Source: Micractinium sp. NFX-FRZ
Taxonomy: Eukaryota > Chlorophyta > Trebouxiophyceae > Chlorellales > Chlorellaceae
Length of the DNA: 64,000 nt
Direction of reading: 5' to 3'
Assembly (NCBI GenBank): GCA_029339195.1
Contig: JAPTJF010000119.1
Location: forward strand, 62,001 to 126,000
Shown here: piece after piece, positions 1-64,000 of the stretch
How the letters are laid out: every line of letters starts with the position of its first letter
Numbering within the stretch: position 1 is the first letter of the stretch
Translations under genes and position numbers: made by a program
Notes under the pieces: generated by a model
Told to the model about the DNA's origin: nothing
The model's input: the letters and a program-made list of their open reading frames with translations, nothing else
Databases searched by the model: none

Positions 1-187
1 ACAGTTCCAGGGTGGGGGCAGGTGAGGTAGAACCTGGCGAACACCCCCCAGTATCGAAGCCTGTAGGATGCCTGCTGCCTGGGCGGCAGCTCGCCAGCAC
101 TGGCTGCCGCCTGCCCGCAGCGCTCCTTGCAGAGCCTCTCCACCAGATCTTATACAATCGAACGTCCGGTCCACTTGTGAGTGCAGG

Positions 188-1434
188 ATGGACTCCCTGC
201 GCTCCCTGGGCTGCTGCCACATCTACAGGCAGCGGGACTACACCCTGGAGGGCGAAGGGGGGGATGATGCGCACGGCCCGCACGGCACTGCCGGCGCCGG
301 CAAGAAGCAGCCAGGCGGCGGCGAGATGGCATTTGACCCCATGTACTGCCCGCCCTCACCCACCATCATGGCCAAGTGAGGAGGCGCCTGCACGCCAGGG
401 GTCGGTCGTTAGGTGGCCAAGGGGGGGGGCTCGCGGGTGGTACAAGGCTTGCTTGCATGCACTGGCAGAGGTTGCGATCATCTTGCATGCTTTGGTTCTG
501 GCAGCACCCACCACGAATTTACCAACTGCCCGCGATGTTTGAACCTGCTGCAGGAAGGATGCCCTCCACATGTCGCCCACCCCCAGGGCGGGCAGCATCA
601 AGGCAAGCCGGGTGGCCCCTGAGCCGCTCAGCAACCCACCCGGTCCAGCTGGCAGCTCCAGTGGACCGGTGCAGCCCAGTGGTGGACCGGTGCAGTCCAG
701 TGGACTGTACCCTGTTGTGCACACTGGCAACGAGCCTCCGGTGCTGCCAGCAGTCGGCGGCTCAGCAGTCCCCTCGGTGCGGCTTCTGTTACTCTGCTCC
801 TCTTTTCCCGGCAGGCGGCTGGCCGTGCCCGTCTCCCAGGCCGGCTGCCTGCCCCCTCACGCTGCCCGCTGACCTCCTTAGCCCTGCCTCCCTGCCCGCT
901 GCCGCCCCGCGTTGCCCTGCGCCGCGTGCGTGTGGTCCATGCCCGTGCCCGCAACTCTCACGCTGCAGGTGCCTGACGATGTGGCGCTGCGGCTGGAGGC
1001 GGAGCGCGCCGCCCAGCTGGCAGGCCAGGCCTATGCAATGGTGGGTGTTGCCCTGTGTGAGGGGAGAGTGTAGGGCTGGGCTTGCGCGCCGTGGCGGCCT
1101 TCCTTTGTCCTGCCCAAAGCCCTGCTTCCGGTGTGTCGCACACCACAAAGCGTTGCCCTCCTCCGCCCGCTCACCGCTTGGCATGCCAAGCTCCCTCCCT
1201 CTGCCTGCAGGCCTCCCAAGCACAGGGTCTGCTGGACATCGTGGCCCGCTCCAACAGCCGCATCAGCGCATCGGGACAGCTGGGCGGCAGCGCACCCACC
1301 AGCCCCCACAATGCTTCAATGCGCAGCCAGTCCCCCTACAGCGCCAGCCCCTCGAGCCCGCCCCCCGCCCGAGGCGCTGCGGGCAGCTACGGCAGCTTCC
1401 AGTCACCCACCTTCAGCCCGCCGCCAGCCTGGTA
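188..1434 (+). CDS. Unrecognised protein, 3' part of a multi-exon gene (5' end probably left of the window or upstream)
   Basis: Four exons join in one frame: about 188-378, 551-776, 970-1039 and 1210-1434, with stop TAA at the end. The junctions are AA|gtgagg, TCG|gtgcgg and ATG|gtgggt donors with cag acceptors. The first visible exon follows a cag at 184-186, so the ATG at 188 may be internal and the real start may lie further left. The product holds a short Cys-Cys-His stretch (GCCHIYRQRDYTLEGE), a repeat rich in Gly-Pro-Val-Gln-Ser (exon 2), a short amphipathic helix (VPDDVALRLEAERAAQL) and a Ser/Pro-rich tail with SPPPA and TSPH motifs that look like phosphorylation targets. I do not recognise the family and assign no function. 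It runs tail-to-tail with the DnaJ gene. Confidence 0.5.
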
Positions 1435-2918
1435 AGCAGCGTGACCTCGGTGATCTGACTGCTGTGCCTGAACTGGGGGCTCCCACCACAGGCGCCCCGT
1501 TGACGTGGTGCTGCCTGGCGTGCCTCGTCACCTCCCCATCGCAACACATGTTCTGTATTCCCATAAGAACTTTGAATCTGGCCATGACTTCTTTGGCAGA
1601 TAGCCCTGCCCTGATCTGCGTGCCGCGCGAGCGGCGCCTCTGTTCCTTAAGCCTGCCCTCTGTTCCCTAACCTACGTTCTCCTCTTGCCTCTGCCTCGAT
1701 TATTGCGTGAGATGCCTGCCGTGCCAAAGCACCAGGCAGACTGTGACACGCCACAGCACTGTATCCTGCTTCGCACTTCCAACCCAACTGACATGTTGCG
1801 AAACTGATGTTCCCTTTGCTCATCTGCCCTGCGAAGGAACTGCAGGAACAACAAAACCCTTGAAAATTGACACTTGTAACTTTCCCTGCTGGTACCCAAG
1901 GCCTGGGGGATGCACAACCGCCAGCTGCAAGCACCTGTGCCGTCAAGATTTGCAGCGTGCAACACCTTGCTTTGTGTGCCTCGTAGGGATAGATGCTTTA
2001 CAGGGTGAGGGGCATTGAATTGGATCCTGTGAAACCGAGATGTGCGTCGTGCATTGCCAGAAGTGCAGACGGGTCGTTCATCAGACGTTCCATGGGAAGG
2101 GTACTGAGGGCAGGTTGGGCCAGATGCGTTTGCAGGAGGAGGGGGGGTTGGCAGCAAGCAAGTCCGGCAGGTGGTAGGGAGGGCGAAAAAATGGGCCGGA
2201 GTGAGGGAGAAGCACAGAGGAGCAGTGCTTGCAACAAACACACGAGCACACATCACATGTGTCAGCAAAGAGGAAGCTGTCAAGCGAGAGCCAGAGGAGC
2301 GGCCGGCGGTGGTGCTACAGTGGGTGGTGAGAGCAAGAGGGGTGACAGCATGGCAGAAAGAGCAGACATCCCGGGCTACCAGAGGGAGCCAAAGAGCCAG
2401 GTGGCGCGGTTGCGGCACGTTGGGCACTGCTGAGGGGGGCGGGCCTCACGAGGTGAAAACTGGGGCGGGGGAGATGCAGAGGGCGAGGCCAACGCCCCGC
2501 AGTGGGTTCTGCCCAAAAGGGGTTGGTCCTTGCAGCGGGAGCGTGGGCAGGGGTGGGGGACGCAGGGCAGAGCAGGGGGCTGATGCCATGGCTGTCATGA
2601 AATTTGGCTGTTGTGTCTCGTGTGGTGGGTGAATGCGGGGCGAGTTTGGTTGCAGAAAAGAAGCGGCGCCTGGTAGCCGCTGCCGGCCACATCCAGAGGA
2701 GCTGTGGGCAGCTCAGGCGCCTAGCTATTGGGAGGCCGAGGGTGGGGCCCAAGGGTGCTAGAGTGGTAGAGTATTGCAGGTGAGCAAGTAGGTATGGTAA
2801 TGGTACCGTGGCTTGGCTGGCAGGCGTGGAGGCGCCCGCCAATTGCAGAGTGCCAGAGCGCCCGTGCATGGCCTCTGGCCTAATGCATGGGCAGCTGCCG
2901 CAGCGTTGAAGCAGCCTT
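1435..2918. other. Tail-to-tail intergenic region, 3' UTRs of the unknown gene and DnaJ
   Basis: No convincing gene in about 1.5 kb. A TGTAA near 1874 could end the + strand transcript, and ttaca at 1998-2002 (TGTAA on the - strand) could end the DnaJ transcript, leaving roughly 120 bp between them. A 251-codon antisense reading frame at 1672-2427 has no domain and no splice support. Confidence 0.5.
1998..2002 (-). terminator. Possible TGTAA polyadenylation signal of the DnaJ gene
   Basis: TGTAA on the minus strand downstream of the DnaJ stop codon. TGTAA is the usual poly(A) signal in green algae. It is far (about 920 bp) from the stop, so a long 3' UTR would be needed. Confidence 0.3.
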
Positions 2919-5900
2919 TCACTGCATCGGCAGCACCTGCCGCAGCATCGCCTTCTGCCCGTCGTTCAGCTGCCGTGGGAACAGGACGTCAAACCTGCAG
3001 GCAGGCAGGGCAGCAGGGCAGGGTGGGTAAGTTCGGCCTCAGAATTGTGATGGACGGGGTAATGAATGAGACCCGGAGGGAGGTAAGCTGGCACATGTGC
3101 ACGCATGTGCGTGTAGCAACGACGCAAGAATCAGCAGCAGCGACACACTTGCAGACGGCACGAGCAGCGGCACCACAGCGCAGCAGCGCCGTCAGCGGCG
3201 CACAACGTCCGCCCGTCCAACGCGCGGGTCCGCCTTCCGCCCCTCTGCCCTGCCTCCCTTCTCGCCCTCTTGCTACTGTCCCTCTGCCCTCCCTCCTGCC
3301 CTGCCCACCTAACCCCTGCCCACCTGAGGCGCAGGTTGCCCTTCTGCCCGGGGTGCTTGGTCACCGGCATGCCCTCGCCCGCCACCACCTTCTCCGTCTG
3401 CGGGGAGATCACTTCCTGGATGGGAATGGACAGCGGCCGCCCATCCAGCGTCTGCAGCTGCACAACCGTGCCGCACAGCGCCTCTGCCAGCGGCAGCCTG
3501 CGGGGTGGCAGGCAGCAATGGGGGAGTGACAAGAGAGGGTGAGAGGGGCGGGCGAGAGCAGCAGGGGAGGGTGAGGTGCAAGCAGCGACTGGCGGCGGTG
3601 GCATCCCCCTCACATGCGGCTGTCCCTGCTGCTCAGTTCATTTCCCCCCGCCCTGCCCACCTCCCTGACACGGGCCTGCGCTGCCACCTCAGCATCTGGG
3701 TCCCTGCACAGCAAGCCTCTCTCACCCTTCACTGCCCTGTCCTGCACCCATCCCAAGCTACCCCATTCCGCCCTGCACCTTCGCACAGGCCGCTCCGCTC
3801 TCATACCCAACCCCATATTACTCACTTTCGCCCAGCCCCCTGAGCACCCGCACCCTGCCCCACCCCACCTGTGTGTGTAGACCAGGTCGTTCCCGTCCCG
3901 CTTGAACGTCGCGTGCGGCTTCTCCCTCAGAACAAACACAATGTCGGCGGCGATGCGCCCAGGGTTCTCGTCGCCTGCACGGGGGGCGCATGAACAAGCG
4001 CAGGGTTGAGAGGATGTACGACACACAAGCGCAGGCACACTGTCGGCGCCGGTGCGACCAGCGCTGCCTCGTTCTTGCCGCCTCCAGGGCAGAGGCACCG
4101 AGCGGTCCGCTCATGCCAGTGCAGCGGGCCACTACTGGGCAGGACCGGGCAGGCGCAGCGGGCAGGACCGCATTCACAGTGCATCCATGCAAATGCGCAG
4201 CACGGATCCTGCAGCACAGCCCGCCACCCAAGGCCCCGCCCACGTGCATGCACTCACAACACATCTATGGCGCACCCACCCTGCCCACCCACCCTTCTCC
4301 TGGAAAGTGATCTTGGTGCCCGCCTTCCACCCCGGCCGCACATTGATCTCTAGTATCTCGGCCTCCTGCCGCGGCTGCCCCGTGGCATCCAGCCGCTTGC
4401 GGCTGCACGGGACGAGGGTGGAGGAGCGGTTGGCTTGATACAGGTCGGGGTGGCAAACGCGCTAAGCCAGTACCTCTGCACCAGCCGCCCCCAAGTGGTC
4501 TGCCCAGTTGCGCTGTGCAGCTGCCTTGTGAACCAACCCCTGCAAGCGGCCCGGCGTTTCTATGACACATGCCGAGACCAAAACCCACTGTCACAGCGCC
4601 CCGGTGCGTCAGCAGCACGCCACAAGAGCAAGGCATGGCCCCACCTGATCTTCATGCGCCGCGTGGTGCCCTTGTACAAGTCCTCCAAAGTGCACTGCAG
4701 CTCCATCTCGTGGGCAGCGTCCTTCTTGGGCCGCCGATGGTGGTGCCCGTGCCCGCCGTGCCCGTTCATGCCTGGCACGCCTTGAGGGAGGAGGGCAGGG
4801 GAGCGATGTGTGGGCAGAGGAGGGTGGACACTCCACGTCAGCAGCGGGCAGGCTGGCTGGGCAGCGCGCATACATGCCACAGCACATCAAGAACGCCTGC
4901 CTGCACGCGTTGCCCGACAGCTCTTGGCACATAACGCAGCAGTACACAGCACAACCTCCAGCAAAGCCGCTGCCCATGCCCCTGCGCTGCCCCGACCCAA
5001 TGCTGCCTCCCCCCTCGACAAGACGCACCCCCCTGCCACCTGCACCCGCTCACCTCCAAATCCGCCGCTGCCCATGCCTCCCATGCCTCCGAAGGGCATG
5101 CCCCCCATGCCCCCTCCAAACAGGTCTTCAAAGCCGCTGCCGCCGCCGCCAAAGCCGCCGCCGCCAAATCCGCCGCTGCTGGCGCCGCGGAAGCTGCCTC
5201 CGCCGCCGCCGCCGCCAAAGCTGCGGAAGAACTGCGGGCGCCACGGGCGGACATTGCGGGAGAGGAGAGGGATCAGGGGGGAAGCTAGCAGCGACGCTGT
5301 GGAGCACACCTTGAGCGTCGCTGGAGCAAAACACGGGCTGGGTGATGGGACAGAGCCCTCGACTCGTTTGAGCGCAGATGGGCCTGGCAGCAAGACGCCC
5401 CCGCATCCAGCTGCCTTCGAACCTCCAAGGCACCGCAGGACCGGCCTGTGACTACCCTACTCCGCCCCAGCTCGCGCTTGCCCCGCCTCACACAGCCCGC
5501 CATGTGGTCACTCGCATGCTCGCAGACCCAACCCCAACCACCGCCCGCTCCGCATTGCTGCCCCTCCCCCTGCTCCCCGCCCCTGCTAACCCCCGTTCAG
5601 CACAGCCCCCCAGGGCGCCCCCCGCACCTCTGCAAACAGGTCGTTTGGGTCGCGGGGGTTGAAGCCGCCTGCGCCGCCGCCAAACCCGGCGCCGCCCATG
5701 CCGCCCTTCAGCCCCTCCTCCCCAAACTGGTCATACACCTGCCGCTTCTGAGGGTCCGACAGCACCTGCATATGAGACAAGAGGCGGGGCAGCCAGGCAG
5801 GCAGGGTCACGTCCGGCTCATGCAGCAAGTGTGGTTTCCCTGCTGCTGCTCAACGCTGCGGCGGCTCCCAGGGCGCCACATTCGGAGGTGCCCGCACCCC

Positions 5901-6687
5901 AGCCGCTGGGGGCGCCCGGTGCTGCCCCAGCCCAATCACACTGGGTTGCTGGGTTGCCGCGCACCTCGTACGCCTCAGACACCTCCTTGAACTTCTTCTC
6001 TGCCGCCTCCTTGTTGTCTGGGTTCTTGTCCTGTTGGAAAGGAAGAGAAGCGCGGAGGAAAGGGACGAGGGAGCAGGCAGGGAGGGGCGGCGGGTAAGTG
6101 ACCCAGAAACGCGATAGAAAACAAAGAAGTGCAGACGGGGGCTGGCAATGCAGTGCAGTCACGTGGCAAGCCAGAAAAAGTGCAAATGGGCAAGGCCCAA
6201 GTGTGTGCCATCAGGCACAGGCGTTGGTTGCAGCATGGCTCAAGACGGCAGGCAGGACGCACCGGGTGATGCTCCATTGCCAGCTTGCGATACGCTGCAC
6301 AGCGAGACAGCAGGGCAGGCGGCATGGGTGCTGGTCAGACGGTCGCATGCTGCATTCAGTGGGCCGCGAAGAGCGTGCCTTCACCAGCAGCAACGCAAAA
6401 AAACTGCCAGAGGCGGGTTCCGAATACAGCCTGCACCGGTAGGCTGTGCAACCTCGCACCTTTCTTCAACGTGGCATCATCCGCGCCCTTGGCCACCCCC
6501 AGGATTGTGTAGTACTGCAGACGCAACAGCAAGTGGGTCAGGGCCGGCCAAAGGCATGGGGGCTGAGGCAACGAGTCGCTGAGGACTGAAGCTTCCGCCG
6601 CCCTCACTGCCGCTTTCCGCCGCCGCCTGCCTCCCCCAGGCCGGCCCCTTGCACGTGTGACGCAATGCTACTCACGTCTCGCCCCAT
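2919..6687 (-). CDS. DnaJ/HSP40 co-chaperone, class B (DNAJB1/Sis1-like)
   Basis: Stimulates the ATPase of Hsp70 and delivers clients to it, probably in the cytosol since no targeting signal is seen. The coding sequence is cut into many exons; the first is only 12 nt (codes MGRD, 6676-6687). The protein of about 350 residues starts with a J domain (DYYTILGVAKGADDATLKK, YRKLAMEHHPDKN); the HPD motif is split by an intron after HP. A Gly/Phe-rich linker follows ([12 protein letters not shown] and GGMGGMPFGG runs). Then come two C-terminal beta domains with recognisable class B signatures (LEDLYKGTTRRMKI, RPGWKAGTKITFQEKG, FKRDGNDL, GQKGNLRLRFDVLFP). There is no CxxCxGxG zinc-finger region, which makes it class B, and no EEVD tail. 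It ends QVLPMQ. The gene is head-to-head with the FYR-domain gene. Confidence 0.93.
3936..4061. repeat. Exon echo in a DnaJ intron
   Basis: Exonic sequence at 3936-3962 near the acceptor side of a DnaJ exon is repeated in degraded form at 4036-4061 in the upstream intron. Both copies share the core TGTCGGCG followed by TGCG and CCAG. Confidence 0.6.
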
Positions 6688-7185
6688 CTTTTGTGTGTCC
6701 GAGCCGAGCTAGATGGGCGCGGGAGAGGTGTCAGGAGAGGGAGGGGCCAGCGCCTTCTGGAATGGCACAATTTGGCGCCCAGTTGCGGGAGCCGGTGCGC
6801 CCGCTGCTATCAAATCCCAGAACGCACTGAAGCTGAGTAAGGTCGCTACGGCTTGCGGAGGAGGTTGGCGCGAAGGGCAGGAGTCTCGGTTCACAGGGCT
6901 AGCATCGGCTGCTTGGAAGAGTGAATTTACGGTGTGGAGTTGAGAGAGGATGGCCGGGCACGATGGTTGGAATGTGGGACGCCCTTCTCTTTGAAGAGCG
7001 CTTCTCCGACCATCTTGGCCACGGTGGCGGCTCAAAAGTCAAACACGCTCTCCTCGCTGAACAAAATTTCATTATCGCATCAAGAAGCGTCGCGATCACA
7101 GTATACGCCGCCCCGAACGCCTCAAAGGGACTGCGCCTCCAAGCCAGCTGCGTGCAGCTGCGCCTTGGAACCAACACGAGCAGCC
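6688..7185. promoter_or_regulatory. Divergent upstream region of DnaJ and the FYR-domain gene, with one heat-shock-element-like site
   Basis: About 500 bp lie between the two start codons. A TTCTGGAA at 6755-6762 matches the inverted TTCnnGAA core of a heat-shock element and lies 68 bp upstream of the DnaJ ATG, where regulation of an HSP40 gene would be expected. Further single GAA/TTC blocks occur near 6989-7003. One match of eight bases can arise by chance. No clear TATA box was seen. Confidence 0.35.
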
Positions 7186-10111
7186 ATGGAACCAACACAG
7201 TATGAGCTGGAGCGGGCGCAGCGCATCCAGGCCAATCAGATGAAGATGCAGGAGATGGGGCTGATGGAGGCGTCGCGCGGGTTTGCTGCGGCCGCAGCGG
7301 CACCCACGCTGGCGGCAGGCACCGAGGCGGCACCACGCACCAAGCGTCGCCGGGTGCAGCCGACGGTGAGGGCATTTACCAGGGAGGAGGCACATGACGA
7401 GCGAATTGGAGGCCGATTTCATGTTGCCTGCTGCATCACGGTGGCAGCTTACTTCGTGCCTCCCCCTGCCTGCTTCCCCACCTGCCCGCCCGCAGGCGCA
7501 GCCTGCTCCGGCGGGGCCCACCCGGCTGTCGCGCCGCCAGCGTGGTGAAATCGCACCTAGCCTGGAGGAGGCAGAAGCGGCGGCGCGGGCAGAGGCGGAG
7601 GCGGAGGGGCTGGCGCGTGCACGCAAGGGTGGCACCCGCAAGCGGCTGGCTCTGGAACCGGGGCAGGCGCTGGCGGCACCCTTCAGCCTCTGGTCCATTG
7701 GTGACTATTAGAGCAGGGGGCATTGGTGGTACGGGGGGATACAATCCAGCTTAATGCACATCAGTCAGTTGTGGTATGTGCACAAGGGCAAAAGATGCAC
7801 CCTCGGCTGGCCTGGGCTTGCAGGGTGCAGCTGTGGCAGGCCATTGTGGGTGTTGGGTGCTGCACCAGCATGCAAGCCTCCCCCAGGCGCCAGCGGTCGG
7901 CGCTCATGCTGGCGGCTCCTGCGGAGCTTCCCACGCCTTTATCTTCAATTGCAGCGGTCCTGACCGACCCTACTGGCCTGCCAATCCTGCTGCAGGCGTG
8001 ACCATTTGGGAGCTGGGGCACGTGCACCGCGGGGCGTGGGCGCACCGCTACTGGTCCTCCCCCGGCTGCCTCTACCACCACGCCTACCCCGTGGGGTACC
8101 GTGCAACCAAGGTAGGCAGAGGGGTGGACGTCTGCTGGGGCTCGGGTGGTGGTTGCAGCAGGGAGGGTTGGGCTGGTTGGTGCCTACAATTGTTCCCACC
8201 ACGGCGGCTGCTGCCGCCACGGCTGCCGCCTGCATGCCCTGCTTGCCCAGGTTGAGTCCCCATGCTGTTGCCTGAAGCAACATGTCTTACACCTTGCGGG
8301 CAGTGCAGATTCAGTTTGGGAGGACGTATGAGATGCACATTGAGGAGGGGCCCACAGGCCCGCTGTTCAAGGTGGGGGGAGCGGTGTGCTCTGCAATGGA
8401 CGCTACGATGCAGTGAGGCGACACTGGCAGCGAGGCAGGAGAGGCCTTCTGCCGGTCTAAGCTGCATTGCCTGGGTGTCGGCTGCACAGCAGTCATGTGC
8501 ATTGGTTGCAGCCATGCCGTGGCAAGTAGGATCCCCCCTGACTTGATGCCTGCCGCCACCCAGCTGGCGCCTCCCCCACCTCTGCAGGTGACTGACCAGC
8601 AGACGGGCACCGTGTTCAGCGGCACCTCCCCCACCAAGCCATGGACCGACGTGTGCATCGCGCACCGCACGGGCCAGCGCATCAGCGGCCCCCTGTTCTT
8701 CGGCTTCAGCGACCCGCTGACTCAGCGCGCCATCGCCGCCAACCTGTACAACGAAGAGGAGCTGCGGGCGGCGCTGCAGGTGTGGGGGGGCATTGTGTGG
8801 AACAGAATTGTGTGGAGGGATGCGCAGAATATGGGGCGCTATGGTGGATTTTGGGCAGGGTGCGCAGGGGAGCATGGTGGCGCATGTCAGAGCAGCTTGG
8901 GTTTGAACCAGAGACAGGGCATGCACACCACCTGCCTGCTCATCTCCCTTTGCTGACGTGCCCAGGCTGCCCTCTTGATGAGGTGAAGTCCTGTCCGTCA
9001 CTGCGCCGCCCTGCTACCTGCCCACCCTGCCCTGCCCCCTGTCCTACCCCTCTGCACGCCCGCCAGGGCGAGAGGCTCGAGGTGCGCAGCGACAGCCCAG
9101 AGGAGCAGGCGGCGCGGGAGTTTTGCACGGTAGATGGCGTGGGCGAGGCCACCGCCATTGTGCTGGCCCGCAGCACGGCGCTTGGGGGCAGCCGGCACGC
9201 TGGGCTGGAGTCGCTGCAGAGCTGGGCAGGTGCATCAGGTGGGTGCGGTGCATTGGCTTGGGTGCTGCGAGGGCAGCTGCCGGCAAGGAGGGTCGATGTT
9301 CCTAATGCTGAGGCTGGGATGCGCCTGCCTGCCAACCTGCCCACCTGCCTCTGCTGGGCTTCTAGTCGCAGACAAGACCGTCTAGTGTCTTAGCCAACTT
9401 CCTAACCACCTCCTGCATCCCCCTCATTCGTTCATGTTTGCAGACGTGAACGCCCAGGCTCTGTTTGACTACCTGACTACCAGCGCTGAGCTGCCAGAGA
9501 GCACGCGACGGTGGCCCGCCTGGCGGCAGCATGTGGTTCCCAAAGTGGTGCTGGCGCTCAGTGGGCGCTGGCTGGGCACTGGGCCGCCCCCTGGCGTGGC
9601 AGCGGCGGCGGCACAGGAAGCGGGCGCGGCTGAGGAGGAGCAGGAGGTGGCACGTGGAGGCTCTGAGGGCACTGCAGCGCCAGTTGGTGGCAATGCCGGC
9701 GCCGGCAGTGGCAGCAATGGGCCAGCAGGGTCCGCGCAGCTTCCACCAATGCAGCTGCTGGAGATGCGGCAGCAGCAGCAACAGCAGGAGCAGCCAGGGC
9801 GGGATGCAGCACCAGGAGCGCCAGCTGTAGCAGCATCAGCACCAGCACCAGCGGTAGCAGCAGCGCTAGCAGCACCACCGGAGGGCAGTGAACCGGTTGC
9901 CGGCAGCACCAAGGAGAACAGGCAGACGCATAATAGGGGTGCAGCGGCAGCGGCAGCGGCAGCCCCGCCGTCAGCAGCAGCAGCGGCAGCGAAGAAGGCG
10001 CCGCAGGCGCCGCAGGCCCAGCGCTGCAGCCGGCGGGAGCGCAAGGGGAACAGCCGGTTTGCAGCGTTCCTCCCGGCAGAGGAGACGGATGAGCTCGAGG
10101 AGGAGGCATGA
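7186..10111 (+). CDS. FYRN/FYRC-domain protein, probably nuclear (TBRG1-like)
   Basis: Seven exons: 7186-7365, 7496-7700, 7996-8111, then exons near 8310, 8587-8779, 9065 and 9443-10111, giving about 530 residues. Residues 1-60 end in a basic stretch (TKRRRVQPT) that could be a nuclear signal. FYRN lies at about 129-188 (IWELGHVH, YHHAYPVGYRATK, IQFGRTYEMHIEEG) and FYRC at about 189-252 (FSGTSPTKPWTDV, SGPLFFGFSDPLTQ). These domains occur together in trithorax/MLL proteins, in some JmjC demethylases and, alone, in TBRG1. No SET, PHD or JmjC domain is visible, so the TBRG1-like class fits best. The C-terminal third is Ala/Gln-rich low complexity ending in a basic and then acidic segment. A role in chromatin is inferred from the domains only. 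Confidence 0.8.
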
Positions 10112-10435
10112 GCTGCCTTCCTCGAGCAGGTTGGCGGCTGGCCCGTCTCCTCAAGGCAGGCAGGCAGGTGGGCGGCCAAAGCAGGCCGCGGGCCCCAACC
10201 AGCGGGGTGCAATGCAGTGTGTTACGCGTGAGACTCAATTCTGTAACTGCCTCTCAATGGGGAAGTCCAGGGGGCAGTGCCATTGCCGCTGCCTTAGGTG
10301 GTACCATCCCTCTTGAATGTTCAATTCTTGTCAGGCAATCAGTCACGTCGGTGCAACACAAGCCACTCTTGGCGCTCGTCGCGGCCAGCCAGGCCGCGGT
10401 GTACAACTGCCCTGCTGTGCTGCGCCATGCTGTGG
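10112..10435. other. Tail-to-tail intergenic region, FYR gene and torsin-like gene
   Basis: No gene seen. A TGTAA at 10242-10246 is a good poly(A) signal for the FYR-domain transcript, about 130 bp past its stop. No matching signal was found for the opposite gene. Confidence 0.5.
10242..10246 (+). terminator. Poly(A) signal TGTAA of the FYR-domain gene
   Basis: TGTAA 131 bp downstream of the TGA stop, the usual position and motif for green-algal 3' end formation. Confidence 0.5.
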
Positions 10436-13400
10436 TCACGCCAACGCCTTGGTCGGCTCAATCGTTAGCTCCATACGGCTGTCTGACACTCTCAACCTGC
10501 CGCTGCCCACCGTGACCCACTGTTGCTGCTGCTTGCCCCCGCCGCCGCCGCCGCCGCCCTGCTGCTTCTGCTGCTTCCGCTGCTCAGCAGCTGCCTGCTG
10601 CGCGGCGGCCCATAGGCGCAGGGGGCGGGAGACGTATCGCGTCATCAGCGTCGACACCTCCTTGGCTCCCTCTATTGGGAAGTCACCGTCGAAGTCAACC
10701 TGTGCAGTGGGAGGGTGTGTGTGTGGTGGTGGCAGGAGGTAAGCGGCACGGCGTGATGTGTATCACGTCAGGGTGAGAGGCTCCCTCGAGCAGAAACCAC
10801 CTGGCTGCTCATCTCTTTTTTTACGCAATGTTTGGAACAGAAACAGACAGCCTGTCCAACTCACATTGTCAATACTTGCAAACTTTCACCAGCATCCCAC
10901 CCACCCCACCCACCACCAAAGTAGTAGCTTCTCAAACACAACACATTGCCCACCTTGTCGACCAGAAAGTCCACCACCTCCGGGTCCCACTGCAGCCCGC
11001 CCAGCCTCCCCCGCTGCAGCTCCCCCGCCCGCTCCGCCAGCCGCATCTCAAACAGCTGGCGGATGTGGCGCCGCTCCAGGGGGAAGAAAGGGAGGAAGAA
11101 GCTGACTAGGCCCACCTGCAGGCAGCGGGGCAGGGGTGCAGGCGCATGTCACACACAGCTGCCTGCATGTCGGCACTGAAACGTTTGCGGAGTAACCGGG
11201 CCCTTGTGCAAGGGGGAGGGGCACGCGGGGCTGCGGTGGCCCCGGTGTGACGCCGCCTGTAGTGCATACAGCCCGCACTCCGCAGCTGCCGACCACACAC
11301 AGGAGCCACCTGCACGCCCCCGCCAGCCTCTTTACCGCACACTGCTGAAGCCACATATCGCAGTACTCGTGCACCCCGCGGCCCCCCATCCCTGCCCTGC
11401 CAGCCACCCACCATTTTGAGTGTATCGGACCGCTCCTCGCAGCCCTCTGTGAGCCAGCGGGCAAACACCATGTCCTTGAGCACGCGCTGCGCCTGCTCCG
11501 GGGAGATGCGGCTGCAGGGGCATGCGGGAAGGGGGAAGGGGTGGGGGGGTGGGGGGTCGATGGCTGGCACAGAAAATGCAATGCGAGCGTGGGCCCGCTG
11601 CCCGCCGGCAGAGCAGGCAGCAGGCTCCCGTGAGCCTACAACTCTCGTCGAGCCCCCGCTCTGAGCAGCGCGACATGCTGCGGCAGGTACCACGAAGCAG
11701 CCAGAGACACCCACTTCCCAACGTCTTCCGCATGCCCCCACCCACTGCGACCCTGCACCCTGAGCTCAGCAGCAACATGACCCCGCCTCCCGGCCAGCAC
11801 CCCACAGTCCCACAGCATCATGCACCCGCTTGCATGCACCCGCTTGCCTGCGGTCCCCCGCTGTGAGCAGGAGGTCGTGGAGCTCTGTGTACCCAAGGTT
11901 GGACTCCAGCACAACGATGGCCCTGCACAGCACAGCACAGCGCAGCATGGACAGCGTGTGTCAGCACGGCACACCTCAGGGCGGCGCGCAGGCAGAGGTT
12001 CGTGCAGGCTTGGAGGCGGGTGGCAGCGGAGGAGCAGCCAGTGAATGGGGCCTGATTGTGTGCAACCATGCGTTGGCGCCTCGAGCGGGACGGCAACACA
12101 GGCACGGCACCTGGCTGCTGCCTTCTTAGGTAGCGTTCGTGCCCGCTCAACACAATTCATCTCCCCTCACGTGCCGAGCGCGGCCTCCGACAGCAGCCCA
12201 CCCTGCTCCATGACCTGCGTGTGTTCCTCGCCCCGCCCCGCTCACTGAGCGTCACATCGGCAACCTGCCTGTCCTCTGGCAGCCCCTCCTCATCCCGCCC
12301 ATCCTTCCCCCCCATCCCCAGCCCGCCCCACCTGTTGAGCGGCCCCCACCTGTTGGGCGTGATGTTGGCCACCTGCCTGTCCTCTGGCAGCATCCCACCC
12401 TTCCTGAGTGTGTGTTATTTTCCCTGTGTGTTGTGCGCCCGCCCCCACCTGTTGAGCGTCACGTTGGCCACCTGCCCATTCTCCAGGAGCTGGCGGAAGA
12501 AGCCGCGCATGGGGCAGTCCAGCTTGTCGTACTCCTCCACAACCAGCACTGCGGGGGGGCGGGACAGCTGGCGCGTCGGGCATGTCAGGCGCACAGCAGG
12601 CACAGCAGGCACAGCAGCTTGTCGTACTCCTCCAAACACTCCTCCTCCACAGCACTGCACATGAGCAGGAAGAAAGCACAACTGCTGGCATGTCGGCCGC
12701 AGCGGACACAGCAGCTTCCGTGCTTTACCGTCACCAGCAGCTCAGTCAGGGAGGAAGAAGCAGCCCAGCTGGCACGTCATGGCGAGTCTGTGAGCAGGCA
12801 CGGCGGGTACAACAGGCGAAAGAGGGACCTGTTGCCCAACTGCTCTCACGTGACTCGGGTGCATGCCGCAGGTGCTCCAGCAGTGAGGCACGCAGCAGGG
12901 TGTGCTGCTCCTGCCGCGCATCTGCAGCATAGTCCATGCCGTACAGCACCTGCGGATTGCAATACATAAGCAAGCCAACAAAATAAATGGCGAGAGAAGT
13001 AGCAGCCTAGTCCATGCCAACAGCACCTGCTGTGGGCAAGGGGTGTTAGGCAGCGGACACCATGCATCTTGAGAGGCAGCGGCGGCATACTCCATTACCG
13101 GCAGCAACTGCCCCGCATTGCTGGAAAAGGGGTTCGCATGCAGGCACTCCACCGGTTCAAGGGGAGTGCAGGGCAGTGGGGGTGGAGCCACAACCTGCGT
13201 GTTGCATTCTGCCCGCCACTGCACCGCAGCAACGGATGCCCCCACCACCCTGCCCCACCTTGTAGCCCGCGCAGTCTATTCCCGGGCAGCGCACGTCTGG
13301 GCGCACCACCCTGTTGTACAGCGCCTGGGCTGCAAGCTGGTGGAACATGCTTTTCCCTACACCCGGCGGGCCGTGCAGCGACAGCACCAGCGGCCGCGCC

Positions 13401-13721
13401 GGCTCCGGTTGTGCCAGGTGGTCACAAATGGCGTCGCTGATCTGGCGCAGCGCCATGTCCTGGCCCACAATTCGGGAGGCCAGGAAGGGCTCCAAGCGCT
13501 CGCAGGCACCCGGTGCAAAGCTAAGGTTGCCTGCGGGCAGGCGGCGGCGGGTGGCGGCGGTTTGGCGGCAGCGGCGGCGGCAGTAGCAGAAAGGGTGCGA
13601 GGGTGCCGGCGCAGCTGTGTTCATCGCGCTAGAATACATGTGCGCAACACTCACCGCTGAACAGAGTGACGATGGCGCCCACAGCGGCCACCGCCGCTGC
13701 CCAGCCCAGCACCAGCGCCAT
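10436..13721 (-). CDS. Torsin-like AAA+ ATPase with N-terminal membrane anchor
   Basis: The start at 13721 is the first ATG after an in-frame stop. Residues 1-22 form a hydrophobic anchor (MALVLGWAAAVAAVGAIV), then a torsin-type opening (LEPFLASRIVGQDMALRQI). Walker A is GPPGVGKS, within LVLSLHGPPGVGKSMFHQ. Walker B is VLVVEEYDKLD, comparable to the DEMDK region of animal torsins. Sensor 1 fits IVVLESNLGY. Later blocks VSFFLPFFPLERRHIRQL and VDFLVDKVDFDG match the torsin PFLPLE region and small domain. The tail is Gln/Gly-rich ([17 protein letters not shown]). Family knowledge: torsins sit in the ER and nuclear-envelope lumen and are activated by LAP1/LULL1. Animal torsins have GxTGxGKN; this one keeps a classical Walker A. 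One intron (donor 11842-11847) starts with GC. The gene is head-to-head with the CPR5-like gene, 222 bp apart. A ClpB-type ATPase outside the torsin clade is the main alternative. Confidence 0.72.
12238..12490. repeat. Three to four exon-edge echoes in a torsin-gene intron
   Basis: The exon end and donor at about 12446-12490 are repeated in the following intron at 12346-12391 and 12238-12283, with a short fragment at 12327-12345. Shared blocks are CACCTGTTG, GTTGGCCACCTGCC and, between the two intronic copies, CTGCCTGTCCTCTGGCAGC. The copies therefore include the splice donor. Confidence 0.8.
12521..12634. repeat. Exon echo, 19-nt perfect repeat, torsin gene
   Basis: The 19-mer AGCTTGTCGTACTCCTCCA in the Walker B exon (12521-12539) recurs exactly at 12616-12634 in the upstream intron, next to a CACAGCAGG triplication. 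Confidence 0.85.
12925..13112. repeat. Acceptor-side exon echoes, torsin gene
   Basis: Exon start at 12925-12953 (codes VLYGMDYAA) is repeated at 13003-13030 with 26 of 29 alignment columns identical, including the AG of the acceptor, and a weaker third copy lies at 13083-13112. Confidence 0.8.
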
Positions 13722-13943
13722 CCCGCGGACCTTGCGGCTGCTGCTGCTACAGGGTGCAATGTAAAATGCCAGTTAAAGCAATGGGTGGCGCTTTTGGAGC
13801 GCTGGAATGCCCATGCATTTTTTGGTTTAGAAGGCGTCGTGTCGGGACTTGCCGTGGCGTGCATCCTGTCCGTCTAAGGCAGTCCTGCAGCGATTCCCGA
13901 AGCAATGCGGCGTGCCCAAGCGCCTTTTTGCAGCTGACGGTAC
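13722..13943. promoter_or_regulatory. Shared upstream region of the torsin-like and CPR5-like genes
   Basis: Only 222 bp separate the two start codons, so the core promoters must lie within or overlap this stretch. No TATA box or named motif could be assigned by eye. Confidence 0.5.
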
Positions 13944-16598
13944 ATGTTGGCCCTTCGCTGCGCCTGCCTGGTGCTGCTCCACGCCCTGGCTCTGGCCAGC
14001 GTGAGCGGGATGCATCCCACAGTCAACCCGCGAGGCTGGAAGGCCGCCAAGGAGGCTGAGCGCCGTGCCCGCCGGGTGCCGCCCGCCCGGCGGCAGGCAG
14101 CCGACACCGCGGCTGCAGCAGCGGCTGTCGACCTGCCGCCTGCGGGCGCCACGCTGCCGCCAGCGCCTGCCGCCCTGCAGCAGATGTGCAGTCTGTCCGG
14201 GCGGCCAGAGTTAGAGGCGCAGCAGGCAGCTCGGCAGGCACAGGTGACCACCGCCGCTGCCGCATTCCTGCTCGGCGTGCTGTGTGGCGTGCTGCTGCTC
14301 GCCGGCTTCCAGCGGTGGCGCCGGTGGTGCAGGCGCGCCACAGCAGCTGCCTCGGCAGACCAGCAGTCGGCAGCAGCCTCTTGTGCATTAGCGAGCGAGG
14401 CTGTGAAGGAGGAGCAGCAGCACCTGCAGCCGGCAGGGCCGACAGACGCAGTGGCAGAAGTGACGGTCTCTGCCAGCAGCAAACCCAGAGTGGAGGCAAA
14501 GGCAGAAGAGGCAGCAGAGGCATCCGGCGGCTTGGAAGCGGCGGTGACTACAGCAGCAGCGAGGGCAAGAGCAGCTGAGGAGGAGGAAGGGGTAGGGGAG
14601 AGTCCTGGTGCAGGGGCAGCGGTGGCAGCAGCGGTCTGTGAGCTCGTTCTGCAAGAGAGCTCCGGCGCCAGCGCCAGCAGCGGTGGCGGGGGTGTTGCAG
14701 CTGTTGCAGCTGTGGCTGTCTCTCAGCAGCAACAGCAAGAGCAGGAGCAGCACGAAGAGGTGTTGCTGGCGGTGGCCGCAGTGGGCGGCAGCGGCGGTGG
14801 GGCGGCAGCGGCGGGCACGCTGGGCATTCTGCGGTCGGAGGAGCATGCTGACGTGGCAGCTGCCGCGCAGCTGGTGCTCACCATGTGCCGCTCCATGCAA
14901 ATCGACCCCAACCAGCTCAGCCAGGGGGAGCGGCTGCAGCTGATCTACACGATGCTGCAGGCCTGGCAGGCGCAGCAGGCGCGGCGGCACACCGAGCAGA
15001 TGCACCAGTGAGGCGGGGAGCAGGGGGAGGGAGGGGCGGGCTCGGCCTTGTTGCACAGCATGAGCACGGAGCAACAAGTCGATTGAGACGGGGGTCAATC
15101 AAGAGGCAGCAGGTGCAGGGCAGGGGTTGTTTGTAGGACAGTGCAGTTCTGCCGCAGGCTGAGGCTGGAGGTGGGGCCACACCGACTGCAGCTTCCCCCG
15201 CCTGCCTGCCTGTCTGTGTTGCCTTTCCCGAACGCAGCATCCCTCACCTGCTGTGCACCTGCCCCCTTGTGTGAAGCTCTGTCCCGGCCCAACCTCAGCA
15301 AATCCCTCCCTCCGCCTCCCATGCGCCTCCTCGCAGGTTGGGCTCGGAAGCTAACGTGCTGCGTGGGCAGCAGCGCGACATTGCCGCGCACCAAGCGGCA
15401 CGGCAGGCGGTCAGGGACGCGTATCGCCTGTCCCTCGAGCGTACCGCCGACTTCCGCCGCATGTGCTCAGGTGGGGTGGGGCTTGGTGGGGCAGCTATGT
15501 CAGGTGGGTGTTGTGCACTGCCGATTGCACAGGAGAATCAAGGGTGGAAAGCAAGGCAGGGGAAGAAAGGCAGACGCATGGTGCAGTACAGTTACACACG
15601 GCTTTGGCTGCCTGGGCTGATGAGTGTCAGGCCGAGGCTGCTGCCACGCTTGGCAGCACGCCATCCGCTGCCCACCTTGCGCCTGCGCCCCGACCCTGCT
15701 TGCTGACTGCGCCGTCCTTCCTTTCCACCTGCCTGCCCGCCGGCCGCGCTTGCAGACACGCTGACGTTTGGGCTTGTGGTGATGGTGGCAGCAGGCACCT
15801 ACCAGCTGCTCTCTCGCGGCCTGCTGGCCAGCATCACTGCCAGCTGCGGCAGCATCAGCTCGGCCCTTGGCGGCCGCTGGGGCCTGTGGTCCACCTGGCG
15901 CGCCGGCGAGGCAGCCATGTGCTACGTGTTTAGCATTGGAGATGCGCTGCTTGGGCTGGGGGTGCTGCTGGGGGCGCCCTGGCTGGTGTACCGCAGCGGG
16001 CTGATGAGGTGAGGATGGGGGGAGGAGCGGCGTGCTGTGCGTGCTGTGCTGGGGCGGGGAAGAGGGTTGGTGCGGTATGCATGCATGGGCATGGTGCATG
16101 GATGTTCACCGACCGCCGGAAAAGAACACCTGGGCTGTGTGGTGGTGCAGGCGAAGAGGCACCGGCGCCAGAGCGCAGCCAGCCTGCTTGCTGAGCACCC
16201 ACTCCGTTCCCCAGACCCTTGTCCACCTCTACCCACCCTTCCGACTTGTTTGCAGTGACTACCACACCATGCCAGTCAGCAAGCTCTTCATCGGCCTTGG
16301 CCTCATCTGCGGCCTGGCCGGTTTCCTAGCCGTGGGGAAGCTGGGCGGCAGCCGGTCCACCTGGCTGGCAGCTTGGGAGGCCTGGGTGGTACTGCACATA
16401 GCACTGTCGGCGGCAGCCCACCGCATGCAGCGGGTCAGCCTGCGCACGCAGCAGGCTGCAGCAGGGGCCGGGGCGGCGGCTGCGGCGGCTGCGGCAGAAA
16501 GCATGTACGAGCACGGGGGCGGCTGGCTGCCGGCGGTCATGTGGATGGCCCTAGGCCTGGTGCTGCCCACGCTGGCGGGCACGCTGCCCTTCCGCTGA
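13944..16598 (+). CDS. CPR5: CPR5-like protein with signal sequence and five C-terminal membrane helices
   Basis: Four exons, 13944-15007, 15337-15470, 15756-16008 and 16256-16598, sum to 597 codons plus stop; all junctions keep frame. Residues 1-21 are a signal sequence or anchor (MLALRCACLVLLHALALAS). A further hydrophobic segment lies at about 102-121. A long Ala/Glu/Gln-rich stretch follows, then a charged helical region (LRGQQRDIAAHQAARQA). Five membrane helices occupy about 400-595 (LTFGLVVMVAAGTYQLL; CYVFSIGDALLGLGVLL; TMPVSKLFIGLGLICGLAG; WLAAWEAWVVLHIAL; WLPAVMWMALGLVLPTL). The order TMP...CG.AG...LGGS...WEA...LH is what I recall of plant CPR5, which also ends in five helices. CPR5 is described as a plant membrane nucleoporin and regulator of immunity and cell-cycle entry; the role here is inferred. 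The first donor overlaps an in-frame TGA, so an unspliced transcript would give 354-residue protein lacking the five helices. Confidence 0.7.
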
Positions 16599-16658
16599 CC
16601 TGGCAAGCGGCTGCACCTGTCGTGTTTGTTGAGTTGTACACCATGTTGCCTGTACAGA

Positions 16659-16663
16659 TGTAA
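16659..16663 (+). terminator. Poly(A) signal TGTAA of the CPR5-like gene
   Basis: TGTAA about 60 bp downstream of the stop codon. Confidence 0.5.
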
Positions 16664-17334
16664 GAACTTGCTCAGCTCACAATGGTCATTTGGTCGGCGG
16701 GGGGAGAGGGCGCGTGCATATATATGCAGGTCTGCGCCGAGCCGCTAACTGTGTGCAGCAGAGGAGGGTTGCCCGCAGGTTGGTGCCTTAGCGCGACGCC
16801 GCTCCCAGGCGTGTCCCCCCGCCCCCCCCAACCGTGCCGCAAGTCCATATGGCATGCCCCCTCCATCTGTCGTGCAATTGCCCTCCATTTCCCCAGCTTG
16901 ACCTTGCCTGCCCCGATCCCCGTCCGCTCTGCCTGCCTCACGTAAACGACATGAGCTTTGCGCCACTCCTTTTCCCGCCCGTCAGTCTCCCGTGCTTCCC
17001 ACGCCCATCCTCAAGGTGATCACATTAGCCTCACGTTCCTATGCACACAACCTCAGGTTGTGCCAGCTCTTCCCGCCTTGCACACTTTGTAAGCTTCCTA
17101 GCCCCAGGACCAACAGCAGGACAACAGGAGAGGAGGCCACAAGCAGGCGGGGAGTGGGGAGGAGTGCGGTGCATGCCACCCAGGGTGACAAGTTGTGACC
17201 AATAGACCAGGCTAGATGCAGGTGCAGCAAGCACACAATCGCGGGAGGAAGGCAAGCAGTACAGGGGCAGAACACACTAAACCAAAGGCAACCATTGCAA
17301 TGCCCGGCGACAATGTGTACAGATCTGTGGGCGG

Positions 17335-17339
17335 TTACA
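17335..17339 (-). terminator. Poly(A) signal TGTAA of the MATE gene
   Basis: Minus-strand TGTAA about 85 bp downstream of the MATE stop codon. Confidence 0.5.
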
Positions 17340-17422
17340 GAAGGGACCAGCGGCCAAGCTGGCGCCGCCACGTGTGCACCTGACAGCTTCCGCATGCAAC
17401 ACACCCAGAGCTGCGCAGGCGC

Positions 17423-20400
17423 TCACAGCAAGGGGGGGCACTGGATGGTGGGCTCCCGAGGTGCCGTGAGCTGGTCCCCCTGCTCCTGCCTGGCCCCTGC
17501 CCCTGCCTCTGCCCCTGCGCCAGCGGTCGACAGGTGCCGTACGAGCTTAGCCGCCCGCGCCGCTTCCCTCCGCCAGTCAAACCGCCGCACCAGGAATGCA
17601 AGCACGCCGGCCTGCAGTGCCGCTGCCGCTGTGATGCCCCACCACAGCCCGTGCACGCCGTGGCGCAGCCCAAAGGCCAGCAGTACCATCAGGGGCAGAC
17701 CGACTGCATAGTTGACAGAGGCGTTGACTATGGCGCCGATGCGCTGGCGCCCGCAGCCACGTAAGATGCCGCTGAGCAGCGCTGTGCCGCCATTGGCTGC
17801 CAGCAGGCGCAGGGGAGGGTGGGGGGAGGGGTTGAGGCGGGCAGGGTGGGGGGCGCAAGGGAGAGGGCCATGGGAGGGCTCTGTGATGGTGGCTGAGAAT
17901 GCTTGAATGCTTGAAAGCTTATGAAGGCGCTGCCAAGGAAACACGACCTGGCCTCAAAGCCTCCCTTTTGGGCAACACCTGCACCACCACTGGTTGGCCA
18001 TCCGCAGCTTGAAACGGCACCTGCTGCCGACACATTTCCGCCCACTTGCCAGCCAGATGTTGGCACACTCTGGCAGGCAGCAGATGGCCACGCACAACTT
18101 GATCAGGGTGCACCGCACACATAAAGGGGCAGGATGCTTACGTGTGGGCGCGTCCACTGGATCTATGCATGGGCGCGGCCACTGGGCGCTGCCTGGCAGG
18201 AAGGTGCAGGGTGCTCACCGAGGATCAGGGCGGCCAGGGGCAGCATGAGCTTGCTGCAGGTCCTGATGACGTCAGCATCGGCGGTGAAGAGCGCCACCGC
18301 TCGGTCCCGGCTCAGTAGCAGCAGCAGGGCCAGCAGCCCGGCCACCAGCATGCCGAGGGTGAAGCCCACGCTTGCTGCACGGGCAGCGACACAGGCGGGG
18401 TGCTGGTGTTGGAGATGAGGGAAGTTGAAGTGTGTGGCACTGTGGGCAACGGCTGACGGCAGATGTGCTGCACATCTGCACGACCATGGGGCGCCACACC
18501 AGGCGCCACACCAGGATCAGAACACATAGCCCGTAAGGCAGATCCGCACCCCACCACACAGCACAGCACAGAACAGCACAGCGCAGCGCACACAGCACGC
18601 AGCGCTGCTCACCTGCCAGCTTGGCGGTGCGAGGCCGGCGGGCGCCCAGGTGGTGGCCCACGCGGGCGCACACCGCAAAGGCCAGCCCAAAGGGCAGCAT
18701 GAACACCATGGCCTGCACATAGCTGATGGCAGTTTGACTGTATGAATATGCTTGTGGGCAAGAGCTCCTGCCTGTGGGCAAGAGAAGGACGCGCAACGGG
18801 ATCCTAGGCGGAGAGCAAGCTCAGGTGCAGCCAGGCAGACAAGGTGCCTGCGCGCAGTGCTTTGATCGCTGCAAGGCTGCCCGGCACACGGACCTGGACA
18901 TTATAGAGGATGCCAGATGCCGCCACAGAGAGCTCCGGGTCGGGCATCAGGCCTGCAGCGGGCGGCGGGGGCACGAGGGTCAAACAGGGTGGAAGGAGCA
19001 AGGAGCGCGCCGCTCGAGCGTGGCTGCCGTGAGCCACACACAGCAGGCAGTGTCTGCTGCACAACCGGGCATCACCAGGGCGGGGGTGCCTCTTATTCCC
19101 ACCTGCTAGAAGAGTAAGAATATCGTACAGCCACCAGTCTACGCACAGGCGGCAGAGCAACAGGCAGAGTGAGCAGCTTGAGCTGGCAGCACGACCGCGT
19201 TGGGCAGACAGAGCTGGGCCCGAAAGCAAAGGGTGCATGCCATGCACGTGTGCAGGTACGCAGGTGCAGCACCCAAAGTGCACAGCTGCCAGTAGGTCTC
19301 TGGCTTGCCATGCAGGCAGGCGGCGCTTGCCTGCCACAATCATCGCAGTGGCAGCCGCCGACAGCCGGATGAATGGCCCCCAGTCGGTGAGCGCCGCCGC
19401 CTGCCAGCCGCGCCACCAGCGCTCCGCCGGCGGCTGCCGCGAGTTGTGCAGCGCACACAGCACAACCAGGGAAGCCGCATAGACAGCTTCGCAGGCCACT
19501 GCGGCTGCGGCTGAGCCATCCAGGCCCCAGCCCAAGGTGAAGATGAGGAGGTGGTTGATGGGGGCGGTGGCTAGAAAGAATGTGGCGCTTGCTGCTAGTA
19601 CATAGCCCGCCGCGCCTGCAGGCCATTGGAGGCAAGGCAGGGCAGGCGGGCTGCTGACGTAGCATGAACAGGAGATGGCTGTCAGCAAGAAGGGGCAGGG
19701 CAGGCAGGCGTACCGCCTGGCGGCCATGTAGCACCCCCCAGCAGTGCGAGCTGCCACCAAGAGAGGCTCCGCCCATGCCCACATGCAATGCCCCTCGACG
19801 CAAGGCACCCGCTCGCACCTTGGCTGGCGAGGCAGCGGTACATGCACAGGATGGAGGCGTGCAGCGGGATCTGGGGGCCAGCAGGGGTGGGGGAAGTGAG
19901 GGACGGGTTGGGGACACTCTCCGCAGCCACATCCTCTACCCCAGCCCGCACCCCGCACTTCCGCGCCCCAGCCAGTGCACATCCACACACCTTGAGGGCA
20001 AAGATGCGGGTGTAGCGCCCCGCTGCCGCTGCCAGGCCAGCCTCCTGCCCCAGCACCGAGTGCAGCACCCAGGGGGAGGCGGCGTAGAGCGCCATGAGGG
20101 GCAGGCAGGTGAGCAGGGAGAGGAGCAGGGCGCGCTGCAGGGCCAGCCCCACGGCGGGAAAGCTGCGTGAGCCGTGGGCCTACAGAGGGGCGAGGGTGCG
20201 GGGGCGACAGAGAGGGCAGGGATGAGGTGCCGACAGGCAGGGCCGACATGGCCTGAGGACAAGGCAGGCTGTCAGGCCCCATGCTGAATGAGCCGGTGGC
20301 ACGCTCCCATCTGGCATGTGTGGCATGCGAAGTCTGGACAAGACATGCAGCGCCCAGCATGCAGCCGCCTGCCTGCCTGCCTGCGAGCCGAAGGTGTCGA

Positions 20401-21183
20401 GGGCGCCTGTGACGCCGTTCAGAAGCGCGATGCCTGCGGGACGGGCCAGGCGGTGGGAGGTGTGGGGAGCCGGTGCGTGGCGGCGGCCGAGCGCATGGTT
20501 GCCTGGGTGCTGGCAGTCACGACAGCAATGCATGCACGATATCTTCCGCACTCTAACACATGCAGCCAGAGATACTCAGGGGAGCCCAAGCCACGTCGCG
20601 CAATGCATCCTGGGTAGGCAACCCAGCCAGCCGCACCCGTGATGTTTGTGAGGGAGTGGGAGAGGGCGAAGACGGAGAGGGGGCGCGCACCCAGGCGGCC
20701 GGCATACGCCAGAGATATCATGGTGCTGGAGTAGGTGAGGACCTCTTCCAGGCACAGGGGGGCGCCAATGGCCAGGATGCTGCAGGGGTTGTTGGCAGGA
20801 GCGGCAGGGCGGTGAAGCAGGTGGGGGGGTGGGGCGCGAGCGGGCCCGGTGCCGGAAGGTGGGGCAGAAAGGCTACGGGCAGGCGCGTCGCGGCAACGCT
20901 TCCGTGACAGCTATTCGGAGCCATGGCCTGCAGCGGACACTATGCGCACGCCTGCCTACACTCGTAGCCAACATGGAGCCTACCGCTTGCCCTCTGTCGC
21001 TGCATGCAGCGGCAGCTCCTCTCCTGCGGCGCCTTCGCCACCGCCGCACTGTGCCGGCTCCTGTAGCAGCGGCGCTTCCAGCTCCCCCGGGTCAATGCTA
21101 TATGGTGATGTCGCCTCTCCGGCATTGCTGGGAGCCTGAGGAGGCGCCTGCACAGGCCCTGGCAGCGAGCTGCCCGAGGTCAT
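17423..21183 (-). CDS. MATE-family multidrug/toxin efflux transporter (DTX-type)
   Basis: Exchanges cations for organic substrates across a membrane; substrate and membrane cannot be told from the sequence. Start MTSGSSLPGPVQAPPQ at 21183, followed by about 60 polar residues. Then come the paired membrane domains: helices in LTYSSTMISLAYAGRLG, SLTNITGAAGW, LLSLLTCLPLMALYAASPW, GYVLAASATFFLATAPINHL and the second half with AFAVCARVGHHLGARRPRTAK, which is the family's ASTRVSNELGAG-like signature. Further helices are VGFTLGMLVAGLLALLLLL, GGTALLSGILRGCGRQRIGA and YAVGLPLMVLLAFGL. The C-terminus is short and Ala/Gly-rich, ending CPPLL. LRGCGRQRIGA and WLYDIL also fit MATE proteins. Length (about 550-600) is normal. 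It lies head-to-head with the Rieske gene. Confidence 0.88.
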
Positions 21184-21493
21184 GGCGGAGTGTCGGCCGA
21201 GCTAGAGCAGCCGTGAAATACATCAACACCTCGATCGGAGCAATCAACGACTGTCATGGTCTCGGCCGAGGCAAGCGGCACTGTGCATGGGCGCCTCAGG
21301 CCCTGCTGTGCTGGGCCCTTGGCTCAATCGCGCCCGATTTTCGGGGCACCTTGGGCTCCCGCAGGCATTCCTGGTCTCGGCTGATTGCTCCCAGCTGTTG
21401 AAGGCATCCAGGGGTCACTGCAGTGGCGGCTGCAACAGATCATTCCCCCAAACAGCTGCTGGGTTGTGCTCTGGGCGCTTGCAGCTGGTCACC
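21184..21493. promoter_or_regulatory. Divergent upstream region of the MATE and Rieske genes
   Basis: 310 bp between start codons. No defined motif was recognised. Confidence 0.4.
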
Positions 21494-23906
21494 ATGGCGC
21501 TACTGGTTCGCATTGCGCGGCAGACGGAGCTGCCCGAGGGCGGCAAGCTCGTGAAGGTGCGGGGGACGGGCCGCGGACGAGCTGTCGAGGCCCAGTCAAG
21601 AGCTGTTGCCGCCCTTCCATGCCCGGGTGGGCGGGCGAATTGGGTGCTGCGGGAGTGCCGGGAGGCCTGCCGGTACTTGGCCGCTGCCTGGGAGCACTGG
21701 TAGGGGCAGGGGCGCAGCACCGCTGCCGGCGCCTCCAACGGTCACCGGCAGCACCCACCACCCGCCTGGGTGCCTGGCCCGCTGGCTCAGCTGCATCCCA
21801 TCCACAGCACCGCACGCAGCCACAAGGCTCGCTGGAGGAACAGTGCCACAGTTTTGCTGGCCGCCGCAGTGCCTAGCCCCCAGCAGCACCCACGCGCCGG
21901 CCATCTGGTGCGCTGACCGCTGCCCCGCCTCCGCTGCCCCCGCCGCCAGCAGGAGTCGCATGGCCGCCGCATCATGCTGGCCCGCCTGCGGGGCCAGGTG
22001 TACGCCACAGACGCCAACTGCTTCCACATGGGCGGCAACCTGTGGGAGGGGGACATTGAGGACGTGGGCGGCCACGCCTGCGTCGTCTGCCCCTTGCACC
22101 GGTGAGCAGGGCTGGATGCGGAATGGTGCTGCAATGCGCGTGGGTGCACCCGAAAGCATGCTGCATGCAGCATTGCTTGGGGGAGTGCAGCGCCGAGCCC
22201 TTTAGTGCGATGAGCACCCACGTCAGCCAGTGCCGGTGCACCCAACAACCAACTAACCGTCCTCAGCAAGTCAGCTCGCGCTGCGCCCCTGCCAGGCTGC
22301 CTGCTCAGTAGTAGGATTGGATTCACATCTGCTTCCTCCCGCTGGTCATCTGTTCAGGTACCGCATCGACATGAGCAGCGGGCAGAAGGTGGACACCATG
22401 CTGGACGGCTGCGTCACCTGCTCCTCCCACCAGCAGCAGCGCACCTACAAGGTGTACAGCGACCCCGACTTCATCTGGTGGGCTGGGTTGGGGGCCATGG
22501 GGTGTGTGCCCGGGATTTGCGGTCGTTGTAAGTGGCGGCAACCTGTGTGCGCTGCGCGACCCCGACTTCTTCCAGTGGCAGCTGTTGGGGTGCTTGTTGG
22601 TGGGGTGGGGTGATTGGGGTGAGTTGATTGCCAGCGGGTCTTGACTGGTGGTAGCTGGTGAAAGGTAGCAGTCGTGCAGTTGTGGGTAACTGGCGGGAGA
22701 GATGCAGTGGATTGGCTGTGGGTGCTGTGTACACATGTGCAGCTGGCTGTGGGTGCTCATGGGTGTGCATGCAAAGCGTTGTGGGTGCAGCAGACCTGTG
22801 GTGAGGTGTGTTCTTGCGGAGCGGGTGCGTCAAGGGGCTTTGCTGTGTGGGTGAATGGGTGTGCAGCCGCCAGAGATTTGATACAATCGCCAGACGGCCG
22901 GCGTTGCCGAGTCGCCTACGACCTCCTTGCTTTCTCCCGGAGGCAGCCACACCCCGTTTACAACCCCAATTTTTCTGTCACCATACCACATTACTCGCAC
23001 CATTGCTCCTTTGACCTGACCTCGTCCCGTATCACCTCTTCGTCAACTCCCCATGCATGTCATCCCGGCATGCCCCTGCCCCCTTTATTCATGCCCTGCA
23101 GCGTGGACATCCCAGAGCTGCACACCCAGCAGCAGCTGCCCAGCGACCGCTACAACCAAGTGGCCCCTGTGCTGCCGCGAGCAGGTGCCGGCCTGTTTGG
23201 CCCGCAGACAGCGGGCGGCTTGGGCGGCGCCGCGGGCACCCCCGGACGCGGCCTGTTTGGCAGCAGCAGCAGCAGCGCTGCCGGCCGGGTGTCGGCGCCA
23301 GAGCCTCTGGCACCTTATGCGGGGTTCCACTCTGTTGGCCTGGTGCCCGGCACCCCCAGCAAGGAGGCGGCGGATGAGCCGGCGCTGGTGCTGAGCCAGG
23401 AGGCGCCCCAGCAGGCGCAGCAGATGCAGCAGGAGCAGCCACAGCAGCACCACTTTGCGCAGGTGGGCCGAGTTGGGCGGGTGTGATGGCACATCGTGCC
23501 GTGGGGTGGGGCACAGCGGCTTTCCCTGATGACACCTAACCATCCCCGGCTGCCAGTCATGCCCCAGATGGCAAGCTGCCCGAGTTTGCCGGTACTGTTG
23601 AAACATAGATCAAGTCTAACAAGCTGTCCCCCCGCTTCTTCCCAGCCCCCGCAGAGCCACATCCCCTTTGCCCAGTCGCGCGTGGACACCGCCCGCATCG
23701 CCCGGCGCAAGGCAGCCACCGCCGCCATTGCGGCGCGCGCCTACGCGCCACCCTCGGCGCCGGCCCGCGGCCTGTTCAGCGGCAACGCCGCGCCGACGGG
23801 CGCAGGCCTGGCCCGCCAGCAGTCTGGCGGGCAGCAGAGCTTGATGGCGTTTGGGTTCACTCGCAACCCGCCGGTCACTACGGGGCCCGAGGACATGGAC
23901 ATGTAG
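21494..23906 (+). CDS. RFESD: Rieske [2Fe-2S] protein, RFESD type, with long C-terminal extension
   Basis: Exon 1 (21494-21556) gives MALLVRIARQTELPEGGKLVK, and exon 2 starts at 21953. The cluster ligands are a Cys-x-His pair in DANCFHMGGNLWEGDIED and a Cys-x2-His pair in ACVVCPLHRYRIDMSSG; the second motif ends at an exon junction. The spacing and the GNLWEGDIEDVGG context match animal RFESD and soluble Rieske-type ferredoxins, an electron-transfer fold. Unlike those small proteins it continues with a long tail: GLFGPQTAGGLGG, Ser runs, a Gln-rich stretch and GRGLF/RGLFSG repeats, ending GPEDMDM. No membrane anchor or oxygenase domain is seen, so it is not the cytochrome b6f subunit. The redox partner is unknown. 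Confidence 0.85.
22459..22582. repeat. Donor-side exon echo in the Rieske gene
   Basis: Exon end and donor at 22459-22484 (codes SDPDFIW) recur at 22556-22582 in the intron. The block GCGACCCCGACTTC is identical in both. Confidence 0.75.
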
Positions 23907-24707
23907 CGGCCTTGGGCGCAGCAAGCTTGACGTGACTAGCACGTGACTATGACTACAGGATCAACACACTCTGCCCTCAGACCAGCCAGCTGCAGCCAGG
24001 CAGCAGGAAACCGGCACAGTTCCAGCACTGGCAGGCAGCACGCAGACGCTGCTGCCTGCCGGTACAACCGACAAGTCAGCCAGACAGCACACGCCCTTGC
24101 TGCACAGAAAAAAGAACCAGAGGTTAACTGCACAGCGCATCCCCTGTTCCCCCACTGCACAGTAACCCCCACTGCACAGTACCAGCAGCAGAAACGGGCA
24201 GTGTTTCCCAGCTCAGCCGGGCCGCACTGCCTTGCTACTCCCCTGCCAGTGCGCCTTGTGTGCAATGCTGCCTTCTGGGCAAGCACCCTCACCATTCTGA
24301 CTTCAACTTATCGAGCACTGCCTCCCCCACTGTACACTATGTTTGCCCCTCAAACCCTTGAATGCCAAGTCTGCCTGGCGCATTTATGTAGGCCGACTTT
24401 AAAGCGCGGCGATGAGCAATCAGAGAGCTTGCGGAGCAGGGATGGGCAGGGCAGAGAGCAAGGGAAGAGCTTAAGGAGTAGGCATGTCAGGGCATGTGCG
24501 GGAATCAAAGCGTTGCAGCTGCAAGGGATAAGAGGGTGGGTGTAGGTGCATCACTGCAAGTGTGCATGGGTACGTAAAAACGTGTGTATGGTACACGGTC
24601 AAGGAAGGGGCACTGGGCAGTGCGGCCCCCGGCCAGGGCAGCGCAGGTGCAGGCAGCCTGGTGGCGGTGTGCCTATGCCCCTGCCCATGCGTACACTGCC
24701 ACCCCTT
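23907..24707. other. Tail-to-tail intergenic region, Rieske gene and exchanger gene
   Basis: About 800 bp with no gene. It is less GC-rich than the surroundings around 24100-24400. No TGTAA was found on either strand in good position, so 3' ends are unassigned. Confidence 0.45.
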
Positions 24708-27700
24708 TCACCCCCCCAGCATGAGGACCACCAGCACCGAGGCCAGGTAGGTACAGTAGGTGGCCACCATGGCCCAGCCGCACCAGGCGGGCAGCCACTG
24801 GCGGTGCGACAGGGACACGCCCACCAGGCAGGCGCAGTTGAGCATGATGAAGACGCAGCCGACGAGCACCACGGGGTCCATTTCGACCGCAGCACGCGTA
24901 GCGTGCTCCTCCTGGAGCAGCGCCCAGAACCCCAGGCCCAGCCCCACCAGCATGTTGAACAGGGGGCCGGCAAAGCAGGCGGTCATGGCCATGGAGTGCC
25001 CCCCCCGGCTCCTGCCCGCCATGGCGGTGTTGTTCAGATAGTCCATCAGGCTGTTGCCCCAGGCCAGCACCGTCACGCCCAGCACAGCGGGCTCCACCTT
25101 GCTGCAGATGACAGGCAGGAGGGGTGGGGTGAGGGACATGGAAGGGGGCCCGGCTGTGAGGAGAAGAGGAGGCAGGGTGGGCGGCAGGCGGTGGAAGGCG
25201 GAGCACAGCAGGGAGGCCAGGCAGGCCGGCGGAGGCAGGCAGAGGCAGAGGATGTGGAGCACGGGCAGGCCGCACGGGCGGCGGCACCTCGACTGCTCCT
25301 CAGCTGCACAACAAGCGCCCTCTCTTCCCGCGGTCCCTCCCTCTGGCCCCCCGGCGCTTCCCGCTGTGTGCCCCCGCTGGCGCACCTCAGCATGCCAAAG
25401 AACTGCAGCAGGCCGACGATCTCTGAAGCAAAGAGGGAGATCCACATGGCAGCCACGCCAAACCCATACACCGCCACAAGGGCGGCGCCTGCAGGCAGGG
25501 CGGAAGCGAGAGAATGTGGGCAAGTGCGCAGGATAGTGACGCCTGCCACCATGCTGTGCTGCCTCGGGGCACGCCGCACCGAGGCATCACAGTGCAGCAG
25601 CAGGGGAGAGGCCCAGCACACCCGCCGCCCCGCCCACCTCTGGCCCATTGCACCCCATGCCCAGCATCCATAGCGACCCATCACACTTTATCGCCTGGCT
25701 GACCGCCCACTCTCCCCAGCCTGTCCAGCACCCTGCAGTACCTACCTATGGGGTACCCCGTGCCCAGCGTCCACAGCGGCGCCTTGCCCTGCAGCTGCCG
25801 GGTGCCCAGGTGGCCCGCCGCTGCCAGCGCAGCCCCCGTGCACGCCGCAATGAGCAGCGCCTGTTTAGGGGTGGGAGGCATGCGGAGTGTAGTAGTGATG
25901 AGGCCCAGTTCTGTGACAACCAAGGCCTGCCAGCCGTGCATTGCGGCACTGCAGGTGACCCTGCGTGACCAACTGCCCAACTCCTGCCTCTGTTTAAAGC
26001 GAGGGGCCTGGCTGTTGGTCTTCCATGCCCCCCTGCATGCGTCCCACGGCTGGCTGCCTTGGTCCCCCAGCCCTGCCCAACCCAGCTGCTACCCACCTGC
26101 CAGTCGAAGAGGTGGAGGTAAGCGACGATGAAGAGTGGGGAGGCGGCCAGGCTGCGCAGGAACCAGCGGCGCTGGTAGCTGTTGGCCTCCACCAGAGGGA
26201 TGGTGGACTGGAGGGAGGTGGTGAGGGAACACGGCGGGAGGTGAAGCGTAAGGGTATGCTGGTGCTAATTGATGGTGGCTGGTCCCTTCTCCCTCATCCC
26301 TTGTCTACTGCCTCTCCCACCCTGCCCCGTTTAGCCACACTACATCTGCGGCAGTGCGAGCAGCTGCCTCTGCCGCCACCCCTACCCCTGCCTCCCGCCA
26401 GAAATGCTTTGCCTCCGCACAACCAACCCCACTCCTTCCCTGCCCCGTACATCCACACCCACCTGCAGCAGCAGCAGCAGCGGCTTCTGCACCGTCTCAG
26501 CCGCCTGCTGCAGCCGCCCCTGGGGCCCCTGCTGCGCCTCCGATCCCTCCGCCTCTGGCGGCGAGGCCGCTGCGGGTGGCGCCACTTCTAAAGAGGCCAC
26601 GCTGAAGTGGAGGGTGGAGGCCCCGGAGGCCCGGGACCCGCTCCCAGACTGCTGCTGCACCAGCTGCCGCCCAGCTTGGCTGGCGACTGTTGGGGAGTGC
26701 CAGCCTCCAGGCGGGGTTGCTGCCCCTCCGCCGCCCGCCTCTCCCTCTCTCCCTCCTGCTGCTGCCGCCGCTGCCGCTGCCGCCTGTGCCGCCTCAAACT
26801 CTGCCACCGCCTCCCGAGCTGCCAGCAGAGTGGCATCCAGCGCTGCCACTGGCGGGTGAACGCCATTGCTGCCGCCGCTCCCGCCGCCGCCTCCGCCTCC
26901 GCCGCCGGCCCAGCGTGCGCGCCCGTGCGCCGGCGAGTGCGCACGCGCTGTGCCTGCTGCGCCCTGCTCTGCCCATTCGGGCGCCTCATATCCGTACCCC
27001 TCCTCCTCCTCCCCACTTAGGAACGCGTCGCTATCACTGTCACTCCTGTCCTCCTCCTCCACGCGCCCGTTCCCACGTGCAAAGAAGGACTTGGACTGCG
27101 GGCAGGGGGCCCACGTGGGGGCGGGGAGGGTGCAATGCATGTTGAGGAGCAGCAGGCATGCACGACTGAAGGACAGGTCAAGATTGCAGCTACGCATCAT
27201 CTTCGTCAGGTGGCGGCCACCTTCAGCCTGCCAGTTCCTTTGTTTGATGCCTTGGCTCTGCACCATATCCGCCAGCTAGCCCCGCAGGCAGGCAGGCGCG
27301 CAGCCTGCTCGCAAAATCAAGTACCCCCCATTCTACCAGCCCATTCAATCACCGCCTCGCCCTCCCATCCACTATCTACGCCCTCCCTGCCCAGCGCACG
27401 CTGTGCACCCGCCGCTTCCGCTGCCGTACAAAACCCTACCCCACCTTGCTCGCGCACACCCGCCTGCCCCACCTGCGCCATCTCTGCCAGAGCTCTCTGC
27501 CGGTACTCTTTGGCAGACATCTGGACAATGTCACCATAACTCATGTGCGGTTGGAAGTGGGCCACAGGCGGGACGTGCCTGCAGGCAGAGGGAAGGGAGT
27601 GGAAGGACCCAGCAGGTTGAGGTGCGGTAAGGCAAGATCGAGCAGCGTCTCAGCCGGCGGCAGCAGCGGGCAGCGCAGCGCTGCGCCACCCACAGAGGAG

Positions 27701-30382
27701 CACAGCCGTATGGCAAGCGGTCTCCTCAGGTCCCCCCTGCATCCTGCGCCCCGTAGTAGCGTAACCAGCTCGAGTGGGCCCCTTGACTTCAGCCCTAACT
27801 CAGCAGCAGCTTCAGCGCAGCTCACCTGTGGGCTGGCTCCTGCTGCCAGGGTAGGTGCTGCCCGGGGTACTGCTGCGGCTGCTGCTGGCGGTGGGCCGCC
27901 TCGGCACGCAGGTCTGGCAGGCTGGCAAAGCGCCCGCCCGCCGCGCCAGGTGGCAGCCAGCTGGACTGGTCTCCTGCTGCGCTGCCATAAGCCGCCGCTG
28001 CTTCCAAGTCCACAGGCAAGGAGCCTGCGGCAGCAAGTCCCGAGGCGCCGCCCGCTCCAGGCAGGTGCCCCGTGCTGGCGCCCGCCGCCGCTGCTGCTGC
28101 TGCGCCTGCTGTGCCAGCTGGCAGCAGGTCGGACAGCTGCTCCTCCTCTGGCGTTGGCAGGAGGCGGGGGCCAGAGGAGGCGCCCAGCCCAGCCTGCTGC
28201 CGGGCCAGGCCACGAGGCCCTGGGCTGGGCAGCGGGGGCGCGGCTGGGGCGGCGGCAGCCGACCCCTCCCCGTAATCCTCTCTGAGCAGCGGAGCCGTCA
28301 TCTCCACACGCAGCCACCTGCAACACCAGGGGGCAGCACATGACACGATATTGTGTGCTGCACCGCGGCCCAGGGCCAGCAACACCAGGGGCAGCACACG
28401 CCACGATATTCTGTGCTGCACCATGGCCCAGGGGCAGCATGGAGGGGCGGCGAGAAGCGCAGCTGGGGCTGACAGTGGGAACCTTGCGTGCAATGCAAGC
28501 ACAGGGCTCTTCTCCACCTCACCGCGGAGCATGCACGCGTGCCGTCACGCGCCGCCCTGCATCACAACACCACCCCTTGCCCAGCACACCCAGCACCCAC
28601 CTCTGTGACATGCGGCGGGACACGTTCCGTGCCACCTCGCCCCACTCCACGCCCATGCGTTTGCTGAAGTCTGCCACCGCCACCACCACCACGTAGGCAG
28701 CGTAGATGGACAGCAGGCAGGCCACACTGCCGTAGGTGAACCACCCGCTGGCCACTGCACGGGGCAGGTGGGAGGAGGGGTATCTGGGTGTGTAAATCAT
28801 GATCTAGAGCAGATACAGAGCGGGAAACGCTGCCGTGAGTGAACCAGCTGCTGGCCACTGCACGGGCAGGTGAGAGGAGGGTATGTAACAGGCAGGCAGA
28901 GAGCGGAAGCGTTCAGGAGGGAGGTGGGTGCATGTGCAGTTTGAATCAGCAGGCAGCACAGCCGCAGCAACAACCGCCTGCCATCACGCATCCCACGCCG
29001 GTCACCCACCTATGCCTGTCACCACAGCCACAGTGATGAATTGAGTCGACATGTCCCGAATCTGGGCGCCGCGCGCGCGCACGCCGCCGCTGAGCGTGAC
29101 GATGCGCCCCGCCACCACTGCCCCCACAAACATGCCCGCTCCTGTCAACGCGCCCATGGCAAGCTGGTAGTCGCCTGGAAGGTGGAGGTTTGGGAGACGG
29201 AGGCAGGAGGGTAAAGGAAAGGGCAGGATTGCCGGGGAAAAGTCGCCTCAAGATTCAGAATTCCTGTATTCTTGCAATGGACGCTGGCAGGAACATCGTT
29301 GCAACCAGCCCTCACTCAACTACCTTACAGTCCATTACCACCAAAACCCTTGTTCGACTTGACTGCTCCAACTGCAACCGACAATTCTGGTGCCCCATTG
29401 CCTATGCCCAGTGATGACATCACCCAGCACCTCTGATTGCCACACCAAGCAAGCCACACCCCTTCCACTCTTCACTCTGCTCACCCGACTTGACAGCTTC
29501 AATGGAGGCGGACAGGTCGGGCGCCCCGTTGCCCAGCGCCAGCAGCGTCACCCCGCCCAGCCGGGGGGGCAGGCCCAGGTCTTGTGAGATTTGAGAGAGG
29601 ATGCAGGAGAAGAAGTCGTCGGAGGCGCGGGCGATCACCCGGAAGAGGAGGCCCAGCAGGATTACGCACAGGGTCTGCAGGGAGGTGGGCAGGCAGACAG
29701 GAGGGAAGCAAGAAGGTTCGAGACCATGCACAGGCAGGAGGAGAGGTGGGTGCACAAAAAACAGGCCCACCCCTGCCTGGCCCCTGCGGCCGGGAATCTT
29801 GATCGGCGGCGGCCTGGCCCCCACGGAATCTTTGCAGCCGCCGCCCAAGCCCTACACCCCGCCCTCGCGGCGCGGGCGGCCACTCACCACCATCAGTCCT
29901 GCCAGCAGCCCGCCATGTGGCGCCACGCTGCAGTAGTAGAGCTGCGGGTAGTGTATGAGGCTGCTCCTGTCGGCGCACTTGTCCCTGACAAATGCGCAGC
30001 GGTCCACTCCCGGCCCCAGCTTCTTCACGTCGGCACAGTCCAGCTCCTCTTCCCCCTTGTGCCCCTCGTGGTGCTGCAGGGGGGAGGAGCAGCGCACAAT
30101 ATGCGTCTTCTCAATAGCTGGGGCCTGGAGGGTGCGACAGTTAGCGGCAGAGAAAGCAAGGGCGGCCCCCAGGGCGGTGAGTAGCGCGGCAGGCGCAACG
30201 ACTGCCGCCGCCGCTGCCCCCCCGCCTGCCCTAGCCAGCACGCCCGTCACCTGGTGCTTGTGGTGGTGCTTCCCCAGCTGCTGCTGACCGGCTGCCGCCT
30301 GCTGACAGGCCGCCAGGCGCGCCAGCAGCAGCGTAGTGCAGGCAACAAGGGCCAGCACGTGTGCGCGCCGGCGTGCACCCAT
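24708..30382 (-). CDS. Sodium/calcium exchanger superfamily protein (NCLX/CCX type)
   Basis: Exchanges Ca2+ for Na+ or K+ across an internal or plasma membrane. Start [20 protein letters not shown] at 30382 is a signal-anchor. The first exchanger repeat carries alpha-1 [19 protein letters not shown] followed by [20 protein letters not shown]. The central loop is long and Ala/Gly/Ser-rich with an acidic patch ([11 protein letters not shown]). The second repeat carries alpha-2 [19 protein letters not shown] then NTAMA. These GNGAPD and GNSxxD boxes are those of NCLX and plant CCX proteins. The second box has Met where family members usually have Gly (GNSLGD). The gene has about ten exons. Two intronic duplications are described separately. 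It is divergent from adenylosuccinate synthetase, 404 bp apart. Confidence 0.88.
28319..28434. repeat. Tandem duplication of about 59 bp in an exchanger-gene intron
   Basis: Copies at 28319-28375 and 28378-28434 differ at few positions and share GCAACACCAGGGG, CACGATATT and GTGCTGCACC blocks. The first copy abuts the exon acceptor. Confidence 0.85.
28727..28885. repeat. Acceptor-side exon echo in the exchanger gene
   Basis: 28727-28784 (exon start coding ASGWFTYGS plus acceptor) is repeated at 28830-28885 upstream in the same intron. The block GCTGGCCACTGCACGGG is shared. The copy translates as ASSWFTHGS, so the ancestral reading is still visible. Confidence 0.85.
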
Positions 30383-30786
30383 GGCTGCTCGCTCGGATCT
30401 CTTCCTGCGATGCTCAAGTTGCGAGGACCATTGTCCCGTTTTGCCCCTCTCAGCTGCCGCGTCCAAGACGTTTGCGTGCAATTAGGAACCTCTGCGGGAT
30501 CGAGACGCAGTCACGTCAACATGGACGGAATCGGAGCGCTGCACGGGGCGTGCACAGGCTCAACGTGGGCACCCAACTTGCGCCCTGCCAGCGAGGCAAA
30601 AATGAAAATGCATGCAGTCGGCGCAACCCCATCGGGCGGGAGCAAACAGAACAACAAACCCTATTACTTGGGCACTGTAGACCCCTTTGCTGCGCCTGCC
30701 GGCCAGTCGGGCTATCCGCCCCCAACTCGGTGTGCAGTTGGCCCATTTATCCTTTGCCAGGAGTGCATCGGAACAACCCACACACG
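30383..30786. promoter_or_regulatory. Divergent upstream region of the exchanger and adenylosuccinate synthetase genes
   Basis: 404 bp between start codons. Reading frames continue upstream of the synthetase ATG without homology. No motif assigned. Confidence 0.4.
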
Positions 30787-35731
<4,945 letters not shown>

Positions 35732-37338
35732 AGCCCTTGCTGCCATCTCCCCGGCTGGCTGGCTACTGAAGGCACGTGGGCGGTCCAACCCCGCTGAGCC
35801 GCTCAGTGCCTGCCCAGCGGGGCAGCAATGAAGGCCTACTGACCGTGCCTTTGCAGCGCCTGCCGAAGCTGGGGGCGCTGCCTGGGTGTGCGCCCGTTTG
35901 TGCCGTGTAGTGCTGGCAGCCTGCCCGTGGCATTGCAACCAGGGCATGCCGCTGCTTCGTGCCCGGCCCCTGCCCTGGCCACCTGTGCCTCTGCATCAGC
36001 CGCCCGCCAGCCAGCCATTTCACTAGACCCGAGCGTGCCAACGAATGTTGAGTGTGTTCCCCAATTCCTTCCCTCTGCGCCGCGCTTGTGTAGCGTAGTG
36101 CTGCGCCCCCCGCTGCTCACCCTCCCTGTTCCCTTGCCCTTGCTGTTCTTTTTCTCCCTCGTCCCTCCTGCTCCGTCCTACACTGCTCCCCCTCCTCCCC
36201 TCTGCTGCCGTACGGATCAGCCCGTCTGTACCGCTGCCCTGCCACCCACAAGCGCTCTCCTTTGACCATGCCGCGCCAGGGCCATCATTTCACATGTAGA
36301 AGCACACACTGCCGCCGCGGTCGCTGGGCCGGAGCAGCGCAGCTATGCCTCACATATTACAGGGGTCAGGGTTTAGAACAGCCAGGGGTGAGGAGTGACG
36401 ATTCGAGGGTGGGTGTGGCTTAGGGGAGCATGGCGTCGACGCCATGCATGCCATGCCAGGACGTGTTGGGAACGGGCCGAGGAGGACAGCAGTTCGAAAA
36501 ATGACATGAACAAGTCAGGGTGTAAAGATGGCAGGCTTACGGGTACAGCTTCCCGTTGTGCAGAGGGTTTCTGCCAGGCACTGGCAGGCATGCTGTGTGC
36601 TGTTGGTCGGGCCTGGGGGCGCAAAGTGTGCTCGATCCCCGCACTTTCAACACCCCGCTCTCCAGCGAGGCACCCAGTGATTGGGCCATCACCCAGAATG
36701 ACTGACTAGTCCAGAGCCGCAGGGCTGCCCCAAGCAGTACTGTACATAATGGCCAAGCCGGTGGCTGGCCACTGACCATCTTGGGCCTTTAGCCAGGATA
36801 CCTGGTATCTGGCCAACATGTGCTTCCTCACATGGGGGCCGTGATTCCGTGACATCTCGCGTGTTGTGACCATGAGGATACTACATGTGCAGCAGCAGTG
36901 GTGGTGCAGAGATGGGAGCGGTGGAGCAGGATCTGGCGGCGGCAAAAATGGATGCTGCCGCTAACACAGCGCCCGCCTGCCCGCCCGCCCGCCCGCTGGT
37001 GCATAGAAAGGAGGCCCGCGGAGTAAAAGGCCCAAGCGAGAGAATTGCTCCCCTCTCTCCCAGAGGTCTCTGGGGGTGCAAAGAACATGTGTGCAAAAGG
37101 GCATCAATTTTCTCGGATGGGGCAAATAGCCTCGGCCACCAAATCAGCACCCAGCAGTACTACGTGTACCCCCCCTGGCTTCCATGCAGCTGCATGCGCT
37201 TGCAAGATCACTTCCCAACAGCGCTGTTAGGCTTGTCGTCCGCTGATTCCGACCACTGAGTGCAGTGATAGCTTGCGGTCTCAGTGTCTCAGTGCCTGCC
37301 CTGGCCCACGCGCCGGACAACCTCCTGTTGCTTCTGCG
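35732..37338. other. Intergenic region between synthetase (+) and M3 peptidase (+)
   Basis: 1.6 kb, the only same-strand plus/plus spacing. TGTAA at 36522-36526 may end the synthetase transcript, although this would mean a 790-bp 3' UTR. A 124-codon frame at 36885-37259 stops 80 bp before the M3 start and shows no recognisable domain. The promoter of the M3 gene should lie near its end. Confidence 0.45.
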
Positions 37339-38556
37339 ATGGGACGCCTGCCGCTTCTTCTTGCGCTAGTCCTGCTGGCAGCTAGCGCCGAGGCAGCTGC
37401 AGGTGAGGGACAAGAAAGGAGTGCCGCGGTGCAGCCGCCCGCCTGAGCGCTCTTCGCCCTAGCCGCTCCCTGTGCGCTTGGGAATTTTACTGATCACTAT
37501 TGGGCATGAGCACAAAGCGGCGGAGACTGTTGAGCGTCATTTCTCAAACGTCCTTTACAGCCAGCCAACAGCCGCCGGTCCTCAGCCGCAGCCGCCAGCC
37601 TCAGGGTCCCGTCAGGGGCAGCCTGGCACTCAAGACCTGAGGGCTGCCAATCACATACCCCAATCGTGCCCCCTGTGGCTGCCGCAGGGCTGTGCGCAGC
37701 GGGGAGCAACGCAAACACGGGCGTCTGCCTAGCGTGCGCCTCGGCCACCGGCTGCGGCCGCTGCGCATCCAACTTCTACGTCTACAATGCGGGCAACGCC
37801 ACCAGCCGGGCGGTGAGCGCTGGCTTGCATGCCCGCCCTGTCTTGAACCTCCTGAAGCTGGAGGTTGTTTAATCCGGCACCCTCGCCCCCCTGCGGCAAG
37901 TGTCTACCCGATGTGCCTGCTGCGCCCTGCTGCACCGCGCGCCGCGCCGTGCTGTGCTGGGTAGGGGTGGGTAGGGGTGCGCGTCACGGTCAGCGCCCCT
38001 CCCTCCCAGAGTGAGTGCCACCCGCTGCTCACATGCCTGCCCCCTCATGGTTTCCCTACACATATGCCTGCGCTTGCAGAATGTGTGTTGCCCCAACACC
38101 TGCTCCGAGTGCCGCCGAGATGGTTCGTGCATCGACCTCAGCCGCCAGAACCCGCTCCTCACGGTGAGCGCAGCATGGCACAGCATGTCTCAGCACGACA
38201 CCGTATCATAGCAGGCTGGAGTGTGGCAGTGCAGAGCGCCATGTCGGGAGTTACGAATGAGAGCTGGCACATATGGGGCGGGGGGCAGGCTGGAGCAATC
38301 CGGGCGAGTTGGGCACGGCCGGCGGGCAAATGCATTGCATTCCTCAGCATGCATGCACGGCGAGCGCAGCGTGGCTGCAAAGATGGCTAGAGTGCTGGAG
38401 CGTAGCGTGCATGCTACCAGCCCAGCTCCAGCTGCTCGGGGCCTGGCAGCGGCCCATCGTGCACAGCACCTGCCGCTTCTTGTTGCTTCCCTCTGCCCGC
38501 GCCTTGGGCTGTGCACCCGCAGCTGTTGCTGCAAACAGCCACTGCCGCCCATGCGC

Positions 38557-38589
<33 letters not shown>

Positions 38590-41500
38590 CATCTGTTCTC
38601 TGCCCCGCCTCCCCACATGGCCGCCCGCAGGACTCTCCGTTCGTTCGGTGGGACAAGGTCACCGGGGCCCACATCCAGCCCGCCCTGGAGTACGTAACTG
38701 AATGGTACAACCGGAAGTGGCAAGAGACCCTTTCAAACGTGAGTGTAAGGGGGGCGGCAAGGGAATGGGCGCGCTGCCATTGCACGGTGGGGCCGCCACA
38801 TGAACTGTCAGGCATCCGGGGTCCGCATGCTGTGCACGCTGTGCGACCCAGCGCCGCTTGCGCCGCCCTGACACCAGCCGCCCTTCCATGCCTGTGAGCG
38901 TCATGTACCTGCGGTGCAGTGCAAGCAGAGCGGGGGGGTTGAAAAAGCCCTTGTCGTGCATTGACGTGTGCACCCCTGGTTCCTCCCACCGCTCGCAAGG
39001 GCCTGTGCTCATTCCCTTTGGTGCCTCTCCTGGTGCAGCTGCCTGAGAGCTACACCTGGGCGACAGGCAAGGAGCCCCTGCTCCGTTTCAACGACCGCTT
39101 CATGTGAGTGTGGCAACAGTGGGTGCAGGCCTGGTTTGGTGGAGGATCCACACCCTTCCCAGCCCTCCCCTCTCACAGGCCTGGCAGGCTCCCGGGCCGG
39201 CCCGCCACGTCGCGCCTCGCTGCACCCACGCTCACCCCCGCGGTGGCGCGCCCCCCAACTGCCTTGGGTGCATCCCCTCCTTTTGCTTTCCTTGCTTTGG
39301 CTGTGCCCCGTGTCCCACCCCCCTCATTGCATCCCCTTCATTCCGCCCCCATGCTCCCCCGCTCTCCCTGCACCCCCTGTGCGCTGCAGTCGCATCTACC
39401 GTGCAGTGGGGCACATCCGGTCCGTCATGAACGTACCGGAGCCTCCGGGTGGGATGTGGGAGGCCGAACGCAAGGCTCTGGCGTCCCAGCGGGCGCTGCT
39501 GCTGGTGAGATCCTCCCCTGCTGATGCCGGTGCTCTTGTCAGCTGGCACTCACAAGCCGGCGGGACCAGCTCCAAAATGCCGCCCAGTTGAAACAGCGGG
39601 GCTCAGAGGCTTCGCGGGCACTGCAGTGGGTGTGATTGAGTTGGCTGGTTGCGCAACTGGGGGCTGCAACATTACTCAACAGTGTTGTCAGCGTCGTACT
39701 GGCAGCCGGCGCAGCTCGGGGGGCAGCGCTGCCTTGAGGGCTCTCATCGTATGCGGGGCCCGCCTGCTGGAGAGGCCACACCAATCCACACCCACAAGCA
39801 TAAGCGTTCACTGATGCCCCTGCTGCCCTCCACGTTCGACCCACGCCCGCACCCCTGGAAGCGCATGACCCACCCCACACAGTAGCCTGCTGCTCAGCCC
39901 CCCACCCCCACCCCCACCCCACCCCACACACAACACACAACACACACTGTGTGCAGGACCCACGCTACCAGGCCATGCTGGCAGGCCTTTCTGCACAGCA
40001 TGCCGAAGCTGCTGCTGCTGGTCACGCCGGCGGCGTTGGCGTGGCCGGCCTAAGGGGGCAGCTGACGCCGGCCCAGCGGCGCATATTGGAGCTTGAGCAC
40101 GTCGAGTACTGGGCAAGAGGAGGCACGCTCAAGGCACGTTGGTCAATGCAGCCTGTGGGCGCGGCAGGGCGTTCACATGGCTGGGCGCCAGGGCAGCGCG
40201 TATAGCAGTTGGTGGATGACCAGCGCGGGAGTGCTTGTTTCTGTGGGTTGCAAGCTGGGCAGATTGTGGCCCGGTGGCGTGCTGTCTGGGTGCAGCAGAA
40301 GGAGCTGCAGCAAAAGGACTCTCACACAGTTGAGATGGGTGCCCTCTGCCCAATCGTCCTTCGTCCTTACTATTCCAGGCCGGCTGCTGCCGCTGCAGCG
40401 CTCGAGGTGGCATTGCCTGGCGTGCGCCCCAGATCGCCCGCATGACCGCTCCTCTCCCTCCCGCCACCCCGCTGACCCCCTCCACCCGCCACCCCCCTGC
40501 CCTTCTTGCCCCCTCCTCGCCTCGCCTGCCATGCTTCAGGGCGCCGCGGCAGACAAATTTTATCAGGCTCAGACTTTCATCGATATGTCTCTCAGTTTCT
40601 TCTCATCAAACGTACTGGGAAGCCGGGCTGACTGGACCAAGCTGGTGAGATGGGAACACCTTACGGTAGGGGGATGATCCTTCTTGCAGGCTCTAGCCTG
40701 AAGCGGGTTGCACGCAAGGACGGCGGAGCAAGCCGCCTGCCAGCCTGCCTGGCTGCTGCCTACCTGCTAGCTTGCAGCTCTGGTAGTGCGCAGGGCGGGG
40801 GCGGGGCATGTGAGCAATGCCCAGCAGGCTGCAGCCCCATGCAACACTTGCATTCAGGCGCGGCCCTTGCACACTGCAAGGGGGATTGCCCCACCCCACC
40901 CTCTGCCTCCTCGCTCCCTTTTGACATGATGATGCGAGGCTGGCCCCGCTCTGCCCGCTCCCCCCAGGTCATCAAGAAGGCCGAGGTGGCGGGCCTGCCC
41001 CTGTCAGCGCTGGAGCTGGCGGCGCAGCAGGTAGGGCTGCCCAGGGGGTGTTGTTGGAGAGAGGAACGGGGAGGCACGCAGCAGAGTAGGACACCCCCCG
41101 TTTCCTCCCTCTGTGAAGGGGTGCAGGAGGTCACCCCACTTGTCCCCTCCGCCCCTGTCCCCTCACATGAATTCTCTTCAAACCCACATTCCGCTGCCCT
41201 CGCATTCTTGCTGCTTCCAAATCTTCTGATGCCCCTCTGGCTGCACCGACTTGCTTGCACGTGCTGGCCCGTCCCTGCAGGCTAGAGAGCGCGCCAACAA
41301 GACGGCGGCGACAGCCGCCAACGGGCCCTGGCTGTTTTCTCTGGATGACGCATCCTACCTGCCTGCCCTGGCAAACGCCGACAACAGGTGTGCCTTCGCC
41401 TCATGTGTTGCAGCGGCACATGCACGGGCCAAGGGCAGTTGCAGGCAGGGCGCGGCGTGATGCCTGGCTGGCGGCACTGAGCTGGGCGTGCAGGCCTGCC

Positions 41501-44500
41501 TGCCTGCCGTGTGTCCGTGCACTTTGCAGTGCGGTGTGCGGACCTGCACTTGTAACACATGGCCTGAACTTGCCTTCAGCTTCCTCTCTGCTGCTCCGCC
41601 CCGCCTCCCTGCGCAGGAAGCTGCGCGAGCTGCTGCTCCGAGCCCGCCTCTCCATTGCCTCGGAGTTCCTTCAGGAGGGGGAATACGACAATGCCTATGA
41701 CCTCTTGACCCTCCTGGATGGACGGGCAAGCCAGGCCAGGCTGCTTGGGCTGCCCACCTACGCACACGTGTCGATGAAGCAAAAGGCGAGTGTTGCACCA
41801 TGCTCGGCTGCGGCTGCCGGGGGCTGCATGCATGTGCGATCGCATCCATGCATGCTGGATGCATTCAGCATCCCACCGAACGCGCCGCTGCACAGCATGT
41901 GCATGGCCCATCTCCCACTGCGCCCGGGGCCCACGAACCTCCATCTGCATCCTGTTCCAGTGCCGCACAACCCGGTGGGACTCACTTGCCGGCCTAATCG
42001 CTGCTGAAACGCTGGAAGGGTCTCATGCCGTGAAAGTCCCGCCCTTGCATACGCCTTTCTGTCCACCGCCCAGCAAAGTGCCCACCCACCTCCCTGCCCG
42101 TCAATCATAACCTGCAGATGGCCACCCTGAGCAAGGCGACTGCGCTGTTGGACCAACTGACAAAGTGAGCATCCAACGGCCTGCACGCCCTTCTATCTGG
42201 AATCTGCCCTCACAGCGTAGCTGCGTGGGTTGCTGTGGCGTGTTGCAGCCTGCGTGCCCACCTTCCCGCCCGCTTATGGACCCTCCCCCTGCTCCCAACA
42301 ACACCTTGTGGCGTGCAGGTACAGCAAGCCTGCCTCCAGGCTGGAGCTGGCTGAGCTCACCGCTTTCGCGAGGTCCAGGGGCTTCAACCAGACCCTGCAA
42401 CTGTGGGATGTGGTGCGTGCCTCCACAGCTTTTGTTGGTGTGCTCATGCTCTGTTTTGTGCGAGTTACGTGCCTGGTGGGGCATGCACATGTGAGCGGTC
42501 AGGCTGCATTTTGTGAGACGTGGTGCGTGCCTTTACAGCGTTGTAGCGCGGCTGTGTGCTGTCCAGCTGCCTGTGCTGCACCCTTAGGCTAGCACAGCCC
42601 GTGTACATCTCTGATTCTACTCATCATGCTGTCGACATCGGCAGATGGGGTTGCTGTGTTTGCCAAGCCCAGGTTGCGCGAGTGGGTCCACTCAAACCCT
42701 GGCCTCTGGATGGCGACCTGTGCATCTCCAGCCTGAGTGCCTCCTCGTCTCCCCCCTCCCGCACATGTGCAGTCCTACTGGAAGAGGGAGTTGAAGGCCG
42801 CCAAGTTCAAGCTGAACGGTGGGCCCACTCCTCATTGCTTGCCCACTTTGTTTGCTGCATTGCTGGCCAAAGGGGGTGGCAAGCGTGGTTGGGTGGGCTC
42901 AACACAGTGAAGCTTGATGCGGTGCGGGCGTCGCAGCATGCATTGAAAAGAAAGAAAAGAAAAGAAGAGTACGCCCTTGGGCGTGGGTTGAGGAAACCAG
43001 CGGAGGTTTGGATCCCTGTCGGGGGCCACCTCCGCTGGTTACCGCAGCATGCACTGTGTCCATGTGAGTTGCCTGCCCCCGCCAGCTGCCGCCTCAAGTT
43101 CTGGCCCCAGCAACCTCTGCTCTGCCGCTTGGTTCCGCCACCGGTGGCTGCCTGCCAGGCAGCTGCTGCTTGCCATCGCCCACCCCTTCCACTCCTCATT
43201 TGTGTGACTGCCACGGCGCACTCAAAGACGCCCCACTTGCCCAACACCCCTGGCCTCTATGCCATGCTCCTCCGTCCCCTCCTCCCCTTCCCGCGCTGCT
43301 TCAGAGGACCAGCTTGCCCCCTACCTCTCGCTGCCCGCCGTCCTCGAGGCCGTCTTTGCCACTACTGAGCGCCTGTTTGGAGCCAAGTTTGTGGCCGCTG
43401 ACGGACAGCAGCCGGTGAGAAGTGCCGCCGTCCCATGTGCACCCCGCGCCCCGGCGGCGTCTCCCATGCCAAGTGCCTCCTCCTGGCTACCTTTCCGTCA
43501 TGAGTTTCCCGCTCATTGCCTTCCATCTGTAGGTGTGGAACCCCGACGTGCGCTTCTTCAAAGTACTGCTGCGTGGGAAGCTGAAGGGGCACCTGTACCT
43601 CGACCCCTACTTCCGCCCCGGCATGAAGCAAGCCGGCCTCTGGCATGCGCCGCTGGTGCGCCAGAGCCGGCTGTTTGCGCCACCTGGCGCCCCTGTGCGC
43701 CTGCCAGTATCAGTTGTGGTGGGCAACCTCCCTCCGCCGGCGGGCGGCAAGCCCTCCCTGCTCTCCTGGCGGTGAGTGCCCGACAGTTCACTGAAGTGGC
43801 CTCCTTGCAATCGTGTGAGCTGGCTTGCCTTCTATATAACAGTGTCTCCGGATGGACCTCCCCCTCCCCATTACCGCCTGCCACCCCGTTGTGTGTGCTG
43901 ACTGTGAAGCGGAACCGCCCTTGCCTTGCAGGCCTGCCTGCCTGCCTGCCTGCCTGGCTGATCTGCTTGCCTCCAATTGACGAAGCCAAAGGACTGTGCA
44001 TTGCACTCACCTGTCTGCACTTCTGTGCTGCCCCTCTGTGTGCCTGCAGTGACGTGACCAGCCTGTTCCACGAAATGGGTGAGACTGTTTGCTGCGGTCT
44101 GGTCATCGGGCTCATGCTGGCGCATGCAAGCAGCAGGGGGGCGGCCTGACGTGTTTTCCTGCGCCTGATAACATCCCCACCACACTGCGGGCTCCCAGCC
44201 AGCGCCGGCCTGCACAGAGGGCCGCGTGCCTTGCAAAATGGCAAGCTGCACAGCAGGCGGCATTCTGCACTGCCCGTGCACGAGGGCAAGCTGCACAGAA
44301 GGCGGCAAGTTGCGTGCACAAGGTTGTGCAGAGCAATGTGCGGGCCTGCTGTTGAGATTGGGCGTGTGTCTCAGCTGCTCCAAGCTGCAGCGTGGCGTGG
44401 ATTAAGGGGCACAACCCCTGCTTCCTCTTGCTGCTGGGGATTTGGCGCCCAGCTGTGTGCTTTGCCCGCCCCCCAACCCCCGCAGGCCACGCGATGCATC

Positions 44501-46791
44501 ACTTGCTGACCCAGCAGGTGGAGGGAGAGGTGTCCGGCACGGAGGGCGTGGAGTGGGACGCCGTCGAATTCCCATCCCAGGTGGGTGCTGGTGCTCCCTC
44601 TGAAAGCAAACAGCCTAGAACAGGAATAGTACAATATTGGTGGGCATGTGCCGCCGGGTGCCCAAAGCACCCCACCTCCCTGGCCGCTGCCGTCTCAGCT
44701 GAACTGCCAACTCTACTCGGAGAGGGGCAGTTATTGCCCTGCCTGCCATTTCTGCTCAATGAGCCTGCCTGCCTGCCTCTCTCTCTCTACTCTCTTTTAG
44801 CTCTGCCTCTGCCATGGAGCGGTGGGCTTCCAACCGACTGCAGTCCCCTCCTCGTGTGCTCACCCCATCAAGCGCAGTTCATGGAGTACTGGCTCAAGTA
44901 CGACAGCAAAACACTCGACCTGCTGAGGCACTACCAGACCCGCAAGCCCATCCCGGCCAACCTGCGCAACGCCATCACCGCCTCCCGCACCTTCATGTGA
45001 GCGGGGTATGAGCGGGCAGCACCCTGTTGTTTGTATGCCTGCGCGTGCGACGCCTGCAGCTTATGCACTGTGTTGTTGAGTGCTCTGTCGCTTTTGCTGG
45101 CATAACCGGGTCGGTTCGGCACACGGCAGCTGCCTGCCTGGGAGACACATTACTCCCAGTGCCGGCTACCGCTGCTTGCATCTGTATTGGCAGGCATGGT
45201 GGGGGGTCTGCCTGTGCTGCCCGGACATCTTTGCATTGCACAGGTGCACACCACACCACACCACTCCGCATCTGTGCTCACACCCGCAGCCTCACTCCCC
45301 CCGAGTGCATGCCCACCCCGCCTTGCCCTGCGCATGCAGGGCTGCCACCGACGGCTTGCAGCAGCTGTATTTCGGGGCAGTGGACCTGGCACTGCACCAG
45401 GCCAAGCCTCCCCCCAATGAGGTGAGTGCTGCTCTCTGCACGGGCTGCTTTCCACATTAGCTCTGCACACCCTTGGTCGGCGGGAGGTGGTGGGTGCCAG
45501 GCTCCCTGCTTGACCAAATGCTCAGTGGGCATGCACTGGCACGCCACAGGCAGCTGGCGGCTGCAGTGGGCAACGCCGGAGCAGCTAATGAGGCAGGCCT
45601 GGATACCACCCCTGTGCAGATCGCTGCGCTGTGGTCTCTGGACCGCGGCATCAGTGCCAAGACTTTCGTGTTGCAGCCCCCCGCCAACTCTCGCGCCCTC
45701 TGCTCTTTCACCCACGCTTTCGGCCAAGGCGGCAGCTATGCAGCCGGGTACTACAGGTGTGAGACGTGTGCACTGTGCTGCGCTGCACTGTGCTTTGCTG
45801 GCATGTGCTGTGCTGTGCTCCGCCTGTGCTCCGCCTGTGCTATGCTATGTGCTGTGCTCTGCTTGCTGCGCTGTGCTTATGTTCTGATTCACTGCAGTAC
45901 CACGTGCTCTGCTGCGCTTTGCTGTATATTGCGGTAAGTTGCGGTGCTCTGATGCGCGTGCTGCGCGCTAACACCCAGCGCTGTGCTTGGGCTAGCTTGC
46001 CGCTGCTGCCGCTGTGCCGCAGCCACGGCCGCCACTGCCGCTGTCACCGCCGCTGCCGCTGTGCTGCTGCCACGGCCGCCTGCTTTTGTCGCTGCTGCCG
46101 CCTGCTGCCGCTGCCGCTGCTGCCTCTGCATCCTTGATGCCCCCTGCCCTGCTTCCTTGGGTGTTCGATCCAGCCTGCCCTGCCTTGCTCCCCCATAAAC
46201 CTGCCCCAGGCTTACGTGCTGATTGAAGATCCGCGGGCATTTCACCCGTGCATTTCACCCGTGCATGCCTACGCAACCACCGGTGGTCGAAAGTCTTACC
46301 CCTGCCATGCTGCGCTGTCCATGCTGTGCGTGCTGTGCAGCTACTATTGGTCGGAGCTGATGGCTGCTGACGCGTTTGCCGCCTTCCAGGAGGCCGGCCT
46401 GGTGAGGCACTGCGGCTGCCGCTGCCGATGCCGCTGCCGCTGCCGCTGCCGATGCTGCTGTTGATGCTATGCATGACTCAGGACGTGTTTCACGGCTCTG
46501 CCTTTCCCGCGGGGGGCCGAGGCACCCTGCACGTGCCTGTGCTGCTTCCACGCCTGCCGCCTACCGCTATGCCGAGCGCTCAGCCCGTGTTCAGCTGCCT
46601 CCCCCTACTGCCCGGCTCCCACACTCTTTCTGCAGAAGAACGAGGCGCGGGTGCGTGCGCTGGGGCGCAAGTTCCGGGACACCGTCATCTCCCTGGGAGG
46701 CTCCCTGCCAGCTGGCGAGGTGTACCGCCGGTTCAGGGGGAGGGACGCCACTGTGGATGCCCTGCTGCGCAACTATGGCTTCATGAAGTGA
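37339..46791 (+). CDS. M3-family zinc oligopeptidase with signal peptide and Cys-rich N-terminal segment
   Basis: Cleaves short peptides. Exon 1 (37339-37402) codes a clean signal peptide ([19 protein letters not shown]). Exons 2 and 3 add about 75 residues with ten cysteines ([35 protein letters not shown]). From [20 protein letters not shown] on, the protein follows the thimet oligopeptidase/oligopeptidase A fold: [25 protein letters not shown], then the zinc site [12 protein letters not shown] (HEMGH, split by an intron after HEMG) and the third ligand Glu in [27 protein letters not shown] and the last block [19 protein letters not shown]. More than 20 exons over 9.5 kb; two introns have GC donors (40134, 41786). 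M3 peptidases are normally cytosolic, mitochondrial or plastid, so a secretory form is unusual. The exact length was not computed (roughly 800 residues). Confidence 0.87.
38557..38590. repeat. GCA trinucleotide microsatellite in an M3 intron
   Basis: About ten uninterrupted GCA units inside the intron between the Cys-rich exon and the first peptidase exon. Confidence 0.9.
42405..42545. repeat. Donor-side exon echo in the M3 gene
   Basis: The exon end plus donor at 42405-42435 recurs at 42515-42545; TGGTGCGTGCC is identical and ACAGC, TTGT follow in both. Confidence 0.75.
44242..44312. repeat. Tandem repeat in an M3 intron
   Basis: GGCAAGCTGCACAG followed by AGGCGGCA occurs at about 44243 and again at about 44284, about 42 bp apart, between the two exons that hold the halves of HEMGH. 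Confidence 0.75.
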
Positions 46792-47718
46792 TCCCCCTTC
46801 TGTTACATCACAATGCTCCTGAAGCCCTGCCTTGTCCACCCTGCCATCTCTCTATCCTGTCTTCCCATGTTTTCCAGCTGATTGTGTCAGCCACTCCAGC
46901 ACGCCATGCATGCATACGCTCTCCCGAGCGGGACTGTACCGGTTAAAATATCGCACTGTCTTTCCATGCCTCCCATGCCATTTTCTCTCCCCGCCCGCCC
47001 ACGTCCTGTGTTCAAACTGCGCTCTCCCTCCAGTCCAAAGCAAGGTCGCCATGCTCACCCAAGACACTGTTGAGACATCGGGCTTGACAAAACCCTGCCC
47101 TGCCACCTCTCGACTCTGCATTACCGCGGGTGTAAAAGCACACGCACACTGTACTGTACAAGGCCGCCGCCAGCACGCACTCAACTCAAGAAGGTGGGCA
47201 AGGTTGGATGAGACACTGTGGCAAGTAGTGGATGGGGGGGAAAAGGCAACCAGAGATCGGCAGCATGGTTGGTTGATCGACTGAGGCCCTGAAAGAGGGG
47301 GGCATGTTATGGGCGGCTTGAGCATGTTGAACACAAGTGACGCGCGGATGCGTTTTGGAGGGGCGTGTTCAAGGCACCACAAAGTAGCGAGTAGCGCCAA
47401 ACTTTGGGGCAGTTGGAAGGCTGGGACGGTGTGTGCGAAGCTACTTGGGGCCCACGCAGAGGGCTGGCAGCACACAAATGAAGTGCGGAGATGAGGAGGA
47501 GATGGGGAGACGGCAGCGCTGAGAGCTGCGTGGCCGCGCAGGACGTCGGCAGCAAGTGCCCTACAGCCGGACTGATCGCCTCTCTCCCACCTGGGGGGCG
47601 CGTGGCTCACAGCCTGCCTGCCTGCCCGCCTGGCTTGCGCACGCCACGACGCTGCCTGGTGGCTGAAACCTCAGCGCCGCCAGCTCAGCACCGCAGCTCT
47701 CAGCACCGCCAGGCCAGC
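46792..47718. other. Tail-to-tail intergenic region, M3 peptidase and ferritin
   Basis: About 930 bp without a gene. TGTAA at 47131-47135 may end the M3 transcript. No clear minus-strand signal close to the ferritin stop. Confidence 0.45.
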
Positions 47719-50700
47719 TCATGCTGAGGTGGCGCGCGCGCGAATCTCCTCCTCATACAGCTCGTGGTCAAAGGCCCACACGCCTGCGAATTGACAGGTC
47801 AACAAGCCGGGGGTTGTGTGCTTGCATAAGAGCTCATGAGCAGATGCAGGGGGCAGACACTGAGCTGGGGTGGACCCACCCAGCGCTGCCACACCTGCCG
47901 CACGCCACAACCTGCCGAGCACGCCGCCACATTCACATGCTGTGGCGTGCTCTGCTGGGCTGCCTCCCCTCAGCTGAGCCTCCCCTCCCCACACAAAGGT
48001 GCCTCCCTGCTGATGCACATGCCTCCCACGACACGCTGGCTGGCCACAGGCAGCTGGCTCCCCTCCCTCACCGTGGCCCTTGCCCACGCGCCGCAGCTGG
48101 CTCACATAGTCTGCCGCCTTCTTGATGTCCTCGGCCTGCAGGGAGGGGTTTGGCCAAATTGGTCAGCTGCTGTGTCAAGTAACCAACCACAACAGAGGGA
48201 GGAGCAAACAAGTCAGTGCAGGCAATGGTCAACCTGTTATGACCCGACCTGATCCACCCCAAGCCTGAGGCTGGAGCAGCGGGAAGGCCCAGCTGCTGCA
48301 GCAATCAGCAGAGCAAATTTTTAAGGGTTGCCGTTTCCCGCCCTTCTTAGTGCTGTCAATCAGCTGATGGTTCGCGTGCCGCCCTGCCCCACCTGGTCCT
48401 GCAGCATATCCTCCACATACTGGGTCAGCTGCGGGTCGCCGTGCTTGTCAACCACCTGCGAGGAGGGAGGGAGGCGACGCACGGGGGGGAGCCGTCCTGC
48501 ATCAGCTTGTATGGGTGCCAGGATGCTGCGCCTGCCGGGGAACGTCCGCCCTGCACATCCGCGTTTGGGCCGCCTGGTTAAGGGGCATCCTCCCAAGCGC
48601 AGGCCCACTCCCCAACGCACCGGGGGGCTACCATTCTGTCTGAACTAGGTGCAGTGTCTGATCTGCCCAGCCCTCAGCAGTGCCCCGTCACCTCCCACAA
48701 GTGCTGCATACGCCCAGCACCCAGCAGCAGTGCCCGCTCACCTCCCACAGGTTCATCAGTTTGTCGAAATTCAGCTTCTCCAGGCTGAGGCCCAGCTCCA
48801 TTGCGTACAGCGCATCGCCTGCGGTACAGGCAGGGGTGCGCAGGGTGCGAGGAGAGGCGGTACATGGCGGCAGGTGAGGCCGTACGGCCATAGCCACCGC
48901 AAACACCCGCTCGACGTCCTTCCTCACCCCCACTGCCGCCCGTCTGGGTAACACAGCAAACAACTACAAAGAAAAACAAACACACTCACCCTTCTCCGGG
49001 TGCTCGTACTCGGTCTCCGGCATGAGGATGGTGCCCAGCTTCACCCGCCCGCCGCGCGTGTTCTGCAGGTCGATCAGCTTCTGCAGCGGCGGGAAGGGGG
49101 AGCAGGAAGTTCAAGGGTGGAGGGTGCGGGAGGGAAGGCTTGAAGAGTGGGAGGCAGAGGGGCAGGTGGGCGGGTTGCTCATCTTTCTGCGAGGTCCAAT
49201 GGGAAGCAAGCCCCCGCCTGCGCTCGGCCCTGTGCGACACCTCACCCTCCTTCTTTCCTGCTCATCCCCCGCCTATCCTCCAGGGAGGTGTGACTGACGC
49301 ACCGCATGCATGACCAGGCCTACACACACGTGTCTTGTTTTGCCCGCCAATGGCGCACACGTCAGCTAGGAATGTTGCGAGACCGCCTTGCCTGCGCGTG
49401 CTCCGGCTCTTCCAGCAAGTTGTAATTGTGACGTACCGCCTCTGCCACCTCAGCCTGCCAACAACAGCCCCCCCACACAATGCGTTCAGGAGAAAACTGC
49501 TTGCCTGCGCGTGCCCCCGCTCCTCCAGGGAGTTGCGGCGAAAGTACTCGGCGAAGCCGGGCAGGCTGACGGTGTCGCGGTCAAAGTAGCTGCGGGGTTG
49601 GGCGCGGGGGAGGGCAACAGATGGAGGGTTGAGGTGCCTTGCGGATGACCGGGCAGGCTGAGGGCGCCGCGATGGGAGAGGCTGAGCTGGAAGGGGCAGG
49701 CAAGGCGGGCCATGGCAGTGCTGCCGGTGTTGCAGGCAAAGAAGCAGCAGGCGTGGGCGCAACGATGGTGTGGGGATTACGGGCAAGGAAGGCTGCAATT
49801 TAGAAGTGAGCACAGCCAGCCAGGCTGATGGGTGCTTCGCGGTTCATGGCAATGCTACACACCGCACCATGCTACAGAGGCAGCACAGAGGCGGCACAGG
49901 GTTGCCCCCCCATGCGGGCGCTCTCTAGCAGTGACTCACCAGGCCATCGAGTGGTAGACATAGGAAATGTTGTCTGCAGGGGAAGGTGATTGGAGAGAAG
50001 GTGGGGAAAAGGCGGGAGGGGCGGTGATGGGGGCAGGCAGCAGGGCGGGTTGGTAAAGCCAGGGCTAGCTGCAGGGAGCCGGAGCAGGCATGTGTGCTCT
50101 GTGCACCCCCTGCCAGTCCCGTTTCAAGCCAGAGGCGTCACCTGCTCTCAGTCTTCTGACCTGCTGACAGGCAGCAGTGTGTGATTTGCTGTGTAAAGCC
50201 ACTGGCCAGTTGACGACGCATCACACGCCTCCCCAGCCGCTACCTCGCACTCAATGTTGGCCTGCTTGTTGATGGCCGCCTCACACTAGAAGGGCCGCTG
50301 ATCCACACCATCCCCCCAAGGCCCTCTTGATAATTCAAACCACACCCCCCACTCACACTCGACGTTGACCTGCTCGTTGATGGCCGCCTCACACGGGACC
50401 TCGAACGTCTTGAGGCGCGCAAAGGAGGCGCGGGGGTCGGCCCCACCAGACCCGGTGCTGGCGGTGCCGGCGGTGCCGGCCAGCACAGGGGCCACCTGCA
50501 GCGAAGGAGGGCGGAAGAGCAGTGGGCTCAGCAGTTCATTAAACAACCACGCTTACGGTGAAGGGCTCGTACGGAATCAAGGGCAAACAAGGGCTTGAGT
50601 TCCGCCCCCATGGACAAAGCGTGCAGTGCGTGGCAAGCACAGGGGCCACCTGCAAGGGAAGGCGCGGGCAGGGGCTGCGCACAAGATGTGCCACGCATAA

Positions 50701-51244
50701 AGAACGGGGGTGGGGCATGCGGGGATGGCTGCGGGATGATTGGCCCATAAAAAGAGATGGTCTTTGCAGGGGGAGGCCCGCATAGGCCGGCAGCAGGTGA
50801 GGGCAGGGTGCGGGTGGTGCGGGCACAGGCGTGGGCGGCAGCATGGAGAGGAGGGTGTGCCAGGGCATCCCCTTGACAGGGATTGGGGCGCAGAGCAAGG
50901 AGACGCACTGGCTGGAGAGGTGGAGCAATGGGGCAGCGGCAGGTCCAGGCTCTCCGGCGGCTGGTGGCGGTGGGCGGAAGCGGCGGTGAGCGGGAGCAGG
51001 TGCGTGGCGGAAGGTGGGCCCACCCACTCTGTTGAACCTCGGACAAGCCGCTGCGGCTGATGCGACATGGTCTCACCTCCTCAAACGGCTTGAAAACCAC
51101 GCCAGTCAGCTCCTGCTTCTCCTTCTCCTTGGCAGCCGCGATCGCCAGGCGCCCTCGCCCCACAGAGCGCCGGAAGCCAAGGCGCTGCGATGGAGGCGAT
51201 GTGAGTGGCTGGGAAGCCACAACGACGCGCGCCGATGCCTGCAT
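47719..51244 (-). CDS. FER: Ferritin, chloroplast type
   Basis: Oxidises Fe2+ and stores iron in a 24-mer shell in the plastid. Start MQASARVVVASQPLTSPPSQ at 51244 with a Ser/Arg-rich transit peptide, then the plant extension segment (KQELTGVVFKPFEEV). The four-helix body has the full ferroxidase set: Glu in INEQVNVEYNISYVYH with Tyr in YVYHSM, FDRDTVSLPGFAEYF, EERGHA with two Glu and His, LIDLQNTRGGRV, Glu in LSLEKLNFDKLMNLWE and Gln in MLQDQAEDIKK. It ends EIRARATSA. A Gly/Ala/Ser insertion (LAGTAGTASTGSGGADP) lies between extension and body. One intron has a GC donor (minus strand, 49499-49504). At least four introns carry exon echoes. No iron-response element could be identified by eye. 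Confidence 0.96.
49387..49536. repeat. Ferritin echo that copies a GC donor
   Basis: The exon end with its GC donor (49501-49536) is repeated at about 49388-49422; TTGCCTGCGCGTGC is identical and the copy keeps CAG followed by gcaag on the minus strand. Confidence 0.8.
49557..49690. repeat. Acceptor-side echo in the ferritin gene
   Basis: Exon start at 49557-49594 (codes YFDRDTVSLPG) has a weaker copy at 49649-49690; CCGGGCAGGCTGA is shared. Confidence 0.65.
50243..50394. repeat. Donor-side echo in the ferritin gene
   Basis: The exon end at 50356-50394 (codes AAINEQVNVE) is repeated at about 50248-50286 with 35 of 39 positions identical. Confidence 0.9.
50480..50667. repeat. Acceptor-side echo in the ferritin gene
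   Basis: Exon start and acceptor at 50480-50512 recur at 50633-50667; AGCACAGGGGCCACCTGCA is identical, including the cag acceptor. Confidence 0.9.
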
Positions 51245-52296
51245 GCTTCCCTGCGTCGGCTGTGTCGGAGAGGAGGGTTTTGTGTGCAGGCGGGCCTGGC
51301 ACTGCGGATTCCGCAGTTTGGTTTCGGCACAAGGTGATCAAAGCGGCGGAGCGCCGCAGAGGCGCTGTTCAGCAGCGCTTGGGCAACGGTGACGTGGCGG
51401 GCTGGAGGAAGTAGCGGGCGTGTTCGGTCATTCTCTCATGGTTATGCCTTCTGCACACATACTTTTAATTGCTGCAACAAGCCGACATGACATCACCAGT
51501 TAGACAGGTGCTCAGGGCCAGTGCAGAATTGGTAAATCTCTGGCAGGCTGCACATGCACGTCCAGCCGGAGCGCCACCTGGCTCACTCCTCCACACATCC
51601 AGGCCTCCCCCCCCCAGCAGCACTGCAGACACTGCCACCGCACCCACCCTGAGCCCGCACCCATACATGTGGCACGCTTAATGCTTCCATGCCAGCCCTT
51701 GCAGTCACTGCCCCAGCGGGGTGGTGCTGCCGCGCCGCGTCGGGCGCTTCGCAATACTTGCCGCACCCACTTCAGAGTGTCAATTATGTGTGTGCTTGAG
51801 GTGTGTATTCAAATGTCACACCTCTTGTTGCTGAGATGCCATCGTGGAGCTTCGGCGGCCCGGGTCACGCCTGTTATGGCAGCTTGCCGCATTGCCAGCA
51901 GCACACATGCCAGCTGCCTGCTCCGTTTAGCATCCCCCGTAATGCATTCTCTGGCTTACACTTGCCAGCATAACTCCAGGAGACGTAATCACCTACAAGC
52001 ACGCCCTATTTCCGTCCGTGCACACAGCAGAGCGAGCGCAGGCGGCAGCAGCGCTTCCGGCAGCCACCTGGCGACACACACAACAAACAGCATGCATTAC
52101 ACATGCTGGTTACACAAGGTGATGTGCATCACTAGAATGCAGTGCGCAGGCCCCTGTCAGGCAGCCAAGAAGTACCTGTGACTGTACCTGCTGCCCACTG
52201 CACCACGGCCATGGTGCACCTGATGGTGTGACGCCACGCTGGCATTCCACACATTGTCGCCGCCGCCGCCCCCGCCCTTCAGTGCCTCTTTTTTTG
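51245..52296. promoter_or_regulatory. Divergent upstream region of ferritin and the methyltransferase-like gene
   Basis: The longest head-to-head interval (1.05 kb). It is less GC-rich around 51400-52150. No motif was assigned and no gene is supported within it. Confidence 0.4.
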
Positions 52297-54657
52297 ATGG
52301 CAGGGGCTCCTCCTGCGCACATAAAATCCAGGTTCAGTACGTTACGTTTGCCGGAATCGCCGAGCCACCCAAGGCCACTCGAGTGCAAAATGGCTGCATC
52401 GGCACTCTTGCTCAGCCCTGAGCTCGAGCAGCCAAGAGCCTCGGCCTTCATTGCGGGCGACCTGGTGGACGTCAAGGCCCGGGGGCGCGCCACGGTGCTG
52501 GAGGGGGCGCCACCCGGCGGGGCGGCGGCAGCGGCGCAGGTGGCAGCGGCAGCGGCAGCCCAGCGTCGGCACCCCTTTGCAGGGCGGGTGCACGTGCGCT
52601 TCCACGAGGACGGCACAACCTACTGGGTCAACCCATCCAACTTGCGGCGCATGTGGCCGGCAAGTGATCCCACTACCGCCGCTCGCCCTGCTCTGCTGTC
52701 CTGCCAACCGCCTCCACCGCGCCTTCTCCTGCCCTGTATCGTTGCCTGCCTCCCAACCCTCGACCACCACGCCCTGCGCTCCCTGCCGCAGTCCAGTTCC
52801 CGTATAGTGGTTGCTTACCGCACAGAGCTGTACCGTGCAGCCATCACCCACAATGTGGAGTATCACCACCGCTGCCTGGAGGTGGGCAGCCACACCGGTG
52901 CGCCTGGCGTGCGGGGGTGTGGTTGTGTGTGTTGCGAGCGGTGCTGCTGCCCTGCGGCAACCCCGGCGGCAACCCCGGTATGCGCAGCATGAGGCGGGAA
53001 AACGCGAGCGCCGCTACTGCTGCTCACCCTACCCTTGGATCGGCATGCCACTGCCATAGGTGCACAACCCTGCACATGCACGGCATCAGTTGGCGGGCTG
53101 CTGAGGCACTCAGTTGGCAGCGTGCATCGCACGTGCGCAGAGCGTCCCGTACAGTGCCCCTTCCCACCCATGAACCGCCCCTGTGCTGCGTAGGCACCAC
53201 AACTGCGATGCTGCACAAGCGGTGCGGCGGGCGGGCGGTGGGCGTGGACAATGTTGCGCTCATGGTGCAAGGTGGGTGCAGAAAGGGTCGGTTGTGCATG
53301 GCCTGCGGTGGTCTTTGCTTTACATGTCCGAAACTCACGCCTGTGGCATGCTTATGTCGTAACAACCACCTGCCTGACACAGCGTTTCTGGGGCTTGGCT
53401 GCCAACGGTTTACCACAACACACTGTCATGATGCAGGCGCCTGGGTGCACTTTCCCGGCATGCAGCTGCAGCCGGGCTCGGCCCCGTGGCTGCAAGCTGC
53501 ACAATCTGGTGCCAGCGTGAAGTTATATTGTCACATGCATGCAGGCGCGCGTGAGCGGTTCCCCAGCGTGCGCTTTGAGCTGGCAGACGGCGCTGACTTG
53601 GCAGCGCTGCAAGCGCTCAGCCAGAAGCACCCCAACAACGCTAGCCACGCTAGCGGCAGCGGCAGCAGCGGAGGCTCCATGCCCCAACCTGCCACTGGCA
53701 GCGACAGCGGCAGCAGGAGCCCTGGCCCTGCGGCCGCTGCTGGCGGCGGCAGCTGCAGCGCCGCGCCCTTGTACGACATTGTGTGTGTCGATCTGAGCGG
53801 CAAGGCGCCGCTGCGGGCGTTGGTGCCTCTGCTGGCCGCCTACCTGAGCGAGTGGCCGGCAGCACGGCTGATCGTGAAGAATGAAGCGCTGTTCTGCGCC
53901 GTAGAGGCCTGGCAGCAGCAACGGAGCGGCGGCGGCAGCGAACCAGGCGAGGACAAACAGCAGCAGCAGGGTGCAGCCGGTGCAGAAGGTGCGGCAGAGG
54001 GCGCGGCAGCGGTGCAGCAGCAGCAGCCACAACCAGTGGCAGAGCATGGCGGCGAGGCGTTGCTGTCCGACCTGCTAGCAGGCTGGCAGCTGGACGGCGG
54101 CAGTGGCGACACCAGCAGCAGCAGCAGCAGGAGCACCAGCATTAGCGGCAACTCGTCATCAGCGGATGTGCAACATGTGGACGGCGTGCGTGCCAGCTCG
54201 GTAGACCCCACCGCCGCCGCCCGCCAGCTGGCTGCCCGCCAGCTGGCAGCGGTGCTGCACGAGTGTGAGCTGTTCCGGTCCGAGGGCTTCCTCAGCCAGA
54301 CCGACAAACCTCTGAACAAAGCCAAGCCCAGGCAGTGCCGCTACTGTGGACAAGGCAGCATAGGCAAGTGCACGGGGAGGTGGGGAGCCAGTAAAGGGCG
54401 CTGCTGTCAGCCTGCAAAGGCTGCTTAAACACTGCCAGCCCACACCCACACAGCTGTGTGTTCTCGCAAATGCATCACGCACCACCACACCCTCTCACGC
54501 CATCTGGTTAACCGCGTATGCCCTCTGCATTGCAGGCAAGTGGAAGGAGCACAACCGGCAGTGCGCTGCCAAGCAGGTGGCAATGGCGGCCAAGCGGGGG
54601 GCCAAGGCAACGGCGGCAGCAGAAGCTGAGGGCGGGCGTCCTCCCTTTGTGCCCTGA
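52297..54657 (+). CDS. SAM-dependent methyltransferase-like protein with C-terminal C2HC zinc finger
   Basis: Five exons, 52297-52659, 52792-52897, 53194-53271, 53545-54363 and 54536-54657, sum to 495 codons plus stop. A second in-frame ATG at 52390 (AAAATGG context) would give 464 residues. The N-terminal part contains a VHVRFHEDGTTYWVNPSNLR module resembling a small SH3/Tudor-like fold. Then motif I of class I methyltransferases, LEVGSHTGTTTAML, with an acidic VGVDN after the next strand, and DIVCVDLSGKAPL as motif IV. Long Ser/Gly and Gln linkers interrupt the domain. The C-terminus has a C-x2-C-x12-H-x3-C finger (CRYCGQGSIGKWKEHNRQC). Substrate unknown. Introns 1 and 4 start with GC (52660 and 54364). 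Catalysis is inferred from the fold only. Confidence 0.72.
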
Positions 54658-55383
54658 CTCCCGCCTGCCGAGTTGCGACAAATGTACATCAAAAGCAACG
54701 TAACATCTATTGTCACAGATGCAATGTGAGGCAGGAAGGGGGAACGCTAGCTTTGATCACTGATCATCAGGTGGCGCTCTTCTCACCAATCAGCTCTCCC
54801 AGGCAGCACCAGCCCCACGCGTCATCTCAACGACAAATGTGTGGGGTGCGTCGCCCTCAGCCACCGGAGCTGTGTTTGAAGCCTGGTTGGCCACGACTGC
54901 CACCCTGCCTTCCAGGCCAGCAGTGTGCACCGCATTTCCCCAAATAATGCCCACCGCCGAAAGGTTGGCTGCGCACAGGCTGGGCCCATCGCGCCATGGC
55001 AGCGCCTGCTGCACACTGTGTGTAGCCACTCCGTGCTGGCATGCGCCACCTCTGTTTGACGCACTGCACAGCTGCTGATGAATGCATGTTGAAGGCGAGG
55101 AGGCACTTGCATGAAAGTTTGTTCGCCAGCCCTGCCACTGCGGTGGGTTTCGGGACACGGCGCAGGGTGCAGAGCAAGGCGGAGCTGGGCATGTGGCGCT
55201 GCTGCGTAACGGGGAGTACATGGGCAGCGGGGGGCAGCGGTTGAGCAGGAGAAGCACAGCTGGCGGGCAGGGGCAGGCAGCAGCCAGTGGGCACCCAGGC
55301 AGGCAGACCAGCTGGCTGTTTGGGGAGCAAGGCGTAGCAAGGAAGTGACCACAGGCGGTTGGGCGACAACAGGCAGGCTGCAG
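54658..55383. other. Interval between the methyltransferase-like gene and the coiled-coil gene
   Basis: 726 bp. The left half holds the possible minus-strand exon described separately. The rest shows no coding or RNA feature. Confidence 0.4.
54790..55006 (-). CDS. Possible terminal coding exon of unknown gene
   Basis: On the minus strand an acceptor-like tract ending gtgtgcag is followed by about 70 in-frame codons (ALPWRDGPSLCAANLSA, TAGLEGRVAVVANQASN, HTFVVEMTRGAGAAWES) and a stop. The residue mix looks like a folded protein rather than random GC-rich translation. It could be a last exon of the coiled-coil gene by alternative splicing (a phase-0 but weak donor exists near 55,420) or of an undetected gene. 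No family recognised. Confidence 0.3.
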
Positions 55384-56459
55384 TCAGCCGTGCAGGCTGC
55401 GCCGCTGACGCTTGAACGCACGGGCTGCCTCCACCGCCGCAGCAGCCTGCTGCACCGCTGTGCCGCATGGGTCTGCTTGGGCGGCTGCTTCAAGGTCGTC
55501 ATACGCAGCGTGCCAGGCGGCTGCGGCGCGCCGCCACTCTGCCGCCGCCACCCCTGCCTGCGCCGCTGGTTGGGCCGCCGCACGCTCTGCCGCCGCTTCA
55601 GCGGCTGCCTCGTGCCCCACAGCTGCCGATGCCCAGGCAGCAGCAGCCGCCGCAGATGCTTCAGCTGCGGCTGCCCGCGCATGGGCGGCCCCAGGCGCAG
55701 GCGCTTTTGACGCCTGCGGCCACGGGCCGCTGGGCGGCGGGAGCACTGGAGCAGCCTTGGCCGCAGTGTTGGCTGCTTTGCCCTGCCGCGTCAGCTCTTC
55801 CTCAAACTGATCCTCCAAGTCCCCCCTCTCACAGTTCGCTATTATCTCTGCTAGCCCAGGGTACTTTGCTATTGCGGCCCTCCTGACTTCTGCCTCCCTC
55901 TTGCGCTCAGCTTCCAGCCGCGCGTCCTCAATTGCCGCTCGGGCCTCCTTGATTGCATCTGCCACCCACCGCACCACTGGCAGCTGGTTCCACTCCCAGG
56001 TCCAGGGCAGCACTGGCTGCTGCGCATCGCGCAGGCCCTGCAGTTTTCAAGCGCACAAGGGAAGCAGGGGCATGCAGGGTGGGTTGCATGACCCACGCAA
56101 GAAGCGTGGGTCACATCATGTCAGCTGGCAGGGCAAGCAAAAGAACAAAAAACGCAGCCTGAGCGCCCGTGCCGCTGGTGGCGTGCGGCTCACTGTTGAG
56201 CGCAGAACACAGGGCAGCCCAGGACATGGCAGCTTTCTACATCCGCAGGGGATAACCCATCACTCACGGGTGGCTGCACGCTATGTGAATGCCGCCCGCC
56301 GCTGCTGTCGAGCTGCCGCTGCTGCTCGTTGCCGCCGTCGCCCGCCCTGCGGGGTGCTGCTGCTGCCACAGCCACCAGCCGCCGCGCGGGGCACCGTGCC
56401 GCTGCTCGTTGCCGCCAGCTGCAGCTGTAGACACGAGCAGCCGTGCGTGGGGGCAGCAT
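55384..56459 (-). CDS. Alanine-rich coiled-coil protein, unknown function
   Basis: Two exons in my model: 56268-56459 (64 codons from MLPPRTAARVYSC) and 55384-56037 (217 codons plus stop), joined at CACCC|gtgagt and ctgcag|GGC in phase 0. The second exon cannot start on its own, because an in-frame stop precedes it and no ATG follows early, so an upstream exon is required; exon 1 is the best candidate but unproven. The protein has WTWEWNQLPVVRWVADAI, then a charged helix (EARAAIEDARLEAERKREAE), an acidic linker (CERGDLEDQFEEELTRQ) and a long Ala-rich helical tail ending KRQRRSLHG. No known domain; no function assigned. Confidence 0.5.
56089..56113. repeat. Perfect inverted repeat in the intron of the coiled-coil gene
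   Basis: TGACCCACGC (56089-56098), loop AAGAA, GCGTGGGTCA (56104-56113): ten-base perfect arms with a five-base loop, located 50 bp from the acceptor. Confidence 0.9.
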
Positions 56460-57007
56460 GTCGCACGCGTTGATGGACCGCAGGCCTGTCGGAGGTGCCT
56501 AGTAGGCGCCTGACCCGCCCAGAGAACGGTCGTTGGTGAAGGAATCAACCAAAGGCACCCTGGCGAAGAAGGAAAAAGGAGAAGCGTCGGAAGAGCAGAA
56601 CTGCACAAATGCCGCTTGCGGCGCTGCGTGTGGCGTGCGGCGTGTGGCGTGCGGCACAGGGTGACTTTGTGACTCCTAGCGATCATCCGACAGCCTGGGA
56701 GTAACAGATGGCCCTCTGAGTGCAAGGAGCTTACAACAAGCGAGTAGGGTGAAACGGGGATGCAACCGACGCCGTCGGTTGTTAGCTACTGGCGAGGGCA
56801 GGCCTGCTGCCGCATAGACTCCACACTCACTTGCTGCCCGCTCGGACACACAAATCGTGTCTCCCTCGTGTCACAATCTTTTGAAACCGTAACAAATACA
56901 TGTGAAGCGAACAATGTGGCATAGACATGGATGATGAGGCACATGCAAAGGGGCACGGTTCTCGAAAAGGTGTGCTGTCTGCTGCAAGCGCCAAGCCTGC
57001 CACTGGT
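56460..57007. other. Intergenic region upstream of the coiled-coil gene and downstream of MCMDC2
   Basis: 548 bp without a gene. It contains a short perfect inverted repeat at 56763-56781 (CAACCGAC, three bases, GTCGGTTG) and a GCGTGTGGC direct repeat near 56625-56650. Confidence 0.5.
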
Positions 57008-60000
57008 TCACTCCTCTGCCATCCAGGCCTCCCCATCAGCAGCTCCAAAGCCGCCGCCAGCGCAGCCGCTGCCCGCTCCAGCGCCCAACGCCGCAGCCGT
57101 GTCCTCCGCCAGCCCCCGCAGGCACTCTCCCAAAGGGGTGCACCGCTGCAGCTCCTCACGCCAGCGTGGCCAGAAGGAGGGGGCAGCGCCAGCTGTCATC
57201 AGCTTCTCTTCAAGCAGTGCCACCGCCAGGGCAGCGTCCGGCAGCGCCTCCACCACCGTGCTGTGCCGCAGCCGGGCGCAGGCCGCTGCCACGCGAGCCA
57301 GGCTGGCCAGCGCCGCCTGCTGTGCGCCCTCGAAAGCCCGCAGGTGCAGGAAGTAGGCAGAGAGCAGGGCCGCAGCATCCGGCGACACGGCGGGCTGTGC
57401 TGCTGCACGTGAGCACTGCAGGTGGTGCTGCAGCGCACGCAGCGCTGCAGCGTCGCCGCTGCTGGGGCCTGGCGGGGTGGTGTGGGAAGGGGACGCTGGT
57501 GCAGAGCGGTGAGTGTCAGGCATTGCACCGGGCCCCACGCCTCCTAGCAAGCAGCATCCTCAGTTTGCGGTGCTCTGCCACCTGGCACCCCCTGCGCCGG
57601 TGCTGGCAGCCTGCCATCCCCTCTTAGCTGCCAAATCGCCCTCAGCCCTGCCATCATCGTGGTGCCCCAGCATCCACCCTGCTCCCCTCAGTCCCTCGGC
57701 GCCCTACCACTGACCTGCCCTGCCCATCAGTATGCTGGCCATCATCTCATCCACGTCATCCTCCGTCTCTGCGCCGGCCCACAGCAGGATGTCGTGCTGC
57801 ACGGCAGAGGTGAGGAAGGGGTGTGCGGGCGAGCGCACGGAACCACTTTTGAAGACAGCACGCACTGGATGCTCTGCGTCAGGCGCTTCTTTCACACCGG
57901 TGCGAGCAATTGGCAGCCAGCCTTGATGCTGCGCCCGGCTGCAAGTGGGTCATTCACTCTCACCTGGCTGAAGAAGGGGTGTGAGAACCGGTTGATGATG
58001 CGCTCGGTCAGGGACAGCCCACCGCCTGTGCGCTCGCCCGCCACACCGGCAGCGGGTGGTGGCCCGCAGCGGCCCGACTTGGAGAGGTCTGCAGGGGTGG
58101 AGGAAGGTGGGTGGCAAACGTTGGTAGGCATGATGCAGAAATCTTGTTGCGCTGGGCCCGATGTGGCTTCCACCGTGGCTGCAGCTCTTATTGTGCAGTT
58201 GCCTCCTGCTCTGCCTTGCCCACCCCTTCCCATCCCGCCCTTCCCTACCGCACCCTGCTCGTGCACCATTGTCCAGAGTGTGGCCCCAACCGGCATGCAC
58301 AGCTCGGGGCAGCCGGGGCGCAGGACCGCCTCACCCGCCGCCATGAACTGCAGTGCATGGGAGAGACAGAGGCCAGCTGAGCCCAACCTTGATAGCACAA
58401 ACGCTTGACAGCTGTGCACCAGCAGGGCGCACTCGGCTTAAGCCGGTGTGCCGCTGGCGCAGGCACCCACAGGGGCGGATAGATCAACTGGCATCTGAGG
58501 TTGGCCACCCCGGCCCCCGCCTGAGCCCGTCTGGGCCATCCACGGCCACCCTGCCCTGCACTACGTGCTTAAGCTTCGGCTCCCCCACGGCACCTTGCCT
58601 CAGAGCAACACCCATGCACCCTTCTTCCCAGAGCAGCACCCATGCACCCACCTGCCCCAGTGCAATCGAGCGCCTGATGTCCAGGGTGGAAGAGCTGAGC
58701 AGCAGCACCCCACCGCCTGCCTCTGCCAGCTGGCCGCCCACCTGCACGGGGGTGGCAGAACGAACACAAAATGGCGCGATCAACGAGGCTGCCATTGCCA
58801 GCTCTATTAACCCATCATGCTGCGCCGTCCAACTCGGCGCAGGCTGCTGCTCTCCCCAACGACTGCGCAACACTGCTGAGTCGCCCTCGTCTCTCCCACT
58901 GCACTGCCGGCACAGCAACAGCTCGAATGGCCGCCCACCAGCAGCGGCACCGCCACTCCCAGTGCTGGGTCCACGTATTTGGCGTCCAAAGCAGGCAGCA
59001 GGCGGCGGGGGTCGGCTGCCGAGGCCACCACGCTGCGCTGGTCGCACAGCGTGGCGGCAGCGGTGTGCAGGAAGCGTTGGATGTGGGGCTCCGGGGCTGC
59101 AGCTGCCAGCATCAGGTTGACCTGAAGGTGATACGAAGCGAGGCAGGAGCAACGGAGGGTCAACAGAGAGAAGGGCAGGCGACACAAGGTGCATCACAAT
59201 TGTGCAGGAACCAAAACTGCTGAGTTGCCGAGCTTGCTGTGGTCCAGCATGCAAGCTCGTCCGCACCAGACACAGCAGCTCTGCCGCCCGCACCTGGTTG
59301 CGGGTTGTCACCGCCCGCCGTCGCAGCACCGCCTGTGGCTCCGCATCTTCCTCTGCTGCAGCCGCCTCCAGCTGGGTGCTGCCTGTGCCCGCTGTTGCGG
59401 CACTCAGCAGCATCGAAATCTTGACGAGCGGGCTGGCAGCCACCGGTAGCGCCGCATCCAGCAGCCCTAGGAGGGCATCTAGGCCGCCGTCGCTGCTGCC
59501 GCTGCTGCTGGCCTTGGCTGCCGCTACAGCTGCCAGGTGGCCGCAGGCTGCAGCGCCCAGCTCCCTGGGGTGGTGGGTCAGCACAGCTGGCGCCAGCACC
59601 TCCACGTTGCATGCCTCCATCTGAGCAGGGTCAGGCGCGGTGCACAGTGAAGGAAGGGCAGGTTTATGCTTGAGCATGACAGACTTGCACATTGAATCCC
59701 GTGCTAGTCTCGGAGACTAGCAGCATACCTGTGCACCAGCGTGCCTCCAACTGCCCATCCCACTCACCAGCACGCTCAGTGTAACTGGCAGGTATGCCTG
59801 CGGCACCATCAGGCTCGCACGCACGCCGCAGTGCCGCCCGTTGCCTGTGGCTAGCACCTGTGGGGCGGTGCAAGCAAGGGTAGTATCAGGTGAGTGGGCG
59901 ACAGCAAGAAAGGCTTCCGTCTGATTGTGCTAGTCTGCGGCCAACTGCCAGCGCCTCTGCAGGCTGGCCTCACCTCTCTGGCCAGGCATGCAGCCATCCT

Positions 60001-61076
60001 CCACGTGATACACCTTGTATGCATACTGTCATATTATTTGCGGGCAGCGCTGCCAGCAGCAGGGGCAGCAGCAGCGGGAACAGCTGTCTGGCAAGCCAGC
60101 ACCCACCTGGTCCCCCACCCGCACACGTCCTGCCAAGTCATCTGCCAGGTGCACTGCCAGCAGGTTGCCGCCCAGCTGGGTGGAGGGGGAGCCAGGCAGG
60201 GGGGCATCGCTGGCAAGGAACACCACCTGGCCCTGCGATGGATGAAGGGTAGCGGGCCGGGAGGGCAGCGGGAGATGAGAAGGCACGTGGGTGCAGGGGC
60301 ACAGACGCGGGCTGCTGAAGCGGAGCGTCAGGCCGTGTGCATGCATCCATGCTTACCAAACATATATACCACGGCCTTTTGGTGGAGCACCCACAAACCA
60401 ATGAAGCAGCTGCTAACCGCGGCACCCAAAAAGCACTGCACCCTTCTGTGCCGCCCACTGCCTGCAGAAGCCGAGCCCTGGCTCACCGGCACCATCACGC
60501 GCGCCTGCTCCACCTCGGCCACGTCTCCCCCACAGCAGGGCGGCGGCGGCTCAAGGCTGTGCAGGGTGCGGATCTTTGAGCACACAGCGCATTGGAAGGA
60601 GCGGGAGGCGGGTTGCTGGAAGAGCGCGGTGGCGGCGACGCACACGCCGTGGCAGGCCAGCAGCGTGTCTGGCGCGCAGCGCAGGCACTCCAGCGCTGCT
60701 GGCACGCCCAGCTCCGCGGCTGCGGGCAGCTGGCGGGGGCGCAGCCACACGCGCTCCCCAGGGGCCAGCACTGCCTGGCGCACGCGCTCTGCAGCGGCAG
60801 TCAACAGGAGACGGGCTGCCTGGTCAGCGGGCTGTTTGGCTGGCTTTGCCTCTGCCACCAAGCACAATAGGCAGCCAGTCACCGACCTGGGCTCGCTAGC
60901 AGCGCGGCCAAAAGCTCGGGGTGCGCGCGGCTGCCCGCCAGCTCGAGCACCTCCACGTCCAGCAGCAGCAGTCCGCCCTCCCGAGGCTCCAACAGGCTGG
61001 GGGGCAGGCTCTGCAGCCATGCCTCCACCACTGCCTGCAGGCCAGCGCCTTGCTCGTGACCGCTACTCCCGTCCAT
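57008..61076 (-). CDS. MCMDC2: MCMDC2-like protein (degenerate MCM relative, meiotic recombination)
   Basis: Start MDGSSGHEQGAGLQAVVEAW at 61076. The N-terminal MCM domain follows (GLLLLDVEVLELAG, HPELLAALLASPG), then a zinc-ribbon-like CAVCSKIRTLHS, PPPPCCGG and an OB-fold part (QVVFLASDAPLPGS, NLLAVHLADDLAGRVRVGDQ). The ATPase part is recognisable but reduced: DAKYVDPALGVAVPLLVGG, AEAGGGVLLLSSS and a later SPAHPFLTSAVQH that resembles the CHPFLPTVQH block of human MCMDC2. No intact Walker A GxxGxGKS and no arginine-finger SRFD were seen. The C-terminus (LLSAYFLHLRAFEGAQQAAL, VVEALPDAALAVALLEEKL) matches the helical end. In animals MCMDC2 and fly REC/mei-217/mei-218 promote meiotic crossovers. 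About ten exons. Confidence 0.72.
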
Positions 61077-61318
61077 AATGGGTCGAGACAATGTAGGTGC
61101 GATTCGTGAAATTACAGGAGTCCGGATGCGTGAAGTAGATGTACAAGACAGAGGTTTGAGCACAGTGTTTGGGGCGCATGGAGGCGCTGATGTGGCGTTG
61201 GCGGGCACAGCGGCTGTCGCAGAACCAGCCTCACATTGTACATGCCCGTCCATGCTGTCAGTGCTTCTGTGTACATTTGCATGTTGCGCTGGCGCTACAA
61301 TGCAGCCGCCCGCGCAAG

Positions 61319-64000
61319 TCAGGACCGGGGCTGCTCGCCAGGCGGCAGCAAGCGCTCAAGCCCGGACTCGAGGCGGTCCGCCTCGCTGGCGCCACCAAAG
61401 CGCCCGCTGGGAGAGGACGCGTCGCCGCTGCCGCTGCGCTGGGTGCTGCCGCTGCCGCCATCAAAGTCGTTGTTCCACAGCGCGTTGAATTGGCCCCGGC
61501 TGAGGGCCAGCAGGCTGATCGTGCCCAGTGTGAAAGGCACCAAATACAGCAGCGCCGGCTGGCCTTGGTCACCAAACCAGCTGAACCACAGCGCGCAGTA
61601 CGTGACCAGCAGGCCCGCCCCGTAGCCGCCCACGCAGGGCAGGTAGTAGGAGCGCGCCAGCGGCAGGCGGTGCAGGCTGTCGAAGCGGCGGCAGAAGACG
61701 GCCAGCAGGCCGGGGAGCACGACGTCGCCTGAACAGGGGAGGGAGGAAGGGGTGTGGTTGGTGGTCGGCAACAATGCAAGTGGGTGCTCTACATTTAGCA
61801 ATGAGGAGCTTCAGACAGATGGCAGGGGCGAAAGTGCAGCGCAGCACCCGCTGACTCACCTGCCCTGCTGCACCTGTGCACTGCAAGCTCGGCATCCGCC
61901 CTGGTTGGGCCCACACATGCCCCGCACTCCCCGGGAGCCCCTGGCAGCTCACCCAAGCTTAGCAGCTGCTGCCCGTCCTATTCACTGCCCAAGACCACAC
62001 GCCGCTGCAGGCACGGTGCCCAGCCCAACCATCCCACCGCACTCGGCACCTCCCAAGGGGGCTCACCCAGTCCTAGCAGTGCAAACGCCGGGTTGGTGCC
62101 CAGCGATGAGTGGGGCACGCGCAGCACCATGGGCAGCTGCTCGTGTGAGGACCCGCCGGTCGCCACCTCAATCATCACGCTCTGCCCGCCCGTCACCAGC
62201 GGCTGGAGGAACACCCACCACACGTCTGCGGGGGGGGGAGCAGAGGGAGGAGGGGCAGGAGGAGGGTTGGGTCAGCAAGGGAAGCGGGCTGTCTGCTGCG
62301 GGGACATGTAGTGAAGGGGCGCAGGCAGGGACGCAATCGCCAAACAACACTCGAACTGACATCAACGGGGCGGGCTGAGAACCTGTCAGCTGCGGGCGCA
62401 GCTACGTCTGCAGGCACAACCACATCCGCAGGGCACAGCCATTGCACGTCAGCTGGCCGCGTCAGGGCACAGCAGGCAGGTGCACGGTACCTGCATCTCT
62501 TTACAAGCAACCCCTGTGCATGCTCAGTGCATGCGAGGCCAAGGCCACAGCAGGCAGGCCCACAATGCCCTCAGCACTTCCCAAGCTGCCCCCGGGCATC
62601 CGTTGCGCACCGTACACAAAGGCGAGGCAGAGCAGGATGGAGGCGACCTTCAGGTTTGGCAGGAAGAACTGCCTGAGGATGACCAGCATGAAGCAGATGC
62701 CCATGGCGTCCTGCAAACAACGCAGGGGGGTGGTGGGGATCAAGAAAGTGGAGGTCAGCTGGGGGGCAAGGGCAGGGATGGATGCTGGAGAATGGTGTGA
62801 AAAGGTGAACAGGTGCACATGTTCACGGCGGTTTGCGGGGGCAGGGGTGCAGTGGCGGGGTGGTGACACGAGAAGGCGGGAGGGCGTGCAAGGAGGGTGC
62901 AGTCAAGAGCAAGAGGGAGTCCGAGACGTGGTGTGCACAGTGTGGCAGGAGGGCCAGCAGGCCCACCCCCAAACCCTACATGGCCCCACAACACCTCCTC
63001 CACTGCCCCTGCAGCACCCCTGAAGCAACACCCCCCGCGCCCCCACCTGCAGCGGCCAGGTCCAGGGCGCGTTGTGCCACACCGCCCAGACGATGCACAG
63101 CGCGCCGCCGCCAGCTGTCGCCAGCACGCCGTTGACCGGCACCACCCCCGCCCAGGGCAGGCGCACGTGGCTGGCGCGGCACTGCTGCGACGTGAAGTGC
63201 TGCAGCGCTGAGTAGGCAACCATGCCGGTGGCCTGCCAGGCGCCCAGGGCAAACATGCCCACCTGCAGCCAGGCGGAGGAAGGGCGACAGGGAGGAAAGG
63301 AGGGAGGGAAGGAGGGAGGGAGGCTGGGTGAGGGAGGGAGTGGATGAGTGAGGCAGGGTGGAGGGAGCTTGACAAGCGCATCCCCCCAGCCGGCAACCCA
63401 GCAAGCTTGCCTTGACGCGGCCCGCTTGCACCACATCTCGGAAGCACTGTGCATGCGCAGCGCGCAAGTCAGGTCCACCTCGGCATGCATGCATACCCAC
63501 CAGCATGCAAGGCATGCATGCCATCATCATCCAAGCCAGCCCCCGCGCATGCCAGCTCCGCACCCCCTTCACACCAGCCCTGCACCAGCCCACACTTCAA
63601 CAGCCCCACTCTTGAGCAGCCCAACGTGCGCACCAGTATGTAGGCCAGCCAGCGGTCCAGGAAGAAGAAGAGGAGCACCAGCATGGCGGAGGCGACCAGC
63701 ACAAAGCCCACCGCCGCCTGGCTGCTGATGGTCACCGACGGCACGTCGCCCGCGCCGCCGGCGCTCTTCTTGGCCGTCGGGGTGCCGGAGTCGCGGCCCA
63801 GCGAGGCTGCGTGCGCTGCCCACAGGGGTGCACCTGCCACCACGGATGTGGCCATCAGCCAGAGGGCGACGGAGGACCAGTCGATGGGCCCCTCTGCCGG
63901 CATGCGCAGCGTCACCGCCAGCTCAGCAGCTGCCGGGTGCGGGTGCGCTGCCACCAGCGCTGCCAGCGCAGCGCCCGCCTCTGCTGTGAGGCTCACCACC
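61319..64000 (-). CDS. SPPL: Signal-peptide-peptidase-like intramembrane aspartyl protease (SPP/SPPL), 5' end outside the window
   Basis: Cleaves membrane helices of type II proteins in the endomembrane system. The open frame runs off the right edge (past 63999), so the N-terminus is missing; an SPPL2-type protease-associated domain could lie there but is not visible. Helices in VGFVLVASAMLVLLFFFLD, AMGICFMLVILRQFFLPNL and VASILLCLAFVYDVWWVFL. Both catalytic motifs are present: YD in FVYDVWWVF and GLGD in ALLGLGDVVLPGLL, each assembled across an intron. The PAL motif is in GQPALLYLVPFTLG. The tail is cytosolic and Gly/Ser-rich (NNDFDGGSGSTQRSGSGD), ending GEQPRS. It follows MCMDC2 on the same strand, with 242 bp between. 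Confidence 0.9.

What the first reader, a model, noticed from the sequence alone, without database searches (positions are those of the whole stretch)
1..64000. Introns hold degraded copies of the neighbouring exon edge, splice site included ('exon echoes')
By eye I found about 16 cases in at least seven unrelated genes (DnaJ, torsin, Rieske, exchanger, adenylosuccinate synthetase, M3 peptidase, ferritin). Each copies the last 20-60 bp of an exon plus its donor, or the acceptor plus the first bases of an exon, 50-250 bp into the adjoining intron. The best cases keep 19-24 identical bases; the worst are barely visible, as expected from ongoing decay. Family-independent recurrence argues for a genome-wide process. 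A known idea is intron gain or growth by tandem duplication of a segment containing AGGT; here many stages seem to be preserved. A rule linking the copies to splicing, such as decoy splice sites, is also possible.
Basis: partly seen in the sequence, partly recalled or inferred. Interest (0 to 1): 0.9.

Follow-up and report, generated by a model that had tools for sequence, protein, structure and literature searches.

The report
Tandem-duplicated exon edges inside introns
In this probably algal genome about one intron in eight still carries a decaying copy of its own exon edge, left by short tandem duplications, mostly of about 110 bases, that straddle the splice junction and lengthen the intron.

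Summary
A self-trained gene finder gave 503 introns (112 in the window, 331 in a genome sample, 60 held out). Exon edges match their own intron at score >=12 at 103 of 1006 junctions; edges of other genes predict about 7.

They are decayed tandem duplications. The offset is 90-135 bp in 43 of 65. In 13 of 24 strong cases homology clearly continues into the intron. The exon-derived copy differs almost evenly over codon positions. Introns with a copy are about 96 bp longer. AGGT-type intron birth is not the cause: offset equals intron length in 1 of 103.

One feature exceeds a random-phase model: the exonic part is at most 64 bp in 65 of 65 edge cases, where simulation predicts a steady fall to about 110 bp. 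Selection against long exonic copies that compete for splicing is the likeliest cause; this is inferred. An apparent junction hot spot vanished after calibration. No conserved decoys were found.

The parts
4966..4980 (-). DnaJ gene: copy of exon 3' edge (original 5064-5078), offset 98
   Evidence: 15/15 identical
4036..4061 (-). DnaJ gene: copy of exon 5' edge (original 3937-3962), offset 99
   Evidence: 22/26
12342..12377 (-). torsin gene: copy of exon 3' edge with donor (original 12441-12476), offset 99; a further intronic pair lies at 12246-12283 and 12354-12391
   Evidence: 33/36
12615..12634 (-). torsin gene: copy near the exon 5' edge (original 12520-12539), offset 95
   Evidence: 20/20
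13002..13030 (-). torsin gene: copy of acceptor and exon start (original 12924-12953), offset 77
   Evidence: 27/30
22556..22578 (+). Rieske gene: copy of exon end with donor (original 22459-22481), offset 97
   Evidence: 20/23
25652..25675 (-). Na/Ca exchanger gene: copy of exon end (original 25755-25778), offset 103
   Evidence: 21/24
28827..28865 (-). Na/Ca exchanger gene: copy of acceptor and exon start (original 28724-28762), offset 103; homology continues into the intron
   Evidence: 34/39
31640..31683 (+). adenylosuccinate synthetase gene: copy of exon end with donor (original 31512-31555), offset 128
   Evidence: 36/44
32280..32323 (+). adenylosuccinate synthetase gene: copy of acceptor and exon start (original 32372-32414), offset 92
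   Evidence: 38/44
32572..32610 (+). adenylosuccinate synthetase gene: copy of exon end (original 32437-32475), offset 135
   Evidence: 32/39
33161..33200 (+). adenylosuccinate synthetase gene: copy of exon end (original 32889-32929), offset 271
   Evidence: 35/41
34069..34106 (+). adenylosuccinate synthetase gene: copy of acceptor and exon start (original 34211-34247), offset 141
   Evidence: 29/38
35001..35030 (+). adenylosuccinate synthetase gene: copy of exon end with donor (original 34887-34916), offset 114; with gaps the pair spans 34887-34978 and 35001-35084
   Evidence: 29/30
41588..41607 (+). M3 peptidase gene: weak copy near exon start (original 41630-41650), offset 42
   Evidence: 19/21
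42512..42530 (+). M3 peptidase gene: copy of exon end with donor (original 42402-42420), offset 110
   Evidence: 17/19
49714..49751 (-). ferritin gene: copy of a called acceptor edge (original 49560-49596), offset 155; the called acceptor is doubtful
   Evidence: 30/38; 14 extra residues against 7xz4
50244..50286 (-). ferritin gene: copy of exon end with donor (original 50352-50394), offset 108
   Evidence: 38/43
50632..50654 (-). ferritin gene: copy of acceptor and exon start (original 50478-50500), offset 154
   Evidence: 22/23
28317..28436 (.). tandem duplication of period 59 called intronic on both copies (adjoins a predicted exon end at 28317), a comparison case
   Evidence: 54/62

Best explanation
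Short tandem duplications, with a usual unit of 90-135 bp at junctions and a smaller class near 30-65 bp inside introns, arise in many places of this genome. When the unit straddles an exon-intron junction, the outer copy stays as the working exon edge and the other copy becomes intron. Shown by sequence: both copies, head to tail in the best cases; the offset; intron lengthening by about one unit; decay of the exon-derived copy almost without regard to codon position; faster divergence of the intron-derived part. Inferred: exon edges stand out because the exon copy is held by purifying selection while copies lying wholly in introns decay on both sides; units carrying more than about 60 bp of exon are removed because the second splice site with that much exonic context would compete with the real one; the duplications come from repair of staggered breaks or closely spaced nicks.
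For: Direct repeats are far denser at 20-200 bp spacing than beyond 1 kb. Inverted repeats of the same strength: 0 at 20-150 bp against 97 direct (10 inverted hits do occur at 150-200 bp). Offset 90-135 bp in 43 of 65 cases. Intron-side homology in strong spanning cases: 13 of 24 in the top 5% of mismatched pairs, median rank 0.01; alignments over much of the unit. Divergence of the first 20 exon bases 0.161, of intron +8..+40 0.336, mismatched control 0.409, in 26 strong spanning cases. Mismatch by codon position 0.129, 0.137, 0.158 over 1799 bases. Introns with a copy 345 bp, without 249 bp; echoes in 1 of 113 introns under 200 bp and 23 of 66 over 400 bp. Exonic part at most 64 bp in 65 of 65; random-phase simulation through the gene finder predicts 17.1 hits at depth 60 bp, 2 seen with 2.0 by chance. 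Exon-part identity spread from 70 to 100%, 9 of 65 at 98% or more. Adenylosuccinate synthetase aligns to 1dj2 with no large insertion over the echo junctions.
Against: No sister species, reads or RNA-seq could be used, so no duplication is polarised and no splice choice is seen. Gene models are predictions; the ferritin model has 14 extra residues. Weaker spanning cases show intron-side homology in the top 5% in only 2 of 5 and 2 of 10. The exon-length cap is explained by selection only by inference; no relation of exonic length with loss of the copied site was found (8 of 10, 18 of 23, 14 of 18 kept). The 65 cases were found with the 40 exon bases next to the junction, so copies of deeper exon alone are not among them; at exon depth 72, 2 of 645 windows match at score 13 (0.2 by chance), and at that score the deficit is not significant at depths 72 and 84 (P 0.15 and 0.13). 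Loss of copied GT (5 of 13) rests on few cases and was looked at after the fact. Two sampled loci (63 introns) show no case at score >=13. Per-gene rates are uneven (chi-square 113 on 50 df).
Confidence: 0.85

Rival explanations
1. Duplication is targeted to splice junctions, for example by transcription-linked breaks or nucleosome-free DNA at intron ends, rather than random; breakpoints avoid exon cores.
For: In a uniform-rate simulation the observed signal falls faster than predicted on both sides of the junction, to 0.11-0.19 of the junction rate 108-120 bp into the intron against about 0.6 predicted. 32 of 75 local duplications cross a junction against 16.8 +- 3.8 by circular shift. Exonic parts end within 64 bp of the junction.
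Against: The intron part of the very same events is itself detectable in only 8 of 54, so intron-only events are mostly invisible; 61 distinct intron-only events are seen at score 14, of which 33 have an offset of 60 bp or more, at least as many as a uniform rate predicts (my arithmetic from its figures). G or pyrimidine content at echo junctions is ordinary, p=0.22 and 0.79. Exonic length does not track unit length, r=0.00, n=51.
Confidence: 0.15
2. The copies are kept as functional decoy splice sites or alternative sites.
For: Copied acceptors, in cases whose alignment spans the site, score almost as high as real ones (median 7.51, n=25, against 7.63 for acceptors without an echo), and AG is kept in 10 of 12.
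Against: Retention of AG equals the neutral expectation (9.7) and GT falls below it, 5 of 13 against 9.9. Where the site took part in detection, retention was also near expectation: GT 11 of 16 (11.9), AG 20 of 23 (17.6). Exon-derived bases decay almost evenly. Offsets are not clearly multiples of three: 26, 18 and 21 of 65 for remainders 0, 1, 2.
Confidence: 0.05
3. Introns were born by tandem duplication of an exonic AGGT segment.
For: This is a documented route (PMC4974935 sections 3 and 5 read; PMC2891723 passages read).
Against: It predicts offset equal to intron length; 1 of 103 fits within 6 bp. In strong cases the unit contains intron sequence.
Confidence: 0.02
4. Assembly artefact or composition bias.
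For: Offsets near 100 bp could suggest a read-length effect; the genome is 65% GC with low-complexity stretches.
Against: Edges of other genes and antisense edges give almost nothing, nor do inverted repeats at 20-150 bp. Copies are diverged, with the exon-intron difference expected from evolution. Reads were not available to test it directly.
Confidence: 0.02

Closest known systems
[quoted passage not shown] potato RdRp case, PMC4974935, abstract and sections 3 and 5 read)
   Same: A tandem duplication crosses one intron-exon boundary; splice signals are copied with it. The same paper mentions an 83 bp duplication inside the first intron.
   Different: Here an existing intron appears to grow; births of new introns are not seen. 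Here about one junction in ten shows it, not one gene.
Novel Drosophila intron positions by tandem duplication (PMC2891723, passages read)
   Same: Regional tandem duplications within genes.
   Different: There coding segments with a proto-splice site become introns of the size of the duplication; here offset and intron length differ in 102 of 103 cases.
Short tandem duplications from staggered breaks: rice insertions (Vaughn and Bennetzen 2014, not held, seen only as described and cited in PMC7407515 passages) and CST/Pol alpha-primase fill-in (PMC8355091, passages read)
   Same: Short direct duplications.
   Different: The present study adds a decay series, visibility at exon edges and a limit on the exonic part; the repair pathway was not tested here.
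Introners (PMC9860276, search listing and start of abstract only)
   Same: A genome-wide process that shapes introns.
   Different: Introners are dispersed copies of an element; here each copy comes from the adjoining exon edge.

Membership tests
Short tandem duplication | Direct orientation, same strand | tested here: met
   97 direct and 0 inverted at 20-150 bp; antisense edges 1 and 2 of 443
Short tandem duplication | Homology continues through the whole unit, copies head to tail | tested here: met
   Met for strong spanning cases: 13 of 24 in top 5% on the intron side, alignments of the 16 strongest; inconclusive for weaker ones (2 of 5 and 2 of 10)
Short tandem duplication | Random phase relative to exons (expected of an untargeted process, not part of the strict definition) | tested here: not met
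   Exonic part at most 64 bp in 65 of 65; simulation. Read as selection after the event
AGGT intron gain by tandem duplication | Offset equals intron length | tested here: not met
   1 of 103 within 6 bp
AGGT intron gain by tandem duplication | Intron absent from orthologues | not testable with these tools
   states that the genome has no relatives here; the protein search was switched off
Patch-mediated or fill-in break repair product | Breakpoint microhomology and size set by nick spacing | not tested
   breakpoints are blurred by decay; no call addressed them
Functional decoy splice site | Copied site conserved beyond neutral expectation | tested here: not met
   AG 10 of 12 (9.7 expected), GT 5 of 13 (9.9 expected); few cases
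Introner | Many similar copies in unrelated introns | not tested
   intron bodies were not clustered against each other; the copies here match their own exon edge far more than edges of other genes do

The most novel reading that the evidence does not exclude
The 60-bp limit on the exonic part is a footprint of splicing: duplications are born at any phase, but those carrying more than about 60 nt of exon beside the copied splice site are lost because that much exonic context lets the second site win. Introns with echoes would then be a natural record of how far exonic splicing information reaches, readable in any genome that makes such duplications.
Probability: 0.4. Interest if true: 0.75.

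Novelty: new variant of a known kind. Interest (0 to 1): 0.58.

Why it matters
How introns lengthen is often ascribed to transposons (recalled, not from a call). Here a simple process, apparently still going on, leaves readable traces in about one intron in eight (62 of 503) and in about a third of introns over 400 bp (23 of 66). Each trace carries an internal clock: one copy held by selection, one free. That gives neutral substitution spectra, and the cap on the exonic part gives a possible way to measure selection on competing splice sites.

Tried and rejected
First gene-finder training broke down into very many tiny exons because lengths were not normalised; replaced.

A junction hot spot for duplication seemed likely. 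It was dropped when one search showed that the intron part of known events is detectable in only 8 of 54.

Filler or non-tandem copying (direct repeats flanking unrelated sequence) seemed likely from the short aligned blocks; permissive alignments and flank tests showed the unit continuing into the intron in strong cases.

Tests that gave nothing clear: splice-site strength at echo junctions (p=0.18 and 0.53); G or pyrimidine content; offset modulo three; echo fraction against coding score or GC3 (p=0.15 and 0.06). The exon-only splice-site test (GT 10 of 24, AG 12 of 26 kept) was biased, since alignments stop at mismatches, and was replaced. In one search the flag 'unit wholly inside intron' was written wrongly for acceptors and was not used.

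Papers: seven searches showed no title or abstract start on genome-wide exon-edge duplication in introns. They cover only the held open-access library and those terms, and for I saw only the 12-15 best of 47-447 papers.
Full report
Setting. The window is G000:C119:62001-126000 of an assembly of 66,065,352 bases in 838 contigs, 62.5-66.5% GC by 4 kb blocks. A green alga of the Chlorella kind is my inference from composition, gene content and size; no call confirms it. I fetched 200 kb from ten contigs and 40 kb from two more.

Gene models. I wrote a two-strand semi-Markov gene finder, trained on the window and the 200 kb sample: 65 genes; 443 introns in genes of 450 or more coding bases; median intron 258, median exon 119, donor AG|GTGRG, acceptor TGCAG|G. 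Applied without retraining to 40 kb it gave 60 further introns, 503 in all. Adenylosuccinate synthetase aligns over 424 residues with 1dj2 without large gaps. Pfam finds DnaJ, torsin, Rieske, ferritin and M3 peptidase in five other models, and Na/Ca exchanger in the first 317 residues of its model. The ferritin model carries 14 extra residues at the start of exon 49463-49589 against 7xz4, so its acceptor is probably miscalled. The remaining models were not checked against relatives.

Is it there? Queries of 40 exon bases plus 8 intron bases were aligned to the adjoining intron and, as control, to introns of other genes. At score 12 or more: donor 42 of 443 against 2.7 expected, acceptor 45 of 443 against 3.1; antisense 1 and 2. 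At 16 or more: 18 against 0.06 and 22 against 0.05. Window and sample agree and so does the held-out set. Edges of the neighbouring intron of the same gene match in 13 of 884 for donors and for acceptors, and farther ones in 23 and 27 of 3746. Without any gene model, direct 14-mers are far denser at 20-200 bp spacing than beyond 1 kb, and a second mode lies at 90-130 bp; inverted repeats are absent at 20-150 bp, with 10 at 150-200 bp.

What is copied. Of 65 cases at score 14 or more, 43 have offsets of 90-135 bp, 5 of 60-89, 3 below 60, 6 of 136-165 and 8 above. They lie in 62 introns of 28 of 61 genes. In strong spanning cases homology continues into the intron: 13 of 24 rank in the top 5% against mismatched partners, median rank 0.01; for weaker ones 2 of 5 and 2 of 10. 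Permissive alignments of the 16 strongest show the unit running on, so that exonic plus intronic parts add up to about the offset in the clear examples (my reading). This is a tandem duplication that straddles the junction. 15 of 65 junctions hold a second copy at score 12.

Decay. In aligned exon parts, mismatches are 0.129, 0.137 and 0.158 by codon position over 1799 bases, as for a copy free of coding constraint. In 26 strong spanning cases the first 20 exon bases diverge by 0.161, the intron part by 0.336, mismatched controls by 0.409: roughly one-sided against two-sided decay. Exon-part identity runs from 70 to 100% with 9 of 65 at 98% or more, so the process looks continuing; many of these alignments are short (median 28 bases). 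Genes with many cases include adenylosuccinate synthetase (6 of 10 introns), and genes with none include long coiled-coil-like proteins (named by eye from sequences printed); slow exons should show echoes for longer. That reading is an inference; correlation with coding score was weak.

Intron growth, not birth. Introns with a case have median 345 bp, others 249; in the 443-intron set, removing the offset gives 240.5 against 250. Cases occur in 1 of 113 introns below 200 bp, 4 of 114 at 200-250, 12 of 112 at 250-300, 22 of 98 at 300-400 and 23 of 66 above 400. Chance matches at score 14 are few in every length class. Offset equals intron length in 1 of 103, so the AGGT model of intron birth does not describe these.

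The limit on the exonic part. The exonic part is 19-64 bp (5th percentile to maximum), median 36, at most 64 in 65 of 65 cases, with no relation to unit length (r=0.00, n=51) and only a weak one to exon length (r=0.24, p=0.056). I simulated 1677 random-phase duplications in real introns and passed them through the gene finder: detection stays high for exonic parts of 60-80 and more than 80 bp (0.81 and 0.74 at score 12), and hits per window should fall slowly with depth: 1, 0.86, 0.71, 0.60, 0.47, 0.35, 0.25, 0.12 for 0 to 84 bp. Observed counts at score 11 with chance in brackets: 62 (2.6), 38 (3.6), 20 (3.6), 12 (3.5), 7 (2.7), 2 (2.0), 2 (1.5), 0 (1.2); at depth 60 the model, scaled to depth 0, expects 17.1. 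At score 13 the deficit holds at depths 24-60 (P 0.002 or less) but not at 72 (2 seen, 4.8 expected, P 0.15) or 84 (0 seen, 2.0 expected, P 0.13). So long exonic copies are missing or rare. Selection against competing splice sites with full exonic context is my preferred reading; breakpoints that avoid exon cores are the alternative. Neither was tested directly.

Is the junction a hot spot? One search suggested so, and a circular shift test gave 32 of 75 crossing against 16.8 +- 3.8. But for the 54 crossing cases with offsets 60-170, the intron part alone is detectable in 8. 61 are seen at score 14, 33 of them with offset 60 or more (two of these at 184 and 185), about 4 by chance. With a different count, 39 of 1281 intron-internal windows match against 1.5 by chance. 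In intergenic DNA 10 of 810 windows match against 4.2 by chance; at score 16, five of seven hits lie in one locus. I conclude that birth need not be targeted; the exon edge is simply where a duplication stays readable.

Decoys? With detection on exon bases alone, reaching the junction, the copied AG is kept in 10 of 12 (9.7 expected) and GT in 5 of 13 (9.9 expected). Where the site took part in detection, GT is kept in 11 of 16 (11.9) and AG in 20 of 23 (17.6). So there is no sign of kept decoys, and a hint that copied donors are lost faster. The hint rests on few cases and was found after the fact.

Known work. Junction-crossing tandem duplication is described for one potato gene (PMC4974935), and tandem duplication as a source of new Drosophila introns (PMC2891723). 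Break-repair origins of short tandem duplications are described in PMC8355091 and PMC7407515. I saw no genome-wide account of exon-edge duplication and intron growth in seven searches, limited to the held library and to the listed papers. I file this as a new variant of a known kind.

Noticed in passing
window 28317-28436; L007 1013-1116; L020 8132-8246: Tandem duplications of period 55-59 with both copies called intronic form a second size class; intron-only offsets run at about 28-66 and 70-115.
   Followed up: partly
L002 15-93 and 200-277; L003 9045-9125 and 9477-9791: In the first 20 kb of contig C1 there is a cluster of diverged local repeats in DNA without gene calls.
   Followed up: no
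L011 788-828 and 899-939: In a gene that looks by eye like a calcium-dependent protein kinase, the gene finder accepts the copied exon edge as an extra exon (39/41 identical, offset 111); it may be a recent duplication or a real extra exon.
   Followed up: partly
exon parts of the copies, genome sample: The exon-to-copy substitution counts could give a neutral substitution spectrum; my rough arithmetic, assuming 65% GC in the aligned bases, suggests an equilibrium GC near 60%.
   Followed up: partly
window 49463-49589: The ferritin model has 14 residues too many at this exon's start against 7xz4; the acceptor is probably about 42 bp further in.
   Followed up: partly
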